Source of the DNA: Lineus longissimus
Taxonomy: Eukaryota; Nemertea; Pilidiophora; Heteronemertea; Lineidae
Length of the DNA: 64,000 nt
Reading direction: 5' to 3'
Assembly (NCBI RefSeq): GCF_910592395.1
Contig: NC_088319.1
Span: 7,998,001-8,062,000 of the forward strand
Shown: positions 1-64,000 of the stretch, in pieces
How the letters are laid out: every line of letters starts with the position of its first letter
Position numbering within the stretch: position 1 is the first letter of the stretch
The notes under the pieces: generated by a model
What the model saw: only the letters and a program-made list of their open reading frames with translations
Told to the model about the DNA's origin: nothing
Databases searched by the model: none
Position numbers and translations under genes: made by a program

Positions 1-250
1 AATGTCACAACCTGCCATACGCATTTCCAACAAAACAATACAACCCAGCTATAATAAACATACTAACCAACACAAAATCGACAATATCTTCAGATTTATT
101 ACGATTCACCACTGATCAATTCACAATTGAAACCCTCAAATCTTACAATATATAAAGACTCTTCACCATTACAAAAAGATTTTAGGTCTACAATTCAAAT
201 AACAACCATCATAATCACCACAAACACATAAAAACACCCAAGTCTAGTCT

Positions 251-520
251 TCACTTGTACCAAAACTGCTGACAATTTCCAGAACCGTGTCCAGCTGCCC
301 TGCACACCTGGCAGAACGAATATGGATAACGAACAACCACATCTTCAACTTTAGATGTACGAGCCCCCGGTAGCTTGAGAGTAATCTTCACAAGCTGCAT
401 CAACACCTTACTTCCTTCCAAAGTTGGGTGCAATCCATCATTGCGGCTCACCAAATCTGCTTTTGCTGGCCTTTCATCCTGACTGCTATCTTTCTGCCCA
501 CGGCCTCTACAGAAAACACG
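251..520 (-). CDS. SGNH/GDSL-like C-terminal exon with zinc knuckle (partial gene)
   Basis: I read this as a terminal exon. On the minus strand a splice acceptor (TTTCAG) ends at base 521, and an open frame of 89 codons follows to a TGA at 251-253. The motif NDGLHPTLEGSKVL fits the last conserved block (D-x-x-H) of SGNH/GDSL-type hydrolases, which supplies the catalytic Asp and His. The C-terminus has a CCHC knuckle, CQVCRAAGHGSGNC (C-x2-C-x4-H-x4-C). SGNH modules with knuckles occur in retroelement-related animal proteins, so this may be transposon-derived. Upstream exons were not found: the nearest minus-strand candidate (707-896) ends in an incompatible phase. Function is unproven. Confidence 0.35.
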   Translation of the reverse strand, partial: RVFCRGRGQKDSSQDERPAKADLVSRNDGLHPTLEGSKVLMQLVKITLKLPGARTSKVEDVVVRYPYSFCQVCRAAGHGSGNCQQFWYK

Positions 521-706
521 CTGAAATCATAACACACAATTATTAATTATATACCATGCACATAACATTACAGCTACGAATACTAATATGAACCGGCTCT
601 ATTACACTTGCAAAACTTATGTTCATCACAAATCAAACACTAAGCCTGCACGCCATGAGTATCTCCGCTATTAATAGTAATAACATCCTAACAAAAATCC
701 ACTTAC

Positions 707-896
707 ACAAACATTGCATATCTTCACTGCATACGTCATATGTAGGCTGATATATTTTTTTGATTCCTCTGAGAGTCTTTTCATCCGTGAAAGGAATGAA
801 GACTCCATCAGTCGAACCGAGTTGAAATTTCAACAGAACAGAAAAAGACTTTAGTGATAGCCAATAGGCAGTCAAGCCTAAGAAGTTTCCAGACAT
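707..896 (-). CDS. Possible first exon of an unrecognised minus-strand gene
   Basis: An ATG at 896 (GCTGCCATG context) opens a frame of about 63 codons, ending at a good donor (TTTGT|GTAAGT, read on the minus strand) at 706/707. The peptide starts MSGNFLGLTAYWLS and contains QLGSTDGVFIPF. The start faintly recalls the FLGLTAHW block of hAT transposases, but that is too little to name it. The exon ends in phase 1 and does not join in frame to the 520-251 exon, so at least one more exon would be needed, or the two are unrelated. Confidence 0.2.
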
Positions 897-2520
897 GGCA
901 GCTCCTGTACAAATGTAAAATGATGATTAAATTGGTTTCACATGTACCAAATACAAACTTTTCTTGTATCTTTTTTTGATGAAATGTAGTGTACTTTTTT
1001 TCCCTTTAAGTAACACTGACAGAGGCCCATGCGTGCCTATCAATCAAGGGGCGGGTTGACAAGACTGAGAATAGTGTTGTACCGGTATTGATTATAATTC
1101 TATTTTTATGCCAATATCGATGATTTGACGCAGACTTTGTGTCAAAATATTGAAAATAAGGATAACATACTGACATAGTCAACCAAAATATCAAAGTGTA
1201 AATGGGTGTGCGCATGCATGCTTTCGTTCCAGTTAATACATTTTAAATGTATTTTTAAAAAAAGAGCATTCAGAATTATGAAATATCAATGCACTACCAG
1301 AAGCCTACAGAAGCCATAAGACCTCACGAAGCTGACCAGATAAATGTGCACGTTAATTTCATTATTCTAAACATAGCCTTCTCTTGATTTGATAATGAAA
1401 ACATGAAAACAGCTTGAATTTCCGGTAGGCATCTTCATTGGTGGCAGAAGGAAGTGAGAACACAATTTATGAAACCAAGTATAAATACAGTACGGTAGAT
1501 GGTTGGTATATCAAAGTTCGAAGAGAGCATTTTAGTATAGCAATTAGCATTACATTATAAAATCAAACCTACCTTTTTCTGCACCTGGTAGGCCTATGTC
1601 ATTGACATCACCGGGATCCATCATGCTGAATACAAACCTGAAATAATTGGTGGTGGAGATGGGGTTTAAATACTTGTACGATCGTTTAAATCTTAAATGC
1701 ATTGGGGAATACCGGGGAGAATACAGTCACCCAAAAAACAATCTGGGGGTATCGGTATCACCCAGTATCACAACGCCCTCAAAAAATTTCTCTTGTTGTT
1801 GTCGGTTGGATTAAAATCCTAACATTTATACGCATGTAGTTACTTTACCAAACGCTACTTCAGTCTGTTAACGTCATTAAGTAGGCCTAGGTCATTTGGT
1901 TGGTAATAAAGAGTGGGTAAGTTCGAAACTTTAATAGTCATATACCAAGGCAATACGGCCACCGCGCTGACGATGTTATTATATTTGTTTTGCAGCTTGG
2001 TATTGGCAGGACTCATTCAAATGGAAGAGCCAAGAGTACCAATATAGGGAATGGCTAGGACAGGCTATAGTGACTACTAGTATAGCCTACATGTGCAGTT
2101 ACACAACGGCAAGTCTTGGAGGCAGGAATGATTCTGCCCATACATACATGTCATGTCTGGGCCGACCGCAAGATCGATGTGCGCGAATCGGTACTAATTT
2201 AATTCTGAGTCATAGACCTAGGCCTACTTGATACAAGCCTAACTACTTGAAATGAGAATTTAGGATTGATATTCAACACATGCGATCGGCCCTGATGTCG
2301 CAGGACTGTGAACAGATAGGCCTATAAAAGCACATTTATAGGCCGAGTACTAAAAACAGTGATACGGTAGCAATTAGAAGCAAATTTCTCTAGATGCAAC
2401 TGTTGAATCTCAATTAGACTTACCGATAATGATCGAAAATAACAAAGATAAATGGGCAAAATACACATCCGTCTTTCAAGATATAAATCAATGAAAGAAT
2501 GAAACAAGAGCATCGCATGC
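897..2520. other. Gene-free AT-rich stretch
   Basis: I found no convincing coding region, RNA gene or structured repeat here. The open frames are short and show no recognisable motif. Several AGGCCTA/TAGGCCT oligomers occur (e.g. 1886-1895, 2215-2226). Confidence 0.4.
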
Positions 2521-2895
2521 GCATTTCGTGCACATTTCGTTTGAAACGAAGTACGTTTCAAGTTCATTTGATAGTGCGTTTTCCGTTCGTTTGAAACGAA
2601 TTAAGTTTCCAGTTCATTTGAAACAAAGTGCGTTCGACAATCGTTTCGTCTGAAACGAAGTGCGTTTGACAATCGTTTGACGTGCGTTTGAGATCCGTTT
2701 AGTACGATCGTTTGGAAATCGTTTGGCAAGCGTTCTGATCGGACGTGTTCGTTTGGGAGCGTTTCGAAATTTTCGTCTGGGGTGTGCGTTTGATTTCAAA
2801 CGCTTTTCAAACGGCTGATAAACGGATGATTTTCGTTTGAATTTCATTTTAGAATAAACGCTTTTTGCCCGTTTCAAACGCGTTTGAAACGAAAT
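2520..2895. repeat. CGTTTGAAACG-rich degenerate repeat block
   Basis: About 375 bp built from variants of the short palindrome CGTTTGAAACG and its half GTGCGTTTG, repeated more than fifteen times on both strands (e.g. 2538-2548, 2590-2600, 2648-2659, 2872-2892). The open frames across it are low-complexity by-products. It may be a hairpin-rich MITE or a decayed minisatellite. No clear terminal inverted repeats or target duplication were found. Confidence 0.5.
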
Positions 2896-3390
2896 CAATT
2901 TGGAGACGGCCCCTTACAATACGTTCGGTCCGGGGTTTGTGGACGCATCGGAAAGCAGGCAAGTATATTGGATTTGTTGTCAAACAATTCTGTTTTTCTC
3001 GTCCTAACTTCCAAACATATACAATTTACTGCCCTAACTATTTTCGTTGACTCCTATTGCACATGACGAACATAAGAATTCGTCCAGAAAATTGTGCTTT
3101 TGTGAATATGAGGGCTTTTTCAAATACGAAGCAAGCTTGATTTGTAGATTGGTTATGCGAAGGGCCTTCGTCGCCTTATCGGAATTGATGAAACTCGTTG
3201 ATATGCCGGTAGGTGCGCGTCGATAGCCAGCTAGCTTGCATTCCTCCTTTGATTGAGGAATGATGCCGATTGAAGCCCGGACGTTGTAGGCCAATTGCTG
3301 ATCTATACGTTTTCTTCTCCGGTTCCATGCAGGCGGGTTCAAATTATTTGGATGGTTTTGAATTTCAGAATGGTGCAGAAAAGAAAGAAA

Positions 3391-4553
3391 ATGGTACACT
3401 TTTCAGAAGATGACGACATCATGTTACATCATGTTACATCATGAGAAGTTGTCACCAGAACCCTTTCGTCGAGGGATCATGGGTCTCGGTGGAGGAAAAA
3501 TTAAAAGCATCCGCTACAGATGCAAGACCAGCATTGGACGTGGGTGTACGGCGAGTGCGAGAGAGAACTCTCCTGCTTTTGGCCAAATTTAAAAAGGCCG
3601 AGAAAGAGGACATGACAGCGTGAGTAATAGTGCCGCCTCATGAGTAGGCTATAACAAGATGATGCTTCATTACATTCTGTTATCGATGTCGATGTTTTGG
3701 TTTATTCATTTTTTTTCATGGGAACTTCTTTCTCCTCCACACTTGGACATTTTTTTCTCAGTTTAAAAAAAAAACCACACCAAAGACGGCAATCCACCAA
3801 ATTTCATATCATAGTCGAGGCCTACCTACCTCTCTAACTGTAATGCTGTCAAGTTATCAACCTCTGCGGATTCCCTTTCTTCGCGTGAAGGATTGGCGCT
3901 GCGGGTCCTACTACTCGGTTATGAAATAATATTTTCCATTTGTGTTCCTCTCAGGGCTGGAGTCGAACATGAATTCGGGGAAAAAGAACAACTTCTCTCG
4001 GAAATACTTGACCTTCGTGACGAAGCTGATAGGAATCAAAAGCAGAAAAAACAGGCGAAAGGGGATGAAGAAGCGAAGGCCAAGGAACTGCGGAAGAAAG
4101 CGATGGAAACTCTGTCAGCCCCAGTAGAAGGTTAGTGTATACATTCTAAAGATCATAGGTGGGATCGCTCTGTCTCTCACTATCTTGATGGTCATAAAGA
4201 TAGGTCATGATGTCTGTTTTGGGCCAAATTTAGTTTCAATTTGACTGGTCCTTACTGGCTACTAGGTGTCCCTTAAAAAATAATTTCAGGTTAATTACAA
4301 TTTCAGGTCAAGAAAATGTTGAAAGTGTGGCTAAGCGGAGTAGGACCAAGAACAGCAAGGCGACTTTTTGGCCGACAAATCTAAGCAAGACCAAGGGCTG
4401 CAGCGGGAGGAGATTGAGTTGAAGAAAAAACAACTAGAACTGGATACTGCTCGATTTGACTTGGAGAAGGATGAAAGGAGACTGAGGCTTGAGAGTGAAA
4501 GAGAAGAGAAGAAGTTTTTGTTCGACATGATGAAGAGGTTTATGGAGAAATGA
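3391..4553 (+). pseudogene. Harbinger Myb/SANT-like DNA-binding protein, broken
   Basis: Three exons fit: 3391-3619 (donor GC|GTGAGT), 3955-4130 (acceptor CTCTCAG, donor GTTAGT) and 4307-4553 (acceptor TTTCAG, stop TGA at about 4551). The start MVHFSEDDDIM, then NPFVEGSWVSVEEKL and RRVRERTLLLLAKFKK, match the Myb/SANT-like domain of Harbinger-associated proteins. Exon 2 gives the usual EFGEKEQLLSEI stretch and a Lys/Glu-rich linker, and exon 3 a charged coiled coil ending in KKFLFDMMKRF. Two lesions are visible: a tandem GTTACATCAT duplication near 3421-3440 that shifts the frame after DDDIML, and one base missing in the T-run near 4361-4366. In the family this protein helps bring the transposase to the nucleus and the transposon ends. 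Confidence 0.8.
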
Positions 4554-4858
4554 TCCGGGCCATGATTTTCTAATCATCGAATCAATGAACACTAACTAAC
4601 TTGAACAAGAACGATGGTGGTTCACATTGCATAGATGATATACGACAACATGTTGTTTTAGGCCTCTTTTTATTTCCGGCATATACTTCCTGATATACAT
4701 GTACATCAAATACCTGAAATGAGTAGACCACAATGTTTTACCACACAAATTTGTATGTTTACGTTTTGTTAACTTTCACCCGTCCACAGTTTAACTTAGG
4801 CGGTTAGTTTTTACAGTGAAGTTTTATTTGTCAACTGTTTTGATCAAATTAACTGAAA

Positions 4859-4864
4859 AATAAA
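4859..4864 (+). terminator. AATAAA polyadenylation signal after the Myb-like gene
   Basis: AATAAA lies about 300 bp after the stop codon of the Myb-like pseudogene, just before the 3' end of the convergent transposase. It is a plausible poly(A) signal, judged by motif and position only. Confidence 0.4.
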
Positions 4865-4927
4865 GTCAAGTCGAAGTCAACTGATTCGTTACCATGGTTA
4901 CGTTGTTTCTACAGCTGAAATGTCCAT

Positions 4928-5965
4928 TCAATTAAGTTGCAGATACTGCTGAAGAGTTGGGGGCTGAAGTCCAAAAAAGCTCCCCGTTTGACATCCATAT
5001 AAACAGGTGTGGCAGTTAGTGAGGATCGCAGCAACTATATAATATTTGGCGACTGGCTTGAGGTACAACTTTTGATTTTTTTTTAAGTCCAGAAATGAGA
5101 AATTCGAAATGATCTTCCCAAATGTCCATTCCACAGAGACTCGGAGCCGGGACATCCTCCTGTTAAATTCGGTCGTTCAGTGCAGCTCCTCCGAACGGCT
5201 TCAACAGATAGGGGCGGGTAGGCTGGATCACCATATAACATATACACAGGAGCTTGACGATCAAAAGCCTCGAGCTGGTCAAGCAGCCCTCTCATTCTCA
5301 GCATTGCGGCATCATGACGCCGGCCCTCTACGGGACCATACATGTTCGCAATCATCCCGTTCGGGGCGGAGACGGACTGAAACTTGTAGCGGTGCTGTCT
5401 TTTGTGGCCACTGTACATTTGCCATTGATTTCGAATTGGCCGACAGATGGCGCGCGCAGTTCCGTCAATAAAGCCCCAGCAGTTTTCTAGGGGGCACCCT
5501 TGTCTCGTAATTCGTCAGCGAACTCCCGTAGCCTTGGTGGAGCCAACCAGTCCTGGTGAAAATCATCCAGTAGATGGGCATGCTGATCATAAATGAGATC
5601 AAGCATTCTATTAACAATGTATGACACCTCACTTGGTGTCTTCCAGTGGTCGATTGAGATATGGATCAACCGATTCGGGTAGGCAAGCCGTCTCAACAGA
5701 ACATGTAACGCATCTAAACCATGAACTGAAGTTCCATTTCGGCACGTCACCATTTCAGGGATTTGGAGGGCCAAGCACAACCACTCCACATCCTGCCTCT
5801 CGAAGCGAAATATGCGGCGGTATGTCTCGTCATCAAGGTCCTGCAGCAACACGCGAACCACCTTGGTTTCTCTCTTTCATCATCATGCAAAATGAGTAAC
5901 ATGGCATCTTCTGGCTTAAGAACATCAGCCGCAATACCAAGAATTATATCGTTAACAGCAGCCAT
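4928..5965 (-). pseudogene. Harbinger transposase (DDE_Tnp_4 type), broken
   Basis: Minus-strand reading gives a dispersed transposase. The N-terminus is MAAVNDIILGIAADV (from 5965). Then come DDETYRRIFRFERQDVEWL (5840-5787 region), NCWGFIDGTARAICRP (about 5480-5433), YGPVEGRRHDAAML, YMLYGDPAYPPL and RLRVSVEWTFGKIISNF (5150-5100), with the stop at 4928. The three catalytic acids of the family are visible as D in FIDGT, D in GDPAYP and E in VEWTFG. Frame breaks occur near 5861 (in-frame TGA just upstream of the second block), near 5490 (TAG before the FIDGT block) and near 5155. Length and order fit Harbinger transposases, but three disruptions make it a pseudogene. Its partner gene is the Myb-like gene at 3391-4553. 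Confidence 0.85.
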
Positions 5966-6189
5966 TTTGGTTAATGGAACAACCTCTAAAATACAAGACC
6001 TATTGCGATTTGCTGAGCGGTATGATTGTCACCGAATTAGAGACAAGGAGTTATAGAAGATATGTATATGTTATACGTATACGTTCGGTTTTCTCAAGGG
6101 GATTTGAGATAAGTAAGAACGTATACGTATCTCGATAAGTGATAAGTTTAAGTATCGGTATAAGTTGTGCATCTCAACCTCTCTATTGC

Positions 6190-7511
6190 CAGGGTTTTTG
6201 CGTACGCGAGCCAGTCTCTAACAAGAGTGTGAACAGCGGTATTCACAGTTAGAACGTGAGGCTCTGGCAGTGGTCTTGTCATGTGAACATTTTCATGTTT
6301 ACATATATGGCAAACCAGTAGTGGTCCATACTGATCACAAACCTTTGCTAGGAATTTTCGGAGTACGAAAACGAGATCTCCCAACACGTCTTGAATGCTG
6401 GAATTTGCGTCTTCAGCCTTATTCTCCTGATATAAAGTACCAGAAAGGGTGTGATAATCCAGCTGACTACCTGTCACGACACCCCCTTCCTCTGTCAAGT
6501 ACCAAGCTATCAGATCTTGAGCAATTGGTAGAGGAGTATGTCAATTTTGTCGCAACCCAGGCTGTGCCCAAGGCAATTGTCTAGACAGGACATCATTGAT
6601 GCATACGAAGATGACCCCACAGTAAAAGCAGTCAGAAACCCGACTCAGACCAACAAGTGGTATTTGGTCGACAACCCCATGGTTTGGCCCAGCGATGTTG
6701 ATCTAACCTCTTTGAAAGCATACAAGAGAGTTAGTGGTGAGCTCAGCTTGACGATGATGATCGCTTGATACTCAAGGGATGTCGTATTGTGATACCAGCA
6801 CCGTTAAAGAAACGTGTAATTGTGCTTGCTCATGAGGGCCATCAAGGTGTAACTCGTACTAAAGCACAGCTGAGGGAAAAGGTTTGGTTTCCCCAGATTG
6901 ATTCATTGGTTGAATCTAGGTTAGAACGGTGTATACCATGCTGTGCATCATTTGATTCAAAGAGGCGTGAACCTCTTAAGATGACTGATTTACCCAGTAG
7001 GCCTTGGGAGACAGTGAGTATTGATTTTTTCGGACCCCTCCCTTCGGGTCACTCACTGTTGTAACTCGTGATGACTACTCTCGTTTTCCCGAAGTAGATA
7101 TACTAACGTCGCAATCAGAGGACTCCACAATCAATGCACTAGACAAATTGTTTTCATCTAAGGGTGTGCCCGAGATGGTCAGAAGCAATAATGGAACTCC
7201 ATTCCAAAGGTTCGAGTTCAAATGTTTCTCTGAGGTGTTTTAGAAGGATCAAGACTGAAACTGAGCCACTTCTTGAGCGAAGTGAAGAGTGTGAAATCAA
7301 TGATGATAATTTCTCAGAGACAGATCCCGTATCTCCAGATCACTCAATAACTTCTGTTGTTGTGCTAAGTCCAGGTCCTGCATCAGCGGGACATAGTCCT
7401 ATATCTAGTCAGTCTGTTAGTTATCCAGTGTCAGAGCGTCCTAGGAGACAAATCAAATTGTCCAAGAAGTATTCTGATTTTGTGGTTGATATGCCTAAGA
7501 TTACGAAATAG
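6190..7511 (+). pseudogene. Ty3/gypsy pol fragment (RNase H, integrase), broken
   Basis: In order: RNase H block QLEREALAVVLSCEHFHVY and TDHKPLLGIFG (6220-6360); the NPADYLSRHP end of RNase H (6460-6485); an integrase HHCC-type zinc-binding region with HEGHQGVTRTKAQLREKVWFP and CIPCC (6830-6950); the first integrase aspartate in VSIDFFGPLP (7015-7045). Then a frame change at about 7062 leads to the second catalytic block, which reads VRSNNGTPF, with N where the family has the catalytic D (SDNG). After that the core is deleted and the frame passes to a Ser/Pro/acidic tail ending RPRRQIKLSKKYSDFVVD (7440-7490). Several frame breaks plus the D-to-N change make it inactive. Confidence 0.85.
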
Positions 7512-7975
7512 CAATGTATGTGTATTTGTGTGTAAATCAGTGTAGTAAGAACATTTATGGACATTTTATGGATGTGAGTTGAGAGACAACATGTATTTCA
7601 GAGACAATCCTACTCTACAAGACTTTATTCATTTGAGTATGAGACAACAATGTGGGCATACATTCTGGTAGTTTTGGATTCTGGATATTTTCTATAATCT
7701 GATACTTGTGTTTCTTCTTGACATGATTGTTTGGTTGAACCATGTATTGTCTTGTTCTTAGATGCTATTTGTATGTCAATTTTGTATAATCCATCTTATA
7801 GGATTTGCTAATACTTAATATAGGGACTAGTGTTTCCTAGTAGTTCCGATCTGAAAATAGAGAATTTGGATATTGTGTTATTACTGTAAATCAGTCCAGG
7901 AGACATGCGTGTATTTTGTCATCGATGTTTTGTACAATAGTTCCTTAGGGAAACTCTTTCTAAAGTGGGGAGAGA

Positions 7976-8159
7976 TGTTGTGGTACTAATGTTTACGTGA
8001 CACTCTGTAGTGTCTTAACTATTGGTCGGCATCGGTTCTTCATCTTGTATTGTGGTCTCCGTAGAGGATTCCGGTTTTTAGGACTTTCCAATAAATGGCT
8101 ACCAGCCAAGTTCGATTATAATTCGTCATACTTATATTTCGTCCCTAAATACCATACAC
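7976..8159 (+). repeat. 3' LTR of the gypsy remnant
   Basis: A purine tract AAAGTGGGGAGAG is followed by TGTTGTGGTACTAATG, and the segment closes with TACCATACA, nearly the inverse of the start. This gives about 184 bp with TG...CA ends. The other LTR is absent, so identity and target duplication cannot be tested. LINE coding sequence starts directly after it, so the element appears to have landed in, or recombined with, that LINE. Confidence 0.6.
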
Positions 8160-8221
8160 TCTTGGACGCTAGCCGTGCTTTCGATAGGGCAGAATATGTC
8201 CGGTTATTAAAAATTCTTATA
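8160..8221 (+). mobile_element. LINE fragment 1 (RT finger/palm region)
   Basis: Reads LLDASRAFDRAEYVRLLKILI, the DASKAFDRV...LF..L block of non-LTR reverse transcriptases, with the first catalytic Asp region. It is the first visible piece of a LINE copy whose later pieces lie at 9966-10109, 52464-52560 and 53401-53830. Upstream LINE sequence is lost at the gypsy LTR junction. Confidence 0.7.
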
Positions 8222-8267
8222 ATGAAATGGTCCAGGGACCATGTGCTCACCTGTGTCAAAGGGGAGG

Positions 8268-9065
8268 CTATGGAGTCAGTGATTCTGACATTGGTAAAGC
8301 TGTATATATCATTTTATGGTCAGACCAGCAATTGTCAATGATCCCTGTATGGTGCACATGATGTGCATTTGTAAATACAAGGTCTAATTTGGTGTGGTAA
8401 TCAGTTGTTTCTTCAGTGACTGTTTGCTTCATGTTATATTCCTGAAGAAAGAATTTTTCAAGTTTAGCATTGAAATTTTCACCTCCCACTATTGAATTCA
8501 TGTTGAAGTCACCAAGAATGACATATGTTTCAGTTGGCTGGTATGATCGGAGGCAGGTGGAGAGATTATCAGTGACATGTTGAAATGAACATTGGGGTGA
8601 TGCATAAACAATTAATATGTGGAATATTTCGGGTGAATTTCGGGAGTGGATACATGTATATATTGCTTCAAAGTTGCGGTTTCTGAAAAATGTCTTTTCT
8701 AGAATTCTGAATTCTTCCTTTACATACAATATCAAACCATGTGGAGGTCGATTGTTGCCTTGGACCTGGGGTTGGTCATGCCGAATATGCTGGAAATTAG
8801 GCAGCGAGAGACTAGTGTCAGAATTGGACTGGTTTAATCGTGATTCTACAAATGCAACAATGGAGGCTGCAATGACATTTGGATCAGCTTGAAAATTTCT
8901 AAATTTTTCATTGACTGATCTAGCATTGTTGAATACTATCTTTATCAATCTTGGCTGATACGTCAGACCAACATGCAAGAATTTATGATTAGACCACCAG
9001 TTTTGAATGGCATGAGCATAAGCTATATTTCTGATGACTGTTTCATTAGCAAATACTAAATCCAA
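8268..9065 (-). CDS. AP-endonuclease-like (EEP) protein, transposon type
   Basis: An uninterrupted 265-codon frame (TTG or upstream start) encodes an exonuclease-endonuclease-phosphatase fold. Visible motifs: FNNARS (residues 45-50), the metal-binding Glu in FVESRL (E74), the ILGDFNMNS block (D186, N188) and the WSDHK end motif (D249, H250). The style (PNVIAASIVAFVESRL, PPHGLILYV) is that of endonuclease domains fused to Helitron or LINE proteins, which nick DNA at the target. The first 35 residues (LVFANE...WWSNHK) duplicate the end of the same domain (LVFTNA...CWSDHK, 229-251). So the ORF starts with the tail of a second, deleted copy; another fragment of that copy lies out of frame at 9072-9134. 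No helicase or Rep domain is nearby. Whether it is expressed is unknown. Confidence 0.7.
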   Translation of the reverse strand: MDLVFANETVIRNIAYAHAIQNWWSNHKFLHVGLTYQPRLIKIVFNNARSVNEKFRNFQADPNVIAASIVAFVESRLNQSNSDTSLSLPNFQHIRHDQPQVQGNNRPPHGLILYVKEEFRILEKTFFRNRNFEAIYTCIHSRNSPEIFHILIVYASPQCSFQHVTDNLSTCLRSYQPTETYVILGDFNMNSIVGGENFNAKLEKFFLQEYNMKQTVTEETTDYHTKLDLVFTNAHHVHHTGIIDNCWSDHKMIYTALPMSESLTP

Positions 9066-9071
9066 TTTCAG

Positions 9072-9134
9072 ATCTGAATTCTTCCTTTACATACAATATC
9101 AAACCATGTGGAGGTCGATTGTTGCCTTGGACCT
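9072..9134. repeat. Duplicated endonuclease segment
   Basis: About 60 bp match 8706-8767 almost exactly (starting GAATTCTTCCTTTACATAC). The translation gives the PPHGLILYVKEEF stretch of the endonuclease a second time, in another frame from the ORF that follows. It marks a tandem duplication with internal deletion. Confidence 0.8.
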
Positions 9135-9173
9135 TAGTTACACCTGCCTTGGAAGTTCTTAGAGTTCTAGTGT

Positions 9174-9335
9174 TGTAAGAGGGGAAGGAGGAGGAGGGGA
9201 GGAGGTGGGGTCAGGGGTGGGGTCAGGGGTGGGGTCAGGGGTAGGGTCAGGGGTGGGGTCAGGGGAGGGGTCAGGGGTGGGGTCAGGGGTGGGGTCAGGG
9301 GTGGGGTCAGGGGTGGGTGGGTCGGGGGGGATGAA
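9174..9335 (+). repeat. G-rich minisatellite, unit about 12 bp (GGTGGGGTCAGG)
   Basis: About twelve copies of GGGGTCAGGGGT-type units run from about 9208 to 9325, preceded by a purine-rich AGGGGAAGGAGGAGGAGGGG lead. The plus strand carries many closely spaced runs of four G, a strong G-quadruplex pattern. The minus-strand open frames here (Pro-Thr-Asp-Pro repeats) are by-products. Confidence 0.9.
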
Positions 9336-9965
9336 AAGGGGCAGGTGAGCCAAAAAATGAATGCGGAGGATATATGATGTAACACTGCAAGAAGTACCTG
9401 CCATATTTTATTCAAATTTTTCAGACGTAGGCGAGTAATCGCATATTTTCATTGTTGACCTTTGGCCCCCTATTGGCCAAACCGTAAATCGTATGACGCC
9501 ACGATTCAGTCTCTGAGTAAAGGTCACCCAAGGGTATATATGTACCAAGTTTGAGTTCAATAGCCTCAGCGGTTACAAAACGTGCCACCATTGACTAACA
9601 GCGGTGCCGTCGGCGAACTTTGACCTATCTTACCTTGAAAATTAGGTCAAATCAAAAACCCGGAGGATATGTGATGTCCCATTAGTAGAAGTACCTACCA
9701 TATTTTTTTCAAATTTTTCGGACCAGTTATAAGGGAGAAAACGCATTTCTTCATTTTTTTACCTTTGGCCCCCTGGTGGCCAAACCGTGAAATATATGAG
9801 ACCGCGTTTTGGTCTCTGAGTAGTGGTCACCAAGGGGTACATGTGTACTAAGTTTCAGTTCAGTGGCTTCAGCGGTAACAAAACGTGCCACCCATGTCTA
9901 ACGACGACGGACGACGACGGACGCTGCGTGATGGTAAAGGCTCACAGGTGAGCCAAAAAGGGGGT

Positions 9966-10109
9966 GCTGTCCTCTAATTGCAAAATTTCTGGCTACAATG
10001 TATACATGTCAGCAAGTACAAATTAAATGGCGCGACGCTCTTAGCAGGACTGTAAATGTAAAGAACGGTATTAAACAGGGTGGGGTTCTATTACCCATTC
10101 TCTTCAGTA
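9966..10109 (+). mobile_element. LINE fragment 2 (RT, ends at giant insertion)
   Basis: Reads CPLIAKFLATMYTCQQVQIKW, then NVKNGIKQGGVLLPILFS, the GVKQGGVLSPILF signature of non-LTR reverse transcriptases. The frame stops making sense exactly at base 10109, where CACTGTTA begins. The next codons of this domain are found at 52466. This allows the 42-kb insertion to be placed to the base. Confidence 0.85.
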
Positions 10110-10345
10110 CACTGTTAAAAAAAACAGTAGATTTTACAGAACTTTTTGTACAGAATAGTTCTGTAATTCATCAAATCTACATAAGTTCTGTATATTCACT
10201 GCATTTCCCCTATTTATTCGTCCGAATACTGTATTTCATAACTTTCTTATCAGACTGGTTCTTTAATCAATAACCATCGAACGAAATTCTGTATTTGTAC
10301 AGCATTTCACCCGTATCCGTCTTAATATCGTAAGAATACTGTAAA
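10110..10345 (+). repeat. Left terminus with subterminal TCTGTA/TACAGA motifs
   Basis: The first 235 bp contain repeated TTCTGTA/TACAGAA motifs on both strands (about 10133, 10151, 10159, 10187, 10227, 10290, 10299, 10338). CACTA elements carry such subterminal arrays as binding sites for their own proteins. The same motif fills the right end (52150-52463). Confidence 0.65.
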
Positions 10346-10890
10346 GGCCTATACTGAAAATATTTTTTGACGAAATTAGGCTAGATTCTACGTTCTAGGC
10401 CTATAATACATAAAATCGAACACAAATGAATTCTTATTTGCCCCTTGGTCGAAGTATCTCCCCAAGCCCCCCCCCCCCCCCCCCCCAGGACGATTTGCCC
10501 CGAGACGGAAATAACTCCATAACGCCCCGGCCTGCTGGTTGTCTTTCACTGACGAGGGGCAATTTTCAAGGGGAATCGTATCAATCGTCTTGATACCCCG
10601 AATCCATTCAACCATGGAGGTATTACGGTATCATTATATTCCCAACGCCCCGAGGTGGATATGCCCCACCGGCCACTGTCCTGCATTGTTGCGTGACTGG
10701 AATGTTCGGGCCATGGCTCATACGGAATTGTTCACGGCCATCGCATATAAAAAAAGGAGAAAGGCGGAACGGCTGTTCTGCTTTATTTCTACAGATGTTT
10801 TCTGTAGGCCTACCCCAGTTTTCTGTACAAAATCCGTGTTGAACATGCGCATGTATGCTTCCGGTTGGCTTTGTGGACGATAGAGCCTGC
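10346..10890. other. Left-end interior, no gene recognised; poly(C) tract
   Basis: Contains a C-run of about 20 at 10468-10488 and an unsupported open frame on each strand. A splice donor, GATTTG|GTAAGT at 10898/10899, could close a non-coding first exon of the transposase gene that follows. Confidence 0.35.
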
Positions 10891-11808
10891 GTGATTTGGT
10901 AAGTTTCTGTTACAAAATCATGCATAATCCGACGATTGCATTGTGCATAGAGATTGTGTTGTCGGAGAGTGAAAATAAGATAATCAAACAAACGAAGATT
11001 GTGTAAGATTGTATAACTTGCCCTATGATTTTACGCCACAGGCAGTCGGAATGAGCTGCACATGGCTAGGAAGCAGGCAACCATAATGCATTGGCTGCAC
11101 CTGCATGATTCGGCTACAGTGCTGTGCATTAGTACATCATGTAAGGCCTACTACATGCATTGCAAAGCAAGACGGCTCTCTCAGCAGCTGCTCAGTCTCT
11201 GATGCCTGTCCTGTCATGACTGTCATAACTCTGCCTGTGGTAAGCAGGTCCGACGAGTGTGAGATATCAGATATATATACATCACATGCTTGTTATGCTA
11301 GTCCCAGGGCTAGGTCTACCTATACATGTATTGTATGTAGCCCTAGCTGTCACTTCTGTTAACTGTTAGATTAAATAGGCCTATAGTGCACCTATTATCG
11401 CCAGGAGGTGCGTTATAACGAACCGGCAAAATGCACAACGTTATGACAGCTATTATAGGATCTCTGATATTAGGCCTTGGCACAAGTTAGTTAGGCGGAT
11501 TATGTGTCGTATAAATTTTTCTGGTAATCTGTCAATGCCTGTAGGGCCACCTATGGGTGGTTAATCCTGCAAAATAGAAAAATGGAAAATTGGATATTGT
11601 GACAAAATAAAAAAGACAATGGGAAAATAGACAACACTAAAAAAGCCAATCGTAGAAAAGATGACAGTAAATATGACAAAGGAAAAAAAGACAAGGCCGG
11701 GTAAAAAGACGACTTTTGGAAAGTTTATCTCATGTACACAACAGCCTACAGGTACTGATGACTTTGGTCAAATTGTTTTGTAACTTGTCATCTTATTTGT
11801 TCTTTCAG

Positions 11809-14800
11809 CTCGACGCAACTGTGTGTTCCAGACAAGATACTTACTTGTACTGGTATGTATAAATGCAATCATTGTCCGTATAAAGGAAAGTCTCCTATAG
11901 AGTATACACATCATTATGCTATACACCGGCATGTGAATCAAGTGGGCTTTCCTTGTGGTGTTCCTGGGTGTCCAAGAACTTTCAAATTGTATTCAAGTTT
12001 TAGCACACACCTCTCTAGAGATCACCGAAACTACCGACATGTAAGACAAAATGTAGAAGCCAACACTGGTAATTTGCCCATTAGTACTAATAGTGCTGAC
12101 AACGTGAACAACCTGGTCTCTCCGAATCTAACTTGTGACCATTGCAAGAAACTGTGTGATAGTCCTGCAGAAATAATGCGTCATTTGAAGGAACACATCC
12201 GTGAAGGCATAGTAATCAAGTGTCCTATCCATGACTGTTCATCTAAATACAAAGTTGCCTCTTCATTTACATCACATATGTCACGATGTCACAACAGCTG
12301 GTCATTAGGGAATATGGGAAACCAAGGTGATGTGCTTGTTCAAGTTGTTGAAAATGAGAATACTGCAGTAGGACCCATCATACCAGAGGTTAACATTGAA
12401 AATAATGTTGAGCCTGCTTGTCCTGAAGCTGCAGTGATGGACCATGATGGACCAGAAGAGAATGATCCTGGTGATGAAACTGATACTGAAGGTTTATCAG
12501 ACAATGTTTTCTTAGAAAGTGTTGCTTTGTTTTATCTTAAACTTGAGGCAAAATTCCATATACCGCAATCGGCTATCCAAGAGATAGTCACAAGTGTCTG
12601 TGATTTCCACAAGCTTAGCCAATATGAGCTGCAGCTACAGCTTAAGAAACTTCTTTGGGAGGAAGGGGTAACAGATGAAAAAATTGGCTATATTGTTGAA
12701 GATGTTTTCAAGAGTGATTTTTTTGAGATTGTTCATGATGGTACACTTAGGTCGAACTACACAAGGAAGAAATATTACAAAGAAAGTTTTGATTATGTTA
12801 TTCCAGTGTCCGTTGGTTTAGGTAGAGACAAGGACAATATTGACAGGCACTATCATTACGTTCCCATCAAAGAGACAATAACAACACTTTTTAAGGACTT
12901 GACCATGCAGAAGCTGTACGAGTTGAAAAGAGACCCCAAACCTGGTGTATATCAGGATTTTCAAGATGGGGAAGTGTTCAAAACAAACGAATTGTTTGGT
13001 AATGTTCCAGGAGCGCTATCACTTGTTTTATACCAGGATGCCTTCGAAGTTGTGAATCCACTGGGATCATCTAAAATAAAACACAAGATTTTAGCTGTAT
13101 ATTTAACTCTCGGCAACATTTGTCCCCAGCATCGTTCCAAAGTCGAACCTTTGCAACTTGTGCTTTTGTGTCGTGAAAAGGACTTTAAATATTTTAAGAT
13201 GGATAAGATATTTGCTCGCCTTGTATCTGACTTGAAGGACATTGAAGAGCAGGGTCTACAAATTGACTCAAATGATAATGGGAATAAGGTACTCGGGTCT
13301 GTTCTGTTTTTTCTTGGTGATAATTTAGGAAGTCATTGTATAGGAGGTTTTTCAGAGAATTTCTCCACCCAACCATACATGTGTCGGTACTGTCTCATCA
13401 CAAACAAAGAATTTGCTGAGAATCCATTGACGGTGTCAGAACAGAGAACAGTGACCAACTACTCAGCATCCATCGACATTTTAGAAGAAGGTGAAATATC
13501 AATGCACCAAGGGATAGTTAGGGCTTCCCCATTCAACACTTTGAAATATTTACATGTTTGTTCACCTGCTCTGCCACCCTGCTTGGGACATGACTTATTT
13601 GAAGGCATTGTAAGATATGATTTAGCTTTCTTTATAAAGGATTTGGTAAAGAAAGGGTGGTTCAACTATGATTTCCTAAACAGAATGATCAGAAAGGTTT
13701 CACTGAAATTGTTTGATATGAGGGATAAACCTCCAGATCTGAGTAGCAAGGGAGAAAAACTTTCTGGGCATGCCGCAGAAAACTGGTGTCTTCTCAGAAA
13801 TCTCCCTCTTTTCTTGCATTTGAAAGTACAGAACCCTGAGGATGAAACCTGGAAGTTAATTCTTTTACTTCGGGAGATTGTGGAGTTGGTCTGTTCACCC
13901 AAAATTGCTGAAGGACAGGTGGCTTACCTTCTAGTGCTCATTGAGGAGTACCTTAATGAGAGGAAGAATATCTTCCCTGATGTGAAACTTAGGCCAAAAC
14001 ATCACTACCTGATACACTACCCTCGGCTAATTCTTCAGTGTGGACCTCTAATTAGGTCTTGGACAATGCGGTTTGAAAGTAAACACGCCTACTTCAAGAC
14101 TCATGTTCGCCACTGTGCAAACTTCATTAACTTGACAAAATCATTGACAACAAAGCATCAGCTGCTACAAGCATACTTGAGGCAAGGGGAATATTTCTGC
14201 CTTGGTGTTTCAGCAGTATCCTCAATACCATTTCATCCTGAATTGTATACTCCTCCATTGGCTGCTGCTGTTAAGAAATGTGGGATGCATAAGGAGTCGG
14301 ACTTGGTTCATATTTCAGACAAAGTTACCATTGATGGCACCGAATATTGCAAGGGAATGTACTTGGTTATAAGGCATCCTACTGCAGGACGATTCCGCTT
14401 GTATCTGGCTGACATTGTGTCAATGATGATAGACATTGGTGATTCTTCCACATGCCATTTTGTGGTAAAATTGAATATTGGATTGTACAACATGGATCTT
14501 GGTGTTTATGAAGTGGTTTCGATGGCCGAAGCTCATGAAACAACTCACGTGACAAATGCTGATGCAATGGTGTGTCTTGACAGAAGTCGACTACTGGATT
14601 ACCAACCGCTGAATGCTTATCGGATGGATGATAACATGTTCATTGCCCTCAAGCACTCCATTTGTTTTGGGGAAGAATACTAGTGGAACAAAAATTACTT
14701 GGTAAATGTAAATGCACTTTTTGAATTTCGTGTCTCAGAAATTTAGATTTTGACTTTAGCCATTGGCATTGCTGTCACTAGATAATTGTCTCTCATTCAC

Positions 14801-15170
14801 CCGTTATCGGAGTGTTAATATAACAAGCCTATAGGCGAATATGGGTCGTCGCGTTGATGCCAGAACGTCCCCAAAGTTTGGAAATGTTGTTGGCCTTTAT
14901 TTGTAGGACGGCTGTTATGAAATCTGGCAGCATTATCTACTTGGGAGGCAAGATTGGTTTTTATTTCTGTTTATGTTTGCAAGAAGTATTTAATGCAAAA
15001 AGTCACTAGTATTGTGAAGTTTGCAAATTATTGATGGGATGGATGGCGTCCTTGGTGGAGGTGACTGAAAGTAGGTTGAATCCTGAAACTAAAGTGGAGT
15101 TGTGGGAGTTACCAGGAAATTGAAGGCATAAAGGATTAAAGGAATGAATAAAGATATGTATGGTTAAAAA
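11809..15170 (+). CDS. EnSpm/CACTA-type transposase with four C2H2 fingers (intact, 942 aa)
   Basis: Coding part 11855-14683, uninterrupted. A strong acceptor (TGTTCTTTCAG at 11808) precedes the ATG, so an upstream non-coding exon is likely (donor at 10898/10899). Residues 4-24, 34-57, 94-114 and 123-146 form four C2H2 fingers; an acidic linker follows (about 195-215). The body carries blocks typical of a family of TE-derived proteins common in fish and invertebrates: YQDAFEVVNPLGS (394-405), AVYLTLGNI, LGDNLGSHCIGGF (487-499), CRYC, CLGHDLFEGIV (576-586), RPKHHYLIHYPRL (713-725) and RFESKHAYFK (739-748). Candidate catalytic acids are D395 or D489, D580 and E741; this assignment is inference. 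Family members are placed with EnSpm/CMC transposons, and the CACTG ends of the surrounding element fit. It would act in the nucleus, cutting and joining the element's ends. Confidence 0.8.
15147..15152 (+). terminator. AATAAA polyadenylation signal of the transposase gene
   Basis: AATAAA 464 bp after the stop codon at 14683, followed by a T-rich stretch (TGCTTGTTTTATTGC), as expected for a metazoan poly(A) site. Confidence 0.55.
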
Positions 15171-15393
15171 TGCTTGTTTTATTGCTTGAAATGATTGTAC
15201 TTGACCAGCAAGTAATTAGCACCAGTGATTTAAATCAAAATGAATCAATTTATTTAACATAATTGGTCAATCAGATATTTGGTTGAAATCTTCCACAAAA
15301 GATTTAAACTAGATAATTGTTCTTACATTGTAAGAAGACAAATACAGTTGTGGGAGATTTTACAGCAATTTGAATTACAGTACAAGTAAAGTA

Positions 15394-15730
15394 ATATATA
15401 TATATATATAATAGCATAACACCCCAAATACGGGGTCTTTTTGTGTATGAAACCTTTCTTGTGGGGTATACCAAAAATATGGGGCATACATAATGCCCCA
15501 CAACTAAAAGCATTACTAACGTGTAGTATGGTCCAAGGGAACCAGTCTGGTGATGTCCCTGATAACTCTGTCTGATATGCACATGGGTGAATTCGTTACT
15601 TTTCCATTCGTTATGTGGCAGCACTGGTATTGTTTTAGCTGCGAGGCATTTTTGTATGTGGGGCATATAAAATTGTGGGCTATTGCCTTTATATATACCC
15701 CATATCTTGGTGAAATCACTGTTCATCTAA
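15394..15730. repeat. GGGGCAT-palindrome repeat family, copy
   Basis: After a (TA)n run come CCCCAAATACGGGG, a GAAACCTTTCTTG block and GGGGCATACATAATGCCCC, then the mirror-image half ending in ...CCCCATATCTTGGTG near 15700. The same words recur at 17395-17665, 29238-29300, 35813-35903, 36345-36730, 38283-38362 and 40415-40700. All the copies I saw are inside the giant element. Confidence 0.7.
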
Positions 15731-15829
15731 ACACAGTCCAGGTTCCCGGCCTATTATTTTCAACATGTAACCAGCTGACTGTGCAGCGCAAGTGGTGACC
15801 ATACACTTGTAAAAATAAGGGGGTAAAAA

Positions 15830-16510
15830 TGTTAGCGGGCCAGATCCAGGAATTTTAGCGGGGGGGGGGGGGGGGTCGAGATGAAGCCCGCGATCTCGGC
15901 GCGCCTACGGCATACCTAGAGCCTCCCCAAGAAAATGTTTCAATCTAGATGCCCCCAGATGGGTTTTCCCGGTATTTGAGAACATCAAAAATAGCAAGAT
16001 TCAGTTTGATTTTAGGATGTTTCAGTGCCGTGGGGGAGGGGGCTGGCAGAGATTCTGGAAGCCAAAAACATTATAAGAGCCGAAAGTCCGACCCAGACGC
16101 TATATGTGTGATCCTTAGAGGTGAGTTCTTGAAAGAAACAACTCGGCGGCTGGGTCAGTCGAGCGCCCGGGTCCTCCCCCCAGGACAATTTGAAATTTAG
16201 AAAACCGCAGATGCGTTTTCCCGACATTTCAGCATCTCATTTTCACAACACTGACTTTTTTGACAAGCCAAATATGGAGGGTGGCCTGCGTTTATTCCTT
16301 GAAAAATAGTGTCGACCATCAAAACGTTTTCTGACAGTGACCTGACCATGTTCCAGTGTTGTGGAAAGTAATCTATGATGTACGAAATGCCACTAGACGC
16401 GACCCGACCGCAGAAGTTGCCGGGCACTTCCCGTGTGCGGAAAACACCTTGACAGCGGAAGACTTTATTGGTAGGGCGGGTTTCGGTCCGATCGAGTTTC
16501 CAACATGACT
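15830..16510 (+). repeat. Dispersed repeat A (inverted partner at 39530-40110)
   Basis: Begins near CAGATCCAGGAATTTTAGC plus a G-run of about 17, then GTCGAGATG; continues through GGTATTTGAGAACATCAAAA and GACATTTCAGCATCTCATTT to TTTCCACAACACTGG-like sequence near 16350. The same words appear reversed at 39530-40110. Non-coding; class unknown. Confidence 0.7.
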
Positions 16511-17886
16511 CGTGGTCAGGGAGAGGCTTACTCAGTCTTTTACCAAGATTACGGTTATGAAGGGATGTCGTTACTTAGGCTGTCTCGTCGCGGAAAATCG
16601 ATGTATAAATCTTTGGTGGTCGAGAGCAGGGGGGGGGGCTGGATCCGCCCCTGGTAAGCACATGAAATAATCCAACTTAGACCGAACAATGTTGCAAGTG
16701 GATAGTATAAGCAATGCATGGTTCGACGTTTAAAATGAACTACTTGTAATCATTATTTCGAGGTTTAGAAAAAAAGTGAACCGTGAACCAGGTAGTGTTC
16801 CATAATAAAACGGAAAACCAAGTGAGGACCATCCTCCCTTAGCAAGGTAAGCTGGTATTCTTAATACCCTTACATAGTTGTGTAAAGGCCTGAGGAGAAC
16901 TGAGCTAAAAAGCCTGCTCAATAGTAAGATGTGACATCCCATAGTCAGAATTCGCTGAAGATCTCTCCACTTGTGTGAGTGACAATCATCCGACGACCAT
17001 TTCACCAAAGATCAGTGGCTTCAAATGCTGAATTATGATGCAGAAAAATGTTATCAAGACACTTTCATTTTTATTTGAGCAACATTTTATCACGAAATCT
17101 CTAATTTTGTGTAATTAAGCCGAATCAAGAGGAAATCCTGGGAAAATGGAATATGTTGCATGGTGACTTAGGACCGGTATATCACCCAAAACATTTAATT
17201 TTGACTAAGAGCAAGTTTGAATATTGGCTCGGTTGCCAACTAAACCAGTTTTTCATATTTATAAATCCTGTTGCACAGTGCCAGCTAATGAAAGGAGGCA
17301 GATTTATAGAAATCTTTGTGTTGAGTTACCTATTTTCACAGTCGCTCAATGAATTTGGGTTTATGACTTCCTTTCCTATACACGCTGTACATATATATGC
17401 CCCTCAAAAAATGCCACTTATTTCGGTATAATCTGCATATTGATGATAGTTTTCTATATTTAGCCTGATATGTATATATGCCCTGAAATTTTCCAACCTC
17501 GTGAAATTGCTTGGTTTTGAGAGAGGAATCTTTCCCAATTACTGTACTGTGCTGCCACCTTAAAAAGTGACTGTGCAGATTGAAACCAATTATTACGGGG
17601 CATTTTTACAAATGAAACCTTTCTTGCGGGACATATATAAATCACGGGGCATATATAATGGCCTTGCATAATGTTTAATGGGAAGGATACCAACTTTATG
17701 TCAACAAGCACCGAAACGGACCTCCCTTGGACTGCCAGCCCCTTCAATAGTGAAATGAATGTCAACAATAGAGAAAGTCAAGAGAAGTGTTCATTGTCGA
17801 AACGAGGAGTAGGCCTACATCTGATACAAACATGAGGTTGAACAACAAATGCCCAGAAGTGCAATCGCAATTGGTTGATAGTTATA
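16511..17886. other. No gene recognised; GGGGCAT repeat pieces
   Basis: Contains the GGGGCAT family at 17395-17665 (ATGCCCTGAAATT..., ACGGGGCATATATAATG). The remaining open frames show no motifs. Confidence 0.4.
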
Positions 17887-18323
17887 AACTACAGGCCAAA
17901 AGTTTGGGACCACCCTTCAAAATTCTTCTCATTTCCAATAAATCCTTTCTATCCTCATAGTGTCAAGTCATTGAACCAATTGATATTAATATTTCTATCT
18001 TCAGTTATGTATCTGATTTCTCTTCAGGACATTTTAGTTGTTTCACTGTTGGTACTTTGGGCACTGAGAACATTTTTTAAAGGAAGGAATTCATTTCAAT
18101 TGATTTCTCAATTGCTATTTGCTGTCCTCTTTCAAAATGGCCCCATAGACAAAACTACTGGTAAAAAACAACCAAGTTTAGCCTGAAGATGCATCAGTTG
18201 CATATCCACACAGAAACAGAAAGATCTGTCAATAGCCTGAGGTGCAGTGACTTGTGGATAAAAGGGATTTATTGGAAATAAGTAGGATTTTGAAGGGTGG
18301 CCCTAAACTTTTGGCCTATAGTG
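17887..18323. mobile_element. Tc1/mariner-like MITE, 437 bp
   Basis: Inverted ends of about 38 bp: left starts AACTACAGGCCAAAAGTTTG, right (inverted) starts CACTATAGGCCAAAAGTTTA; both run on to a GGGTGG/CCACCC block and a TTTTGAAGGG block. TA flanks both sides (17885-17886, 18324-18325), the Tc1/mariner target duplication. No transposase: the open frame inside has no motif. Confidence 0.85.
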
Positions 18324-18989
18324 TATTACAGCTAGGTTGTCATCCATTTGTCGGAAATTCACCACAATAGACGACGTACATAATCTACCTGCGGCGGACA
18401 CCTTTAGTGTCTTGTTTGAGATGAAAATATTGCGAAATAGCTGGCTACTTACCACACCCAGCCAAGACACCGTTTTAATATTATCAATGTGTAGACTGAT
18501 CTTGTTTGACTTGTAGTTTGCCTTAAGTCAAGCCACCTTTGTTACTAATGCTAATCGTCAACATTGCCCTTGGTTGTGACATTTCTGTATAGCATGCAAC
18601 GATCGTACGATCGAAGGTTCTTCGCAGACATTATGCTCTCCAACAACACTAGTGTTCTGGCTAAGATATGTAAACGTCTGCGCATTGGTCATCATCTGTG
18701 GGCAGAATGATTGAAATTTCTCAAACCGTGGGCGTACTTGAGTGGCAACGAAAAATGGAGCTTCTCTCAGAAATTCTGTACAATGGTTAAATTCAGTGGA
18801 ATTATGATCATTGTCCGATACAATCAAAGACAAGACAAAGACAAAGACAAGCGCAGAAGAACGTCATAAAGAACAATGTCTTCGGTCGGGATTGCGTACA
18901 TGCTTTCCCATTATTATAAAAGCCATCATTTGTTGACTATAACGACTTGTGTGGGCGTCACGTCCGTGGAGACGTCGTAATATGCGAGT
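18324..18989. other. No gene recognised
   Basis: I see no coding signature, RNA gene or strong repeat beyond a short GACAAAGACAAAGACAAG run at 18831-18851. Confidence 0.35.
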
Positions 18990-19223
18990 CAGGGCCCGGT
19001 TGCTCAATCAGCGTTAACACCAAAGTTTGTGTTAACGCCCGCTTTAAAATATAGCTTATGTAACGTTGAATAATGTTGATTATGTCAATTTGTGTATGGA
19101 AAACAGCAGTTTTGAGTTAGATACCATTTCAACTAAAACAAGCTCTTACATTAGTGAGATTTAAGCTAGCGTTAGGGCTAACGTTGGTGGTAGTGTTAAC
19201 GTTAATTGTGCAGCCGGGCCCTG
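18990..19223. mobile_element. Short MITE with CAGGGCCCGG ends, 234 bp
   Basis: Left end CAGGGCCCGGTTGCTCAAT, right end inverted CAGGGCCCGGCTGCACAAT. The middle contains several GTTAAC/GTTAACG palindromes. No clear target duplication was seen. Superfamily not assigned. Confidence 0.75.
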
Positions 19224-20455
19224 AAAAAAAAATTTTGTTTATGGAAAACATTTCCTCCAAAAAATATCATATGCGACCTTTAAAATGAGGGCCAGTAAAG
19301 CCACTAGATGGCCAAATTTGTTTCCGAGAGGTTTCGTTCTTTAAGCCTATACCTGTATGGCCTGTAGGTCCCGCTCCGAAAGTTTTCGCTGGACTTTATT
19401 TGGAAATGTTCTCGGAACGGGATAGCAAAACGTACCTCTTACGACGGCGTTCTCGTTTTGTGCAGTCAGGGACGCGGTGGGGTTGCGGCAGAGGCAGACC
19501 TGGGTCATCCCCGCCGGAGGTGATTTTTTGACTTTCCGGTAAAAAAAGAAATTATGTAGGGGAAAAATAGGGATAAAAAGGCCTGTGTATAGACCATGAG
19601 TCGGGAGCAAGATCTTTAATGAGCCCAAGTTTGCAAATTGTGAAAAAAACTCAGTCGATTGTCCCCTGCGGCCGATCCATCCGAAAACACTCTTATTTGG
19701 CTTCGATTGAGTTTTTGATGCTGGCCAGTCATGCAGTATCGGAGATGACCTAGCTTGAATACCTTGGGGCATGCTTTGACATTCCCAGCAAAGAACGCAC
19801 TCTTCGGAGGCTACAACTGGCCATTATTTTTGGCATCTAGCAGCTTATTGACCTTCATTTTGAGGTCGCATGCAAATTTCGAAGAAAAATAATGTTTCAG
19901 GTTATAGGCCCTTTGAACCCTTTGAGCCGCGTGGGTTGTGGTCCTCCTAATCTCTACGTGAAGGTATTTTGCAGTGACATTTTACTGCATGGCTTTCAGT
20001 CTACACAAATCGGTCTCAGTAGTTTTGTGGCGTCTTTGTCTTCGCGAATTACGCGAAAATATTTTTTTTTGTCTTCAAGAAGGTTGTGACCAGGAAATTG
20101 CATTTTTGGCACTTTTCTCGGCTCTCCGTGGTTAAAATGACGTGGCAAATGTTGTCATTCTGGGCTGGCTTTTCTTAGACAACCGACGACACCCCCCCCC
20201 CCCCGGGCGACGACCCTAACCCTTTTTTATTTTTGAAGGAACTTAAGACAATTTTTAGGCCTAGGCCTGATTATTGGACGTATAGGCCTATACGGTAACA
20301 CGTTCAGGAAAAGGAAGAGTGGCTTTTTCATCGGCAATATAGCTTGGATATCCACGTTAATCCCTTAATCTACCGACCAAACCCCCGTTAGTGCCTTCAG
20401 TCAACAACACGTATGGCCATTATATGGCCATTACATTTCTATCCCCGACATTTAT
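19224..20455. other. No gene recognised; poly(C) tract
   Basis: Only unsupported open frames (e.g. minus 19347-19772). A C-run of about 14 bp lies at 20191-20204. Confidence 0.35.
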
Positions 20456-20828
20456 CCCTACTATAAAAACAATTTTCTAGGGTGTCCAATGGTGTTCTAG
20501 GGTGTTCTAAGGTTTTTGTTCCAAAATACCCTTTGCTGAGAGGTGCTCTATACTAAGTGGTATCTCTTAATGTGTTCAAGGGATCTCTCGGGTTTTCTAG
20601 GGTGCTCTAGGGCACAGGGACATGTGTCGTGAGTTAAGGGGCCGGGGGGATTTTTATCCCTTGGGTTGTTTTATGTTTTTTGGCCCCCGAACCCCGAATG
20701 AGCTCATATTTACCTCACGAAACATACCCCCTGTGTTCTAGGGAATACCACTTGGAACAAAAACCTTAGAACACCCTATGAGAACACCCTGGGACACCCT
20801 AGCTAGAAAATTATTTTTAGTAGGCCCC
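20456..20828. mobile_element. Foldback/MITE element with about 70-bp inverted ends
   Basis: Left arm (TTTTCTAGGGTGTCCAATGG then TTCTAGGGTGTTCTAAGG and TTTTTGTTCCA) is mirrored on the right (TGGAACAAAAACCTTAGAAC ... GGGACACCCTAG then GAAAATTATTTTTAG). The middle has further GGTGCTCTAGGG repeats. Non-coding. Confidence 0.75.
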
Positions 20829-21141
20829 TACGGGAATTGAGGCATTGGTAATAATGGCTTTATGATTTCACCGGCGAATTTTCTCCCTAACCAACCATGG
20901 AGGTATTACCGCCATGAACCAACGGAGTACTGGGTAAATTGACCCATTTTTCTGCAAATCGGTCCCCTTGGCAAGGGGCCTTTCTCTGGGGGGGGGGGGG
21001 GGGAGCATCGAGGTTGGCCAGTCAGTCGAAGAAGATTTTGAGACCTGAGACCGTTCCTGACCTATAGGGCTACGTCATCATCGAACCACGCCAGCTCCGC
21101 GCCTAGATGCAGTGTAAAAAAATTCCAATCCAATGCATGCC

Positions 21142-24100
21142 ATGTCAATGACTAGCATGGCAAGTAGGAAGGTAAGTTTCTTGCCCCTTTCCTTCAGTAA
21201 TTTATATACCCTGTACTTATATATGTGCCACAACCACGCCCAGCGCGCTGTAGCTATAAAATTAGGTCACAGAGACGGTAGTTGATAAAGCTTGGAATCA
21301 GTGAATCCTTGGAACCAGTGATAAACCTTGGAATCAGTCCTAAAAATGCATAAAAACATGAAATAATGCCATTCGAACCTAACGTGGTTACGAATCAACA
21401 TTTGGAGCTTATTCTTACATGATCAGATCGGAATTTTATGGTAATTTAGAAATCTGTCGCATATCCGATTCAATAGTCTATATTTTAAAACAACCCAGTT
21501 GTACCTCGCCTCCAGTGTACAGTACTGATCTCCCAAATATGGGAAGACACGCCCACCACACACCCATAATATGGACCAATAGCGCTCCGCTTATAAATAC
21601 GCCACCACCACACGGGGCCTTTTCGATCAGACGAGTTGCCTGGGAAGTTGGGGGCCTGTCATGCATTATGCATGGATAAGGACAGGTTGACGACTATGTC
21701 TAGGCCTAATTGTCTATGATTGACTGATATTTTATAACAAACGATGAATAAAAGAAGCCTAGTCATGTATGTTTATTACCGAAGTTTGCGGATGAAAAAT
21801 TTCCTTCGCCGTGAGCGATTTCTTACATCTTCCAGTACGCATCGAGGGATGCAGAGATCTTTGTGACGTCACCAGTTCTAAGCGGGTTTTTTTATTCACG
21901 TGTGTTTGTCCTATGATCTCGTGAATCTAGTACCGAGCATAATACTATATCGTCTATGGAATACAAAACAATCATAAAAACTAATTTTTGCTTCCATTGA
22001 AGAGAAATAAAATATTTTAACGCCCACAGCGCATTGCCAATTGATGACGTCATCCTCCACATTAAAAATGTTGGCTTCTGAACGAACTGGCAAATTGCTA
22101 TCAATAAAGTCAGCTGGGACGAGACTGTCAGTTGGGAGGGTATAAATCGTGGAAGGAACGCACCCGATTTCCCGCGCTATTTCCAGAGTGATTCCATGGT
22201 TTACATTGAATATTACAAGGTTTATCAGTGTTTCCAAGGTTTCACTAATTCCATACTTTATCAACTACTCGCTGATGCTGGCCTACGTGGTTTGATAGGG
22301 ATACACTACCGACGGCCCTATGCATGTATGCTACACACACGTTGGTTACATATTACACAAGGCTTGTCATGCTGCTCATGAGATCTGACATGGTCAAGTG
22401 CGGTGCTGGCGAGCATTAGTCATTTTTGTCAGTGATGGATTTACTTCAGCGTACGATTGTTTTCCTGGACTTTGTTGCATACAATGTCTTCAGGCCTTTG
22501 GTGAACTTAACTCGGATTGCCATTTTCTTCTAGGCCTATTCTGGATTTCATTGTGTTCGTTTTTAACTCTGGAGTCCCATGCGGACTTCCTCACAGCCAA
22601 TGACACTGGCAGCAGTCTATTTTTTTTATGGAAGGAATATTATCATGGTCCCAATATTATTAGCCATCGGCGCTGGGTGATGAATGAAACCTCATCATCA
22701 TCATTATCATTTCCTATGGAAACATGGGCATGGAATGGATTATGGAACTTGGCCCAACTTGGAACTTGGCCCAACCAGGTAAGCATAATGCTGGGGTCTG
22801 GGGAAATCATTATGAAAAAATAGGCCTGGCCTAGATCGAGCCCATGATTATGAATTGGCCCCGTGTTTACATAAATGAGACGTGTCATGGTTTTTCGAAC
22901 TTCCATAACTTTCAAAGTGTGGCACCTACAAAACAAAGAAATACACCAAAACAGAGCAGAAAAAAGCCCGTAGATTTTGTAATCTGCAAGTTAGTAGGCC
23001 TATAGGCCTGACTTCTCAAGTGGGTGCAAAAACCACTTTAAGTCCAGACTTGCCGGAATTCAAGGTTCAAAGTTTGCATTTTTTAAGTTTCGATCGTTCT
23101 GGAGGCTTCCATTTTGGAAAATTTCAATCGAAAAAAGGTTCATTCGATAGCCCACTGTCTGACAATTGAAACCTGCTGCAAACAACCCTTAAAAAGCTGA
23201 GTTACTCATGAGACTTTAAAGAAAAAACTGTCCATATCAAGTGCCGTTTTAGAGCCAACTGTGAACCACGTGTGCGCGACGTGACATCGCTTCACAACAG
23301 TGCAGTCTGCAGATCGATAGGACGTTCTGATGTTACGAAGTCAACTTGGTGCAAAGGTACCGGTACTTAGGGTGAACTTTTACATTTTTGGTTATTTTGA
23401 GGAATAAATTATAAATATTTGGGTTTTCACCGATTTGGCCTATGACCATCTATAGTCATTGTTTTTAGGAAAACTACAGTTAATTTTGTTGTCCTAAAAC
23501 GTACTGGCAAAAAGTGAAAATACAGATGAAGTTGGGAACAATACACAAGGATTTCTTTTGGGTAAACAGCCCTGATAAACATGCTTCTCTTTGCGTCATG
23601 TTCTTCAGAATTTACAGATTAAAAACATTTCTTTGGTCAACTTGTGAAGTTTACATGAATCTCAAAGGAAGCATACGCATGTAAACCATGGAAACAGTGA
23701 AAACTTGGAAAGAGTGTGGAAAATCATGGAAACAGTCAATAGAATCATATTATATTTAGCAAGAAAACACCCCACAATAGCCTGATACACAGTACGCATG
23801 TCATTACACATCATTATGAGTGAGTGAGTGAGGTCAGAGTTAGACCTACAGTTCATTCGGAAATGATTTTGCGCTGGGTTTTTGGGGATTTTGATTATAT
23901 AGAATTTAAAGAGCTGGAGTTCTTTAAAACCGTTCGAATTTCAAAAATTCTCTCTGCATTATAATAGCAGCGATATTTTATTCAAAAAGAATTTTTAAAA
24001 TATCTAGATTTAAAAAAAAATCGATATTCTGATTAGACTGTACATTTGTTTAGGGTGCTTGTACATTTCGCCATCGTGATGTCGAAATGATGTCATCTCG

Positions 24101-26320
24101 AGTCATGGACGAAAATTGTAGTTTTTCCCTATTTTTCAGTGGCAAATTGAGCTATGAAGATATTTTTTTCTGCATAGAATACCACCCAAATTACCTAAAC
24201 TGCTGGGAGATTGTTTTGGATTGTTGAAACAAAAATAATTGAATATGAGACATTTGCAAAATTTGATTTAGCTGACTGTATAACTTATTGTAACAGCCCA
24301 AAAATCATCTTCCAACTGGGATTTGAACCCAGAACTTCCCATACCGAAGTCTAATGCTCGACTGCTCGGCGGGCTTGAATGAGCATTGACACTGTTATCA
24401 GTAGGCCTATAATTAATTGTGAGCAAAATATATTTTTTCAAGAATTTCTTGATCTGGCCACACAAAATAACAATATTTTAAAACATTTTCTTTTGATATA
24501 GACGAGGGGCCCACGTGTGGGAAATGGGACTGAAGCATGTGAAGAGAAGCCCTGTACTGATCTGGAAATGAAATTTTTCAATCCCAGAAAAGGTAAGCAC
24601 AAGATTTGTTACTAGAACTATTGTAAAACTATTGTGCCACGTTTCCTTCTTCCCGCCAGTTTGTTGCATGTTGGACAGTTTGTCGGCAAACATTTGAAAT
24701 GGGTGGACTGGGCGACTGACTAGGGCCAGTTGGTTTTATTCAATCATGTCTGGCAACCCAACGCTTCCATTTTTAACCTTCACTTTTGAAAACATGACAT
24801 TCCTGTGAAGTTACAATGCTCTGTTAATTAGGCAAATTTGGCAGTGTCCTCACGGACCTCATTTGTCACGTCCGATATCTTGATGAAGGCAACTGGCTAG
24901 GAGAGAATTGGTACAAGAATGGCCTGTTTCTCCCCACAGATTATGGCCTTCTGCAAAAAAAATGCCAATTATAATCAAATTTGACACATAATTCACCCGG
25001 CTCCACCGACAATTGCTAGGTTCATAGATGAGAATGTAAGTTAACCCTTTCACTGCCGGTAGCTTCTAATTTTTAGCTACCTCACCTGCCGGTAGGTTTC
25101 TTTGTTTTAACATGATTTTGAGTATGGATATTTCTCCACCCTGTAGAGAGAAAGCCTCTGGAGATAGAGCAAAACAATGTATATAAAAGTTGTTCAGTGT
25201 TGCCTAATCTTCAAAATGGGACCATAATTTGCCCTAATTTGCATACCGCCATCTTGAATTTATAATGAGGACGACAATTTTTTTGAAAAAATGGCCAGGG
25301 CCATTGTGCTCACCTCATGTGGAGGAAAGATGGATAAAGAGCATGGTCTTGTGTCATGTAGTAGGTCCAAGCAATTACAATATCCCCAAAATGGCCAATT
25401 TACAGTACATTCGACCTCTGTGACCTTGAAAAGTAGGTCAAATCAAAGAAGACCCGGGTGACACATTGAATGGTTGTTAGAATTAGATGTACCTATGATA
25501 TAAAATTGGTGCCAATCGGGCAAGTCATTACTAGGAATAATGGCATTTTGAAGAATTTAGGATTTGGCCCCCTCCCTGGAGGCCAAACGGCAAATCAGAT
25601 CGCACTAAACTTCGGTACCTGAGATCACCTGACCAAGGGGTACATGTGTACTTAATTTGTGATCAATAGTCATTGCAGTTAAGAAACCTGCCATAGTTAC
25701 GGCCTGACGGCGAATTTACGCCATTTGACCTCTGTGACCTTGACAAGAAGGTCAAATTAAAAACCTGTGTGACATATACTGTATGGTGGTTAGATGTACC
25801 CATGATATCAAATTGGTGGCAATCGGGCAAGAAGTTAAGGAATAATCACATTTTTAAGGTTTTTGGATTTTGCCCCCTGGTGGTCAAGTGGTGAATCATA
25901 TTGGACCAAACTTCGGTCCCTGAGATCACCTGACTAAGGGGTAAATGTGTACCAAATTTGGTATCAATAGTCATTGCAGTTTAGAAACGTGCCATCGTTA
26001 CATCCTAACGGCCAATTTACACCATTTGACCTCTGTGACCTTGAAAAGGAGGTCAAATAAAAAACCCGGAGGATATATGATGCACCTTTGCTAGAAGTAC
26101 CTACCATATTTTTTTCAAAATTTCCCGACTACTATTAAGGGAGATATTGCATATTTTCACTTTTAACGTTTGGCCCCCTGGTGGCCAAACCATGAAACGA
26201 ATCGGACCGAAACTTGGTCTCCCAGGTGTCATTACATAAGGGTACATGTGTACCAAGTTTCAACTCAATAGCTCTAACAGTTACGAAACGTGCCCTGCTA
26301 ACGGACGACGGACGACGACG

Positions 26321-26388
<68 letters not shown>

Positions 26389-29300
26389 ACGATGGACGCC
26401 ACGGTATGGGATAAGCTCACCTCTGCTAAGAGGTGAGCTAAAAACTATGTAATTGGCAAAACACAATATACACACTCTCATTATCGCTAATTTGTTCATC
26501 ATTTACATCAAAGTCAGGATCTAAATCATCATCATCGACGAACTCCTCACCAGAGTGTGAATCGTTCACTTTATCCAGCTCATCAAGGACCTCAGACACA
26601 GTCAGTTTCTTCTTGGTCATTTTGGCTTCAAATTACTCGATAAACTTCCAAACATCGAAATATAAAACTCTCCGCCATATTTTGCTGATCCATCTATACT
26701 ACCGCGCCATCTATCAAACTTTAAGCTAACCACGCTCAATAACGAAATTTCAATGGTTTTATAGTGTATGGATAATTGTCGCAGAAGTGCGCCTTCGGCA
26801 GTAAAGGGAATAATATTGATTGTCGCAGAAGTGCGCCTCCGGCAGTGAAAGGGTTAACGATCCCCAAATCATGCAAATCGCTGCATCAGAAGTTCGCAAA
26901 AAATATTTTTTTTGCATTTCATGGTAAACTAAGGTGAATGATTCCACGTCAGCCGTGGCTTGATCAATAATTTCAACTTCGTTTCCATTGATTGTACGCC
27001 TATCCTTTCTCTAGTGCATAAAAGCTTGCCATGCTGTTGCGTCGAGGATGAAGAGGATTCATAGCGTAGCATGGCCTTATAAGGAATGTCACGTGCCTTT
27101 GGCGGGAGCGTGGTTCTGATTCTCGATTGGCGTAAATCTACATGACAATAGTACCGTTGACATCGACTATTGAATCTATTGTAGTTTGTACATCGTATTG
27201 TACTGCATGTAGGATTGTGATCAAGTTTAAGGGGCAAAGAGCAAAAGCACACCACATTCCAATACAATTGGATCATTAAAACATTTTCCTCATTTTTTTG
27301 GAAGTGGCAATCTCATCTATAGATGTAGGTTGAAAAAGACCTCCCCCCTCTTCCTACCAAGAAATGTCCAAGGTGGCAACATTCTCCTTAGAACCATTTA
27401 GTAATATAGGGCGGTGAGGGTAAGGGTAACTGACTCTATGGACTCCGAGAATTGCAGTGAGTCCTGTGTCCCTCTCATACATGTCATACCTTGAAAAAAT
27501 GAGATTTCATTGGAATCTTGATTTTATGAGGTTTCTCATTGTAAAACCACTTTTTCAGGGTTCTGCAAACCTCAAATAAATCAAGTTTTTAACAACCTTC
27601 AAAAAAGGTTATCAATTTCATGAACCTCATTTACTGCCATCCAAAGGAAAATTCTGATTCATTCATTTGATCAGTGAAAACTGATTTCTTTCTTATGAGT
27701 AACCCTTGAAAAAATGAGTTTCTAGCAAACCTCACTTTTTTTTAGTTTGACTGGACTGCCTTAGTAAATATCAACACAGGGATAATAATTACTCTCTAAT
27801 TCAGAATCCTAGCATGAACCCTGTGCCCCCACGCCCCATTTCAATGAAATTCATATCAGATGTTAGTATGGGAAGGGTGCCCTGCAGAAAAAAGCAAAAT
27901 TTCAGGTCTTTCTGCAGTGTCCCGCTAAAGGGCCAGGTCATGTCAGAAGGAACAAAAAGTGTGTCTTTTTGTATTGAGTTTGTATCAGCTGAAGTTAGCC
28001 AAAATAGGTGGGGAATGTACTTTCAATTGGCTTAGGCCTAATCCTTCTTGATGGCTTAAAAATTATACGTATTGACCCCCCCCCCCCCCCCCGTTTTAAA
28101 AACCTGGTACTCAACTCTAGTTCATCTTGGCAATGGAAAGCCCAAGCCCAAGTCCACCTACTGTTACGTTTTTTATGTTTCAGGTAGAGGTGTTATTGCT
28201 ACAGACAGTATTCAACCTGGGCAATTTCTGCTAAGATACAGTGGGGATCTTATCTCTGCTGATGAAGGAGACCGGAGGTGTGAAGAATATAAGGAGCTGC
28301 AACTGGGAAATTACTTATATTACTTTTCACACAGTGGCAAGGAATACTGGTAGGGTTGTGCTTTGCATCTGGATTCGTGATGCAGGTTTTTCAATTACAT
28401 GAAACAGGACGTTATGTTGTAGGCCCAAATTGGGCACCCAAAATGAGAAAAAAAAATGCTTAAGTTTCTCTTTGTCTTAAAAGTCACCAATTTAACTATT
28501 TAGAGTCAAAGTCTTTATTGCTTAGGACTAATAGGAGAAAAAAGCCTATAGTTGTAACTGAGTTCAACCATGTCACAAACTACATTCACGGGCAAAAAAG
28601 CCCAAATTTATTGGGGACCATTTAAAATAGAGGGTGTAGCCCAAATGCCGTAATTGAAAGGCCTGTGATGTCATGTCATGATGTTTTACTGTACTGGTAC
28701 TCAGATGTAAGGTCAGGGAAGGCTGAGTATCATCTGGTAAGCCATAGGCCTACATTTTCGAGCATGTGGGATTGAGCCACTAGGCCGTGCTAGTTTAAAT
28801 AGCAGAAAAAAATGCTATGGCTGCCAAGCTGGCATGGTGGCTCAATCCCACAAGCTGCATATTTGCCAATTCGCCATGTTTTATAGAAACCCGGTTTGAT
28901 TAACCAAGCCCAGAATATTTGTAAAATTAGTGCCTCCATCCATTCTTCACTAGTTTAATACCGGTTAGGTTGGTCATGTTGATTTATCAAATGAGCAATG
29001 AATTAGATGAATCACCTGCTGATAGCATTGAGATGTCTTTTAGTTTGCATAATCTAAAACTTAGCATGTTTTTAGTCAAATGACATGAAAAAGTATGTAA
29101 AAAATCCAGGCGACCTCCCTTGACCTTACAGTTACTGTGTACTTGCAGGAAATTCTGTCTCAGGTCAAGTATAATTACGATTTTCAGCCTTTTTACAAAA
29201 AAATGGATGTAGCCCAGTGAATGCTTGGAGGTTGGGAGTTGTGGGGCATTATGTATGCCCCATATTTTTGGAATGACTCGCAAGGAAGGTTTCATTGCGG

Positions 29301-32300
29301 TGGTCTTCACGGTTTCTTCATGTCCACTTAGATATATGGCTCGAGCGCATAGATGTTGGTTTTCTTGTTATTTCAAACTTGGATTGGCTTAGGCCATCTG
29401 TCTTGTCATCCTTTTTCATCATGAGTATGATTCTTGCGTCGTCTTTTTTCAGCATCGATGCCACTTCAGAAATATGCCTAGCAAGGCTGGTGAATGATGG
29501 AATGCAAAAATGAAGAAAATAATCACTAATGGCAATCCTCATCTCTGTCTTTATGCTACCAAAGAAATCAAGAAAGGGGATGAAGTTTTATATGATTATG
29601 GAGAAAAAGAGTTGGAGTGGAGAAAGGTTTGTTCGGTTATTTAATTTTTAGTCTGGGTTGATTGTGGTATACTATGCGACAATAAACCCTGATTATTCTG
29701 GTTTGTCATTCATCCATATACCAATGCAATGAATGCAATATTTAGATTGGGTTTCAAAACCAGTTCCATTCATAAATGTTAGTCTAGCCACCAATTTTAT
29801 CTGAAACATATGTTATATAAGCCAGTATTTTTTTCTGCTTTTAATTGAATGCATCCAGTCAGTTGTTAATAAATTGCTGTGTTGATAGTGTTAAAGATGG
29901 TAGGGACTGACATAGGGAATCCCCCTTACTGAGTCATCAAACAGCTGAAAGGGGGAAATGCAGCCAGTGAGAAATGTAGCCATGGTATTACAGCTACACC
30001 AAATCTGAATATCCATTTTTCTGCATGGGGCCACAGGGGTAGTGAAAATTATCATCAGAACTGAATAGTTTTTTTTGCCAGAAAAAATGATTTTAAGGCA
30101 TTTTGTTCTGCCAATAATCACTCCCCAGGCCAGTGCCTTGTTCTAGCATGATTATTACAGGTGCATCCCCATAGATAACATATTTTATAGGAGGTCCTAG
30201 TTGAAGCACCAGTTGAATGGACTCATTCTAATTTCAGGAGCCAGAGCAAATCAGAGTGGATGATTTCTGTAAGTAGTGAATTAAATTACCAAACTATCTC
30301 CCATGAGATAGCATGACAAAAATGCTTGATGCTATTCCTTTCAGAGGTTGCCAACAACTCTTTAGTACCAAACCTTGCCACAAAAAACAGAGGCCAAAGC
30401 CAGGCTGGTGGTTGCCTTACGTAGCTTTTTATGAAATCTGATGGCTGATAGATCCTTTGGATAACCATCATCAATCTAGGCTTAGGGGGTGAAACTGGAA
30501 CTAAATTGACATTGTAGACAGTGATGTATGCAGCACTAGTTCCATTTCCCATCATTTTTCAATGTTAAGTTGACAATGAGCATCCCATCTTTACCTGCCA
30601 TATTGTGCCCTGTGCATACATGAAAGGAAATTTGAGGATGTCCAGTTACATTACGAAAATCTAAAAACTTTGTTCTCCTTTATTTGCCATTTGGCAAAAA
30701 CACTGGTCTGTTACAAGGGCATAATCCCCGCATAATTGATACATAAGTTATTGGTGCAAACTGGGTCAGATAAGAATGGTTTGTTGTATGGCACATTAAT
30801 CCTATTGTTTTATCTAATAACACTATAACAGCTAGGGCATTTATTAGCTTGAAGTAGGTCAATCTGATATTGAATTTTGCTACCAATTTGGCTGAGGGCT
30901 CATTTTCGTAATGCGCATTCAGTTTCACCACTAGTGATGCTCATCAAATGTACTGAATGAATTGCTGACCATAGTTTATGCCATGCGATGGACACATCTG
31001 GTACGGTACATGTGGCATTTTTCATTTTCAGGGTATCTGTTTCTGGTTCAGCTCAATCACGACCTTTGTGTTGGCCAACAACAGGCAGCTGAAGGGGTTG
31101 AACAGGTGAGTGACCACACATACTCCCTCTAAGCACTGGAGTGTTAGTCTTAGATCTTGCAATCACATGGCGTCCGTCGTCGTCGTCCGTTAGCTTGGCA
31201 CGTTTCGTAACCACTGGAGGGATTGACTTGAAACTTCATACATATGTTCCCCTTGGTCAAATCTCCCCACATATCATATTTTCGGACCGATCCAATTCTC
31301 TGGTTGGCCACAAGGGTGTGCAATGTAAAAACAGAAAAAGTGCAATAACTCTCAAACGAATGGTTGTAACCTGATCAAATTTTTATGGTATGTGTATCTA
31401 GAGAGGACACATGACATATCAAACATGTTTTTGATTGACCTACTTTTCAAGGTCACAGAGGTCAAAAGTTCAAGACATCACTGTCCGAGGTCAGAGTTCA
31501 AGTGTTCTAATCTTGTGTGTGCATGTATCTAAGTTGACTCTAACATGTCATTAAATTTGAGGCTGATCAGACATCCAATATGGCTACCAGACGGCCATCA
31601 TGAAAATTTGACTTCATCCAGTAACTCACTAATTAAGTCAGAATGTTCTTGGCTTGTGTGAGCATGTATCTAAGTACCTCCTACCATGTCGTCTAATTTT
31701 GGCCTGATTGGATACAAAAAATGGCTGCAAGGTGGTCATCTTGAAAATTGGACTTGGTCCTATTACTCACTTATTATACATGCCAGAATGTTCTGGGCTT
31801 GTGTGAGCATGTATCAAAGTACCCTCTACCGTGTGACCAAACTTTGACCAGATTGGATATCCAATATGGCCACCAGGAGGCCATCTTGTATATTTGACTT
31901 GGTCCTCTAGAAAATTCCACCATGTCCCCAACTCGGGCATTCCAACTGTGTCAATTTTCTCGAGGTAAGCACATGGTCCATTTCATAAGCTCAGCTGGCA
32001 GAGCTGGTAAAATGGTTCAAATGACATCGGATGTCCTTGGCATCCATCCACTCGTCAACATGGGGTGGATGTTTTGTCATCTGGAGAGCTGTGAACCTCA
32101 AATTTAGTGGAGAGTAGCCCTTAATTAGGAGCTCTGATGGGAAACCAGAAATCAGTCCTGATCAGACCAGTTTTCACTAGTAGGGGGCACTTTAGGCGTA
32201 ATATTTCTAAAATTTGCTAAAAAACAGAGGGACGTCAGATTCATTTTTCTACTAGTGAATCATGGATATCCCTGCTCCAATGGAACTTTTGATGTATGGA

Positions 32301-32942
32301 GTATTTTGATTAACCCTTTTGGGACTGAATTACCTCAGAAATGAGGGATTTTTGCATAGGATTTGTCACATTTTAGAAAGTCGGCAGGTGCTATGCAGGT
32401 TGCAGCCCAATACTGTGGGGTTTTTGAAATACCCCTTAATTCCCAGCTGATAGTCTACTTATCACAGCAAGGAAAAAAATCACATACCGGTACATGTAAC
32501 AGCATAGTTTCAAAATGACTGTCAGCCCCTCAGTATGTTGACAGGCGCTGTTTAAAGTTCTCAAACTTCTTGAACTCATCAGCCCCAACGAGAGGTATGT
32601 GTCCCAAAACTAATCTCCATCCCATATCTAACTATTTGTTTTGTTATCGTACTCCTTTTTGTAATTACAGGCAGTACTTTTTACAAGAAGGACATTGACT
32701 CTGATACTTGATGATATAGAGGCAACACCTCAATTTTTACTTGGCCTTAAAGAATTAGACCCTAAACTTTTGCAAACATTGGACAAGGTGAGTCATGACA
32801 TTACAGTCGCAAGTATTCTGTTCTCCGAGTCTTGTTTCTTTTCCCTGGTCATAGTCTAGCATCAATGGTGCAAGGTTCGAAATTACTTTTTAGCTCACCT
32901 CTTAGCAGAGGTGAGCTTATCCCATACCGTGGCGTCCGTCGT

Positions 32943-32983
<41 letters not shown>

Positions 32984-35900
32984 CGTCGTCGTCCGTCGTC
33001 CGTTAGCAGGGCACGTTTCGTAACTGTTAGAGCTATTGAGTTGAAACTTGGTACACATGTACCCTTATGTAATGACACCTTGGAGACCAAGTTTCGGTCC
33101 GATTCGTTTCATGGTTTGGCCACCAGGGGGCCAAACGTTAAAAGTGAAAATATGCAATATCTCCCTTAATAGTAGTCGGGAAATTTTGAAAAAAATATGG
33201 TAGGTACTTCTAGCAAAGGTGCATCATATATCCTCCGGGTTTTTGATTTGACCTCCTTTTCAAGGTCACAGAGGTCAAATGGTGTAAATTGGCCATTGGG
33301 ATGTAACGATGGCACGTTTCTAAACTGCAATGACTATTGATACCAAATTTGGTACAGATTTACCCCTTAGTCAGGTGATCTCAGGGACCGAAGTTTGGTC
33401 CAATATGATTCACCACTTGACCACCAGGTGGCAAAATCCAAAAACCTTAAAAATGTGATTATTCCTTAACTTCTTGCCCGATTGCCACCAATTTGATATC
33501 ATGGGTACATCTAACCACCATACAGTATATGTCACACAGGTTTTTAATTTGACCTTCTTGTCAAGGTCACAGAGGTCAAATGGCGTAAATTCGCCGTCAG
33601 GCCGTAACTATGGCACGTTTCTTAACTGCAATGACTATTGATCACAAATTAAGTACACATGTACCCCTTGGTCAGGTGATCGCAGGTACCGAAGTTTGGT
33701 GCGATCTGATTTGCCGTTTGGCCTCCAGGGAGGGGGGCCAAATCCTAAATTCTTCAAAATGCCATTATTTCTAGTAATGACTTGCCCGATTGGCACCAAT
33801 TTTATATCACAGGTACATGTAGTTCTAACAACCATTCAATGTGTCACCCGGGTCTTCTTTGATTTGACCTACTTTTCAAGGTCACATAGGTCGAATGTAC
33901 TGTAAATTGGCCATTTTGGGGAAATTGTAATTGCTTGGACCTACATCAAACCTAACACTACATGACACAATACCATGCTCTTTATCCATCTTTCCTCCAC
34001 ATGAGGTGAGCACAATGGCCTTGGCCATTTCATTCCAACCATGCAGCAATTTTGCATTTTAAAATCTAAATCAATGACGCCATATCAAAATTTTGTTTAG
34101 CAATTCTAATAGAACTTTGATTACTGTATTTGTCAATCAACTATTGCCTTTGGGTAGGAATTCCTGAAATTTATTTCGAACCATATAGATGTGAATTTGC
34201 CTTTGAGTTCATTCACCACTCAACTAATCTTGTTTGTGAGTAGAGGAAGGCTGCTTTTGAAAATGAGCTTGCATGCTAATCCTTTCTTTTACAGTGTGCG
34301 TCCAGTTGTGATGAGGAAATAAGGATGAAAGCCAAAGGCCTTCTTACCAAATTCAAACTTGGGGATAGACCTGGCAATGTTAAGAAAGGTAAGATTGTGA
34401 ATTGTTATTAAATGAAGGCTCTTGAGTTAGTCATATAATAATAAAACTGCCCGAATGGGTGATCCGAGTCACTAGATCGCACGAGGTCATGTTCTCCGGC
34501 AATGACTTTTTGTTGCCGGAGAACATGATCTCGTGCGAGCTGTTGACCACAGGAAAATTGAAGGATGAAAATGGGCGCCTATTGATAACTCTGATGGATA
34601 TCCTGCTGCAAGATTTCCACCTTTCTTTCAAAGGTAATAATGAGAAGATATTTCTTAAAAGATTTGCTTGAAGAACTTTCAAAACCAGTCAGAGAGGTAG
34701 TCTCAGTATGCACTAACAGTAACTAATGGTTGTGATGTGTTGTCCACTGCCTCTATCAAAGATATTGAGAATAGAGCTGAGTGCCTAATACAGCATTATT
34801 AGCACTTTAGACAAATTGGGCAAATTTGGTGCTATGTAGGAGGAAACCGGAGTCCTCAGAGTAAACCTACACTGTCAAAGAGAATCGCCCTTTCTATCAC
34901 ATGAGGCCTGATGTCGGACTGTGATTCGAACCAGCCAACTCGGTGGTAACAGGCGTGGATCTTGCCACTGCGCCACTTCCTCTGGTCTGGATATTTTGTA
35001 ATTATGAGCACCACCTATCTCAGAGGAAGGTTTGCCCCCATTGTCACTTACAGCGGCTTTCAAGTAAACTTTGGTATTTGTTTTAACCGTAACAGTCTGA
35101 TCCTTGTCCTCTTGTCGGATATAGTCTTCCGTGGTGTTCATCAAATTTGCCAAGCAAATTTCCAATTCTAGTTTTTGAATTGACTGCTTTCAGGAAAGTC
35201 GCAACTCCTGTCTGACGGAAGTAAAAGTGCTATGACCGAGTCTGATCAGCCAGGGAAAGAAAATGTCCGGCCAATTAATCAGGAGGATGTGACTGAAACA
35301 TCGGATATACACCGAACCAAAGGTAATTTAAAAAAAAACTTGCACAGAATTTGATGAAAGGTAACTTGTGTAGTGTTGTCAGCACGTAGCGCCATTTGGC
35401 TGTTGCAGTCCCTCAAAAGTCACAAAACAGATCCACTGCATGGATTATGATCACTGATTAAAGAAAACCACTGAAACCCATTGCAAACAGCACAAAGTGA
35501 AAATAAAATCCATGTTCAAGTTGATAAACTTGAGAAAAGCAGGCTTTGAATTTGGAACAATAGACATTAATTCTGGGACTGTATTCACGAAGCCCTCTTA
35601 ACTATACGCAATGCGTAAACTATTGTCCACTTGCAGGTTTCCTTTTGTTCATTCCCGGCCTAACAATAGCTTACGTACTGTGTAAAGTTAAGAACTCAAG
35701 GCTTTGTGAATATGGCCCCTGATTTCTAACTGAACAATGCACACTAATGCAAGAAATTATAGAAAAAAATCAGAAAACAATGAAGAAAATGTGATAATAG
35801 CATATATAGTATCACCCCAATTACGGGGTACTTTTAAGAATGAAACCTTTCTTGTGGGTCATTTAAAAAATATGGGGCATATATAATGCCCCACTATTAC

Positions 35901-38276
35901 ATGCACCTGACCTAATTACCCTTCAAATCCACCAGTGTTTTGTCTAAATACCTTCATGGAATTAAGATAATTGGATACTTCTTGAATGCCTTTAGTCATA
36001 CTCGCAGGTATTTTGGACCTCTGTTCAGTTTAAAGGGGGTATTTGCCCCATGAGTCACCTGTAGGCTAGATTACAGGTTCCCCTCATTACTTGATACTTT
36101 CAGACCTTTCCTCAATTTTTGTTTTCATTCCAGCATTCAGAGGTCGACAATCTCTTAAAACCTTCGGTGTCCGAATTTCTTTTGAGTTTTCCCAATGTGA
36201 CTGGAATTCACCTATTTTTGTCAAATTTTGATGGCTTGCAAAAAAATAGAAAGGACAAAGATTTTTTTTTCTGGAAACTAATCAGGCAATAAAGGTCATG
36301 AATTGTCACAAAAGTAAAATGCAGGCAAACGTTTCCCAGATAACAATCTGCCCCTTATTTCTATATGCCCTACATGAAAGGTTTGATTGGTGAAACTGAA
36401 AATATCCCGTACATGATTATCATGCTACACGTACTTCCGAGTATGAGTGTGCAGACCTCTCATTTAAAGGAAAATAGTCAGCTGACTCTCTAAGGAAGTT
36501 GCCTTTTCAGGGGCATACCACGCTCTGCATTGCTTATGTCATAGGGTCGGATGAGGCTCAGTTACAATTACATTATTATACCCACGCCTTAATAAAGTAA
36601 GATGTATCTTGTCATGAGCCGTGCCATGTGCAGAATTGTGGGGCATTATATTCATATGCCCAATATATTTGAATGCCCAACAAGGAGGGTTTCATTGGTA
36701 AATATACCCCATACTTGGGTGATGTGTTATAGGTATCATGAGTGTGCATATTGTGTCAGTGTCATAGTCTTTCATTTAAAAGAAAATGGACCGACTGATT
36801 TTTTAGCTCAGCTGGCGAAGTCAGCAGAGCTGGTACTAGTAAAATGGCTCAAATGGCTTATGTGTGTGGCGTCAACATGGGGTGGAGAGGTAGCCCCTGG
36901 GGGTCTCTAATAGGAAACCGAAATTCCGCTGAATTGAGTGCCCTAATTTGCCACCAGGTGGTGCTCAAATTCACGGCCCTAATTCAAACTCTTTTGGCCA
37001 TATCTTGCAAATGCTGCTATCTAGAACCATAATGACTTTTGATTATTGATCTGCCCATGTCCCTGCATCATATGATACGTGATTTTTTTTCTTGACGCAG
37101 TTTCCTTTTTCAAATTTTTTGAATTCCCGCTTTTTTGCATTTCCTTTGCTTGACTTGGGGTATAGTCGGGCAGGTGGCTGCCAAATGTGTGTCCCAGTTT
37201 CTCAATAACAACTAGGGTATATGTTCATCTAGTGGTTATGTATCAGTGCCTTGTCAAGGTTTCGTTGTTTCAACTTGGAGTAAAGCCAATAGGGGGCAGA
37301 ATGCAAAAACACAAAACGTGATAAGTCTGTTGCAGCTTCCCAAAATTCAGTGGAATGTGGATCTCTTAACGAGACATAACATGTAAAGTGTGTATTTTGT
37401 CCTTGACAAAATTTTCAAAGTCACCGAGGTCAAAGTGTGTTCAAAATAACAATATATAATTTTTTTTATAACCAAGTTCACTTAACTGGTGTTGACTCAA
37501 CATCCCTCATCCAATATGGCTACTAGCCTTAGGCCATCTTAAATAGCTTCTGCTCATTTCCAACAAATATATGTTACGGTTATTTCCTGTAGTGTAGATG
37601 CACACATGGAGCAAGGCAGGCTGGGGTATCTCCATAATTGCTCACAATCATTGACAATGTCTAGATTGAAGGTATAACAAAAAGTACGGTATATTGTCTT
37701 GTTTATATGATTGCAGTGACATTATCAGAACAGAGTGATACTTCTCATAGGAGTAATGGAAATGGGGATCGTGCAGTAGGAAAGCAGCCTCATATTACAT
37801 GTTATCATGATGAAGAAGTCACAGAGGAACTTCAAGGCAATTCATCTGAGGACAATGCCAAAGAAACCGTCATCTTGGTAACACAGGAGGATAGTGATCC
37901 ACATTGTGTCGGAGTGGGTGGCGCGAACTATGAGAGGTATTCACAAACTTACCAATCAGTGGGAAGAGTTCCACTACACAGCACCATTGAACATATTTTT
38001 GATGATTCAAATAATGTTGAAAATGATGGTGATAAGACTGAGGCATTGGTACCACTCACTAGGCCTACTATCTGTGTAGACATTGAAATTGATATGCAAG
38101 ATGTAACTGATAGTAATTTTCCTGTATCACCAGTTTCATTCAGCACACCAAAAGCAATGAAACAGAAATGCCCCCATCAAAGTGCAAACAGTTCTCATGA
38201 AAATGTTCCTGTTCAAAACTATTATTTGAGCCAGAAACATAGATGTTTACATGCAGTGTTTGTGAGTACAGCTTAA
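21142..38276 (+). CDS. KMT5A-like SET-domain lysine methyltransferase gene (10 exons proposed)
   Basis: Proposed exons: 21142-21171 (tentative first, MSMTSMASRK), 24502-24592, 28184-28349, 29453-29626, 30238-30268, 31032-31105, 32671-32787, 34295-34388, 35194-35322, 37717-38276; all have GT-AG borders and phases agree. The SET domain reads EMKFFNPRKGRGVIATD, LLRYSGDLISADE, YYFSHSGKEYC, then IDATSEICLARLVND and NPHLCLYATKEIKKGDEV, LYDYGEKELEWR, closest to KMT5A (PR-Set7/SETD8), which monomethylates H4K20, and to its expanded TE-associated relatives in fish and invertebrates, which have VND in place of NHS. The following 334 codons include a helical AVLFTRRTLTLILDDI...KAKGLLTKFK part that loosely resembles TFIIS/LEDGF-type helical bundles (weak), then an acidic Ser/Thr-rich tail. 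One base is missing near 29499 within the SET domain. It lies wholly inside the 42-kb element, so it is cargo. Confidence 0.75.
24296..24395 (-). repeat. tRNA-derived SINE head (Leu/Ser-like)
   Basis: Minus strand shows GCCCGCCGAGCAGTCGAGC, then TTAGACTTCGG and the B-box GGTTCAAATCCC (24318-24329). This resembles a class II (Leu/Ser) tRNA, but the acceptor ends do not pair, so it is read as a SINE or pseudo-tRNA in the intron upstream of SET exon 2. Confidence 0.55.
25290..26446 (+). repeat. Hairpin-ended 1.15-kb repeat, direct copy (nested in piggyBac)
   Basis: Starts AATGGCCAGGGCCATTGTGC and ends in a 24-nt hairpin GCTCACCTCTGCTAAGAGG... followed by TAAAAA. Inside are three diverged units of about 320 bp, each with TTTGACCTCTGTGACCTTG, GGCCCCCTGGTGGCCAA-like and ACGAAACGTGCC blocks, and a (GAC)n microsatellite at about 26311-26393. 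Nearly the same sequence lies inverted at 32888-34042. The Asp-, Thr- and Ser-run open frames are by-products of the triplet repeat. Confidence 0.9.
26311..26393 (+). repeat. (GAC)n trinucleotide microsatellite
   Basis: About 24 uninterrupted GAC triplets between GGACGACG-rich flanks. It is the longest perfect triplet run in the window. Confidence 0.95.
26438..26620 (-). pseudogene. N-terminal fragment of a piggyBac transposase
   Basis: ATG at 26620 in a good context (CCAAAATGAC) encodes MTKKKLTVSEVLDELDK followed by a run of Asp/Glu (EEFVDDDDLDPDFDV), the acidic N-terminus typical of piggyBac-derived proteins. The frame runs into the adjoining repeat at about 26450, and no DDE core follows. 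Only the head of the gene survives. Confidence 0.65.
28075..28093. repeat. Poly(C) tract
   Basis: A C-run of about 18 just upstream of SET exon 28184. Comparable C or G runs lie at 10468-10488, 15859-15875, 20191-20204, 20989-21004, 39532-39552 and 42976-42991, all inside the giant element. Confidence 0.9.
31150..31920 (-). repeat. Hairpin-family relative with tandem about 125-bp units
   Basis: Starts with CGTCCGTCGTCGTCGTCCG and GGCACGTTTCGTAAC, the reverse-orientation marks of the same family, then carries at least three units built on GAATGTTCT.GGCTTGTGTGAGCATGTATC (31510, 31630, 31790) and TTGGATATCCAATATGG. It lies in the SET-gene intron 31106-32670. Confidence 0.65.
32888..34042 (-). 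repeat. Hairpin-ended 1.15-kb repeat, inverted copy
   Basis: The mirror of 25290-26446: begins TTTTTAGCTCACCTCTTAGC, contains (GTC)n at 32948-32983, and ends CACAATGGCCTTGGCCATT. The two copies differ by few substitutions and by the triplet-run length. It sits in the SET-gene intron 32788-34294. Confidence 0.9.
34477..34538 (+). ncRNA. Near-perfect 26-bp hairpin in a SET-gene intron
   Basis: Arms 34477-34502 and 34513-34538 (outer TCGCACGAG / CTCGTGCGA) pair along all 26 positions with one G-U wobble, around a 10-nt loop TGACTTTTTG. It starts 88 nt downstream of the exon ending at 34388. It could be a miRNA-type precursor, a tiny foldback element or an edited dsRNA stem; nothing proves expression. 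Confidence 0.4.
34790..34986 (-). repeat. tRNA-derived SINE
   Basis: Minus strand has an A-box TGGCGCAGTGG (34965-34975) and a B-box GGTTCGAATCA (34922-34932) at tRNA spacing, then a non-tRNA body with GGACTCCGGTTTCCTCCTAC, a motif of metazoan SINE bodies. The length fits a SINE of about 200 bp. Confidence 0.75.
36803..37600 (-). repeat. Hairpin-family relative, degraded
   Basis: Begins TTTTTTAGCTCAGCTGGC, the reverse of the family's right end, with internal CAAAGTCACCGAGGTCAAAG and CCAATATGGCTAC words as in 31150-31920. Its left limit is unclear. Confidence 0.45.
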
Positions 38277-38570
38277 GTGGTTGTGGGGCATTATGTATGC
38301 CCCATAGTTTTGAAATGTCCCGCAAGAAAGGTTTGATTCTTAGAAGTACCCTGTAATTGGGATGGGCTATTTTAATTAGGAATGTACACAAAGTATACAA
38401 TTTCTTTATTTTTGGAAATATTTTAATCACACATGTTGGCAGATGTAAGAGGGAAATGTGGGTTGTAGTAAAGAACTGTACGAGTTTCAAAGAGCACATC
38501 ATATCAATATTACCTTGATCATTTTGTAGTTCTATATTTTAATCAAATCTGTTTTATGTTTTACTCTTTA

Positions 38571-38576
38571 AATAAA
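38571..38576 (+). terminator. AATAAA polyadenylation signal of the SET gene
   Basis: AATAAA 295 bp after the stop codon at 38276, in a T-rich setting (ACTCTTTAAATAAAAG). Confidence 0.5.
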
Positions 38577-39530
38577 AGAATACTTAAGTCAATTCTGATT
38601 CTCTATTTTGATTTCTTATAACATGTCCTTTTGATGTGTTGATTTGTAGTTTCCTTTGAGGATTATCAAAGAGAGAATTTTAAGCCAGGCAAAGCATGGT
38701 GAAGGAACTCTCAATATTACCATATTCCTATAAACAGCAGGACATCGTTTTAGCTCAGTCCTCACCAACCCCTGCTGAATGTACACGTATGTTTGAAAGG
38801 CTGTTATTGTCCGTACAGCCTATAGGAAAAGCAGGTGTTTGTTGGTCCAGGAGAGAGATGACGTTTCTGTCTCGGTCTACTGTTTCAGTGAGATAAAAGG
38901 CATCTTGGTGATGTTGTCCAAGTAATATGAACAAGGAACTACAATAAGATAACAATGGACAGAGCCTGGAGACAGTAAAGTGAATGGACAAATGTTGATA
39001 TTTTTAGTATAATATCATTAATTTGCGAGAGTAAAGAACCTTAATAAACAAATCAATGGGACTAAGAGTAACTTCTACCATTGTGAGGGTCTTCTACAAA
39101 AGGTTTCGTTAAAGTTAAAAACTTTTGGACATGACAGAATAAAATGGATTTCATCCTCTACCAAGTTACACTGGAAAGGGCACAGCCTAACCATCATCTT
39201 CGAAAAGATAATTCCAGGGTGGTCTATCAAAAACTACCTAATTTGTTTTCCCGCTAAAAAAAGTTCCTAATAATATTGCTCCATTATGCTCTGCTGATAT
39301 TGAGTAGATGCCCAGCACCGGATATAAATCGTTGTGGCCTATACTCGGCGATAAAATCAGTGGTGACGCAAAGACAGTATGCAAGAGATTTTGGAAGGGG
39401 ACAATGTGCCGACCAGACGGACTATGGAGCGCCTGCAAGGGCGGATCCAGTTTTCCGTGACCAGACAGCCTAATTAACGGCATACCTTCATGACCATAAT
39501 CTTTGTAAAAGACTAGTAAGCCTCTTTCAG
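38577..39530. other. No gene recognised between the SET gene and repeat A
   Basis: No motif-bearing frame and no clear repeat. It is an intergenic stretch inside the giant element. Confidence 0.35.
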
Positions 39531-40110
39531 ACCCCCCCCCCCCCCCCCCCCCGAGTCATTTTGGAAACTCGGGCCGAAACTCATCCTACCAATTAAGTCT
39601 TCTCGACCACGTGTTCTTCTGCGGTCGGGTCGCGCCTAATTATATTAAAATTTTTGTACATCATGGATTACTTTCCACAACACTGGAACATGGTCAGGTC
39701 ACTGTCAGAAAAAGTTTTGAAGTTCGTCACTATTTTTCCAAGGAAAAAAGCAAGCTCGTAGGAGCAGGGGGCAGCTGCCCCCCCCCCCCATATTTGGCTT
39801 GTCAGTGTTGTGAAAATGAGAGTGCTGAAATGTCGGTAAAACGCATCTGCGGTCTTTAAATTTCAATTTTTTCCGGGGACAGTGATCAGACCCCCTCCCC
39901 CCCGCTGGCGGTTCACCTATACATCCCCACCCTGAGCCGGACCTTTAAACAGTGAATGTTTTATTGAAGAACCCACCTCAGCCCCCTCCCATCCCAAGTC
40001 GTTCCTACGGCCCTGAAACATCCTAAAATCAACTGAATCTTGCAATTTTTGATGTTCTCAAATACCGGAAAACCCATCTCGACCGCCCCCTGCTGAAATT
40101 CCTGGATCCA
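39530..40110 (-). repeat. Dispersed repeat A, inverted copy
   Basis: Shares, in reverse, the words of 15830-16510 (e.g. TTTTTGATGTTCTCAAATACC, CGGTCGAGATGGG-type end, TTTCCACAACACTGG). It has a C-run of about 21 at 39532-39552 and a second C-run at 39779-39789. Confidence 0.7.
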
Positions 40111-43100
40111 CCCCTGCGCCTGATACCTAAGTTTAAGGAGACTGGGAGTGTTGGAGACAATAATATTGGTCGACCATTTCAGAGGTTACTAAGGAACATT
40201 CCGGCAGACATGATTGCAAGAGTCTGTTCGTGTTGCTGCCCTGGATATAGCACATTAATATCAATCATTGAAATTTGACTACCTAAAAAGTTTCTAATTT
40301 CTGCAAAATGGTGATCCTTATGAAAGAATTTGGTGAAAGAAAATTGGAAATATCTTAATTGTATCAAAATTGAGATGGAAAGTAAAATAGGTCGTTTTTT
40401 GATGGACATAATTATGGGGTATATAGGGACACAACCTTAAAAGAATAATTAATAGTGTGACCCCAGGTGGCAGCAGTATACAGTAAAATTCTCTCAAACA
40501 GATTGTCAAAACAAGCCCAATTACGGTGGTGGAAAATTGCAGGGCATATAGTAGTGGGAAATTGGTGGGCATATATATTGTATATATGTTGTTGGACATA
40601 TAAATGAGTGGGGTATATATAATATATATAATATATACAACCTCTGTATGTAGGTTTGATTTTCATGCGGGATTTCTAGGTCTCATTTCAATACCCCATA
40701 ATTGGCACTGTACGCCTATATATATATATATACAAAATAAACATGGGAGTAGAGTAAGAAGTCAGCAAATATGAACAGTACAAAAAGATAAGGAATATGG
40801 ATGGCAATGATTAGACTTAACCAGTAAGATATTGGAGAATTATACATATACAATGATTGTAATCACAAGTTGTAATCATAAGAAATGAAAGTATAAAAGT
40901 TATGTAGTAGAGAGATATTATGATGGTATTTTCTTCCAGTGCACTGATCTCTTGTAGAGGAGTGGTGATGACAGGTGGTGGTACATGTGCGAATGGTAGA
41001 GTTGGCATGGCTTGAATCCTGGCACTTGATGTTAACTTTATATCCTTCTTGTCAGGGCTATCCTTGGAAGTAATTGTGGAGTGCGTCAAAACAGCAAAAC
41101 TCATTGCAGTTGTAATAGAAGTGATCTCCATTTTCTGTCTCTGTCGGATCTGACAAAAAATTTTCTGGAACATCCTTCACCTCCCTCTGCTGCGATTATC
41201 AACGAGTTCTTTAAACTGCGTAACTCTATATTGTCCTGATTTCCATTATTATGTTTTTGTCTTTAAATATTTGTGATCTTATTTTGTATACCCTGTAACT
41301 TTATATTGTATATCTTGTAATCATTTTATGTTACCGTTGGCCCCTAGTGGGCGTTTTATAGTCTGGGCTCCTGACCTCACTCTCGCTGTCGTAGGTCAGG
41401 CAATAAAAAAAATCTATAAATAGATAGCTTAAACCACCATTTCCACAAAAATTCTTATGCCTAAATTTTTTTAATATTATGAAAAACCTATCCTGCAAAA
41501 ACCAACGCAATCGGTCAAGGTTTAGCGTCCCAAATCGTACTTTTGCGAAAATGACAATATCGCTAAAAGTGACGTCATTATATGGGGAAACCCCTTTGTC
41601 TGAAACATGAATAACCGTAATCGCGCATTTTAAGAGTAATTCCGGTATTTCTACAGTGTAGAATGATGTGTTCAATAATAGTGCATAATCCTAGAACAGA
41701 TACAGCGCTCAATTCGACCGTAAAACGATAATTGGCTCGGGAAATTACAACAATGGCTGAATCTAAAAATAACACTCCTCTTTTCTGCCGTGTTATTTGT
41801 AGACGGTTGTTGTTACCTGACCCGATCCTAACCCTACCAAAAGCCCGGAGATTGAGGTCAGAGAACCAGACTATTTAGCGTTTTAGAGTAATAAAGAATT
41901 TGAATTTGAATTTGAATTTTTCCACCGCTGTACCTTATTATCATAATTATGCCCACGTGATTAGCTGCTCGGTATTGACGAGCAAGTGACAGTCCTCATT
42001 TGCATGTACATTAATGTCATTATTATGGCTGACGCGATCCTGTAAAGTTGTGCGTAATTTCTAATTTCTCGGCAAATACTTGATTGGTTTCGTTGAAATT
42101 TGAGAGTATTACAGATTAGATTACTGCTTACCTTGGGTCTTCGTAGTTTCTTCATACATCATCGATAAAGACACGTAGCTTTGTGAAGAAACTCACCATA
42201 CTGCTCGCTGGCCAGCACAACATTCCTGCATGCTACGTATACACGCTCATCAATTTTGAGCTCCCAATTAATAATTTTATTCATTTCGCATTTTACATGA
42301 GACGAAGGACTTAATGAACAAGATAACGAACTTTAATGAAAACTTAAGTTTTATTACAATAGGACAAATACTGGCAACGCAATTTGCATTTCAATTCAAC
42401 AACTGCCGAGCATCCTAGGGCTAAAACTATCTTCATTCATAGTCAATCTCGCCATTTAGCTAAACGGACCTGAAACAAATCGATTCAGCGTCTACACTTT
42501 TACTCCGATTTGTCTCAAAATTGGTGACAAAGAGGCTGAATGTACTGCAAACAATTCCTCGGAACCAAATTTTAAAAAAAATTATTTTAAAGATATTTTT
42601 TAGTGTAAAATGCCCGTTGCTAGGCATGGTTGCTAGGCACATGCTGCCACAAACATAATGACAGAACCTGACAATAAGGGTCTGCTCTCGCGACGACCAA
42701 TATGACTAGCAAATTACCCGTGTTACGGGCATGTTAAGGTGGGATAATTCAAGAACAACAAACTACTGGCCTACACCGCTATTACCCCTTCCCTACCCCT
42801 CCGGCTGGTGGAGAGAACTTTTGACACCCCCACCCCTCTCTAAACTGGCGGAAAGCTGTTTTGTCAGCCTCCCCGTGCCATGCTAATAATGCCACATTTT
42901 ACCTGTTGGGAGAATGAAGTGATCAGAACTTAAAACCCTTATTGGGGGCATACACATGTAGCTAGCTTTTTGGTCGGGGGGGGGGGGGGGGAAAAGGTTC
43001 TCTGGAGAGGCAAAATGATCCTTTTTGACATTTTTCGGCCAAAATCATGTTTTTTTTGCTGAAAACCTAGGGTAACCCACAGGCTCTGTTGGTATGAAGT

Positions 43101-43192
43101 GTCACAGCCTACGCATGGTCCATCTCCAGAAGGAAAGAAATGTAATGCAATGGTAAACTGTATTTCATGAGGCTGTAAAATTGTCATTTCAG
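40111..43192. other. Repeat-rich intergenic stretch, no gene recognised
   Basis: Holds a GGGGCAT-family copy at 40415-40700 with (TA)n runs, a short (GAATTT)n tail after AATAAA at 41890-41919 (like the 3' end of a LINE or processed insertion), and a G-run at 42976-42991. The open frames on both strands show no conserved motifs. Confidence 0.4.
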
Positions 43193-46100
43193 AATCGATT
43201 CGATGGATACTGATGTTGTTCTGGAAGCTGGTGGTAGTGCGGTGCAGCCAGTGTCGGTGCAAATGGATGACAGAAGCAGAACCTCCACGCCAGAACCTCT
43301 CAAAAGCTTTCTCGCAAAGGTGTTCCCGAGCTTTGGTGAAGATGAGATAGGCAAAGTGAAACTAGAACTTGATCAACTTGGTTGTTATGAGCCATCAGAC
43401 CTACAGTACGCTACCGAGGGCGACCTCAAGTTCTTAAAGCCCCTACAGAAAAGGAGACTCCTAAGTGCTGCGAATGAGTGTTAGTATTTATACCATAGCT
43501 TATACCTGCAAGCAGTCAAGAACCATGTACATGTTGTAATGTTGTTGTCAATTGAAATAGCTTAAATCAGATTATCATGGAGATCTTCCCTTACTGTTAT
43601 TTGTGGATTCAGACTGGTGTGTACTGACTCCAACAAAAGTTGATTACTTAGAAATACAATCCATCCTTATCCACTGGGGTCACGCAAATCATGCCTTCCC
43701 ATATTTGTGTGAAGCTGGTTTCATGAATGAACAAATGAAGCGCTTCGAAGCAGAGTGGGCTAACCCACATTCATTTTTTGTCCAAGTCATTTTGTTGAAG
43801 TCATTTGATGATATAAAAAACTGCCAGGGTGTTTTATGATTATTGTTGTTATTCTGTAAAACATTGTACATAGAAATCAGATATTGCGGATTAGTCTCCT
43901 CTGTCAAGTACAAAGGTATACAAAAATTGTCCCATAATGGGCTTGACTGAAATTTTTAAGGTTTGGAGTTAGCCAACTCTGCTTCTAGGCTGTTCAAGTG
44001 TTATTCTAGAACTATGAAGTGGCATCATTATTCTCTTTCCAGGTTGTGGTACAACTGCTGCAGAAAGAAGTACACTTAGCCTGCCCTCCTCGATTTCCAG
44101 TGTATCTGCCAATGCTGTCGATGTAGTTCCAGAAACAGACATAGAAGATTGTTCCCCCGAGTTCTGCATTCCATGGAGCAAGTTCCCAAAGGCACTAATG
44201 ACAAACTGCAAACGCGGCATGAGGCCAACACCAAGTGAGAGACGCGATCTTATAGGTTTAATCGGTGGTGACATGATGGCACTGGGCTGTACGAAACGTG
44301 CGACCATTAAACGAGTTGCGAAGGATATTGTCGCGAAGTACCCTGAATCGTTAGAGGATAAAAACACGGACGGGAGGAGACTGGGTAATGGGTATCAGTC
44401 GCTCTTTACAAAGTTGGAAAATAAGATCTACAATGAAGGTCAGAAAAAGAGACGGCTACAGAGACAAAGTGAACTAAAAACAGGAGAGGCACCCAAACGT
44501 AAGGCCCAAGATGATGACAATAAAGGTCGCTATGGTTGCATTGAACACCAGTGGAAGCCAAAGATGCCTGAAGGAGAGACAATCCAAACGCAAGAAGAGA
44601 AGTAGGGTACGTTAAAAAGCTTTGGTTCTGAATATGACTCCGAAGAAGTCGCCCGCCTGATGAGTGAAACCTACTTCCTGCAACGGAAGAATATATGTGA
44701 GAACTTAACGGTGAAAGAACTGATGGAAGAGTGCCCATTCCTTTTCAAGTACGAATGTCTTTCAGTACACTTCGAACATCTAACGGGGATTAAGATTGAT
44801 TCGGCATTTGAAGAATCGCTCGTTGCCCGCAATAAGGGTTTCAGAATTTGGGAATTCCTGAGCTCACCTGTAAAACCAACATCCTTCTTGTTTGGTTGAT
44901 CTTTAAACAGCCGGACAACAGGATTCGTCTATATGCTTCTTTATTGGATCAGTCTTGTTGTACATAGATTATTGTGGACCTCGTCTACTCTGGTCTATCC
45001 TGACCTCTGATCTCTGTCTGTTAGAACTAGGAATCAAGCTAGAATTTATATCATTTTGTGTTTTGTTTTAGGTTACTAATGACATGAATGACCAAAATAA
45101 GGAACTCAATTCAGAGAATTGAGTGGGCGAATACGCCAAACATTCTGTAGTCATGGGGTTGTTTCTAAGAGAGACTAGCTTTAAGTCCTAGCAATCATCA
45201 ACATTCTGTTAGTCATATGTATCGAACCACAACATACACCTACAACTTCTAGGAACTTGACCAGTGACGCACGGGTAAAGCTAAGTCCAGCCGGAAGTTT
45301 GGCAAGACTTTGGTCACCCATGTTGTGGTAACAACGTGGTTATATCGACGATCCCCATACGTAATACCAACATGGAATGCCTAATCCAGTTCCTTGTTGT
45401 AGAAATACAAGCCTAGCAGTGGTTCTAACATAGGGCTAACAACACAATTAATAATGACAATTTAACTAAATTAAATACAACCAAATATACCCTTGGTATC
45501 ACCTGCATCTGGTTTGAAGAAATTGGACAAACTGAAAACTTGGATTTCACTGGTGAAGGATGAGGTAAAAGCAACAAAGAATATACAACCACAGTGCCAG
45601 GCGGTGGTACTCATGCTTATGCATTACTTTGAAGAAGATGAGGGTGTACTCTTCCGCTTCTATGGGGTAAGTGATATTCTTGAATTTGTTATGTCTGACT
45701 CCATAGTCAGCCTAGGACATACATAGGCTATGTGTTCTGTAACTGCTCCACCAGGCCATCCATACACTGCAGGCGAAAATCCTGTGCCTAACTTCTATGA
45801 CCCAGCCCCTGGTAAGCGAAAGTCATAAAATTATGTTCACCAGCCCATATTCGTGTAGGATACTTGGATGGAAAAGGTCAACCATGGTCTGGCCGGCAAA
45901 TGTCAACACTGCTAGTATTTGGTTTCTGACATTTTCCTTTAAAAAGTGTAAAGCAAGAAAATTAGCCATATTGAATTACTTTACTTCCAGGTCACTGGTA
46001 ATAGACAGGCAGTCGAAAAAGATGAAGAAAAACCCCAGACACCATTTATTGCAGTCATTGATAAGTGTGGATAAACCATGATTTAAATTTATATAGTCTC

Positions 46101-49004
46101 AGTCTATTACAATCCACTATAAACTATAGACTATCCACTATAGACTCGCAAGCCAGTCGGTGACCTCACTCCGTCCGGCAATCTGGGTTCCCCACGAGAC
46201 TGGCAAAGTGAGCATTCACCTCGGCTTGAATCACAGCAACCACAACTCTGGTATAGTGCCGGCTATGCCGTTGAGAAAATCAAATACCGCTCCTTGAATA
46301 GCCAGCCTTTTCATTGGCTCAAAAAAAGTGTTGTGGTTGTCGTGATTTGAGCTGTGGTGAATTCTGCTCGCTTTGCCGAACGGCAGACGGAGCAAAGACC
46401 CAGACTGGGCATCCGGAACTAAGGCCAACACTTGGCACTAACGATCGAGCTTGTGCCCTGAATAGACCCGCAAGCTTCCAGCGGGATTACCGGCTGTTCT
46501 CTTAAAATCACAACACCCACGCGGTTTAATGATAAAATGTGTACATGTACCATTTGTTGCCTCAACCACATTTCAAGTGAATATACTGTAAACTGCTCCC
46601 TTTGCTCAATAAGTCATATTCTGTACATTGCTTGTCTCAATTGACACTTATATGGTTCTTTTGAGATATTTCTCGAGGTTTTTCTCCGATTGCGAGGGGA
46701 GGAGGAATGCTCATCTCAAGCTAGTGCAATTACAGGGAATTCCGCAGCTGCGTCCCAAGTTTTTTCCTATATCAGCCAATAAAAGCGAGTTTTACAAAAT
46801 GCTTTTGTTTTCCATAGTAACTGAGTTCCAAGGAAAATATGTAAGAACTGTTTTGATTGGGCATAGTAGATTTGTCCGCCTCATCCCACGAATAACCTTC
46901 GGGTTACTCCAGGCATGCCAGGGTCAGCAACGTGCGCGAGGGAAGGAGGATAGGACTGACTCTGGATTTTCGATGATGCCAACCGGGTTGCTAGTCTAGA
47001 TATGACTCAGCAGAGCTAGAGCCAAGTATGTGTTCCATTCATAAAAATAGCACCAATTTCTTTAATTCCTTTTCAAGGTGATCCCCGTGATATCTTCAGT
47101 GGAAGGTTCCTGTTCTACCTCGTTGTCGAAAACGAAATTGTGAATGATCAGCTGAAAACATTCTTTGAAGCTTTGGTTGTCGTCTTCGCATCATTTTATG
47201 TCCTGTATATTCAGTACCCTGGAGGAGCTGAAATTACACTGGAATTCATTCAGAGGTGAGCTGGTGTGACTTTGTTCATTGAGGATGTTTTCCTTCTATG
47301 GTAATTTGATAAAATAATATTGAGAACTTCTTTCACATTTGTATGGTCTTGATACGAAGTATGCACGCCAAATATTGGACAATTGTGGTATAAAGCATGA
47401 AAACAAGAGGCCCAAGGGCCTGGTGCTCAGCTGAGTTAATATCATTAATATCTTCCCGGTGTTTAGTTCATTATGCATGAAAATGGCATGCTCCATGGTA
47501 TTTGATATCCTTTTGCGTTCACTACGGTACCAATGTTTTTGGTTGACATAATTATGCCACTGTTCATTCCTCAATCCTGACCATAATTCGGGTGAAATCA
47601 TCGTATGAAAATATTTACCGAAACATGAAGTTTATGCCATGAATGAGCATACTCATTGTCATAGCCTCGTTAATTACAAGTACGAAGTATTTTCCCGCGA
47701 ATATTCAAAACTGCTTGGCTCCTTGCCAGTTAAATAACATGTAACTATACACAAAATAGAAAACTTTGATGGAAATTGTAAATCATTTTTTTATCTATCA
47801 GGGGAAACACGCTGATGATGATAAAATAAATCATTCATGAGAAATCGTTTTGTTGCTGAAGCTTGCATGACGAAGTTGATGCTAAACCTTTTCTTGTGCT
47901 CTACTGCGCCACCGTAGTTTTCTATTTAGACCAGCGATGACGTCATTTCTGGTGATTCTCAACGCTGTCCAATGAGCGCTTTTTAAAATGTGCCATTTGG
48001 TATTGTACAGTATGCAATGTATTTTTTCAGCGCTGCCAGTTGCCGAACAGAATGCCGTAGCTCCCTCAATTTCCAATCAATTTTTATGGGAGTGACATTA
48101 TTGTATTGCTTAGAATGTCTACTTTTTACTCATGAAAGAATCGTAGAACTAAAACTTAATAGGCGAACAGAATCATGCCGATTCACTGCACATACTGTGG
48201 GAATTCTCCACTTCAAAATACATCGGCGATGTCATCGCGAACAGAGCATGCACTTCCGATATCGTTTTCACAGAAATGTGACCAAATTTTCAAGAACTAA
48301 TTTCTGAAAGTAGTCCCTAAAGAGCTAATGACTACCACTGAAACGAACTGGTGATAATATCGCCTACCAGACTACTTTTTAAGCAGAAAATTGGGTACCT
48401 GAGTGTCATTGAGCTCCAAGATTATTGCACATGGCGTAAACAACATGCCCCCATTTTGTCTCCGCTTCGGTATTTCGTACGCCGCTTATAATGCACCTTC
48501 TCAATTAAAACCAACATAATAAGGCCTTACATCGTTGATTGAATAAGAACACCACACAAAACACAATAAAGTGGGGGTACAATCGATTACGAAGCCGAAG
48601 TGAACAGTGATTATTCCTGGAGCTACTGCTTTTGTTGTGTAGCTGCCATGTTTTGAGACCTGGCAAATAGGAGACTTCATTGATGGCTGACGTCATCGGG
48701 CGGGAATTTGAATCGGCAGAAATAATTAAAAGGCAGGTAGCGCCCTCTCCTGTTAAAATTTTGAACTTTTTCTCAATAAAATAGATTTTCAAGAATTTTA
48801 TCTTAATATTAGAGCATATTTCGACTAATTCTGCTGCTCCTAGGCCGATATAGGCCAGTTTCCTTCATGCACTCTCGCTCGCAGGAAATAGGTCGAATGG
48901 CGACAAATTTTGTTTTGAAAGTAGAGTTTGACCAGAAGTATCCAGAAATGCAAAATTGAAGTCTCTAGGTCTTACTGTTACAAAATGTGCACCATGGGTT
49001 TAAC

Positions 49005-49038
<34 letters not shown>

Positions 49039-49421
49039 ATGGATGGACAGACTGACGCCACTGAACAACTTATTTGACAAGCTCGGCTGAGCTGAGCTAA
49101 AAACAACTTGATATTCCTGCTGTTCCTTTGTCATTTTATTACCCAGTAAGTTGGGTGTTTTCTACTCGGCTCTACTCTTAATGATGCTGAAAGGATATTC
49201 CCTGATTCATATGCAGGGGACGAACAACCAGTGGATGTTGTGACCTTTTAAGCTGACGACAACAGTCTGTTGATTTTTTCAGGGAACTTGTCGGAATCAA
49301 TCCTGATAATACGAACACAAAACGGAAGAAGCATGCCAAGAAGTCGCCAATTCATCCAAGGATTGTCAGTTTGTTTAATGGAATTCGGGACTTTGAGTCC
49401 GATTGGGGATGCCCAATGTAG
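43193..49421 (+). CDS. SAMD3-like SAM-domain gene (6 exons), with in-frame TAG
   Basis: Exons: 43193-43479 (ATG 43203), 44043-44869, 45520-45666, 45755-45811, 47078-47255, 49283-49421, with GT-AG borders. Exon 1 encodes a SAM-like domain (LKSFLAKVFPSFGEDEIG...DLKFLKPLQKRRLL). Exon 2 has the conserved W-x-KFP...MRPTPSERRDLIGLI and LGNGYQSLFTKLENKI block. Later exons give YFEEDEGVLFRF, then FLFYLVVENEIV, LYIQYPGGAEITLEFIQR, ELVGINPD and FNGIRDFESDWG, the order seen in SAMD3-like proteins expanded in fish and invertebrates. A TAG at 44603-44605 splits exon 2 in an otherwise continuous frame, and the frame of exon 45520-45666 does not match the next (one base short). The function of the family is unknown. 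It lies inside the giant element, so it is probably cargo. Confidence 0.7.
46145..46440. repeat. Inverted-repeat element in a SAM-gene intron
   Basis: Arms around 46201-46250 (ACTGGCAAAGTGAGCATTCA ... AACCACAACTC) and 46326-46382 (GTGTTGTGGTTGTCGTG ... CTCGCTTTGCCG) are inverted copies. A partial relative lies at 51356-51470. MITE-like. Confidence 0.65.
47403..49105 (+). repeat. Hairpin-ended repeat, 1.7-kb copy, in a SAM-gene intron
   Basis: Starts AGAGGCCCAAGGGCCTGGTG CTCAGCTGAG and ends GGCTGAGCTGAGCTAAAAA, the same design as 25290-26446, with a (GGAT)n run at about 49010-49048 near the right end in place of (GAC)n. It lies in intron 47256-49282. The interior shows no coding motif. Confidence 0.6.
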
Positions 49422-49451
49422 ATGCAAGAATTGTGCAAGCAGAAGGACTGT

Positions 49452-49633
49452 CAATACTTGACTTGCCAACCTCAGAAATGCAGCGCCTCTCGCGGACAAA
49501 GATAAAACAACTCGACATTTTTTCACCGGTTTCGCTGCTGCGCGTGCGTCAGAACCGCTGAAAAATAGGTCGAGTTGTTCTATCTTTGTCCGCGAGAGGT
49601 GCTTCATTTCTGAGTTTGTCAAGTCAAGTATTG
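49452..49633. repeat. Long hairpin (arms about 80 nt) just after the SAM-gene stop
   Basis: Left arm CAATACTTGACTTGCC... through CTCTCGCGGACAAAGAT and AACAACTCGAC is mirrored by GTCGAGTTGTTC, ATCTTTGTCCGCGAGAG and CAAGTCAAGTATTG, around a GC-rich loop (about 49530-49550). It starts 30 bp after the stop codon at 49421, so it would lie in the 3' UTR. MITE or regulatory structure. Confidence 0.8.
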
Positions 49634-49679
49634 GCCGTTCCCAATGTAGGCGTCTCAACAGTTTCAAGTGTTAAATTGA

Positions 49680-51350
49680 AATGATTTAGATTTCCCACTC
49701 AGTTGTAATCAAGATCTAAGTTCTTATTTCGGACTTCCAGTATACATGTTGGAATCCTGGTTGGCCTTCCAAATGTTGATGTTTATGGCATCTGTACAAG
49801 TTCAAGTGTATGAATCGGGGTATGAATATCATCAGGGAAACTTGTAATTTTAAGATAAGTTCTTATTTTGGACTTTCGGTATAGGAATCCTTGACGTTTA
49901 TGACATATGTACAGGTTCAAGTGTTGTATGAACATCATTACAGAGTAGGGAAATTTGGGTATCTCACCCGGTTGTAATCAAGATCTAAGTTCTTATTTTG
50001 GACTTCCAGTATTGGAGTCCTAAATTACCTTCCAAATGTTGACGTTTATAGCATATGTACAAGTTGAAGTGCCACAGTGGGTTTTAACAGCAGAAAAGTC
50101 AGAAAAAAAGATAATACAATGAGACCTATGCATCATTGTAGCCTGTACAATAAGGAACAACTTGGTGAAAAAAATCTGATTTGAAAATTTTGTTTTACTT
50201 GAGTTTTTTTATATCATGTACATTTCCCTGTATTTCAATGTACTACTAATACAGGGCTTCATGTAGTTTTTTCAGTCTCAGTTTTTGACCCTACAACAAT
50301 GTTGAAAGCTAATTTCACTAAGTTATCCATGAGCCTGGGACTGAAACAATTACCGGTGTATGGGGTCAATATTTGTAAAATTTATAATAAGGTATTTTAC
50401 TCCTTTAGGTTGGACATTAATCGGAAACACTGAAATATGACAAATTTGAGCAAATCAAAATACCAATAACGCCATGTTGTATTTTAATCTGCTGTGTTTA
50501 TAGAGTAGTTCCATGCAGTCCCTGGCTTCATGGAAAATAAATATGAATTCAACATTGGTTTAGTGTCAAAAACTAAGTTCGAAAAACCAATTGGAGCCCC
50601 ACATTAGTAGTACATTGAAGTACAGAGAAATGTACACGATACAAAAAACACAAAGCAAAATTTTCTAATCAGAATTTTTCACCAAGTTGTTCCTTATTGT
50701 ACAGGCTACAATGGTGCACAAGTCTCATTGTATTATCTTTTTTGTGACCTTTCTGCTGCAAAAACCCTCTGTTGTGTTGTATGAATATTATTATCGAAGT
50801 TCAGATGTCTCACTCAGTTGTAATTACGATTTAAGTTCCCTACCTCCAGTGTAGGAAATCTGAAATTGTAAAATAATGTTTGATTGGGCCTTCCCAATGT
50901 TGACGTTTATGCCCAGAAAGGCATTTTCAAGTTCAAGTGTTGTACTAGTATATCATAAGGGAAATTTATATTTTTTACTCAGTTGTGATTTTAAGATTTA
51001 AGTTCTTATTTGGGACTTTCCAGTGTGGGAATCCTGAAATTGTAAAATAATCTTTGATTGGGCCTTCCCAATGTTGACGTTTATGCCCAGAAAGGCATTT
51101 CCAAGTTCAATTGTTGTACTAGTATATCATAAGGGAAATTTAGATTTTTTTACTCAGTTGTAATTTTAAGATTTAGGTTCTTATTTGGGACTTCCAGTGT
51201 GGGAATCCTGAAATTGGAAAATAATCTTTGATTATTGTTGATTTGGCCTCCACAATGTTGACGTTTATGCCGGGCATTTATGGCATTTACAAGTTCAAGT
51301 GTTGTATTAGTATATCATTATAGGGAAATATAGATTTCTCACTCAGTTGT
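49680..51350 (+). repeat. Degenerate tandem repeats, unit about 140-190 bp
   Basis: At least six units share CACTCAGTTGTAAT, AAGATCTAAGTTCTTATTT and GGACTTCCAGT..GGAATCC, then AATGTTGACGTTTATG and AAGTTCAAGTGT (near 49690, 49850, 49970, 50815, 50985, 51155, 51335). The array is split by the foldback element at 50093-50758. Confidence 0.85.
50093..50758. mobile_element. Foldback element with arms of about 170 bp
   Basis: The left arm (CAGCAGAAAAGTCAG ... GATAATACAATGAGAC ... TGTACAATAAGGAACAAC ... TACATTTCCCTGTA) is mirrored at the right (TACAGAGAAATGTACA ... GTTGTTCCTTATTGTACA ... GTCTCATTGTATTATC ... TTTCTGCTG). It is inserted in a tandem-repeat unit. No coding. Confidence 0.85.
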
Positions 51351-52149
51351 AATTTAGTCTCGCTAGCCAGTTTGAGTTGGTATCTTTGCTCTGTGCACCA
51401 ATCGATGCACCCCACACGACTGGCAAAGCGTGCAGCGTTCACCATGGCTCGAATGACGATAAAGTTTCTATATCCATGGTGTTTGCGGATCCTTAAAAGT
51501 TCTTAAAAAGTCAGGTATTGGACCCCCAGTCATTTAGGGCCTGAGAAGTCCATAAAATTACCAATATCTGTCTAGAATGGTCATAAAGGTCATGAATCAT
51601 ATAGTTCTTGCTCTTCTCAAAGAAAAATGATACAATAGAAAAGCTTTTGTGTTGTTTTAATCAAAACTTCAAACCTCCTTTCTTGTAAAAGTCAGCCACT
51701 ATGTAAACAGTGCTATTGAAAGCACATAAACAGTGCATTGCCCGTGTTGACAGAGTGCTTGGATGTAAATTTGACAGCTAGCAAAACGTATTTAATAGCT
51801 GGTGATATTTGGTTTTTTCAGTTTTAATTCTGAGAGGATGTTTTTGTTATAGTTCCTCATGTTTGTGGGGGAACTATGTAGATGACGAGTGTTTGGACCA
51901 GGAAGATGTTGGGAATATACTAACTATTGGCTTAAACGGAATAGACAAAATGGTTACATGTCGGCGTAGGTCATAAATTTAGGGTAAAAAGTGGTCATGA
52001 AAGGTCATAAATTGGTTCCTCTGTCAACTGCATACCATGTGAATATGTTGATAATTTGTTGAATAAATGTCTAAAATGAAGAATTATTTTTCATATTTGT
52101 CTTTTCTAAGTACATCTATGTACTATTCCGTTTTATCTTCATTTGCCTG

Positions 52150-52463
52150 CAGGAGAGTGTTGAGAACTATTCTGTTTTTTTACAGAATTTGTGATAACTG
52201 TAAATTGATTATAATATGAATGAAATCTGCAAATCTACAGAAATTTGCCTGTAGCAGAGTCTCTGGCACCTTTCTGTATCTTTACAGATATCTGTAAATT
52301 TAAAAGTGGTGTTCCTATAACCAATTTACAGATATCTGTAAAATATAATTACAGATGATATAACTTTAGTAATTTACAGACTAGTTGTAAAAATACAGAA
52401 TCGTTCAAGAGACTCTGCTGCAGGCACTTTTCTGTAAAATTACAGGAGGTTTTTCTAACAGTG
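52150..52463 (+). repeat. Right terminus of the giant element with TCTGTA/TACAGA array
   Basis: Dense TTTACAGA/TCTGTAAA motifs on both strands, an inner inverted pair (TGCCTGTAGCAGAGTCTC at 52246 against GAGACTCTGCTGCAGGCA at 52409), and the end ...CTAACAGTG at 52463. Confidence 0.7.
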
Positions 52464-52560
52464 TATATATACGGAGAAAATGTTACAGAGCTTAAACGGG
52501 TCCGGATGTTATATTGGACAATTATTTCTGGGTGCCCTGGCGTATGAAGATGACGTTGTC
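52464..52560 (+). mobile_element. LINE fragment 3 (RT active site)
   Basis: Starts with the TA duplication and continues the frame of 10109: IYTEKMLQSLNGSGCYIGQ, then GALAYEDDVVL, the Y-x-DD active-site box (AYADD in most relatives). It is broken at about 52560 by the 840-bp element. Confidence 0.85.
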
Positions 52561-53400
52561 TTGACGCAAGGGCCCAAAGCGCCGCGTAGCGGCAAAAAGC
52601 GAAGTTGGCGAAACATTTATAACGGGTCACCGTCACTTATTATTGGACTTATAGCGCATTTACGGGGTTGCAACTATTTTGTTTTATAGTGTCACCAGGA
52701 AAGAAAAGCATGCGACCTGACGCCGATCTATTTGTATAAAGTGATAATTGGAAGGTATATAGTAGGAAATATCAATAAAATAATCATTCCATGTCGTCTT
52801 TTGAGGGCATATTTTATTGTAAAAAATATATGTGTACGTCACCGGAGTCTCTGCAATGATAATTTTATCACAGCAGTCTCGCGCAAGTAGAAGTTTTTTA
52901 CCTATTAGTTCTTCACTTATTGGTCTCAATGTCTGGCGCAAAGCCAGACGTTTTCCATTACGATTTCACTACGATGTTTGACAAGAAGGAACAGTGCGCG
53001 AGATATGCTAATGAGCAGACTTCCCTCACTTGAGTTTCGGAAGAATGTTCCATATCGCGCTAAGCATACCACTGCTGACCATGACAGGCATGCATTGGAC
53101 TGATACAGGTTGGAACTGAACATTGAATATGCTGGTGGTGACGCTTTCTGATGAGAAGTTGGTTGTGACTGATGCAGTATCCTTGGACTTGTCCACAGCA
53201 TCGTTCAATCATTGCTCTCTGAGCTGGCTTGATTCTGTACTTACCCAAATACTGAGACCAAATGCCTGTTGACTGTGCTTTAAGACAGACTGGTGCCATG
53301 CCTAGTCTCTCTTAAAGCACAGTCAACAGACACCAACCCCCTCAGACTCAGAAACCACAAACGCCAAACCCTTCCTGCTACCTTAATACTTCTGGATATG
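52561..53400. mobile_element. 840-bp non-coding element B, in the LINE
   Basis: Begins TTGACGCAAGGGCCCAAAGC and ends CTTAATACTTCTGGATA. It interrupts the LINE between DDVVL and CPTRHGLSNMLRICDEF. Its left part recurs at 59062-59600 and its right part at 60928-61255 and 61562-61718. It includes the inverted pair TGTTGACTGTGCTTTAAG / CTTAAAGCACAGTCAACA at 53268-53330. Its class is unknown; no TIRs were found at its ends. Confidence 0.7.
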
Positions 53401-53830
53401 TCCGACACGACACGGTCTTAGCAATATGTTGAGGATATGCGACGAATTCTCGGAAGAATACAGACTCCTGTTCAATGTTATAAAAACTCACTTTCTACTC
53501 TTTAGCACAGAAAGACTGGATATATTCATACAGTGGCGCAACAAACGGCTTGAGGCTGAGGATAGGGCGAATCATTAAGGACACATTATTGGTCCTAATG
53601 TTGAACATGTCGTGATTACTGAGGCTATGTCTATGTGCCCTAAAACAAACGCAATAATTAGTACCTTTGGGCATTGTGATATGGAGGTCAAGTATCGGAT
53701 ATTTAAAACCTATGTTATGAGTTTATATGGTCGCGTTTTATGGTCTTCTCCGCCAGATCTCTGAAAAGATTCTCAACTACCTGGAGAAAGTGCATTAGAA
53801 AACTCTTCAACATTCCATATAGCACGCACT
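53401..53830 (+). mobile_element. LINE fragment 4 (RT thumb/C-terminus)
   Basis: Reads CPTRHGLSNMLRICDEFSEEY, then KTHFLLF and, with frame breaks, GHIIGPNVEHV, FKTYVMSLYGRVLW and TWRKCIRKLFNIPYSTHSALLPML, the standard C-terminal blocks of this LINE type. A hairpin-family repeat interrupts it at about 53830-54210. Possible LINE remains run on to about 54500. Confidence 0.8.
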
Positions 53831-54210
53831 CAGCCTTGCTGCCAATGTTATGCTGTGACCTCTGTGACCTTTGACCTCTGTGACCTTGAAAAGTCAAAAA
53901 CCTGTATGATATATGATGTATCCTTGCAAGGAGTATCTACAAAAAACATTTCATGAAAATCAGACCAAAATCACGGGTCCTATTGCATGTTTTACGTTTT
54001 TGCATTTCATCCCCTGGTCGCCAAAACCAAGCAAAATGTTAGAACAAAATTTGGTGTGAATTGCCCAAGGCCTCGAGGGTACACGTATACCAAGTTTAAA
54101 GTCCAGACCTCAAGCGGTTACGAAACGTGCCACGTTAACATACGCCATCAGTCGCAACGATGATGACAGACGCCACGTCATTGCATAGGCCCACGAGGTG
54201 AGCCAAAAAT
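53830..54210 (+). repeat. Hairpin-family repeat, 5'-truncated
   Basis: Carries TGACCTCTGTGACCTTGAAAAG, ACGAAACGTGCCACG and the right end CGAGGTGAGCCAAAAATC, as in 9405-9960 and 25290-26446. Confidence 0.7.
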
Positions 54211-55550
54211 CAGCTCACCACAGCTTTCCTTGACCAAACTTGGTGACTTTTCCCTTCAAGCACTGCAATCCACTGTCACACAGTTGAACAGTTCCCCCAG
54301 TTTCAGAAACTCTGCATGAATTGTCCGACATCGTACAGGTGCTACTTCAGTGCTAGATATAATAGGCAACAGGAAATCCAAATTGTTCTACGAACTTTGG
54401 TTATGGGTTGCAAAGCAGATGAATCCATGGAAATTCTTTAAAGCTACATAAGCACTGACAACATACAGAACTGCTTACCACAAAAATATGCAACAATGTG
54501 GAAAAGGAAAACAAGTTTCGAAAATTATTCTCAAATCATCACTATCACTACTTCTCAAAACTGTTGGTGGTAAAATACAAAACATGCTGCTTTTCATAAG
54601 TGCGCAGCAGAAAAGCATTACTATAGTTTACGTGTACACGTATCGAATGTAAACAATGTTTCTCATGTCCATGGATTCGGTTCAGATGGCTTAAAAGGTC
54701 ACCAAAGGTCACCCAAAAGAGATAAACGCGCGAATGAGGCAACTCGACAATTCTGAGCGCCGAGAGAGAACCACACGATTATTCTCACCGTTTTTTAATC
54801 AAATTTCAATTTCTGGGGGGTTCGGGGGGGGAGGGGGGTCCCCCCTAGACAAATGTGTTTTGATTTTTGAGACTTTAGTAACAATATCCAAAAGACGGAT
54901 ATAATCCCGAATAATCAAGCAAAAACCGGGCAGGCGTTTGGGCAGAGACATGTATTCATCCACGACCGGAAGTGTGGCACAGTCACATAGAGCTTATCCA
55001 AATGTCAAGTTGTGGTAAATACATGGCTGGGATGGACCAAAGTGGAATTAATTCTCAATCTGTGGTTGATTCTTAATCTACAGAGTCAGGCCATCACAGA
55101 AATATGCTTTTTGATGATATATTCAAGAAAATGTGGTCTCACTGGTCAGTTTAGAACTTGTATTTTGACAGGGCCATATCAATGCGCCAGTGACGTTTTG
55201 ATGGCTATGGTGTACGGAAATCTTTTTTTCTCAGGCAATCGGTTAAGGAATGTTTTTAAACTTTATTATGCTATTGGCAAAGGGTTCTTCTTGACACATA
55301 TAAAATTTTGTGCAGATTGATTGGTCCAAGGTGTACTTTTTTACCAAAACTTATGCACAACAATGTACACGTAATGTACACAGGTTTTAATAGAGGGCTC
55401 TGGCCTAAAATGGATATAATCCCGAATAATCAAGCAAAAACCGGGCAGGCGTTTAGAGAAATTTTTTTTTTTTTGAGATTTCAATAAACCTTTTGGACGA
55501 ATTCCACATGAGCCGTGGTGGGATCCGAAGACACATTATGGAGGAATATA
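54211..55550. other. LINE tail and unassigned DNA with a 43-bp direct repeat
   Basis: Weak LINE-like remains until about 54500, then a G-rich/C-rich patch at 54819-54846. A 43-bp word starting GGATATAATCCCGAATAATC occurs at 54898-54940 and again at 55413-55455. I recognise no gene. Confidence 0.5.
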
Positions 55551-55557
55551 CAGTACA

Positions 55558-55613
55558 ACCTCTCTATTGCGGACACCCATGGGACTGGGCCAAGGTGTCC
55601 GCAATAGAGAGGT
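55558..55613. repeat. pogo/Tigger-type terminal hairpin
   Basis: Perfect 20-bp arms ACCTCTCTATTGCGGACACC (55558-55577) and their inverse (55594-55613) around 16 nt. The sequence CTCTATTGCGGACACC is characteristic of pogo-group Tc1/mariner ends, preceded here by CAGTACA. Only this end is visible. Confidence 0.7.
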
Positions 55614-56901
55614 GTTCGCAGAAACTTTAAACCTGTTGGCTGATCGGTATTTGCTTGTGATGTTGCGTTGAATGACGTGAGCTACTTTGGAACTCAGAGC
55701 GTGAATAATCTCTCTAGTAAAAGATGCCCCATTAGTTATGAGCAAAGCAAAGTTGGCTCCCTTGATTGAAGACCACTACCATTCCAAGGCTGGAGCTGAC
55801 TGCTGCCTTCGAAGCTGTGAAACCTGATAAACTCCTGCGCAGCGAACTTGAAATCCCAATATCAGAGTCGGTATTTTGGACAGACAGCATGATTGTGCTG
55901 TTTTACATCAAGAACGAGTCAAAGAGATACCAGACCTTTGTAGCCAATAGGGTGGCTAAAATTCATAAGAGTACTGTGTCCACTCAATGGAGGCATGTAC
56001 CCACTGATCAGAATCCCGCTGATGATGTATCCAGGGGTATGACAGCTGAGGAGTTGATTACCAGCGACAGGTGGGTGCAGGGACCAGAGTTCCTCAAGAA
56101 GCCAGAAGCCGACTGGCCAAAACAACCCGACATAATTGAAGAGAGCCAGGCCAAAGGGATGGAAGAGGTCAAAGCTGAGGTGAAGGTCTACCATGCTTCC
56201 AGAGAGAACCCTAACGATCCTATCGGCAGGATGGTAAAACACTATTCCTGCTGGTACAGGCTAAAGAAAGGAGTGGCGTGGATGCGTTTGAAGAAGCTGC
56301 TACGCAAGAGACTCAAGGACAAAGATGATCAGGCAACCCCAGCCTCTCCCCGTGATAGCCTCACGGTGAGTGAATTGCGAGAAACCGAGCGGGAGGTCCT
56401 GAAATTCGTGCAAAGAGAAGCATTTGACGATGTCCAGTCAAAGCGCAGTGTACTGAGGAAGCTGAATCCCATATTGGATGCAAATGGTGGTGAGTGGTCG
56501 CCTCAGAAACTCTAACCTGCCTGATCAGACGAAGTACCAGGTCATACTGCCAAAGAAGCACCACGTGGTGGACCTGATAGTTAGACACTATCACCACTTG
56601 ACTGGCCACTCCGGGTCAGAAAGGGTGCTGACAGAAGTCAGACAGAAGTTTTGGATAGTCAAGGCCAGGATTGCAGTTAGAAGAAACATCACCAAATGCA
56701 TGCGTTGTCGGAAGAGGAATGCTCAACCAATGACCCAGCAGATGGCGGATCTACCGACTGATCGAGTAGCGTCTCCAAGAGCAGCGTTCAGTCATGTGGG
56801 ACTGGACTACTTTGGGCCATACCATGCCAAACGAGGTCGAAGTTTGATAAAACGATACAGCTGCATCTTCACCTGCCTCACTACCAGGGCCATTCACATT
56901 G

Positions 56902-58137
56902 GGTGATTTCACAATCCAGTGTGTGTTAGGTGTTGATGTGTTAGTGTAACAGATCTGTAACAGATCTGTTACACTAACACTGGGTTCTGAAATTGATACA
57001 AACACCGGTGTCACACTAGTGTTAGTGTCATGTTAGTGTGACAGATCTGTTGAAAATAGCAAAATTTCAACAGAGCTGTCACACTAACACGAACACCTTA
57101 CAGATATGTAACATGAGGTGTTGACTTAATCTCAGCAACCTGAAATCTGTTAAGCGAGTTTTTCTTCTAATTCAATATTTCTTAAGATAATTTCATTATC
57201 TCTCATTTAATGTTTTTAGAGAATCACTATGTTTCAATATAGATAAGTACCTTTCACTTTACTTGACCAATACAAACTTTAGGAAAATCTTTCAACACTA
57301 ACCTCTAGAGGTTAAGGAGGTGTAACACCGTCATGATTTCACAACTCGGTGTTCTGTTAGCGGCCATTTTCTTTAGAAGTGAAGAAATTTGCTTTCCTTG
57401 TCAAAATGATGTTCGAGCCATTTCTCTAAGCCATAGCCATCAACAGGGAAGAAAATCATGTGAGGACAGCAGCTACCAGCACATAGCCTACAGAGAAACA
57501 CATGAGGCTAACAGAGCCCCAAGTGGAGGAGCTGGCGGATGAATTTCATGCCTGGAGAGACCAAGGACAGGCTCGCCATGACGTATCCAGAAAAATGATA
57601 GAGACATTTTTGCATTATGTGTCGTCTGGGGGGTACTACAGGCTGGTCGGATTTGCATTTGGTCGTGCAACCTCCACATCATTTGCCGATATTCGACAGG
57701 TTGTATCATTCTTCATGGACATCGCCCCGCAGCACATATCTCTACCAGGACCAGATGAATTCGATGAACTTGCTCAGGATCTTGAGGATGTTGAGGGTCG
57801 CGTTAGACTTGTGATTATGTCTATTGATGGGGTCATCATTCGCATTCAAAGGCCGGACCATGCAGGAAATGCTTATTTTTGTGGTCACAATGGAAAAAGT
57901 TGTGATGCCACAGTAGCAGTGATTTGTACACATGCAGTTTCATTGAATGATTACCAGGTAATCTAAAAAAAACTTTTTTCTCAACACCCTGTTAACACCG
58001 TGTTAACACCTTGTTAACAGCCTGTTGAATCTGAGCACCGTTTGAGGAGCCCAGATTAGCGAATCTGTTAACAGATCTGTTACAGATCAGTAACACTAAC
58101 ACCCAACACCTAACACACACTGGATTGTAAAATCACC
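56902..58137 (+). mobile_element. Harbinger-like DNA transposon inside the BEL integrase, 1236 bp
   Basis: Inverted ends of about 70 bp start GGTGATTTCACAATCCAGTG (left) and GGTGATTTTACAATCCAGTG (right, inverted), followed by clustered AACAGATCTGTTA motifs. CATTG (56897-56901, 58138-58142) is duplicated at both sides. Removing the element restores RAIHI-EVAENLTTDSF in the integrase. A 5-bp duplication is unusual for Harbinger (3 bp), so the superfamily is open. Confidence 0.85.
57502..57957 (+). pseudogene. Partial Harbinger/DDE-type transposase
   Basis: From ATG 57502 to a donor CAG|GTAATC at 57957, about 152 codons. Residues 34-60 (ETFLHYVSSGGYYRLVGFAFG) match the helix-turn-helix region of Harbinger transposases, and IMSIDGVIIRI (105-114) holds the first catalytic Asp (D109), as in GAIDGTHI of the family. 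The rest of the DDE core, which would follow in a second exon, is missing: only 180 bp remain before the right end. This is a deletion derivative that would depend on another copy's transposase. Confidence 0.7.
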
Positions 58138-59061
58138 CATTGAAGTGGCGGAGAATCTAACAACAGACTCCTTCATCAATGCCTTGCAGAGATTCATAAG
58201 CAGACGAGGTACACCAATCAAGATCCATTCCGATAATGGTACTAATTTCGTTGGTGCCCAGAAAGAGTTGAAGGATGCCATAAAGGCCTGGAATCTTCAA
58301 CAAATAGATGAATATATGCGGCAGAGGGAGATCATATGGAAGTTCAATCCTCCAGCAGCTTCCCACATGGGAGGTGTATGGGAACGACTGATCAGGTCGG
58401 TTAGAAAGGTCTTGGACGGGATTATGAAGCTTCAGAACTTGACTGACGATACGCTTCATACCATGATGTGTCTAGTTAAAGCCATAATAAATGGACGACC
58501 CTTGACAAAACTGTCAGATGACCCTGATGACTTAGAACCCATGACACAAAACCACTTGCTGCTCTTGTGGCCAGGATCGTGTCTACCACCTGGACTATTT
58601 GACGAGACAGACCTATACAGACGATAATGGAGGCAAGTTCAATACCTTGCAGACGTGTTTTGGCATAGATGGAGGAAGGAGTACCTGACTGCGTTACAAG
58701 AACGTCAGAAGTGCCATGCTAGCCAAAACCTGAGCCCAGACGACCTGGTTCTGATTGTTGATGACAACCCCCCCAGGAATTCCTGGTCTCTGGGACGAGT
58801 CATAGAAACTTATCCTGCAAAAGATGGTCAGGTAAGGTCAGCCAAAGTCAAAACGCAACACAATCAGCTGACGAGACCTATTAGCAAGTTTTGTTTACTT
58901 GAGTCGTCTGCTGGTGTCTAAATGAACTGATGTGACATATATCTAATGAGCATAGCCAAATGTGTTTATTTTGGCATTGAATGGTTTGATGCGTGCAGCC
59001 TGGTCGACATACAATCACCCATGATATGTTTTATGGTATGCATGTAGGCCTATGTTTTAGG

Positions 59062-61718
59062 CTTGACGCAAGGGCCCAACGCGCCGCATAGCGGCAAAAA
59101 AGCGAAGCTGGCGAAACATTTATAACGGGTCACTGTCACTTATTATTGGACTTATAGCGCATTTACGGGGTTGCAACTATTTTGCTTTATAGTGTCACGA
59201 GGAAAGAAAAGCATGCGACCTAACGCCGATCTATTTGTATAAAGTGATAATTGGAAGGTATATAGTAGGAAATATCAATAAAATAATCATTCCATGTAGT
59301 CTTTTGAGGGCATTTTTGATTGTAAAAAATATATGTGTACGTCACCGGAGTCTCTGCAATGATAATTTTATCAGAGCAGTCTCGCGCAAGTAGAAGTTCT
59401 TTACCTATTAGTTCTTCACTTATTAGTCTGAACGTCTGGCGCAAAGCCAGACGTTTTCCATTACGATTTCACTACGATGTTTGACAAGAAGGAGCAGTGC
59501 GCGAGATATGCTAATGAGCAGACTTCCCTCGCTTGAGTTTCTGAAGAATGTTCCATATCGCGCTAAGCTCATCACTGCTGATTATGACAGGCGTGCAACG
59601 GTAGGTATCTGCTCCCCAACTTCCACCCTAATACGGTACAATAAGTTACCATCTGATGGGAATGGGACAATGCCCTCACTGTGTATGGAGTCATAGGGAT
59701 AAGAAGACATTATTCATTAGTGTTGGTACAAGTGATTTTGCCCAAAAAGCATGCGCATTCAAAAAACAAAATATGCAAGGTATCACGTACATGACCATGA
59801 CGACGTGCAGAAAGTGCTCTGGCCAGTGCATACCCTATGGCTATGTACTAGTAAACATGGTAAACATGAACAACATCATTATTATTCATCGGCAGTTCAT
59901 TTTACTCCGAGCTTTTCCTGAAACATATAGCCATGATGATTAGGCCTACCATGTACCATGACCAATAACAGCACTAACAGATCATGTGGATGTCAACAAG
60001 TTCACATGAACCGTATAATCCCGCATGGGCATGGCGCATGTGGGGCATGCGTCTAAACCAAAGCCCCAAAATCACTTGTTTTGGTCTATTTCAGTTTCAC
60101 TTGTGTTTCCCCCCGTCTCCCAGTCCATAATACATTTACAGTTTACAATCCCCGATCATGGCCCAACAAAAGGTCATCGGTTGACTAAAGGAACACAACT
60201 GTTCAATGGATTTATAGTTGAATGCGATCAAACTACGTCTTTTCAATCGTGGATTGTAAATTTAACCCCATGGGCCTAGGGAAGGCCCTATAACAATACT
60301 TTCGACACAGTTATTATCTCCGCTACCTCCACCATGTTACACACAGTGCTCACTGCTGATTCTAAAATGCGCCAGCCAGTCAAAATAGGACATATGTTCT
60401 TCTTGGAATAGATCTCTTTCCAATATTTGGTCATTCCACTATCGTCATCACCTCATCATACTTTCATTGACATTACAGGCACACATCCACAGAGCACTCT
60501 TCAATTTTCATATTCCATGCCTACAACTTCAATTTCTTCATATTCCATGGCTAGAAGTTCAATACTAATATAATATCCAAGATAAAGTTACAAGAAGTAG
60601 TCAATAGGGGTCTCTCACCTCTCACTGTATGTCCACACTATTCACGCTTGTACGAGGAATACATTCAATGCTGAATCTAACAACACCCAGTGCCCTTACT
60701 CTGTATATTAGTCACTGGAAGATGGCCCATTTCACTCCTTGCTTCTACTTCACCTATAGTCTCATTGCAAACGCCTCAGTTCTATGATATCACATTCACT
60801 TTCAGCTGTCATGCAATGCAACAACTGTGCTATCTGCCATCGCACATCAACGGAGAAGTGCAGCCGCCCATATTCCACCTCACGTCTGTCCGACCAGCTG
60901 CAATCCTCGAGGACGCCCCACTGTACCACGATTTCACTACGATGTTTGACAAGAAGGAGCAGTGCGCGAGATATGCTAATGAGCAGACTTCCCTCGCTTG
61001 AGTTTCGGAAGAATGTTCCATATCGCGCTAAGCTGACCACTGCTGACCATGACAGGCGTGCATTGGACTGGTACAGGTTGGAACTGAACATTGAATATGC
61101 TGGTGGTGACGCTTTCTGATGAGAAGTTGGTCGTGACTCATGCAGTATCCTTGGACTTGTCCACAGCATCGTTCAATCATTGCTCTCTGAGCTGCCTTGA
61201 TTCTGTACTTACCCAAATACTAAGACCAAATGCCTGTTGACTGTGCTTTAAGAGAGACTGGCGCCATGCCTAGAGATATGACTGACCCCTATTGGCAAAT
61301 TTGTATGACTTTATCTTGCCTACCTAGCTGCTGCCTATAGTCTCCTTTAACTGCGGAACACTTCAAAGTCGATAAAATGCCATGTTCCACCTTTTAATGT
61401 GTTCAGACCGCCATTTTCAAAATAATCAAGTCAGGACACTGCCTTCTAGTCTCATAATAAATTCTGCTTTCCTCAATAATAACATTTCTTCTTCTTCAAT
61501 GCTTTCATCATTCCAAACTTCTCCTCCTCTGACTTTTACAGGGGTACAGTCATGGCAATCAAAACCCAAATACTGAGACCAAATGCCTGTTGACTGTGCT
61601 TTAAGAGAGACTGGCGCCATGCCTAGTCTCTCTTAAAGCACAGTCAACAGACACCAACCCCCTCAGACTCAGAAACCACAAACGCCCAACCCTTCCTGCT
61701 ACCTTAATACTTCTGGAT
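59062..61718. repeat. Element B, long composite copy
   Basis: Left part 59062-59600 matches 52560-53090; the block starting GATTTCACTACGATGTTTGA appears twice (59465 and 60932); right parts 60932-61272 and 61562-61718 match 52960-53400. Unique DNA lies between (59600-60925, 61275-61560). At 61587-61648 perfect 25-bp arms (TGTTGACTGTGCTTTAAGAG...) flank a 12-nt loop. The short frame ending DHDRRALDWYRLELNIEYA is open here, but a TGA breaks the same frame in the 53-kb copy, so coding is unproven. Confidence 0.65.
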
Positions 61719-62405
61719 ACTATTCATTATGAATATGATAGCATTTTATGTAGAATTATTTAGGATTTGTCTCACTTAGATTTCAATAATATTAATAGGT
61801 AAATGCTAGATTAGGACGCATTTATGGGGCCGGAATGCTACAGCCAAAATCTAATTTGAACCAAGTGACCTGAGATTCTGAGCATCTCACTGGAGTCATG
61901 CATGTCAAACTTTACGATGGTCTCAAACAGGACATTTCAGGGAAAATTAATTAGCAATGATAGGCCTATAGCTTGGACGTACTCTGGTGACTGGTACTTT
62001 AAGAAACAAATGTATAATTAACAGGAAATTCCTAGGAAAGAATTTGGTTCCTTTTGTGGGCGGCCACGGCATGGTCCCGCTCCTTTGGGTTCATTGAGGT
62101 ATCAGAAGCAGAGAAGACAAGATGTTAATTGAAATGTCTAAGCTACATCATTTACAACACCATTTTATTAGCAAGATTTAGATATTGCCTTTTTGGAGAA
62201 ACTTAGAGTCCCCAGCTTTGTAAGTGTAATTCCGGTTCCCGATTTATCTCATTTATTGTCGATTTCTTAGATTCATATCTTTTAGCTAGTTCGTACAACA
62301 GCTTATTTTAGCAATTATCTTACGGATTTAACCGCCTAACACCTGATCGCCATATGATGTTACTGGACCGCCGTAACGCAAGGATTAACGTCATGCAGAT
62401 CACCA
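61719..62405. other. No gene recognised
   Basis: No conserved frame, RNA gene or clear repeat between element B and the second BEL element. Confidence 0.35.
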
Positions 62406-64000
62406 TTGATGTATCGATTACGATTGAATGAAGGATCCAATAAGGCCTTAATAAGGAGTGTTTCTTTAAGGGGTCAATATTCGTTGAAGTTATATGTTAT
62501 ACATGCTATTCGCAATTACAGAGAGTTTGAACTGAAGATCGACCGCTCCGTATTTTGGACCGACTCGAGGATTACACTCCAATACATCTGCAATGAGAGT
62601 CAACGATTTAAAACGTATGTGGCCAGTAGAGTTACAGAAATTCGAGATACAAGCAAACCAGCACAATGGCGACTCGTCCCGGGAAAAGAGAACCCAGCGG
62701 ATGACATATCTAGGGGACAGTCTGTAGAATCGTTCAAGAAGAACAGCAGATGGTTCCAGGGACCGCAGTTTCTCAGACAGTCAAGAGGAGATGTGGCCAG
62801 TTACGGAGGTAAACGGACTGGGAGAAAATGTTCCGGAAGTCCGTGAGGAGAAGATCGTTGGATTGCTACTAGCGTCTTCTTACTCATTGGATAAAATGAT
62901 CAGTTATCACTCCTCGTGGATTGGTCTCCAGAGAAAGGTTGCCATTTTGCTGAAGTTTGCGGACATCATCAGAAAGGTGGACAAGCCAGAACTGGACCTG
63001 GAGAGAGCAGTTGTTGCGACCGTTAAGTACACCCAGAGACAAGTCTACGCAGAAGAAATCGAAGACCTCAAGAGCAAAGGGAAGGTGAAGCAGTCAAGTC
63101 GGTTTTGGTCGCTGAATCCAGTATTCGTGGAAGAAGTCATATGTGTTGGCGGGCGATTTTCAAGAGCCCCAACTTCCTACGATGCAAGATTCCCAATGAT
63201 TATCCCTGGAGGTACTCACCTCATCGGTCAAGAAGATCATACGCTCCTGCATTGGTTGCAGACGTCGCTTAGCAAGCAGGTTAAGCCAGATGATGGCAGA
63301 TCTTCCTTCGATGAGATTAATCGCCTACGAACCGCCTTTCACCCGTACCGGACTGGATTACTTTGGGCCCCTCACCGTGAAGAGAGGACATTCAGAGCTG
63401 AAGCGTTGGGGAGCCATCTTTACTTGTCTCAATGTTCGAGCCATTCACCTGGAAGTGGTAGAGTCGTTAGATGCCAGCTCTTTCATCAACGCACTAAGAA
63501 GATTCCTTGAAAGACGAGGGGACCCTCAGGACATCTGGTCTGATAACGGGACGAACTTTACAGGCGGTGAGAGGGAGCTGAGAGAAGTTGAATGAACAGC
63601 ACGTTGACGACGAACTAGCCCAGAGCGGGATTCGTTGGCATTTCCAACCGCCATCAGCATCTCATATGTCAGGGATTTGGGAGAGGCTTGTCAAGTCTGT
63701 CAAGCTAACCTTGAAAGCTCTTCTTGGACAAGCATTGGTGTCCGATGAAGTACTGACAACAACTTTCGTAGAGGCATAGAGAATCCTAAATTGCAGGCCC
63801 CTCTGCAAAGTTAGCGATGATCCGAAGGACGACGAAGTACTCACGCCGAGTCACTTCTTGCTTCAGAAACCAGCTATCTCACTTCCGCCTGGTACTTTCG
63901 TCAAGGAGGATAAGTACCACCGCATGCAGTGGAAGCGTTGCCAGCTTCTAGCAGAACACTTTTGGAAGCGATGGCTGAAGGAATACGTTCCAACATTGCA
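62406..64000 (+). pseudogene. BEL/Pao pol fragment 2 (RNase H, integrase), broken, runs off the window
   Basis: RNase H: FELKIDRSVFWTDSRITLQY, WRLVPGKENPADDISRG (62520-62720). Linker to 63170. The zinc-binding part is scrambled (frame change near 63250). Integrase core: TRTGLDYFGPL (first D, about 63360), IWSDNGTNFTGG (second D, about 63545), MSGIWERLVKS (E, about 63680). C-terminal part continues to the end (HFWKRWLKEYVPTL). Frame breaks near 62785, 63290 and 63590 and a TAG at about 63777 show it is inactive. The sequence differs clearly from the first BEL/Pao element, so it is a separate family. Confidence 0.85.

Follow-up and report, generated by a model that had tools for sequence, protein, structure and literature searches.

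Movement of the plant En/Spm transposon requires two proteins encoded by the element itself, TnpA and TnpD (PMC1636069). Among animals, the TRC elements of the CACTA superfamily are represented by SmTRC1, in which 7 of 14 copies are flanked by 2-bp direct repeats, and by a 9.2-kb example in Aedes, and they encode more than one protein (DeMarco et al., 2006, PMC1636069). In the available text of that paper, a TNPA-like DNA-binding role is expected for the second TRC protein, which is not conserved in other animals. The CMC group is defined by its DDE transposase, in which the motifs C(2)C and H(3-4)H lie between the second D and the last E, and its CMCT clade makes short target duplications of 2-5 bp (PMC12730594). 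En/Spm families of 16-20 kb with 4-5 ORFs are found in Chondrus crispus (PMC6431247), SET genes are carried by Phytophthora DNA transposons of the HarbingerS and MuDR families (cited in PMC12730594) and TET/JBP genes by fungal transposons, EnSpm included (PMC12730594). Among the titles and abstracts of a limited open-access literature, none was found on animal CACTA elements that contain a SET gene or a SAM-like partner. In viral contigs, 112 pattern matches included no relative.

The window analysed here, a 64-kb stretch of the 391-Mb Lineus longissimus assembly, contains, within C12:8008100-8050500, a CACTA/EnSpm-type element for which the initial annotation claimed a giant cargo-carrying transposon. 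Comparison with sister elements separates cargo from nesting and removes that claim. The element is very probably a single insertion of a low-copy CACTA family with two genes, a transposase and a SAM-like gene, enlarged mainly by a nested 25.3-kb SET-bearing repeat. The features are collected in Table 1.

Table 1. Features of the window and full-length sister elements (TSD, target duplication)
Feature	Position	Strand	Length or remark
CACTA/EnSpm-type element with nested insertions	10110..52463	+	42354 bp; termini, 2-bp TSD, LINE continuity
TSD left, TA	10108..10109	.	
TSD right, TA	52464..52465	.	
Split LINE relic, left part, reverse transcriptase frame	9961..10109	+	frame joining, Pfam, LINE copies
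Split LINE relic, right part	52466..52580	+	same LINE as 9961..10109; frame joining, Pfam, LINE copies
Left terminus and subterminal CTGTA/TACAG array	10110..10409	+	8 motifs; four further matches of the terminus
Right terminus and subterminal CTGTA/TACAG array	52164..52463	+	14 motifs
Transposase open frame, C2H2-like N-terminus, CMC-type DDE domain	11762..14683	+	973 codons stop to stop
SET-bearing mobile repeat, between transposase and SAM-like gene	15395..40716	+	25322 bp
992-bp high-copy repeat, within SET repeat	21277..22268	+	
KMT5A-like SET gene	24502..38275	+	boundaries approximate
SET exons	24502-24592, 28183-28347, 29453-29629 (out of frame), 30239-30269, 31033-31106, 32670-32787, 34294-34391, 35196-35323, 37715-38275	+	approximate
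1.15-kb repeat, inverted pair, left arm	25289..26447	+	
1.15-kb repeat, inverted pair, right arm	32884..34030	-	
2-kb repeat adjoining SET repeat	40717..42703	+	
SAM-like partner gene	43203..49418	+	boundaries approximate
SAM-like exons	43203-43475, 44041-44602, 44606-44896, 45496-45660, 45963-46062, 47077-47256, 49281-49418	+	approximate
Tandem array near right end	49681..51354	+	unit about 175 bases in right part
Sister with both ends	C11:5562420-5575474		13.1 kb
Sister with both ends	C11:5589012-5599241		10.2 kb
Sister with both ends	C1:11919002-11935652		16.7 kb
Sister with both ends	C6:8907208-8944967		37.8 kb

The split LINE and the ends of the element

As had been proposed from the letters of the window, the frame of a LINE relic breaks off at 10109 and is taken up again at 52466 once one TA is removed. 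The fused flanks form a single open frame (...KQGGVLLPILFS/IYTEKMLQSLNG...LAYEDDVVL) with a Pfam RVT_1 match spanning the junction (E 8.5e-5, under the Pfam curated cut-off); neither half alone has a Pfam match. A LINE copy at C2:11172420-11172626 covers both sides of the junction in one run at 90%, and those at C3:13461734, C3:11481757 and C4:12256817 do so at 81-83%. When three of these copies were aligned at the junction, the C2 and C3:11481757 copies proved gap-free, and C3:13461734 carried 4 extra bases.

The element starts with CACTGTTA and ends with TAACAGTG, and the flanking TA duplications place both ends to the base, as initially claimed. Perfect identity of the two termini is short (8 bases, followed by an A-run common in part). 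The similar subterminal arrays perceived at the two ends were borne out by counting, the motifs in each terminal 300 bases (Table 1) far exceeding the average of 0.75 for a stretch of that length; at least 8 motifs occur in just 9 of 1274 sliding windows of the 64 kb, all at the two ends. Subterminal repeat arrays of the kind known from the CMC group are therefore present. The right-end ~300 bases have matches of 88-89% at two places on C15 and at C6:13918597.

Four further elements possess both ends with a transposase between them, which contradicts an occurrence of the termini as separate short MITEs only. The window element and these four sisters all have CA..TG-type termini (CACTG..CAGTG), and all five are flanked by a 2-bp duplication (TA in the window; TA, TA, CA and TG in the sisters), the chance rate of a random 2-base match being 0.068. 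A duplication of 2 bp is within the range of the CMCT clade (PMC12730594). One CACTA-type insertion, bounded exactly by both ends and later than the LINE, is supported.

Transposase and SAM-like partner gene

The EnSpm-type transposase recognized just inside the element in the initial annotation was confirmed as an open frame. Close relatives of this transposase are present in sea urchin, Nothobranchius and other genomes. When 27 homologs were aligned, out of 120 listed, residues D416, D510, C531, C534, H737, H738, H742 and E762 proved invariant. By its sequence the protein has the C(2)C and H(3-4)H of the CMC group, the catalytic D and E being assigned by our own reading. Pfam Transposase_21 is matched by the window protein at E 0.066 and by a sea urchin homolog (P0003) at E 0.00022, both under the curated cut-off.

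Genome-wide there are at least 16 close transposase loci (at least 38% identity, our own cut-off), and a SAM-like gene lies downstream on the same strand in 15 of 16, these counts being lower bounds as 47 of 147 candidates were scored. The locus at C6:8159766 gave no SAM-like match. Of the 15 close loci besides the window, 14 have a gap of 218-4634 bases between the two genes; in the window it is 28523 bases. Because it stands downstream of the transposase at 14 of those 15 loci, the SAM-like gene is the CACTA family's own second gene and not cargo. Both genes are encoded in all four full-length sisters. Two SAM-like loci have no transposase, both on C15, and each runs into the right end of the CACTA family. 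Among 19 distant transposases, two have a SAM-like locus less than 50 kb away, which we read, short of proof, as mere neighbourhood.

The SAM label is a weak one. The window protein has no Pfam hit, and a sister exon matches SAM_TNK at E 0.0059, under the cut-off. Exon 1, as modelled, appears weakly SAM-like, its best Foldseek match being the SAM domain of SASH1 (probability 0.96 but E 0.21, TM 0.47); exon 2 gave a low-confidence model (mean pLDDT 65) without a usable PDB match. The protein has a 29% match to a fish protein (P0146) and is retained across diverged sister elements.

The two spliced genes described initially are present as SET and SAM-like exons, but both are interrupted in the window copy, which had escaped the first description: the SAM-like gene is broken by an in-frame TAG at 44603, and the SET gene has an out-of-frame exon near 29500, counted as its second.

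The SET-bearing repeat and other nested DNA

The SET gene resides on a separate mobile repeat with termini of its own, and four other chromosomes bear copies of this repeat. Window positions 15395-25045 and 34040-40732 match C20, C16, C1 and C3 at 97-99%, and there the repeat is whole or mostly present without this CACTA transposase. Its left terminus is shared by all four left flanks read (window, C20, C16 and C1); its right terminus is common to three of five right flanks read (window, C3 and C20) and was not found in C16 and C1 where examined. Beyond the termini the DNA differs from copy to copy. Both borders lie in TA-rich DNA and are thus uncertain by a few bases. No transposase was recognized in the repeat among its open frames, none of which is longer than 203 codons. 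A relative on C5 has SET exons, GGGGCAT motifs and 520-base repeats, and no long frame, in the 20 kb read.

The 14 best PDB matches of the SET protein are KMT5A/SETD8 chains (best E 4.2e-22), and Pfam SET is matched at E 4e-17. The NHS motif of KMT5A is replaced by VND in the window protein and its mobile relatives, and a tree separates 12 canonical KMT5A sequences from the window group with support 97. Judged from these comparisons, the protein is KMT5A-related but outside the canonical KMT5A clade. The dN/dS ratio between two mobile SET subfamilies is near 0.09, and by this measure the SET gene of the repeat is under purifying selection.

The adjoining 2-kb repeat has three near-full matches at 99%, and its 41082-42703 part occurs in many copies at 97-98%. 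Nested repeated DNA makes up about two thirds of the 42 kb. When the SET and 2-kb repeats are subtracted from 42354 bp, 15045 bp remain and the gap between transposase and SAM-like gene falls to 1210 bases, as in sisters, which is why the element is read as one copy of a two-gene family swollen by nesting. In the closest sister (C6:13.9 Mb), whose transposase is 94% identical to that of the window, the counterpart of window position 14728 continues, 95 bases on, at 43958. This sister is without the left end and SAM exon 1, does not align in the tandem array region, and gave no SET match, including in the 12.5 kb between the two stretches read.

Competing explanations, significance and known systems

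The initial annotation had the SET and SAM-like genes travel as cargo of a giant CACTA transposon, a cargo-mobilizing system moving as a 42-kb unit. All contents indeed lie inside one pair of ends at one LINE site and the three genes share one strand. A 37.8-kb sister with both ends also exists, though its length looks like nesting because it resembles the 13.1-kb copy piecewise at 93-99%. Other copies with the same three genes, however, did not emerge: SET queries matched none of the four full-length sisters, and of 34 other SET places compared, none has a close-group transposase within 15 kb. The smallest distance is 41 kb, for a SET place upstream of a close transposase (C2:16137277), and a distant transposase at C6:9411626 lies 26 kb off a SET place; both cases are read, likewise without proof, as neighbourhood. 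No second 42-kb composite was seen among those 34 places. Moreover, the SAM-like gene accompanies the transposase whether SET is present or absent. The SET-less sisters and the free-standing SET repeat, with termini and copies of its own, lead us to reject SET as CACTA cargo. Movement of the composite as a unit is conceivable but unsupported, and the giant transposon is very improbable, given that the SAM-like gene belongs to the family, SET to a separate repeat, and the core element measures 15.0 kb.

A misjoin of LINE, CACTA and SET DNA during assembly is more improbable still; assemblies can misjoin repeats, but the uninterrupted LINE copies show the LINE halves to be continuous to the base, every nested border has independent copies elsewhere, and an assembly from 79-fold long reads and Hi-C (PMC8593623) counts against artefact. 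Least probable of all, and scarcely credible, is a macrotransposon in which two short CACTA copies or MITEs enclosed ordinary host DNA and their outer ends were used once. The LINE firmly dates the outer ends alone, and an exact CACTGTTA recurs at 24390, but an inner subterminal array is absent throughout the interval between the ends, 24390 included, and the transposase, SAM-like gene and right end of the interior are collinear with those of sisters. A composite of two short CACTA copies is rejected on these absent arrays and collinear sisters.

For the two-gene CACTA copy enlarged by nesting, the DDE transposase would cut and paste the element via its CACTGTTA ends. The SAM-like protein may aid by attaching to the subterminal CTGTA arrays or by assembling there, like TnpA in plant Spm, and is a candidate counterpart of TnpA. 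The SET repeat would have inserted, likely by itself, into the ~1.2-kb spacer between transposase and SAM-like gene, probably after the CACTA copy had landed in the LINE, and may be mobilized by machinery encoded elsewhere; it could instead have entered the CACTA element before arrival at the LINE. The window copy is probably immobile or poorly mobile now.

Two leads follow from this locus. One is a partner gene conserved alongside the CACTA transposases of animals; DeMarco et al. (2006, PMC1636069), in the available text, could find none conserved. The other is a mobile SET methyltransferase gene with so low a dN/dS that the element seems to need a chromatin enzyme. It is conceivable, though rather doubtful, that two new systems overlap here: animal CACTA elements with a conserved SAM-like partner, the animal TnpA counterpart, retained with the transposase from ribbon worms to fish, and 22-25-kb transposons whose sole gene is KMT5A-derived, which spread with a borrowed transposase while selection maintains the enzyme. 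If so, the SET enzyme perhaps sets chromatin marks on its own transposons.

The Lineus family resembles SmTRC1 and other TRC elements in its CACTA superfamily, 2-bp duplications and multiple proteins; in contrast, TRC termini have a CCC core where Lineus has CACTG, and the second TRC protein is not kept, as far as the available text of DeMarco et al. (PMC1636069) goes, whereas the SAM-like protein persists in diverged sisters and in the fish match. With plant En/Spm, the family shares CACT ends, subterminal repeats and two element-encoded proteins (PMC1636069), but a separate set of exons downstream of its transposase frame encodes the second protein; this protein is likened to TnpA by proposed role, and no sequence link is claimed. 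The En/Spm families of Chondrus crispus are oversized too, but their extra ORFs are family features (PMC6431247), whereas the excess in Lineus consists of nested repeats in one copy. A SET histone methyltransferase on mobile DNA is common to Lineus and the Phytophthora transposons (PMC12730594), although the Lineus SET repeat has no recognized transposase and its SET protein is KMT5A-related. Fungal TET/JBP transposons likewise move genes of chromatin- or DNA-modifying enzymes (PMC12730594); in those the gene belongs to the transposon itself, whereas in Lineus the SET gene lies on a separate repeat nested in a CACTA element.

The insertion in the LINE relic

The initial annotation had placed the ends of a CACTA-type element to the base, using a LINE frame that resumes with no codon lost once one TA is removed. 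This placement holds, as uninterrupted LINE copies elsewhere in the genome match both sides of the junction in one run (best 90%). In three aligned copies, the junction showed no gap in two and four extra bases in one. The insertion into the LINE is exact and real. The subterminal arrays described at both ends were also confirmed, with CTGTA/TACAG motifs dense only at the two element ends within the 64 kb. The window corresponds to C12:7998001–8062000, and its transposase is 99% identical to the Lineus longissimus protein LOC135496511. The right LINE half is split again at 52560–53395, and the repeat found there recurs at 59062–61716 and beside the C6:13.9-Mb sister.

Coordinates of the window element, its sisters and neighbouring features (bare positions refer to the window; C plus number, chromosomes of the same genome)
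Feature	Position	Length	Remarks
Window element	10110–52463		CACTGTTA to TAACAGTG; TA on both sides
SET repeat	15395–40716	25.3 kb	
2-kb repeat	40717–42703		
Sister	C11:5562420–5575474	13.1 kb	both ends
Sister	C11:5589012–5599241	10.2 kb	both ends
Sister	C1:11919002–11935652	16.7 kb	both ends
Sister	C6:8907208–8944967	37.8 kb	both ends
Closest sister	C6:13.894–13.920 Mb		transposase 94% nucleotide identity; left end missing
Open frame	5083–5514, minus strand		resembles Harbinger-type DDE transposase or nuclease (by eye)
LINE endonuclease frame	8268–9086, minus strand		Pfam Exo_endo_phos_2, E 1e-12
Short inverted-repeat element	17881–18329		inside SET repeat; 77-base arms, 86% complementary
Open frames	55766–58627; 62358–63595		resemble LTR-retroelement pol pieces (by eye)

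Sister elements and the SAM-like partner gene

With the left 301 bases of the window element as query, four other places were matched, and the 140 kb around them was read. The two bases on the left match those on the right in all four sisters (TA, TA, CA and TG), and in five of five when the window is counted, against 0.068 for random pairs. The right end of the window's subfamily was found at three other genomic places (88–89%); weaker right-end matches, C3:11061180, C17:3283245 and C15:2147858 among others, are possible shorter relatives. In all four sisters a transposase and a SAM-like gene are encoded with the order and strand seen in the window, and SET queries matched none of them. The 37.8-kb sister is, piecewise, 93–99% alike to the 13.1-kb sister, indicating that long copies of the family arise by nesting.

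In the closest sister, 95 bases lie between the counterparts of window positions 14728 and 43958; further stretches are collinear up to the right end, with several window segments absent. For the 12.5 kb of this sister between the two stretches read, a genome-wide search with the SET sequence P0122 gave no match.

Searching the genome of 391,118,348 bases with the transposase gave at least 49 matches (47 of 147 candidates scored) in at least 35 loci, 16 of them close (at least 38% identity, a cut-off of our own choice) and 19 more distant (27–32%). With the SAM-like protein as query, all 72 candidates were scored and 57 matches obtained; these fall into 17 loci once two merged C11 elements are split and two C10 pieces joined. 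A SAM-like gene lies downstream of the close transposase, on the same strand, in 15 of the 16 loci, at 218 to 4634 bases in 14 and at 28523 in the window; C6:8159766 is the only close locus without one. Two C15 SAM-like loci without transposase both run into the family right end approximately 1.2 kb downstream. The SAM-like gene thus belongs to the core of this CACTA family. Only two of the 19 distant transposases, a second CACTA-type group, had one within 50 kb; many of these distant loci have long open frames.

Exon 2 of the SAM-like gene showed a dN/dS of about 0.25 between the window and a C11 copy (180 codons), a rough value since dS was 2.6, and the predicted protein is under constraint. 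Its SAM label is tentative. The Clinocottus (fish) protein P0146 aligned at 29% with the middle part of the SAM-like protein.

The SET repeat and its gene

The SET gene sits on a separate mobile repeat. Among the best candidates scored for the DNA queries 14690–25280 (39 of 775) and 34040–43180 (40 of 595), 15395–25045 and 34040–40732 had 97–99% identical counterparts, complete or largely so, on C20, C16, C1 and C3. The left border has the same ATAGCATAACACCCC after TA-rich DNA in all four copies read (window, C20, C16 and C1). The right end, GCACTGTACGCC followed by TA-rich DNA, was present in three of five flanks read (window, C3 and C20); matching ceased at window 40634 in the C16 copy, and the right end was not found in the C1 stretch read. 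The C3 stretch upstream of the known match (L040) had no match to the window. The shared borders and the copies on four chromosomes thus identify the SET DNA as a repeat of its own. Without three repeats nested inside, it measures 22.0 kb. Its termini, read by eye, are only loosely alike as inverted repeats, and TA runs hide any target duplication. It occupies the spacer between the transposase and the SAM-like gene, followed by the 2-kb repeat; when the two are taken out, 15,045 bp of the window element remain, with a transposase–SAM gap of 1,210 bases.

Inverted 1.15-kb repeats (25289–26447 and 32884–34030, 97–99% alike) flank the SET exons, and relatives of these occur within sister elements on C1 and C6. 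Coordinate spacing suggests that the C3 copy is without the right arm of this pair. A SET subfamily 1 locus, C5:16954001–16974000 (stretches L043–L044), contains spaced 520-base repeats that bear GGGGCAT motifs, and it matches the left-terminus region of the window's SET repeat at 78%.

The SET domain was recognized by Pfam (E 4e-17), and KMT5A is its nearest solved structure (E 4.2e-22). In a midpoint-rooted tree of 23 sequences (24 aligned; P0123, too short, was dropped), 12 canonical KMT5A-type sequences cluster with support of 97, away from the window, P0122, P0138 and fish sequences, which are joined at a node with support of 71 under this rooting. The window group has VND at the NHS position of KMT5A, so its members are putative methyltransferases. 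In the P0122 search, all 129 candidates were scored and 113 exon matches obtained, some of them at eight near-identical loci that belong to a second subfamily. From these, 35 places were chosen by judgement, one per locus; the window's is the only one less than 15 kb from a close transposase, and a further place is located 41 kb upstream of such a transposase. A comparison of the two mobile subfamilies (C5 vs C3, 117 codons) gave a dN/dS of 0.09 and a dS of 1.8; the intron between the compared exons did not align. The second SET exon is out of frame in the window copy and open in the C1, C3, C16 and C20 copies.

Probable assembly of the element and comparison with known systems

The giant cargo-mobilising transposon proposed by the initial annotation is not supported, the SET gene being unmatched in the four sisters and carried on an independent repeat, and the SAM-like gene belonging to the family core. 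A two-gene CACTA element likely entered the LINE relic by cut and paste, a transposition chemistry that we infer together with a helper role for the SAM-like protein. The SET repeat, presumably mobilised by a transposase from elsewhere, and the 2-kb repeat would then have landed in the spacer, and smaller repeats probably enlarged the rest.

CMC-type transposase motifs, as defined in PMC12730594, are present in the aligned transposases. The same paper mentions SET genes in Phytophthora on other transposon superfamilies. En/Spm elements of 16–20 kb with 4–5 ORFs are described for a red alga in PMC6431247. PMC1636069 describes animal CACTA elements of approximately 9 kb, with 2-bp duplications and more than one encoded protein. 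The second protein is not conserved among the elements covered there, whereas the Lineus family has retained its SAM-like gene at nearly all close loci.
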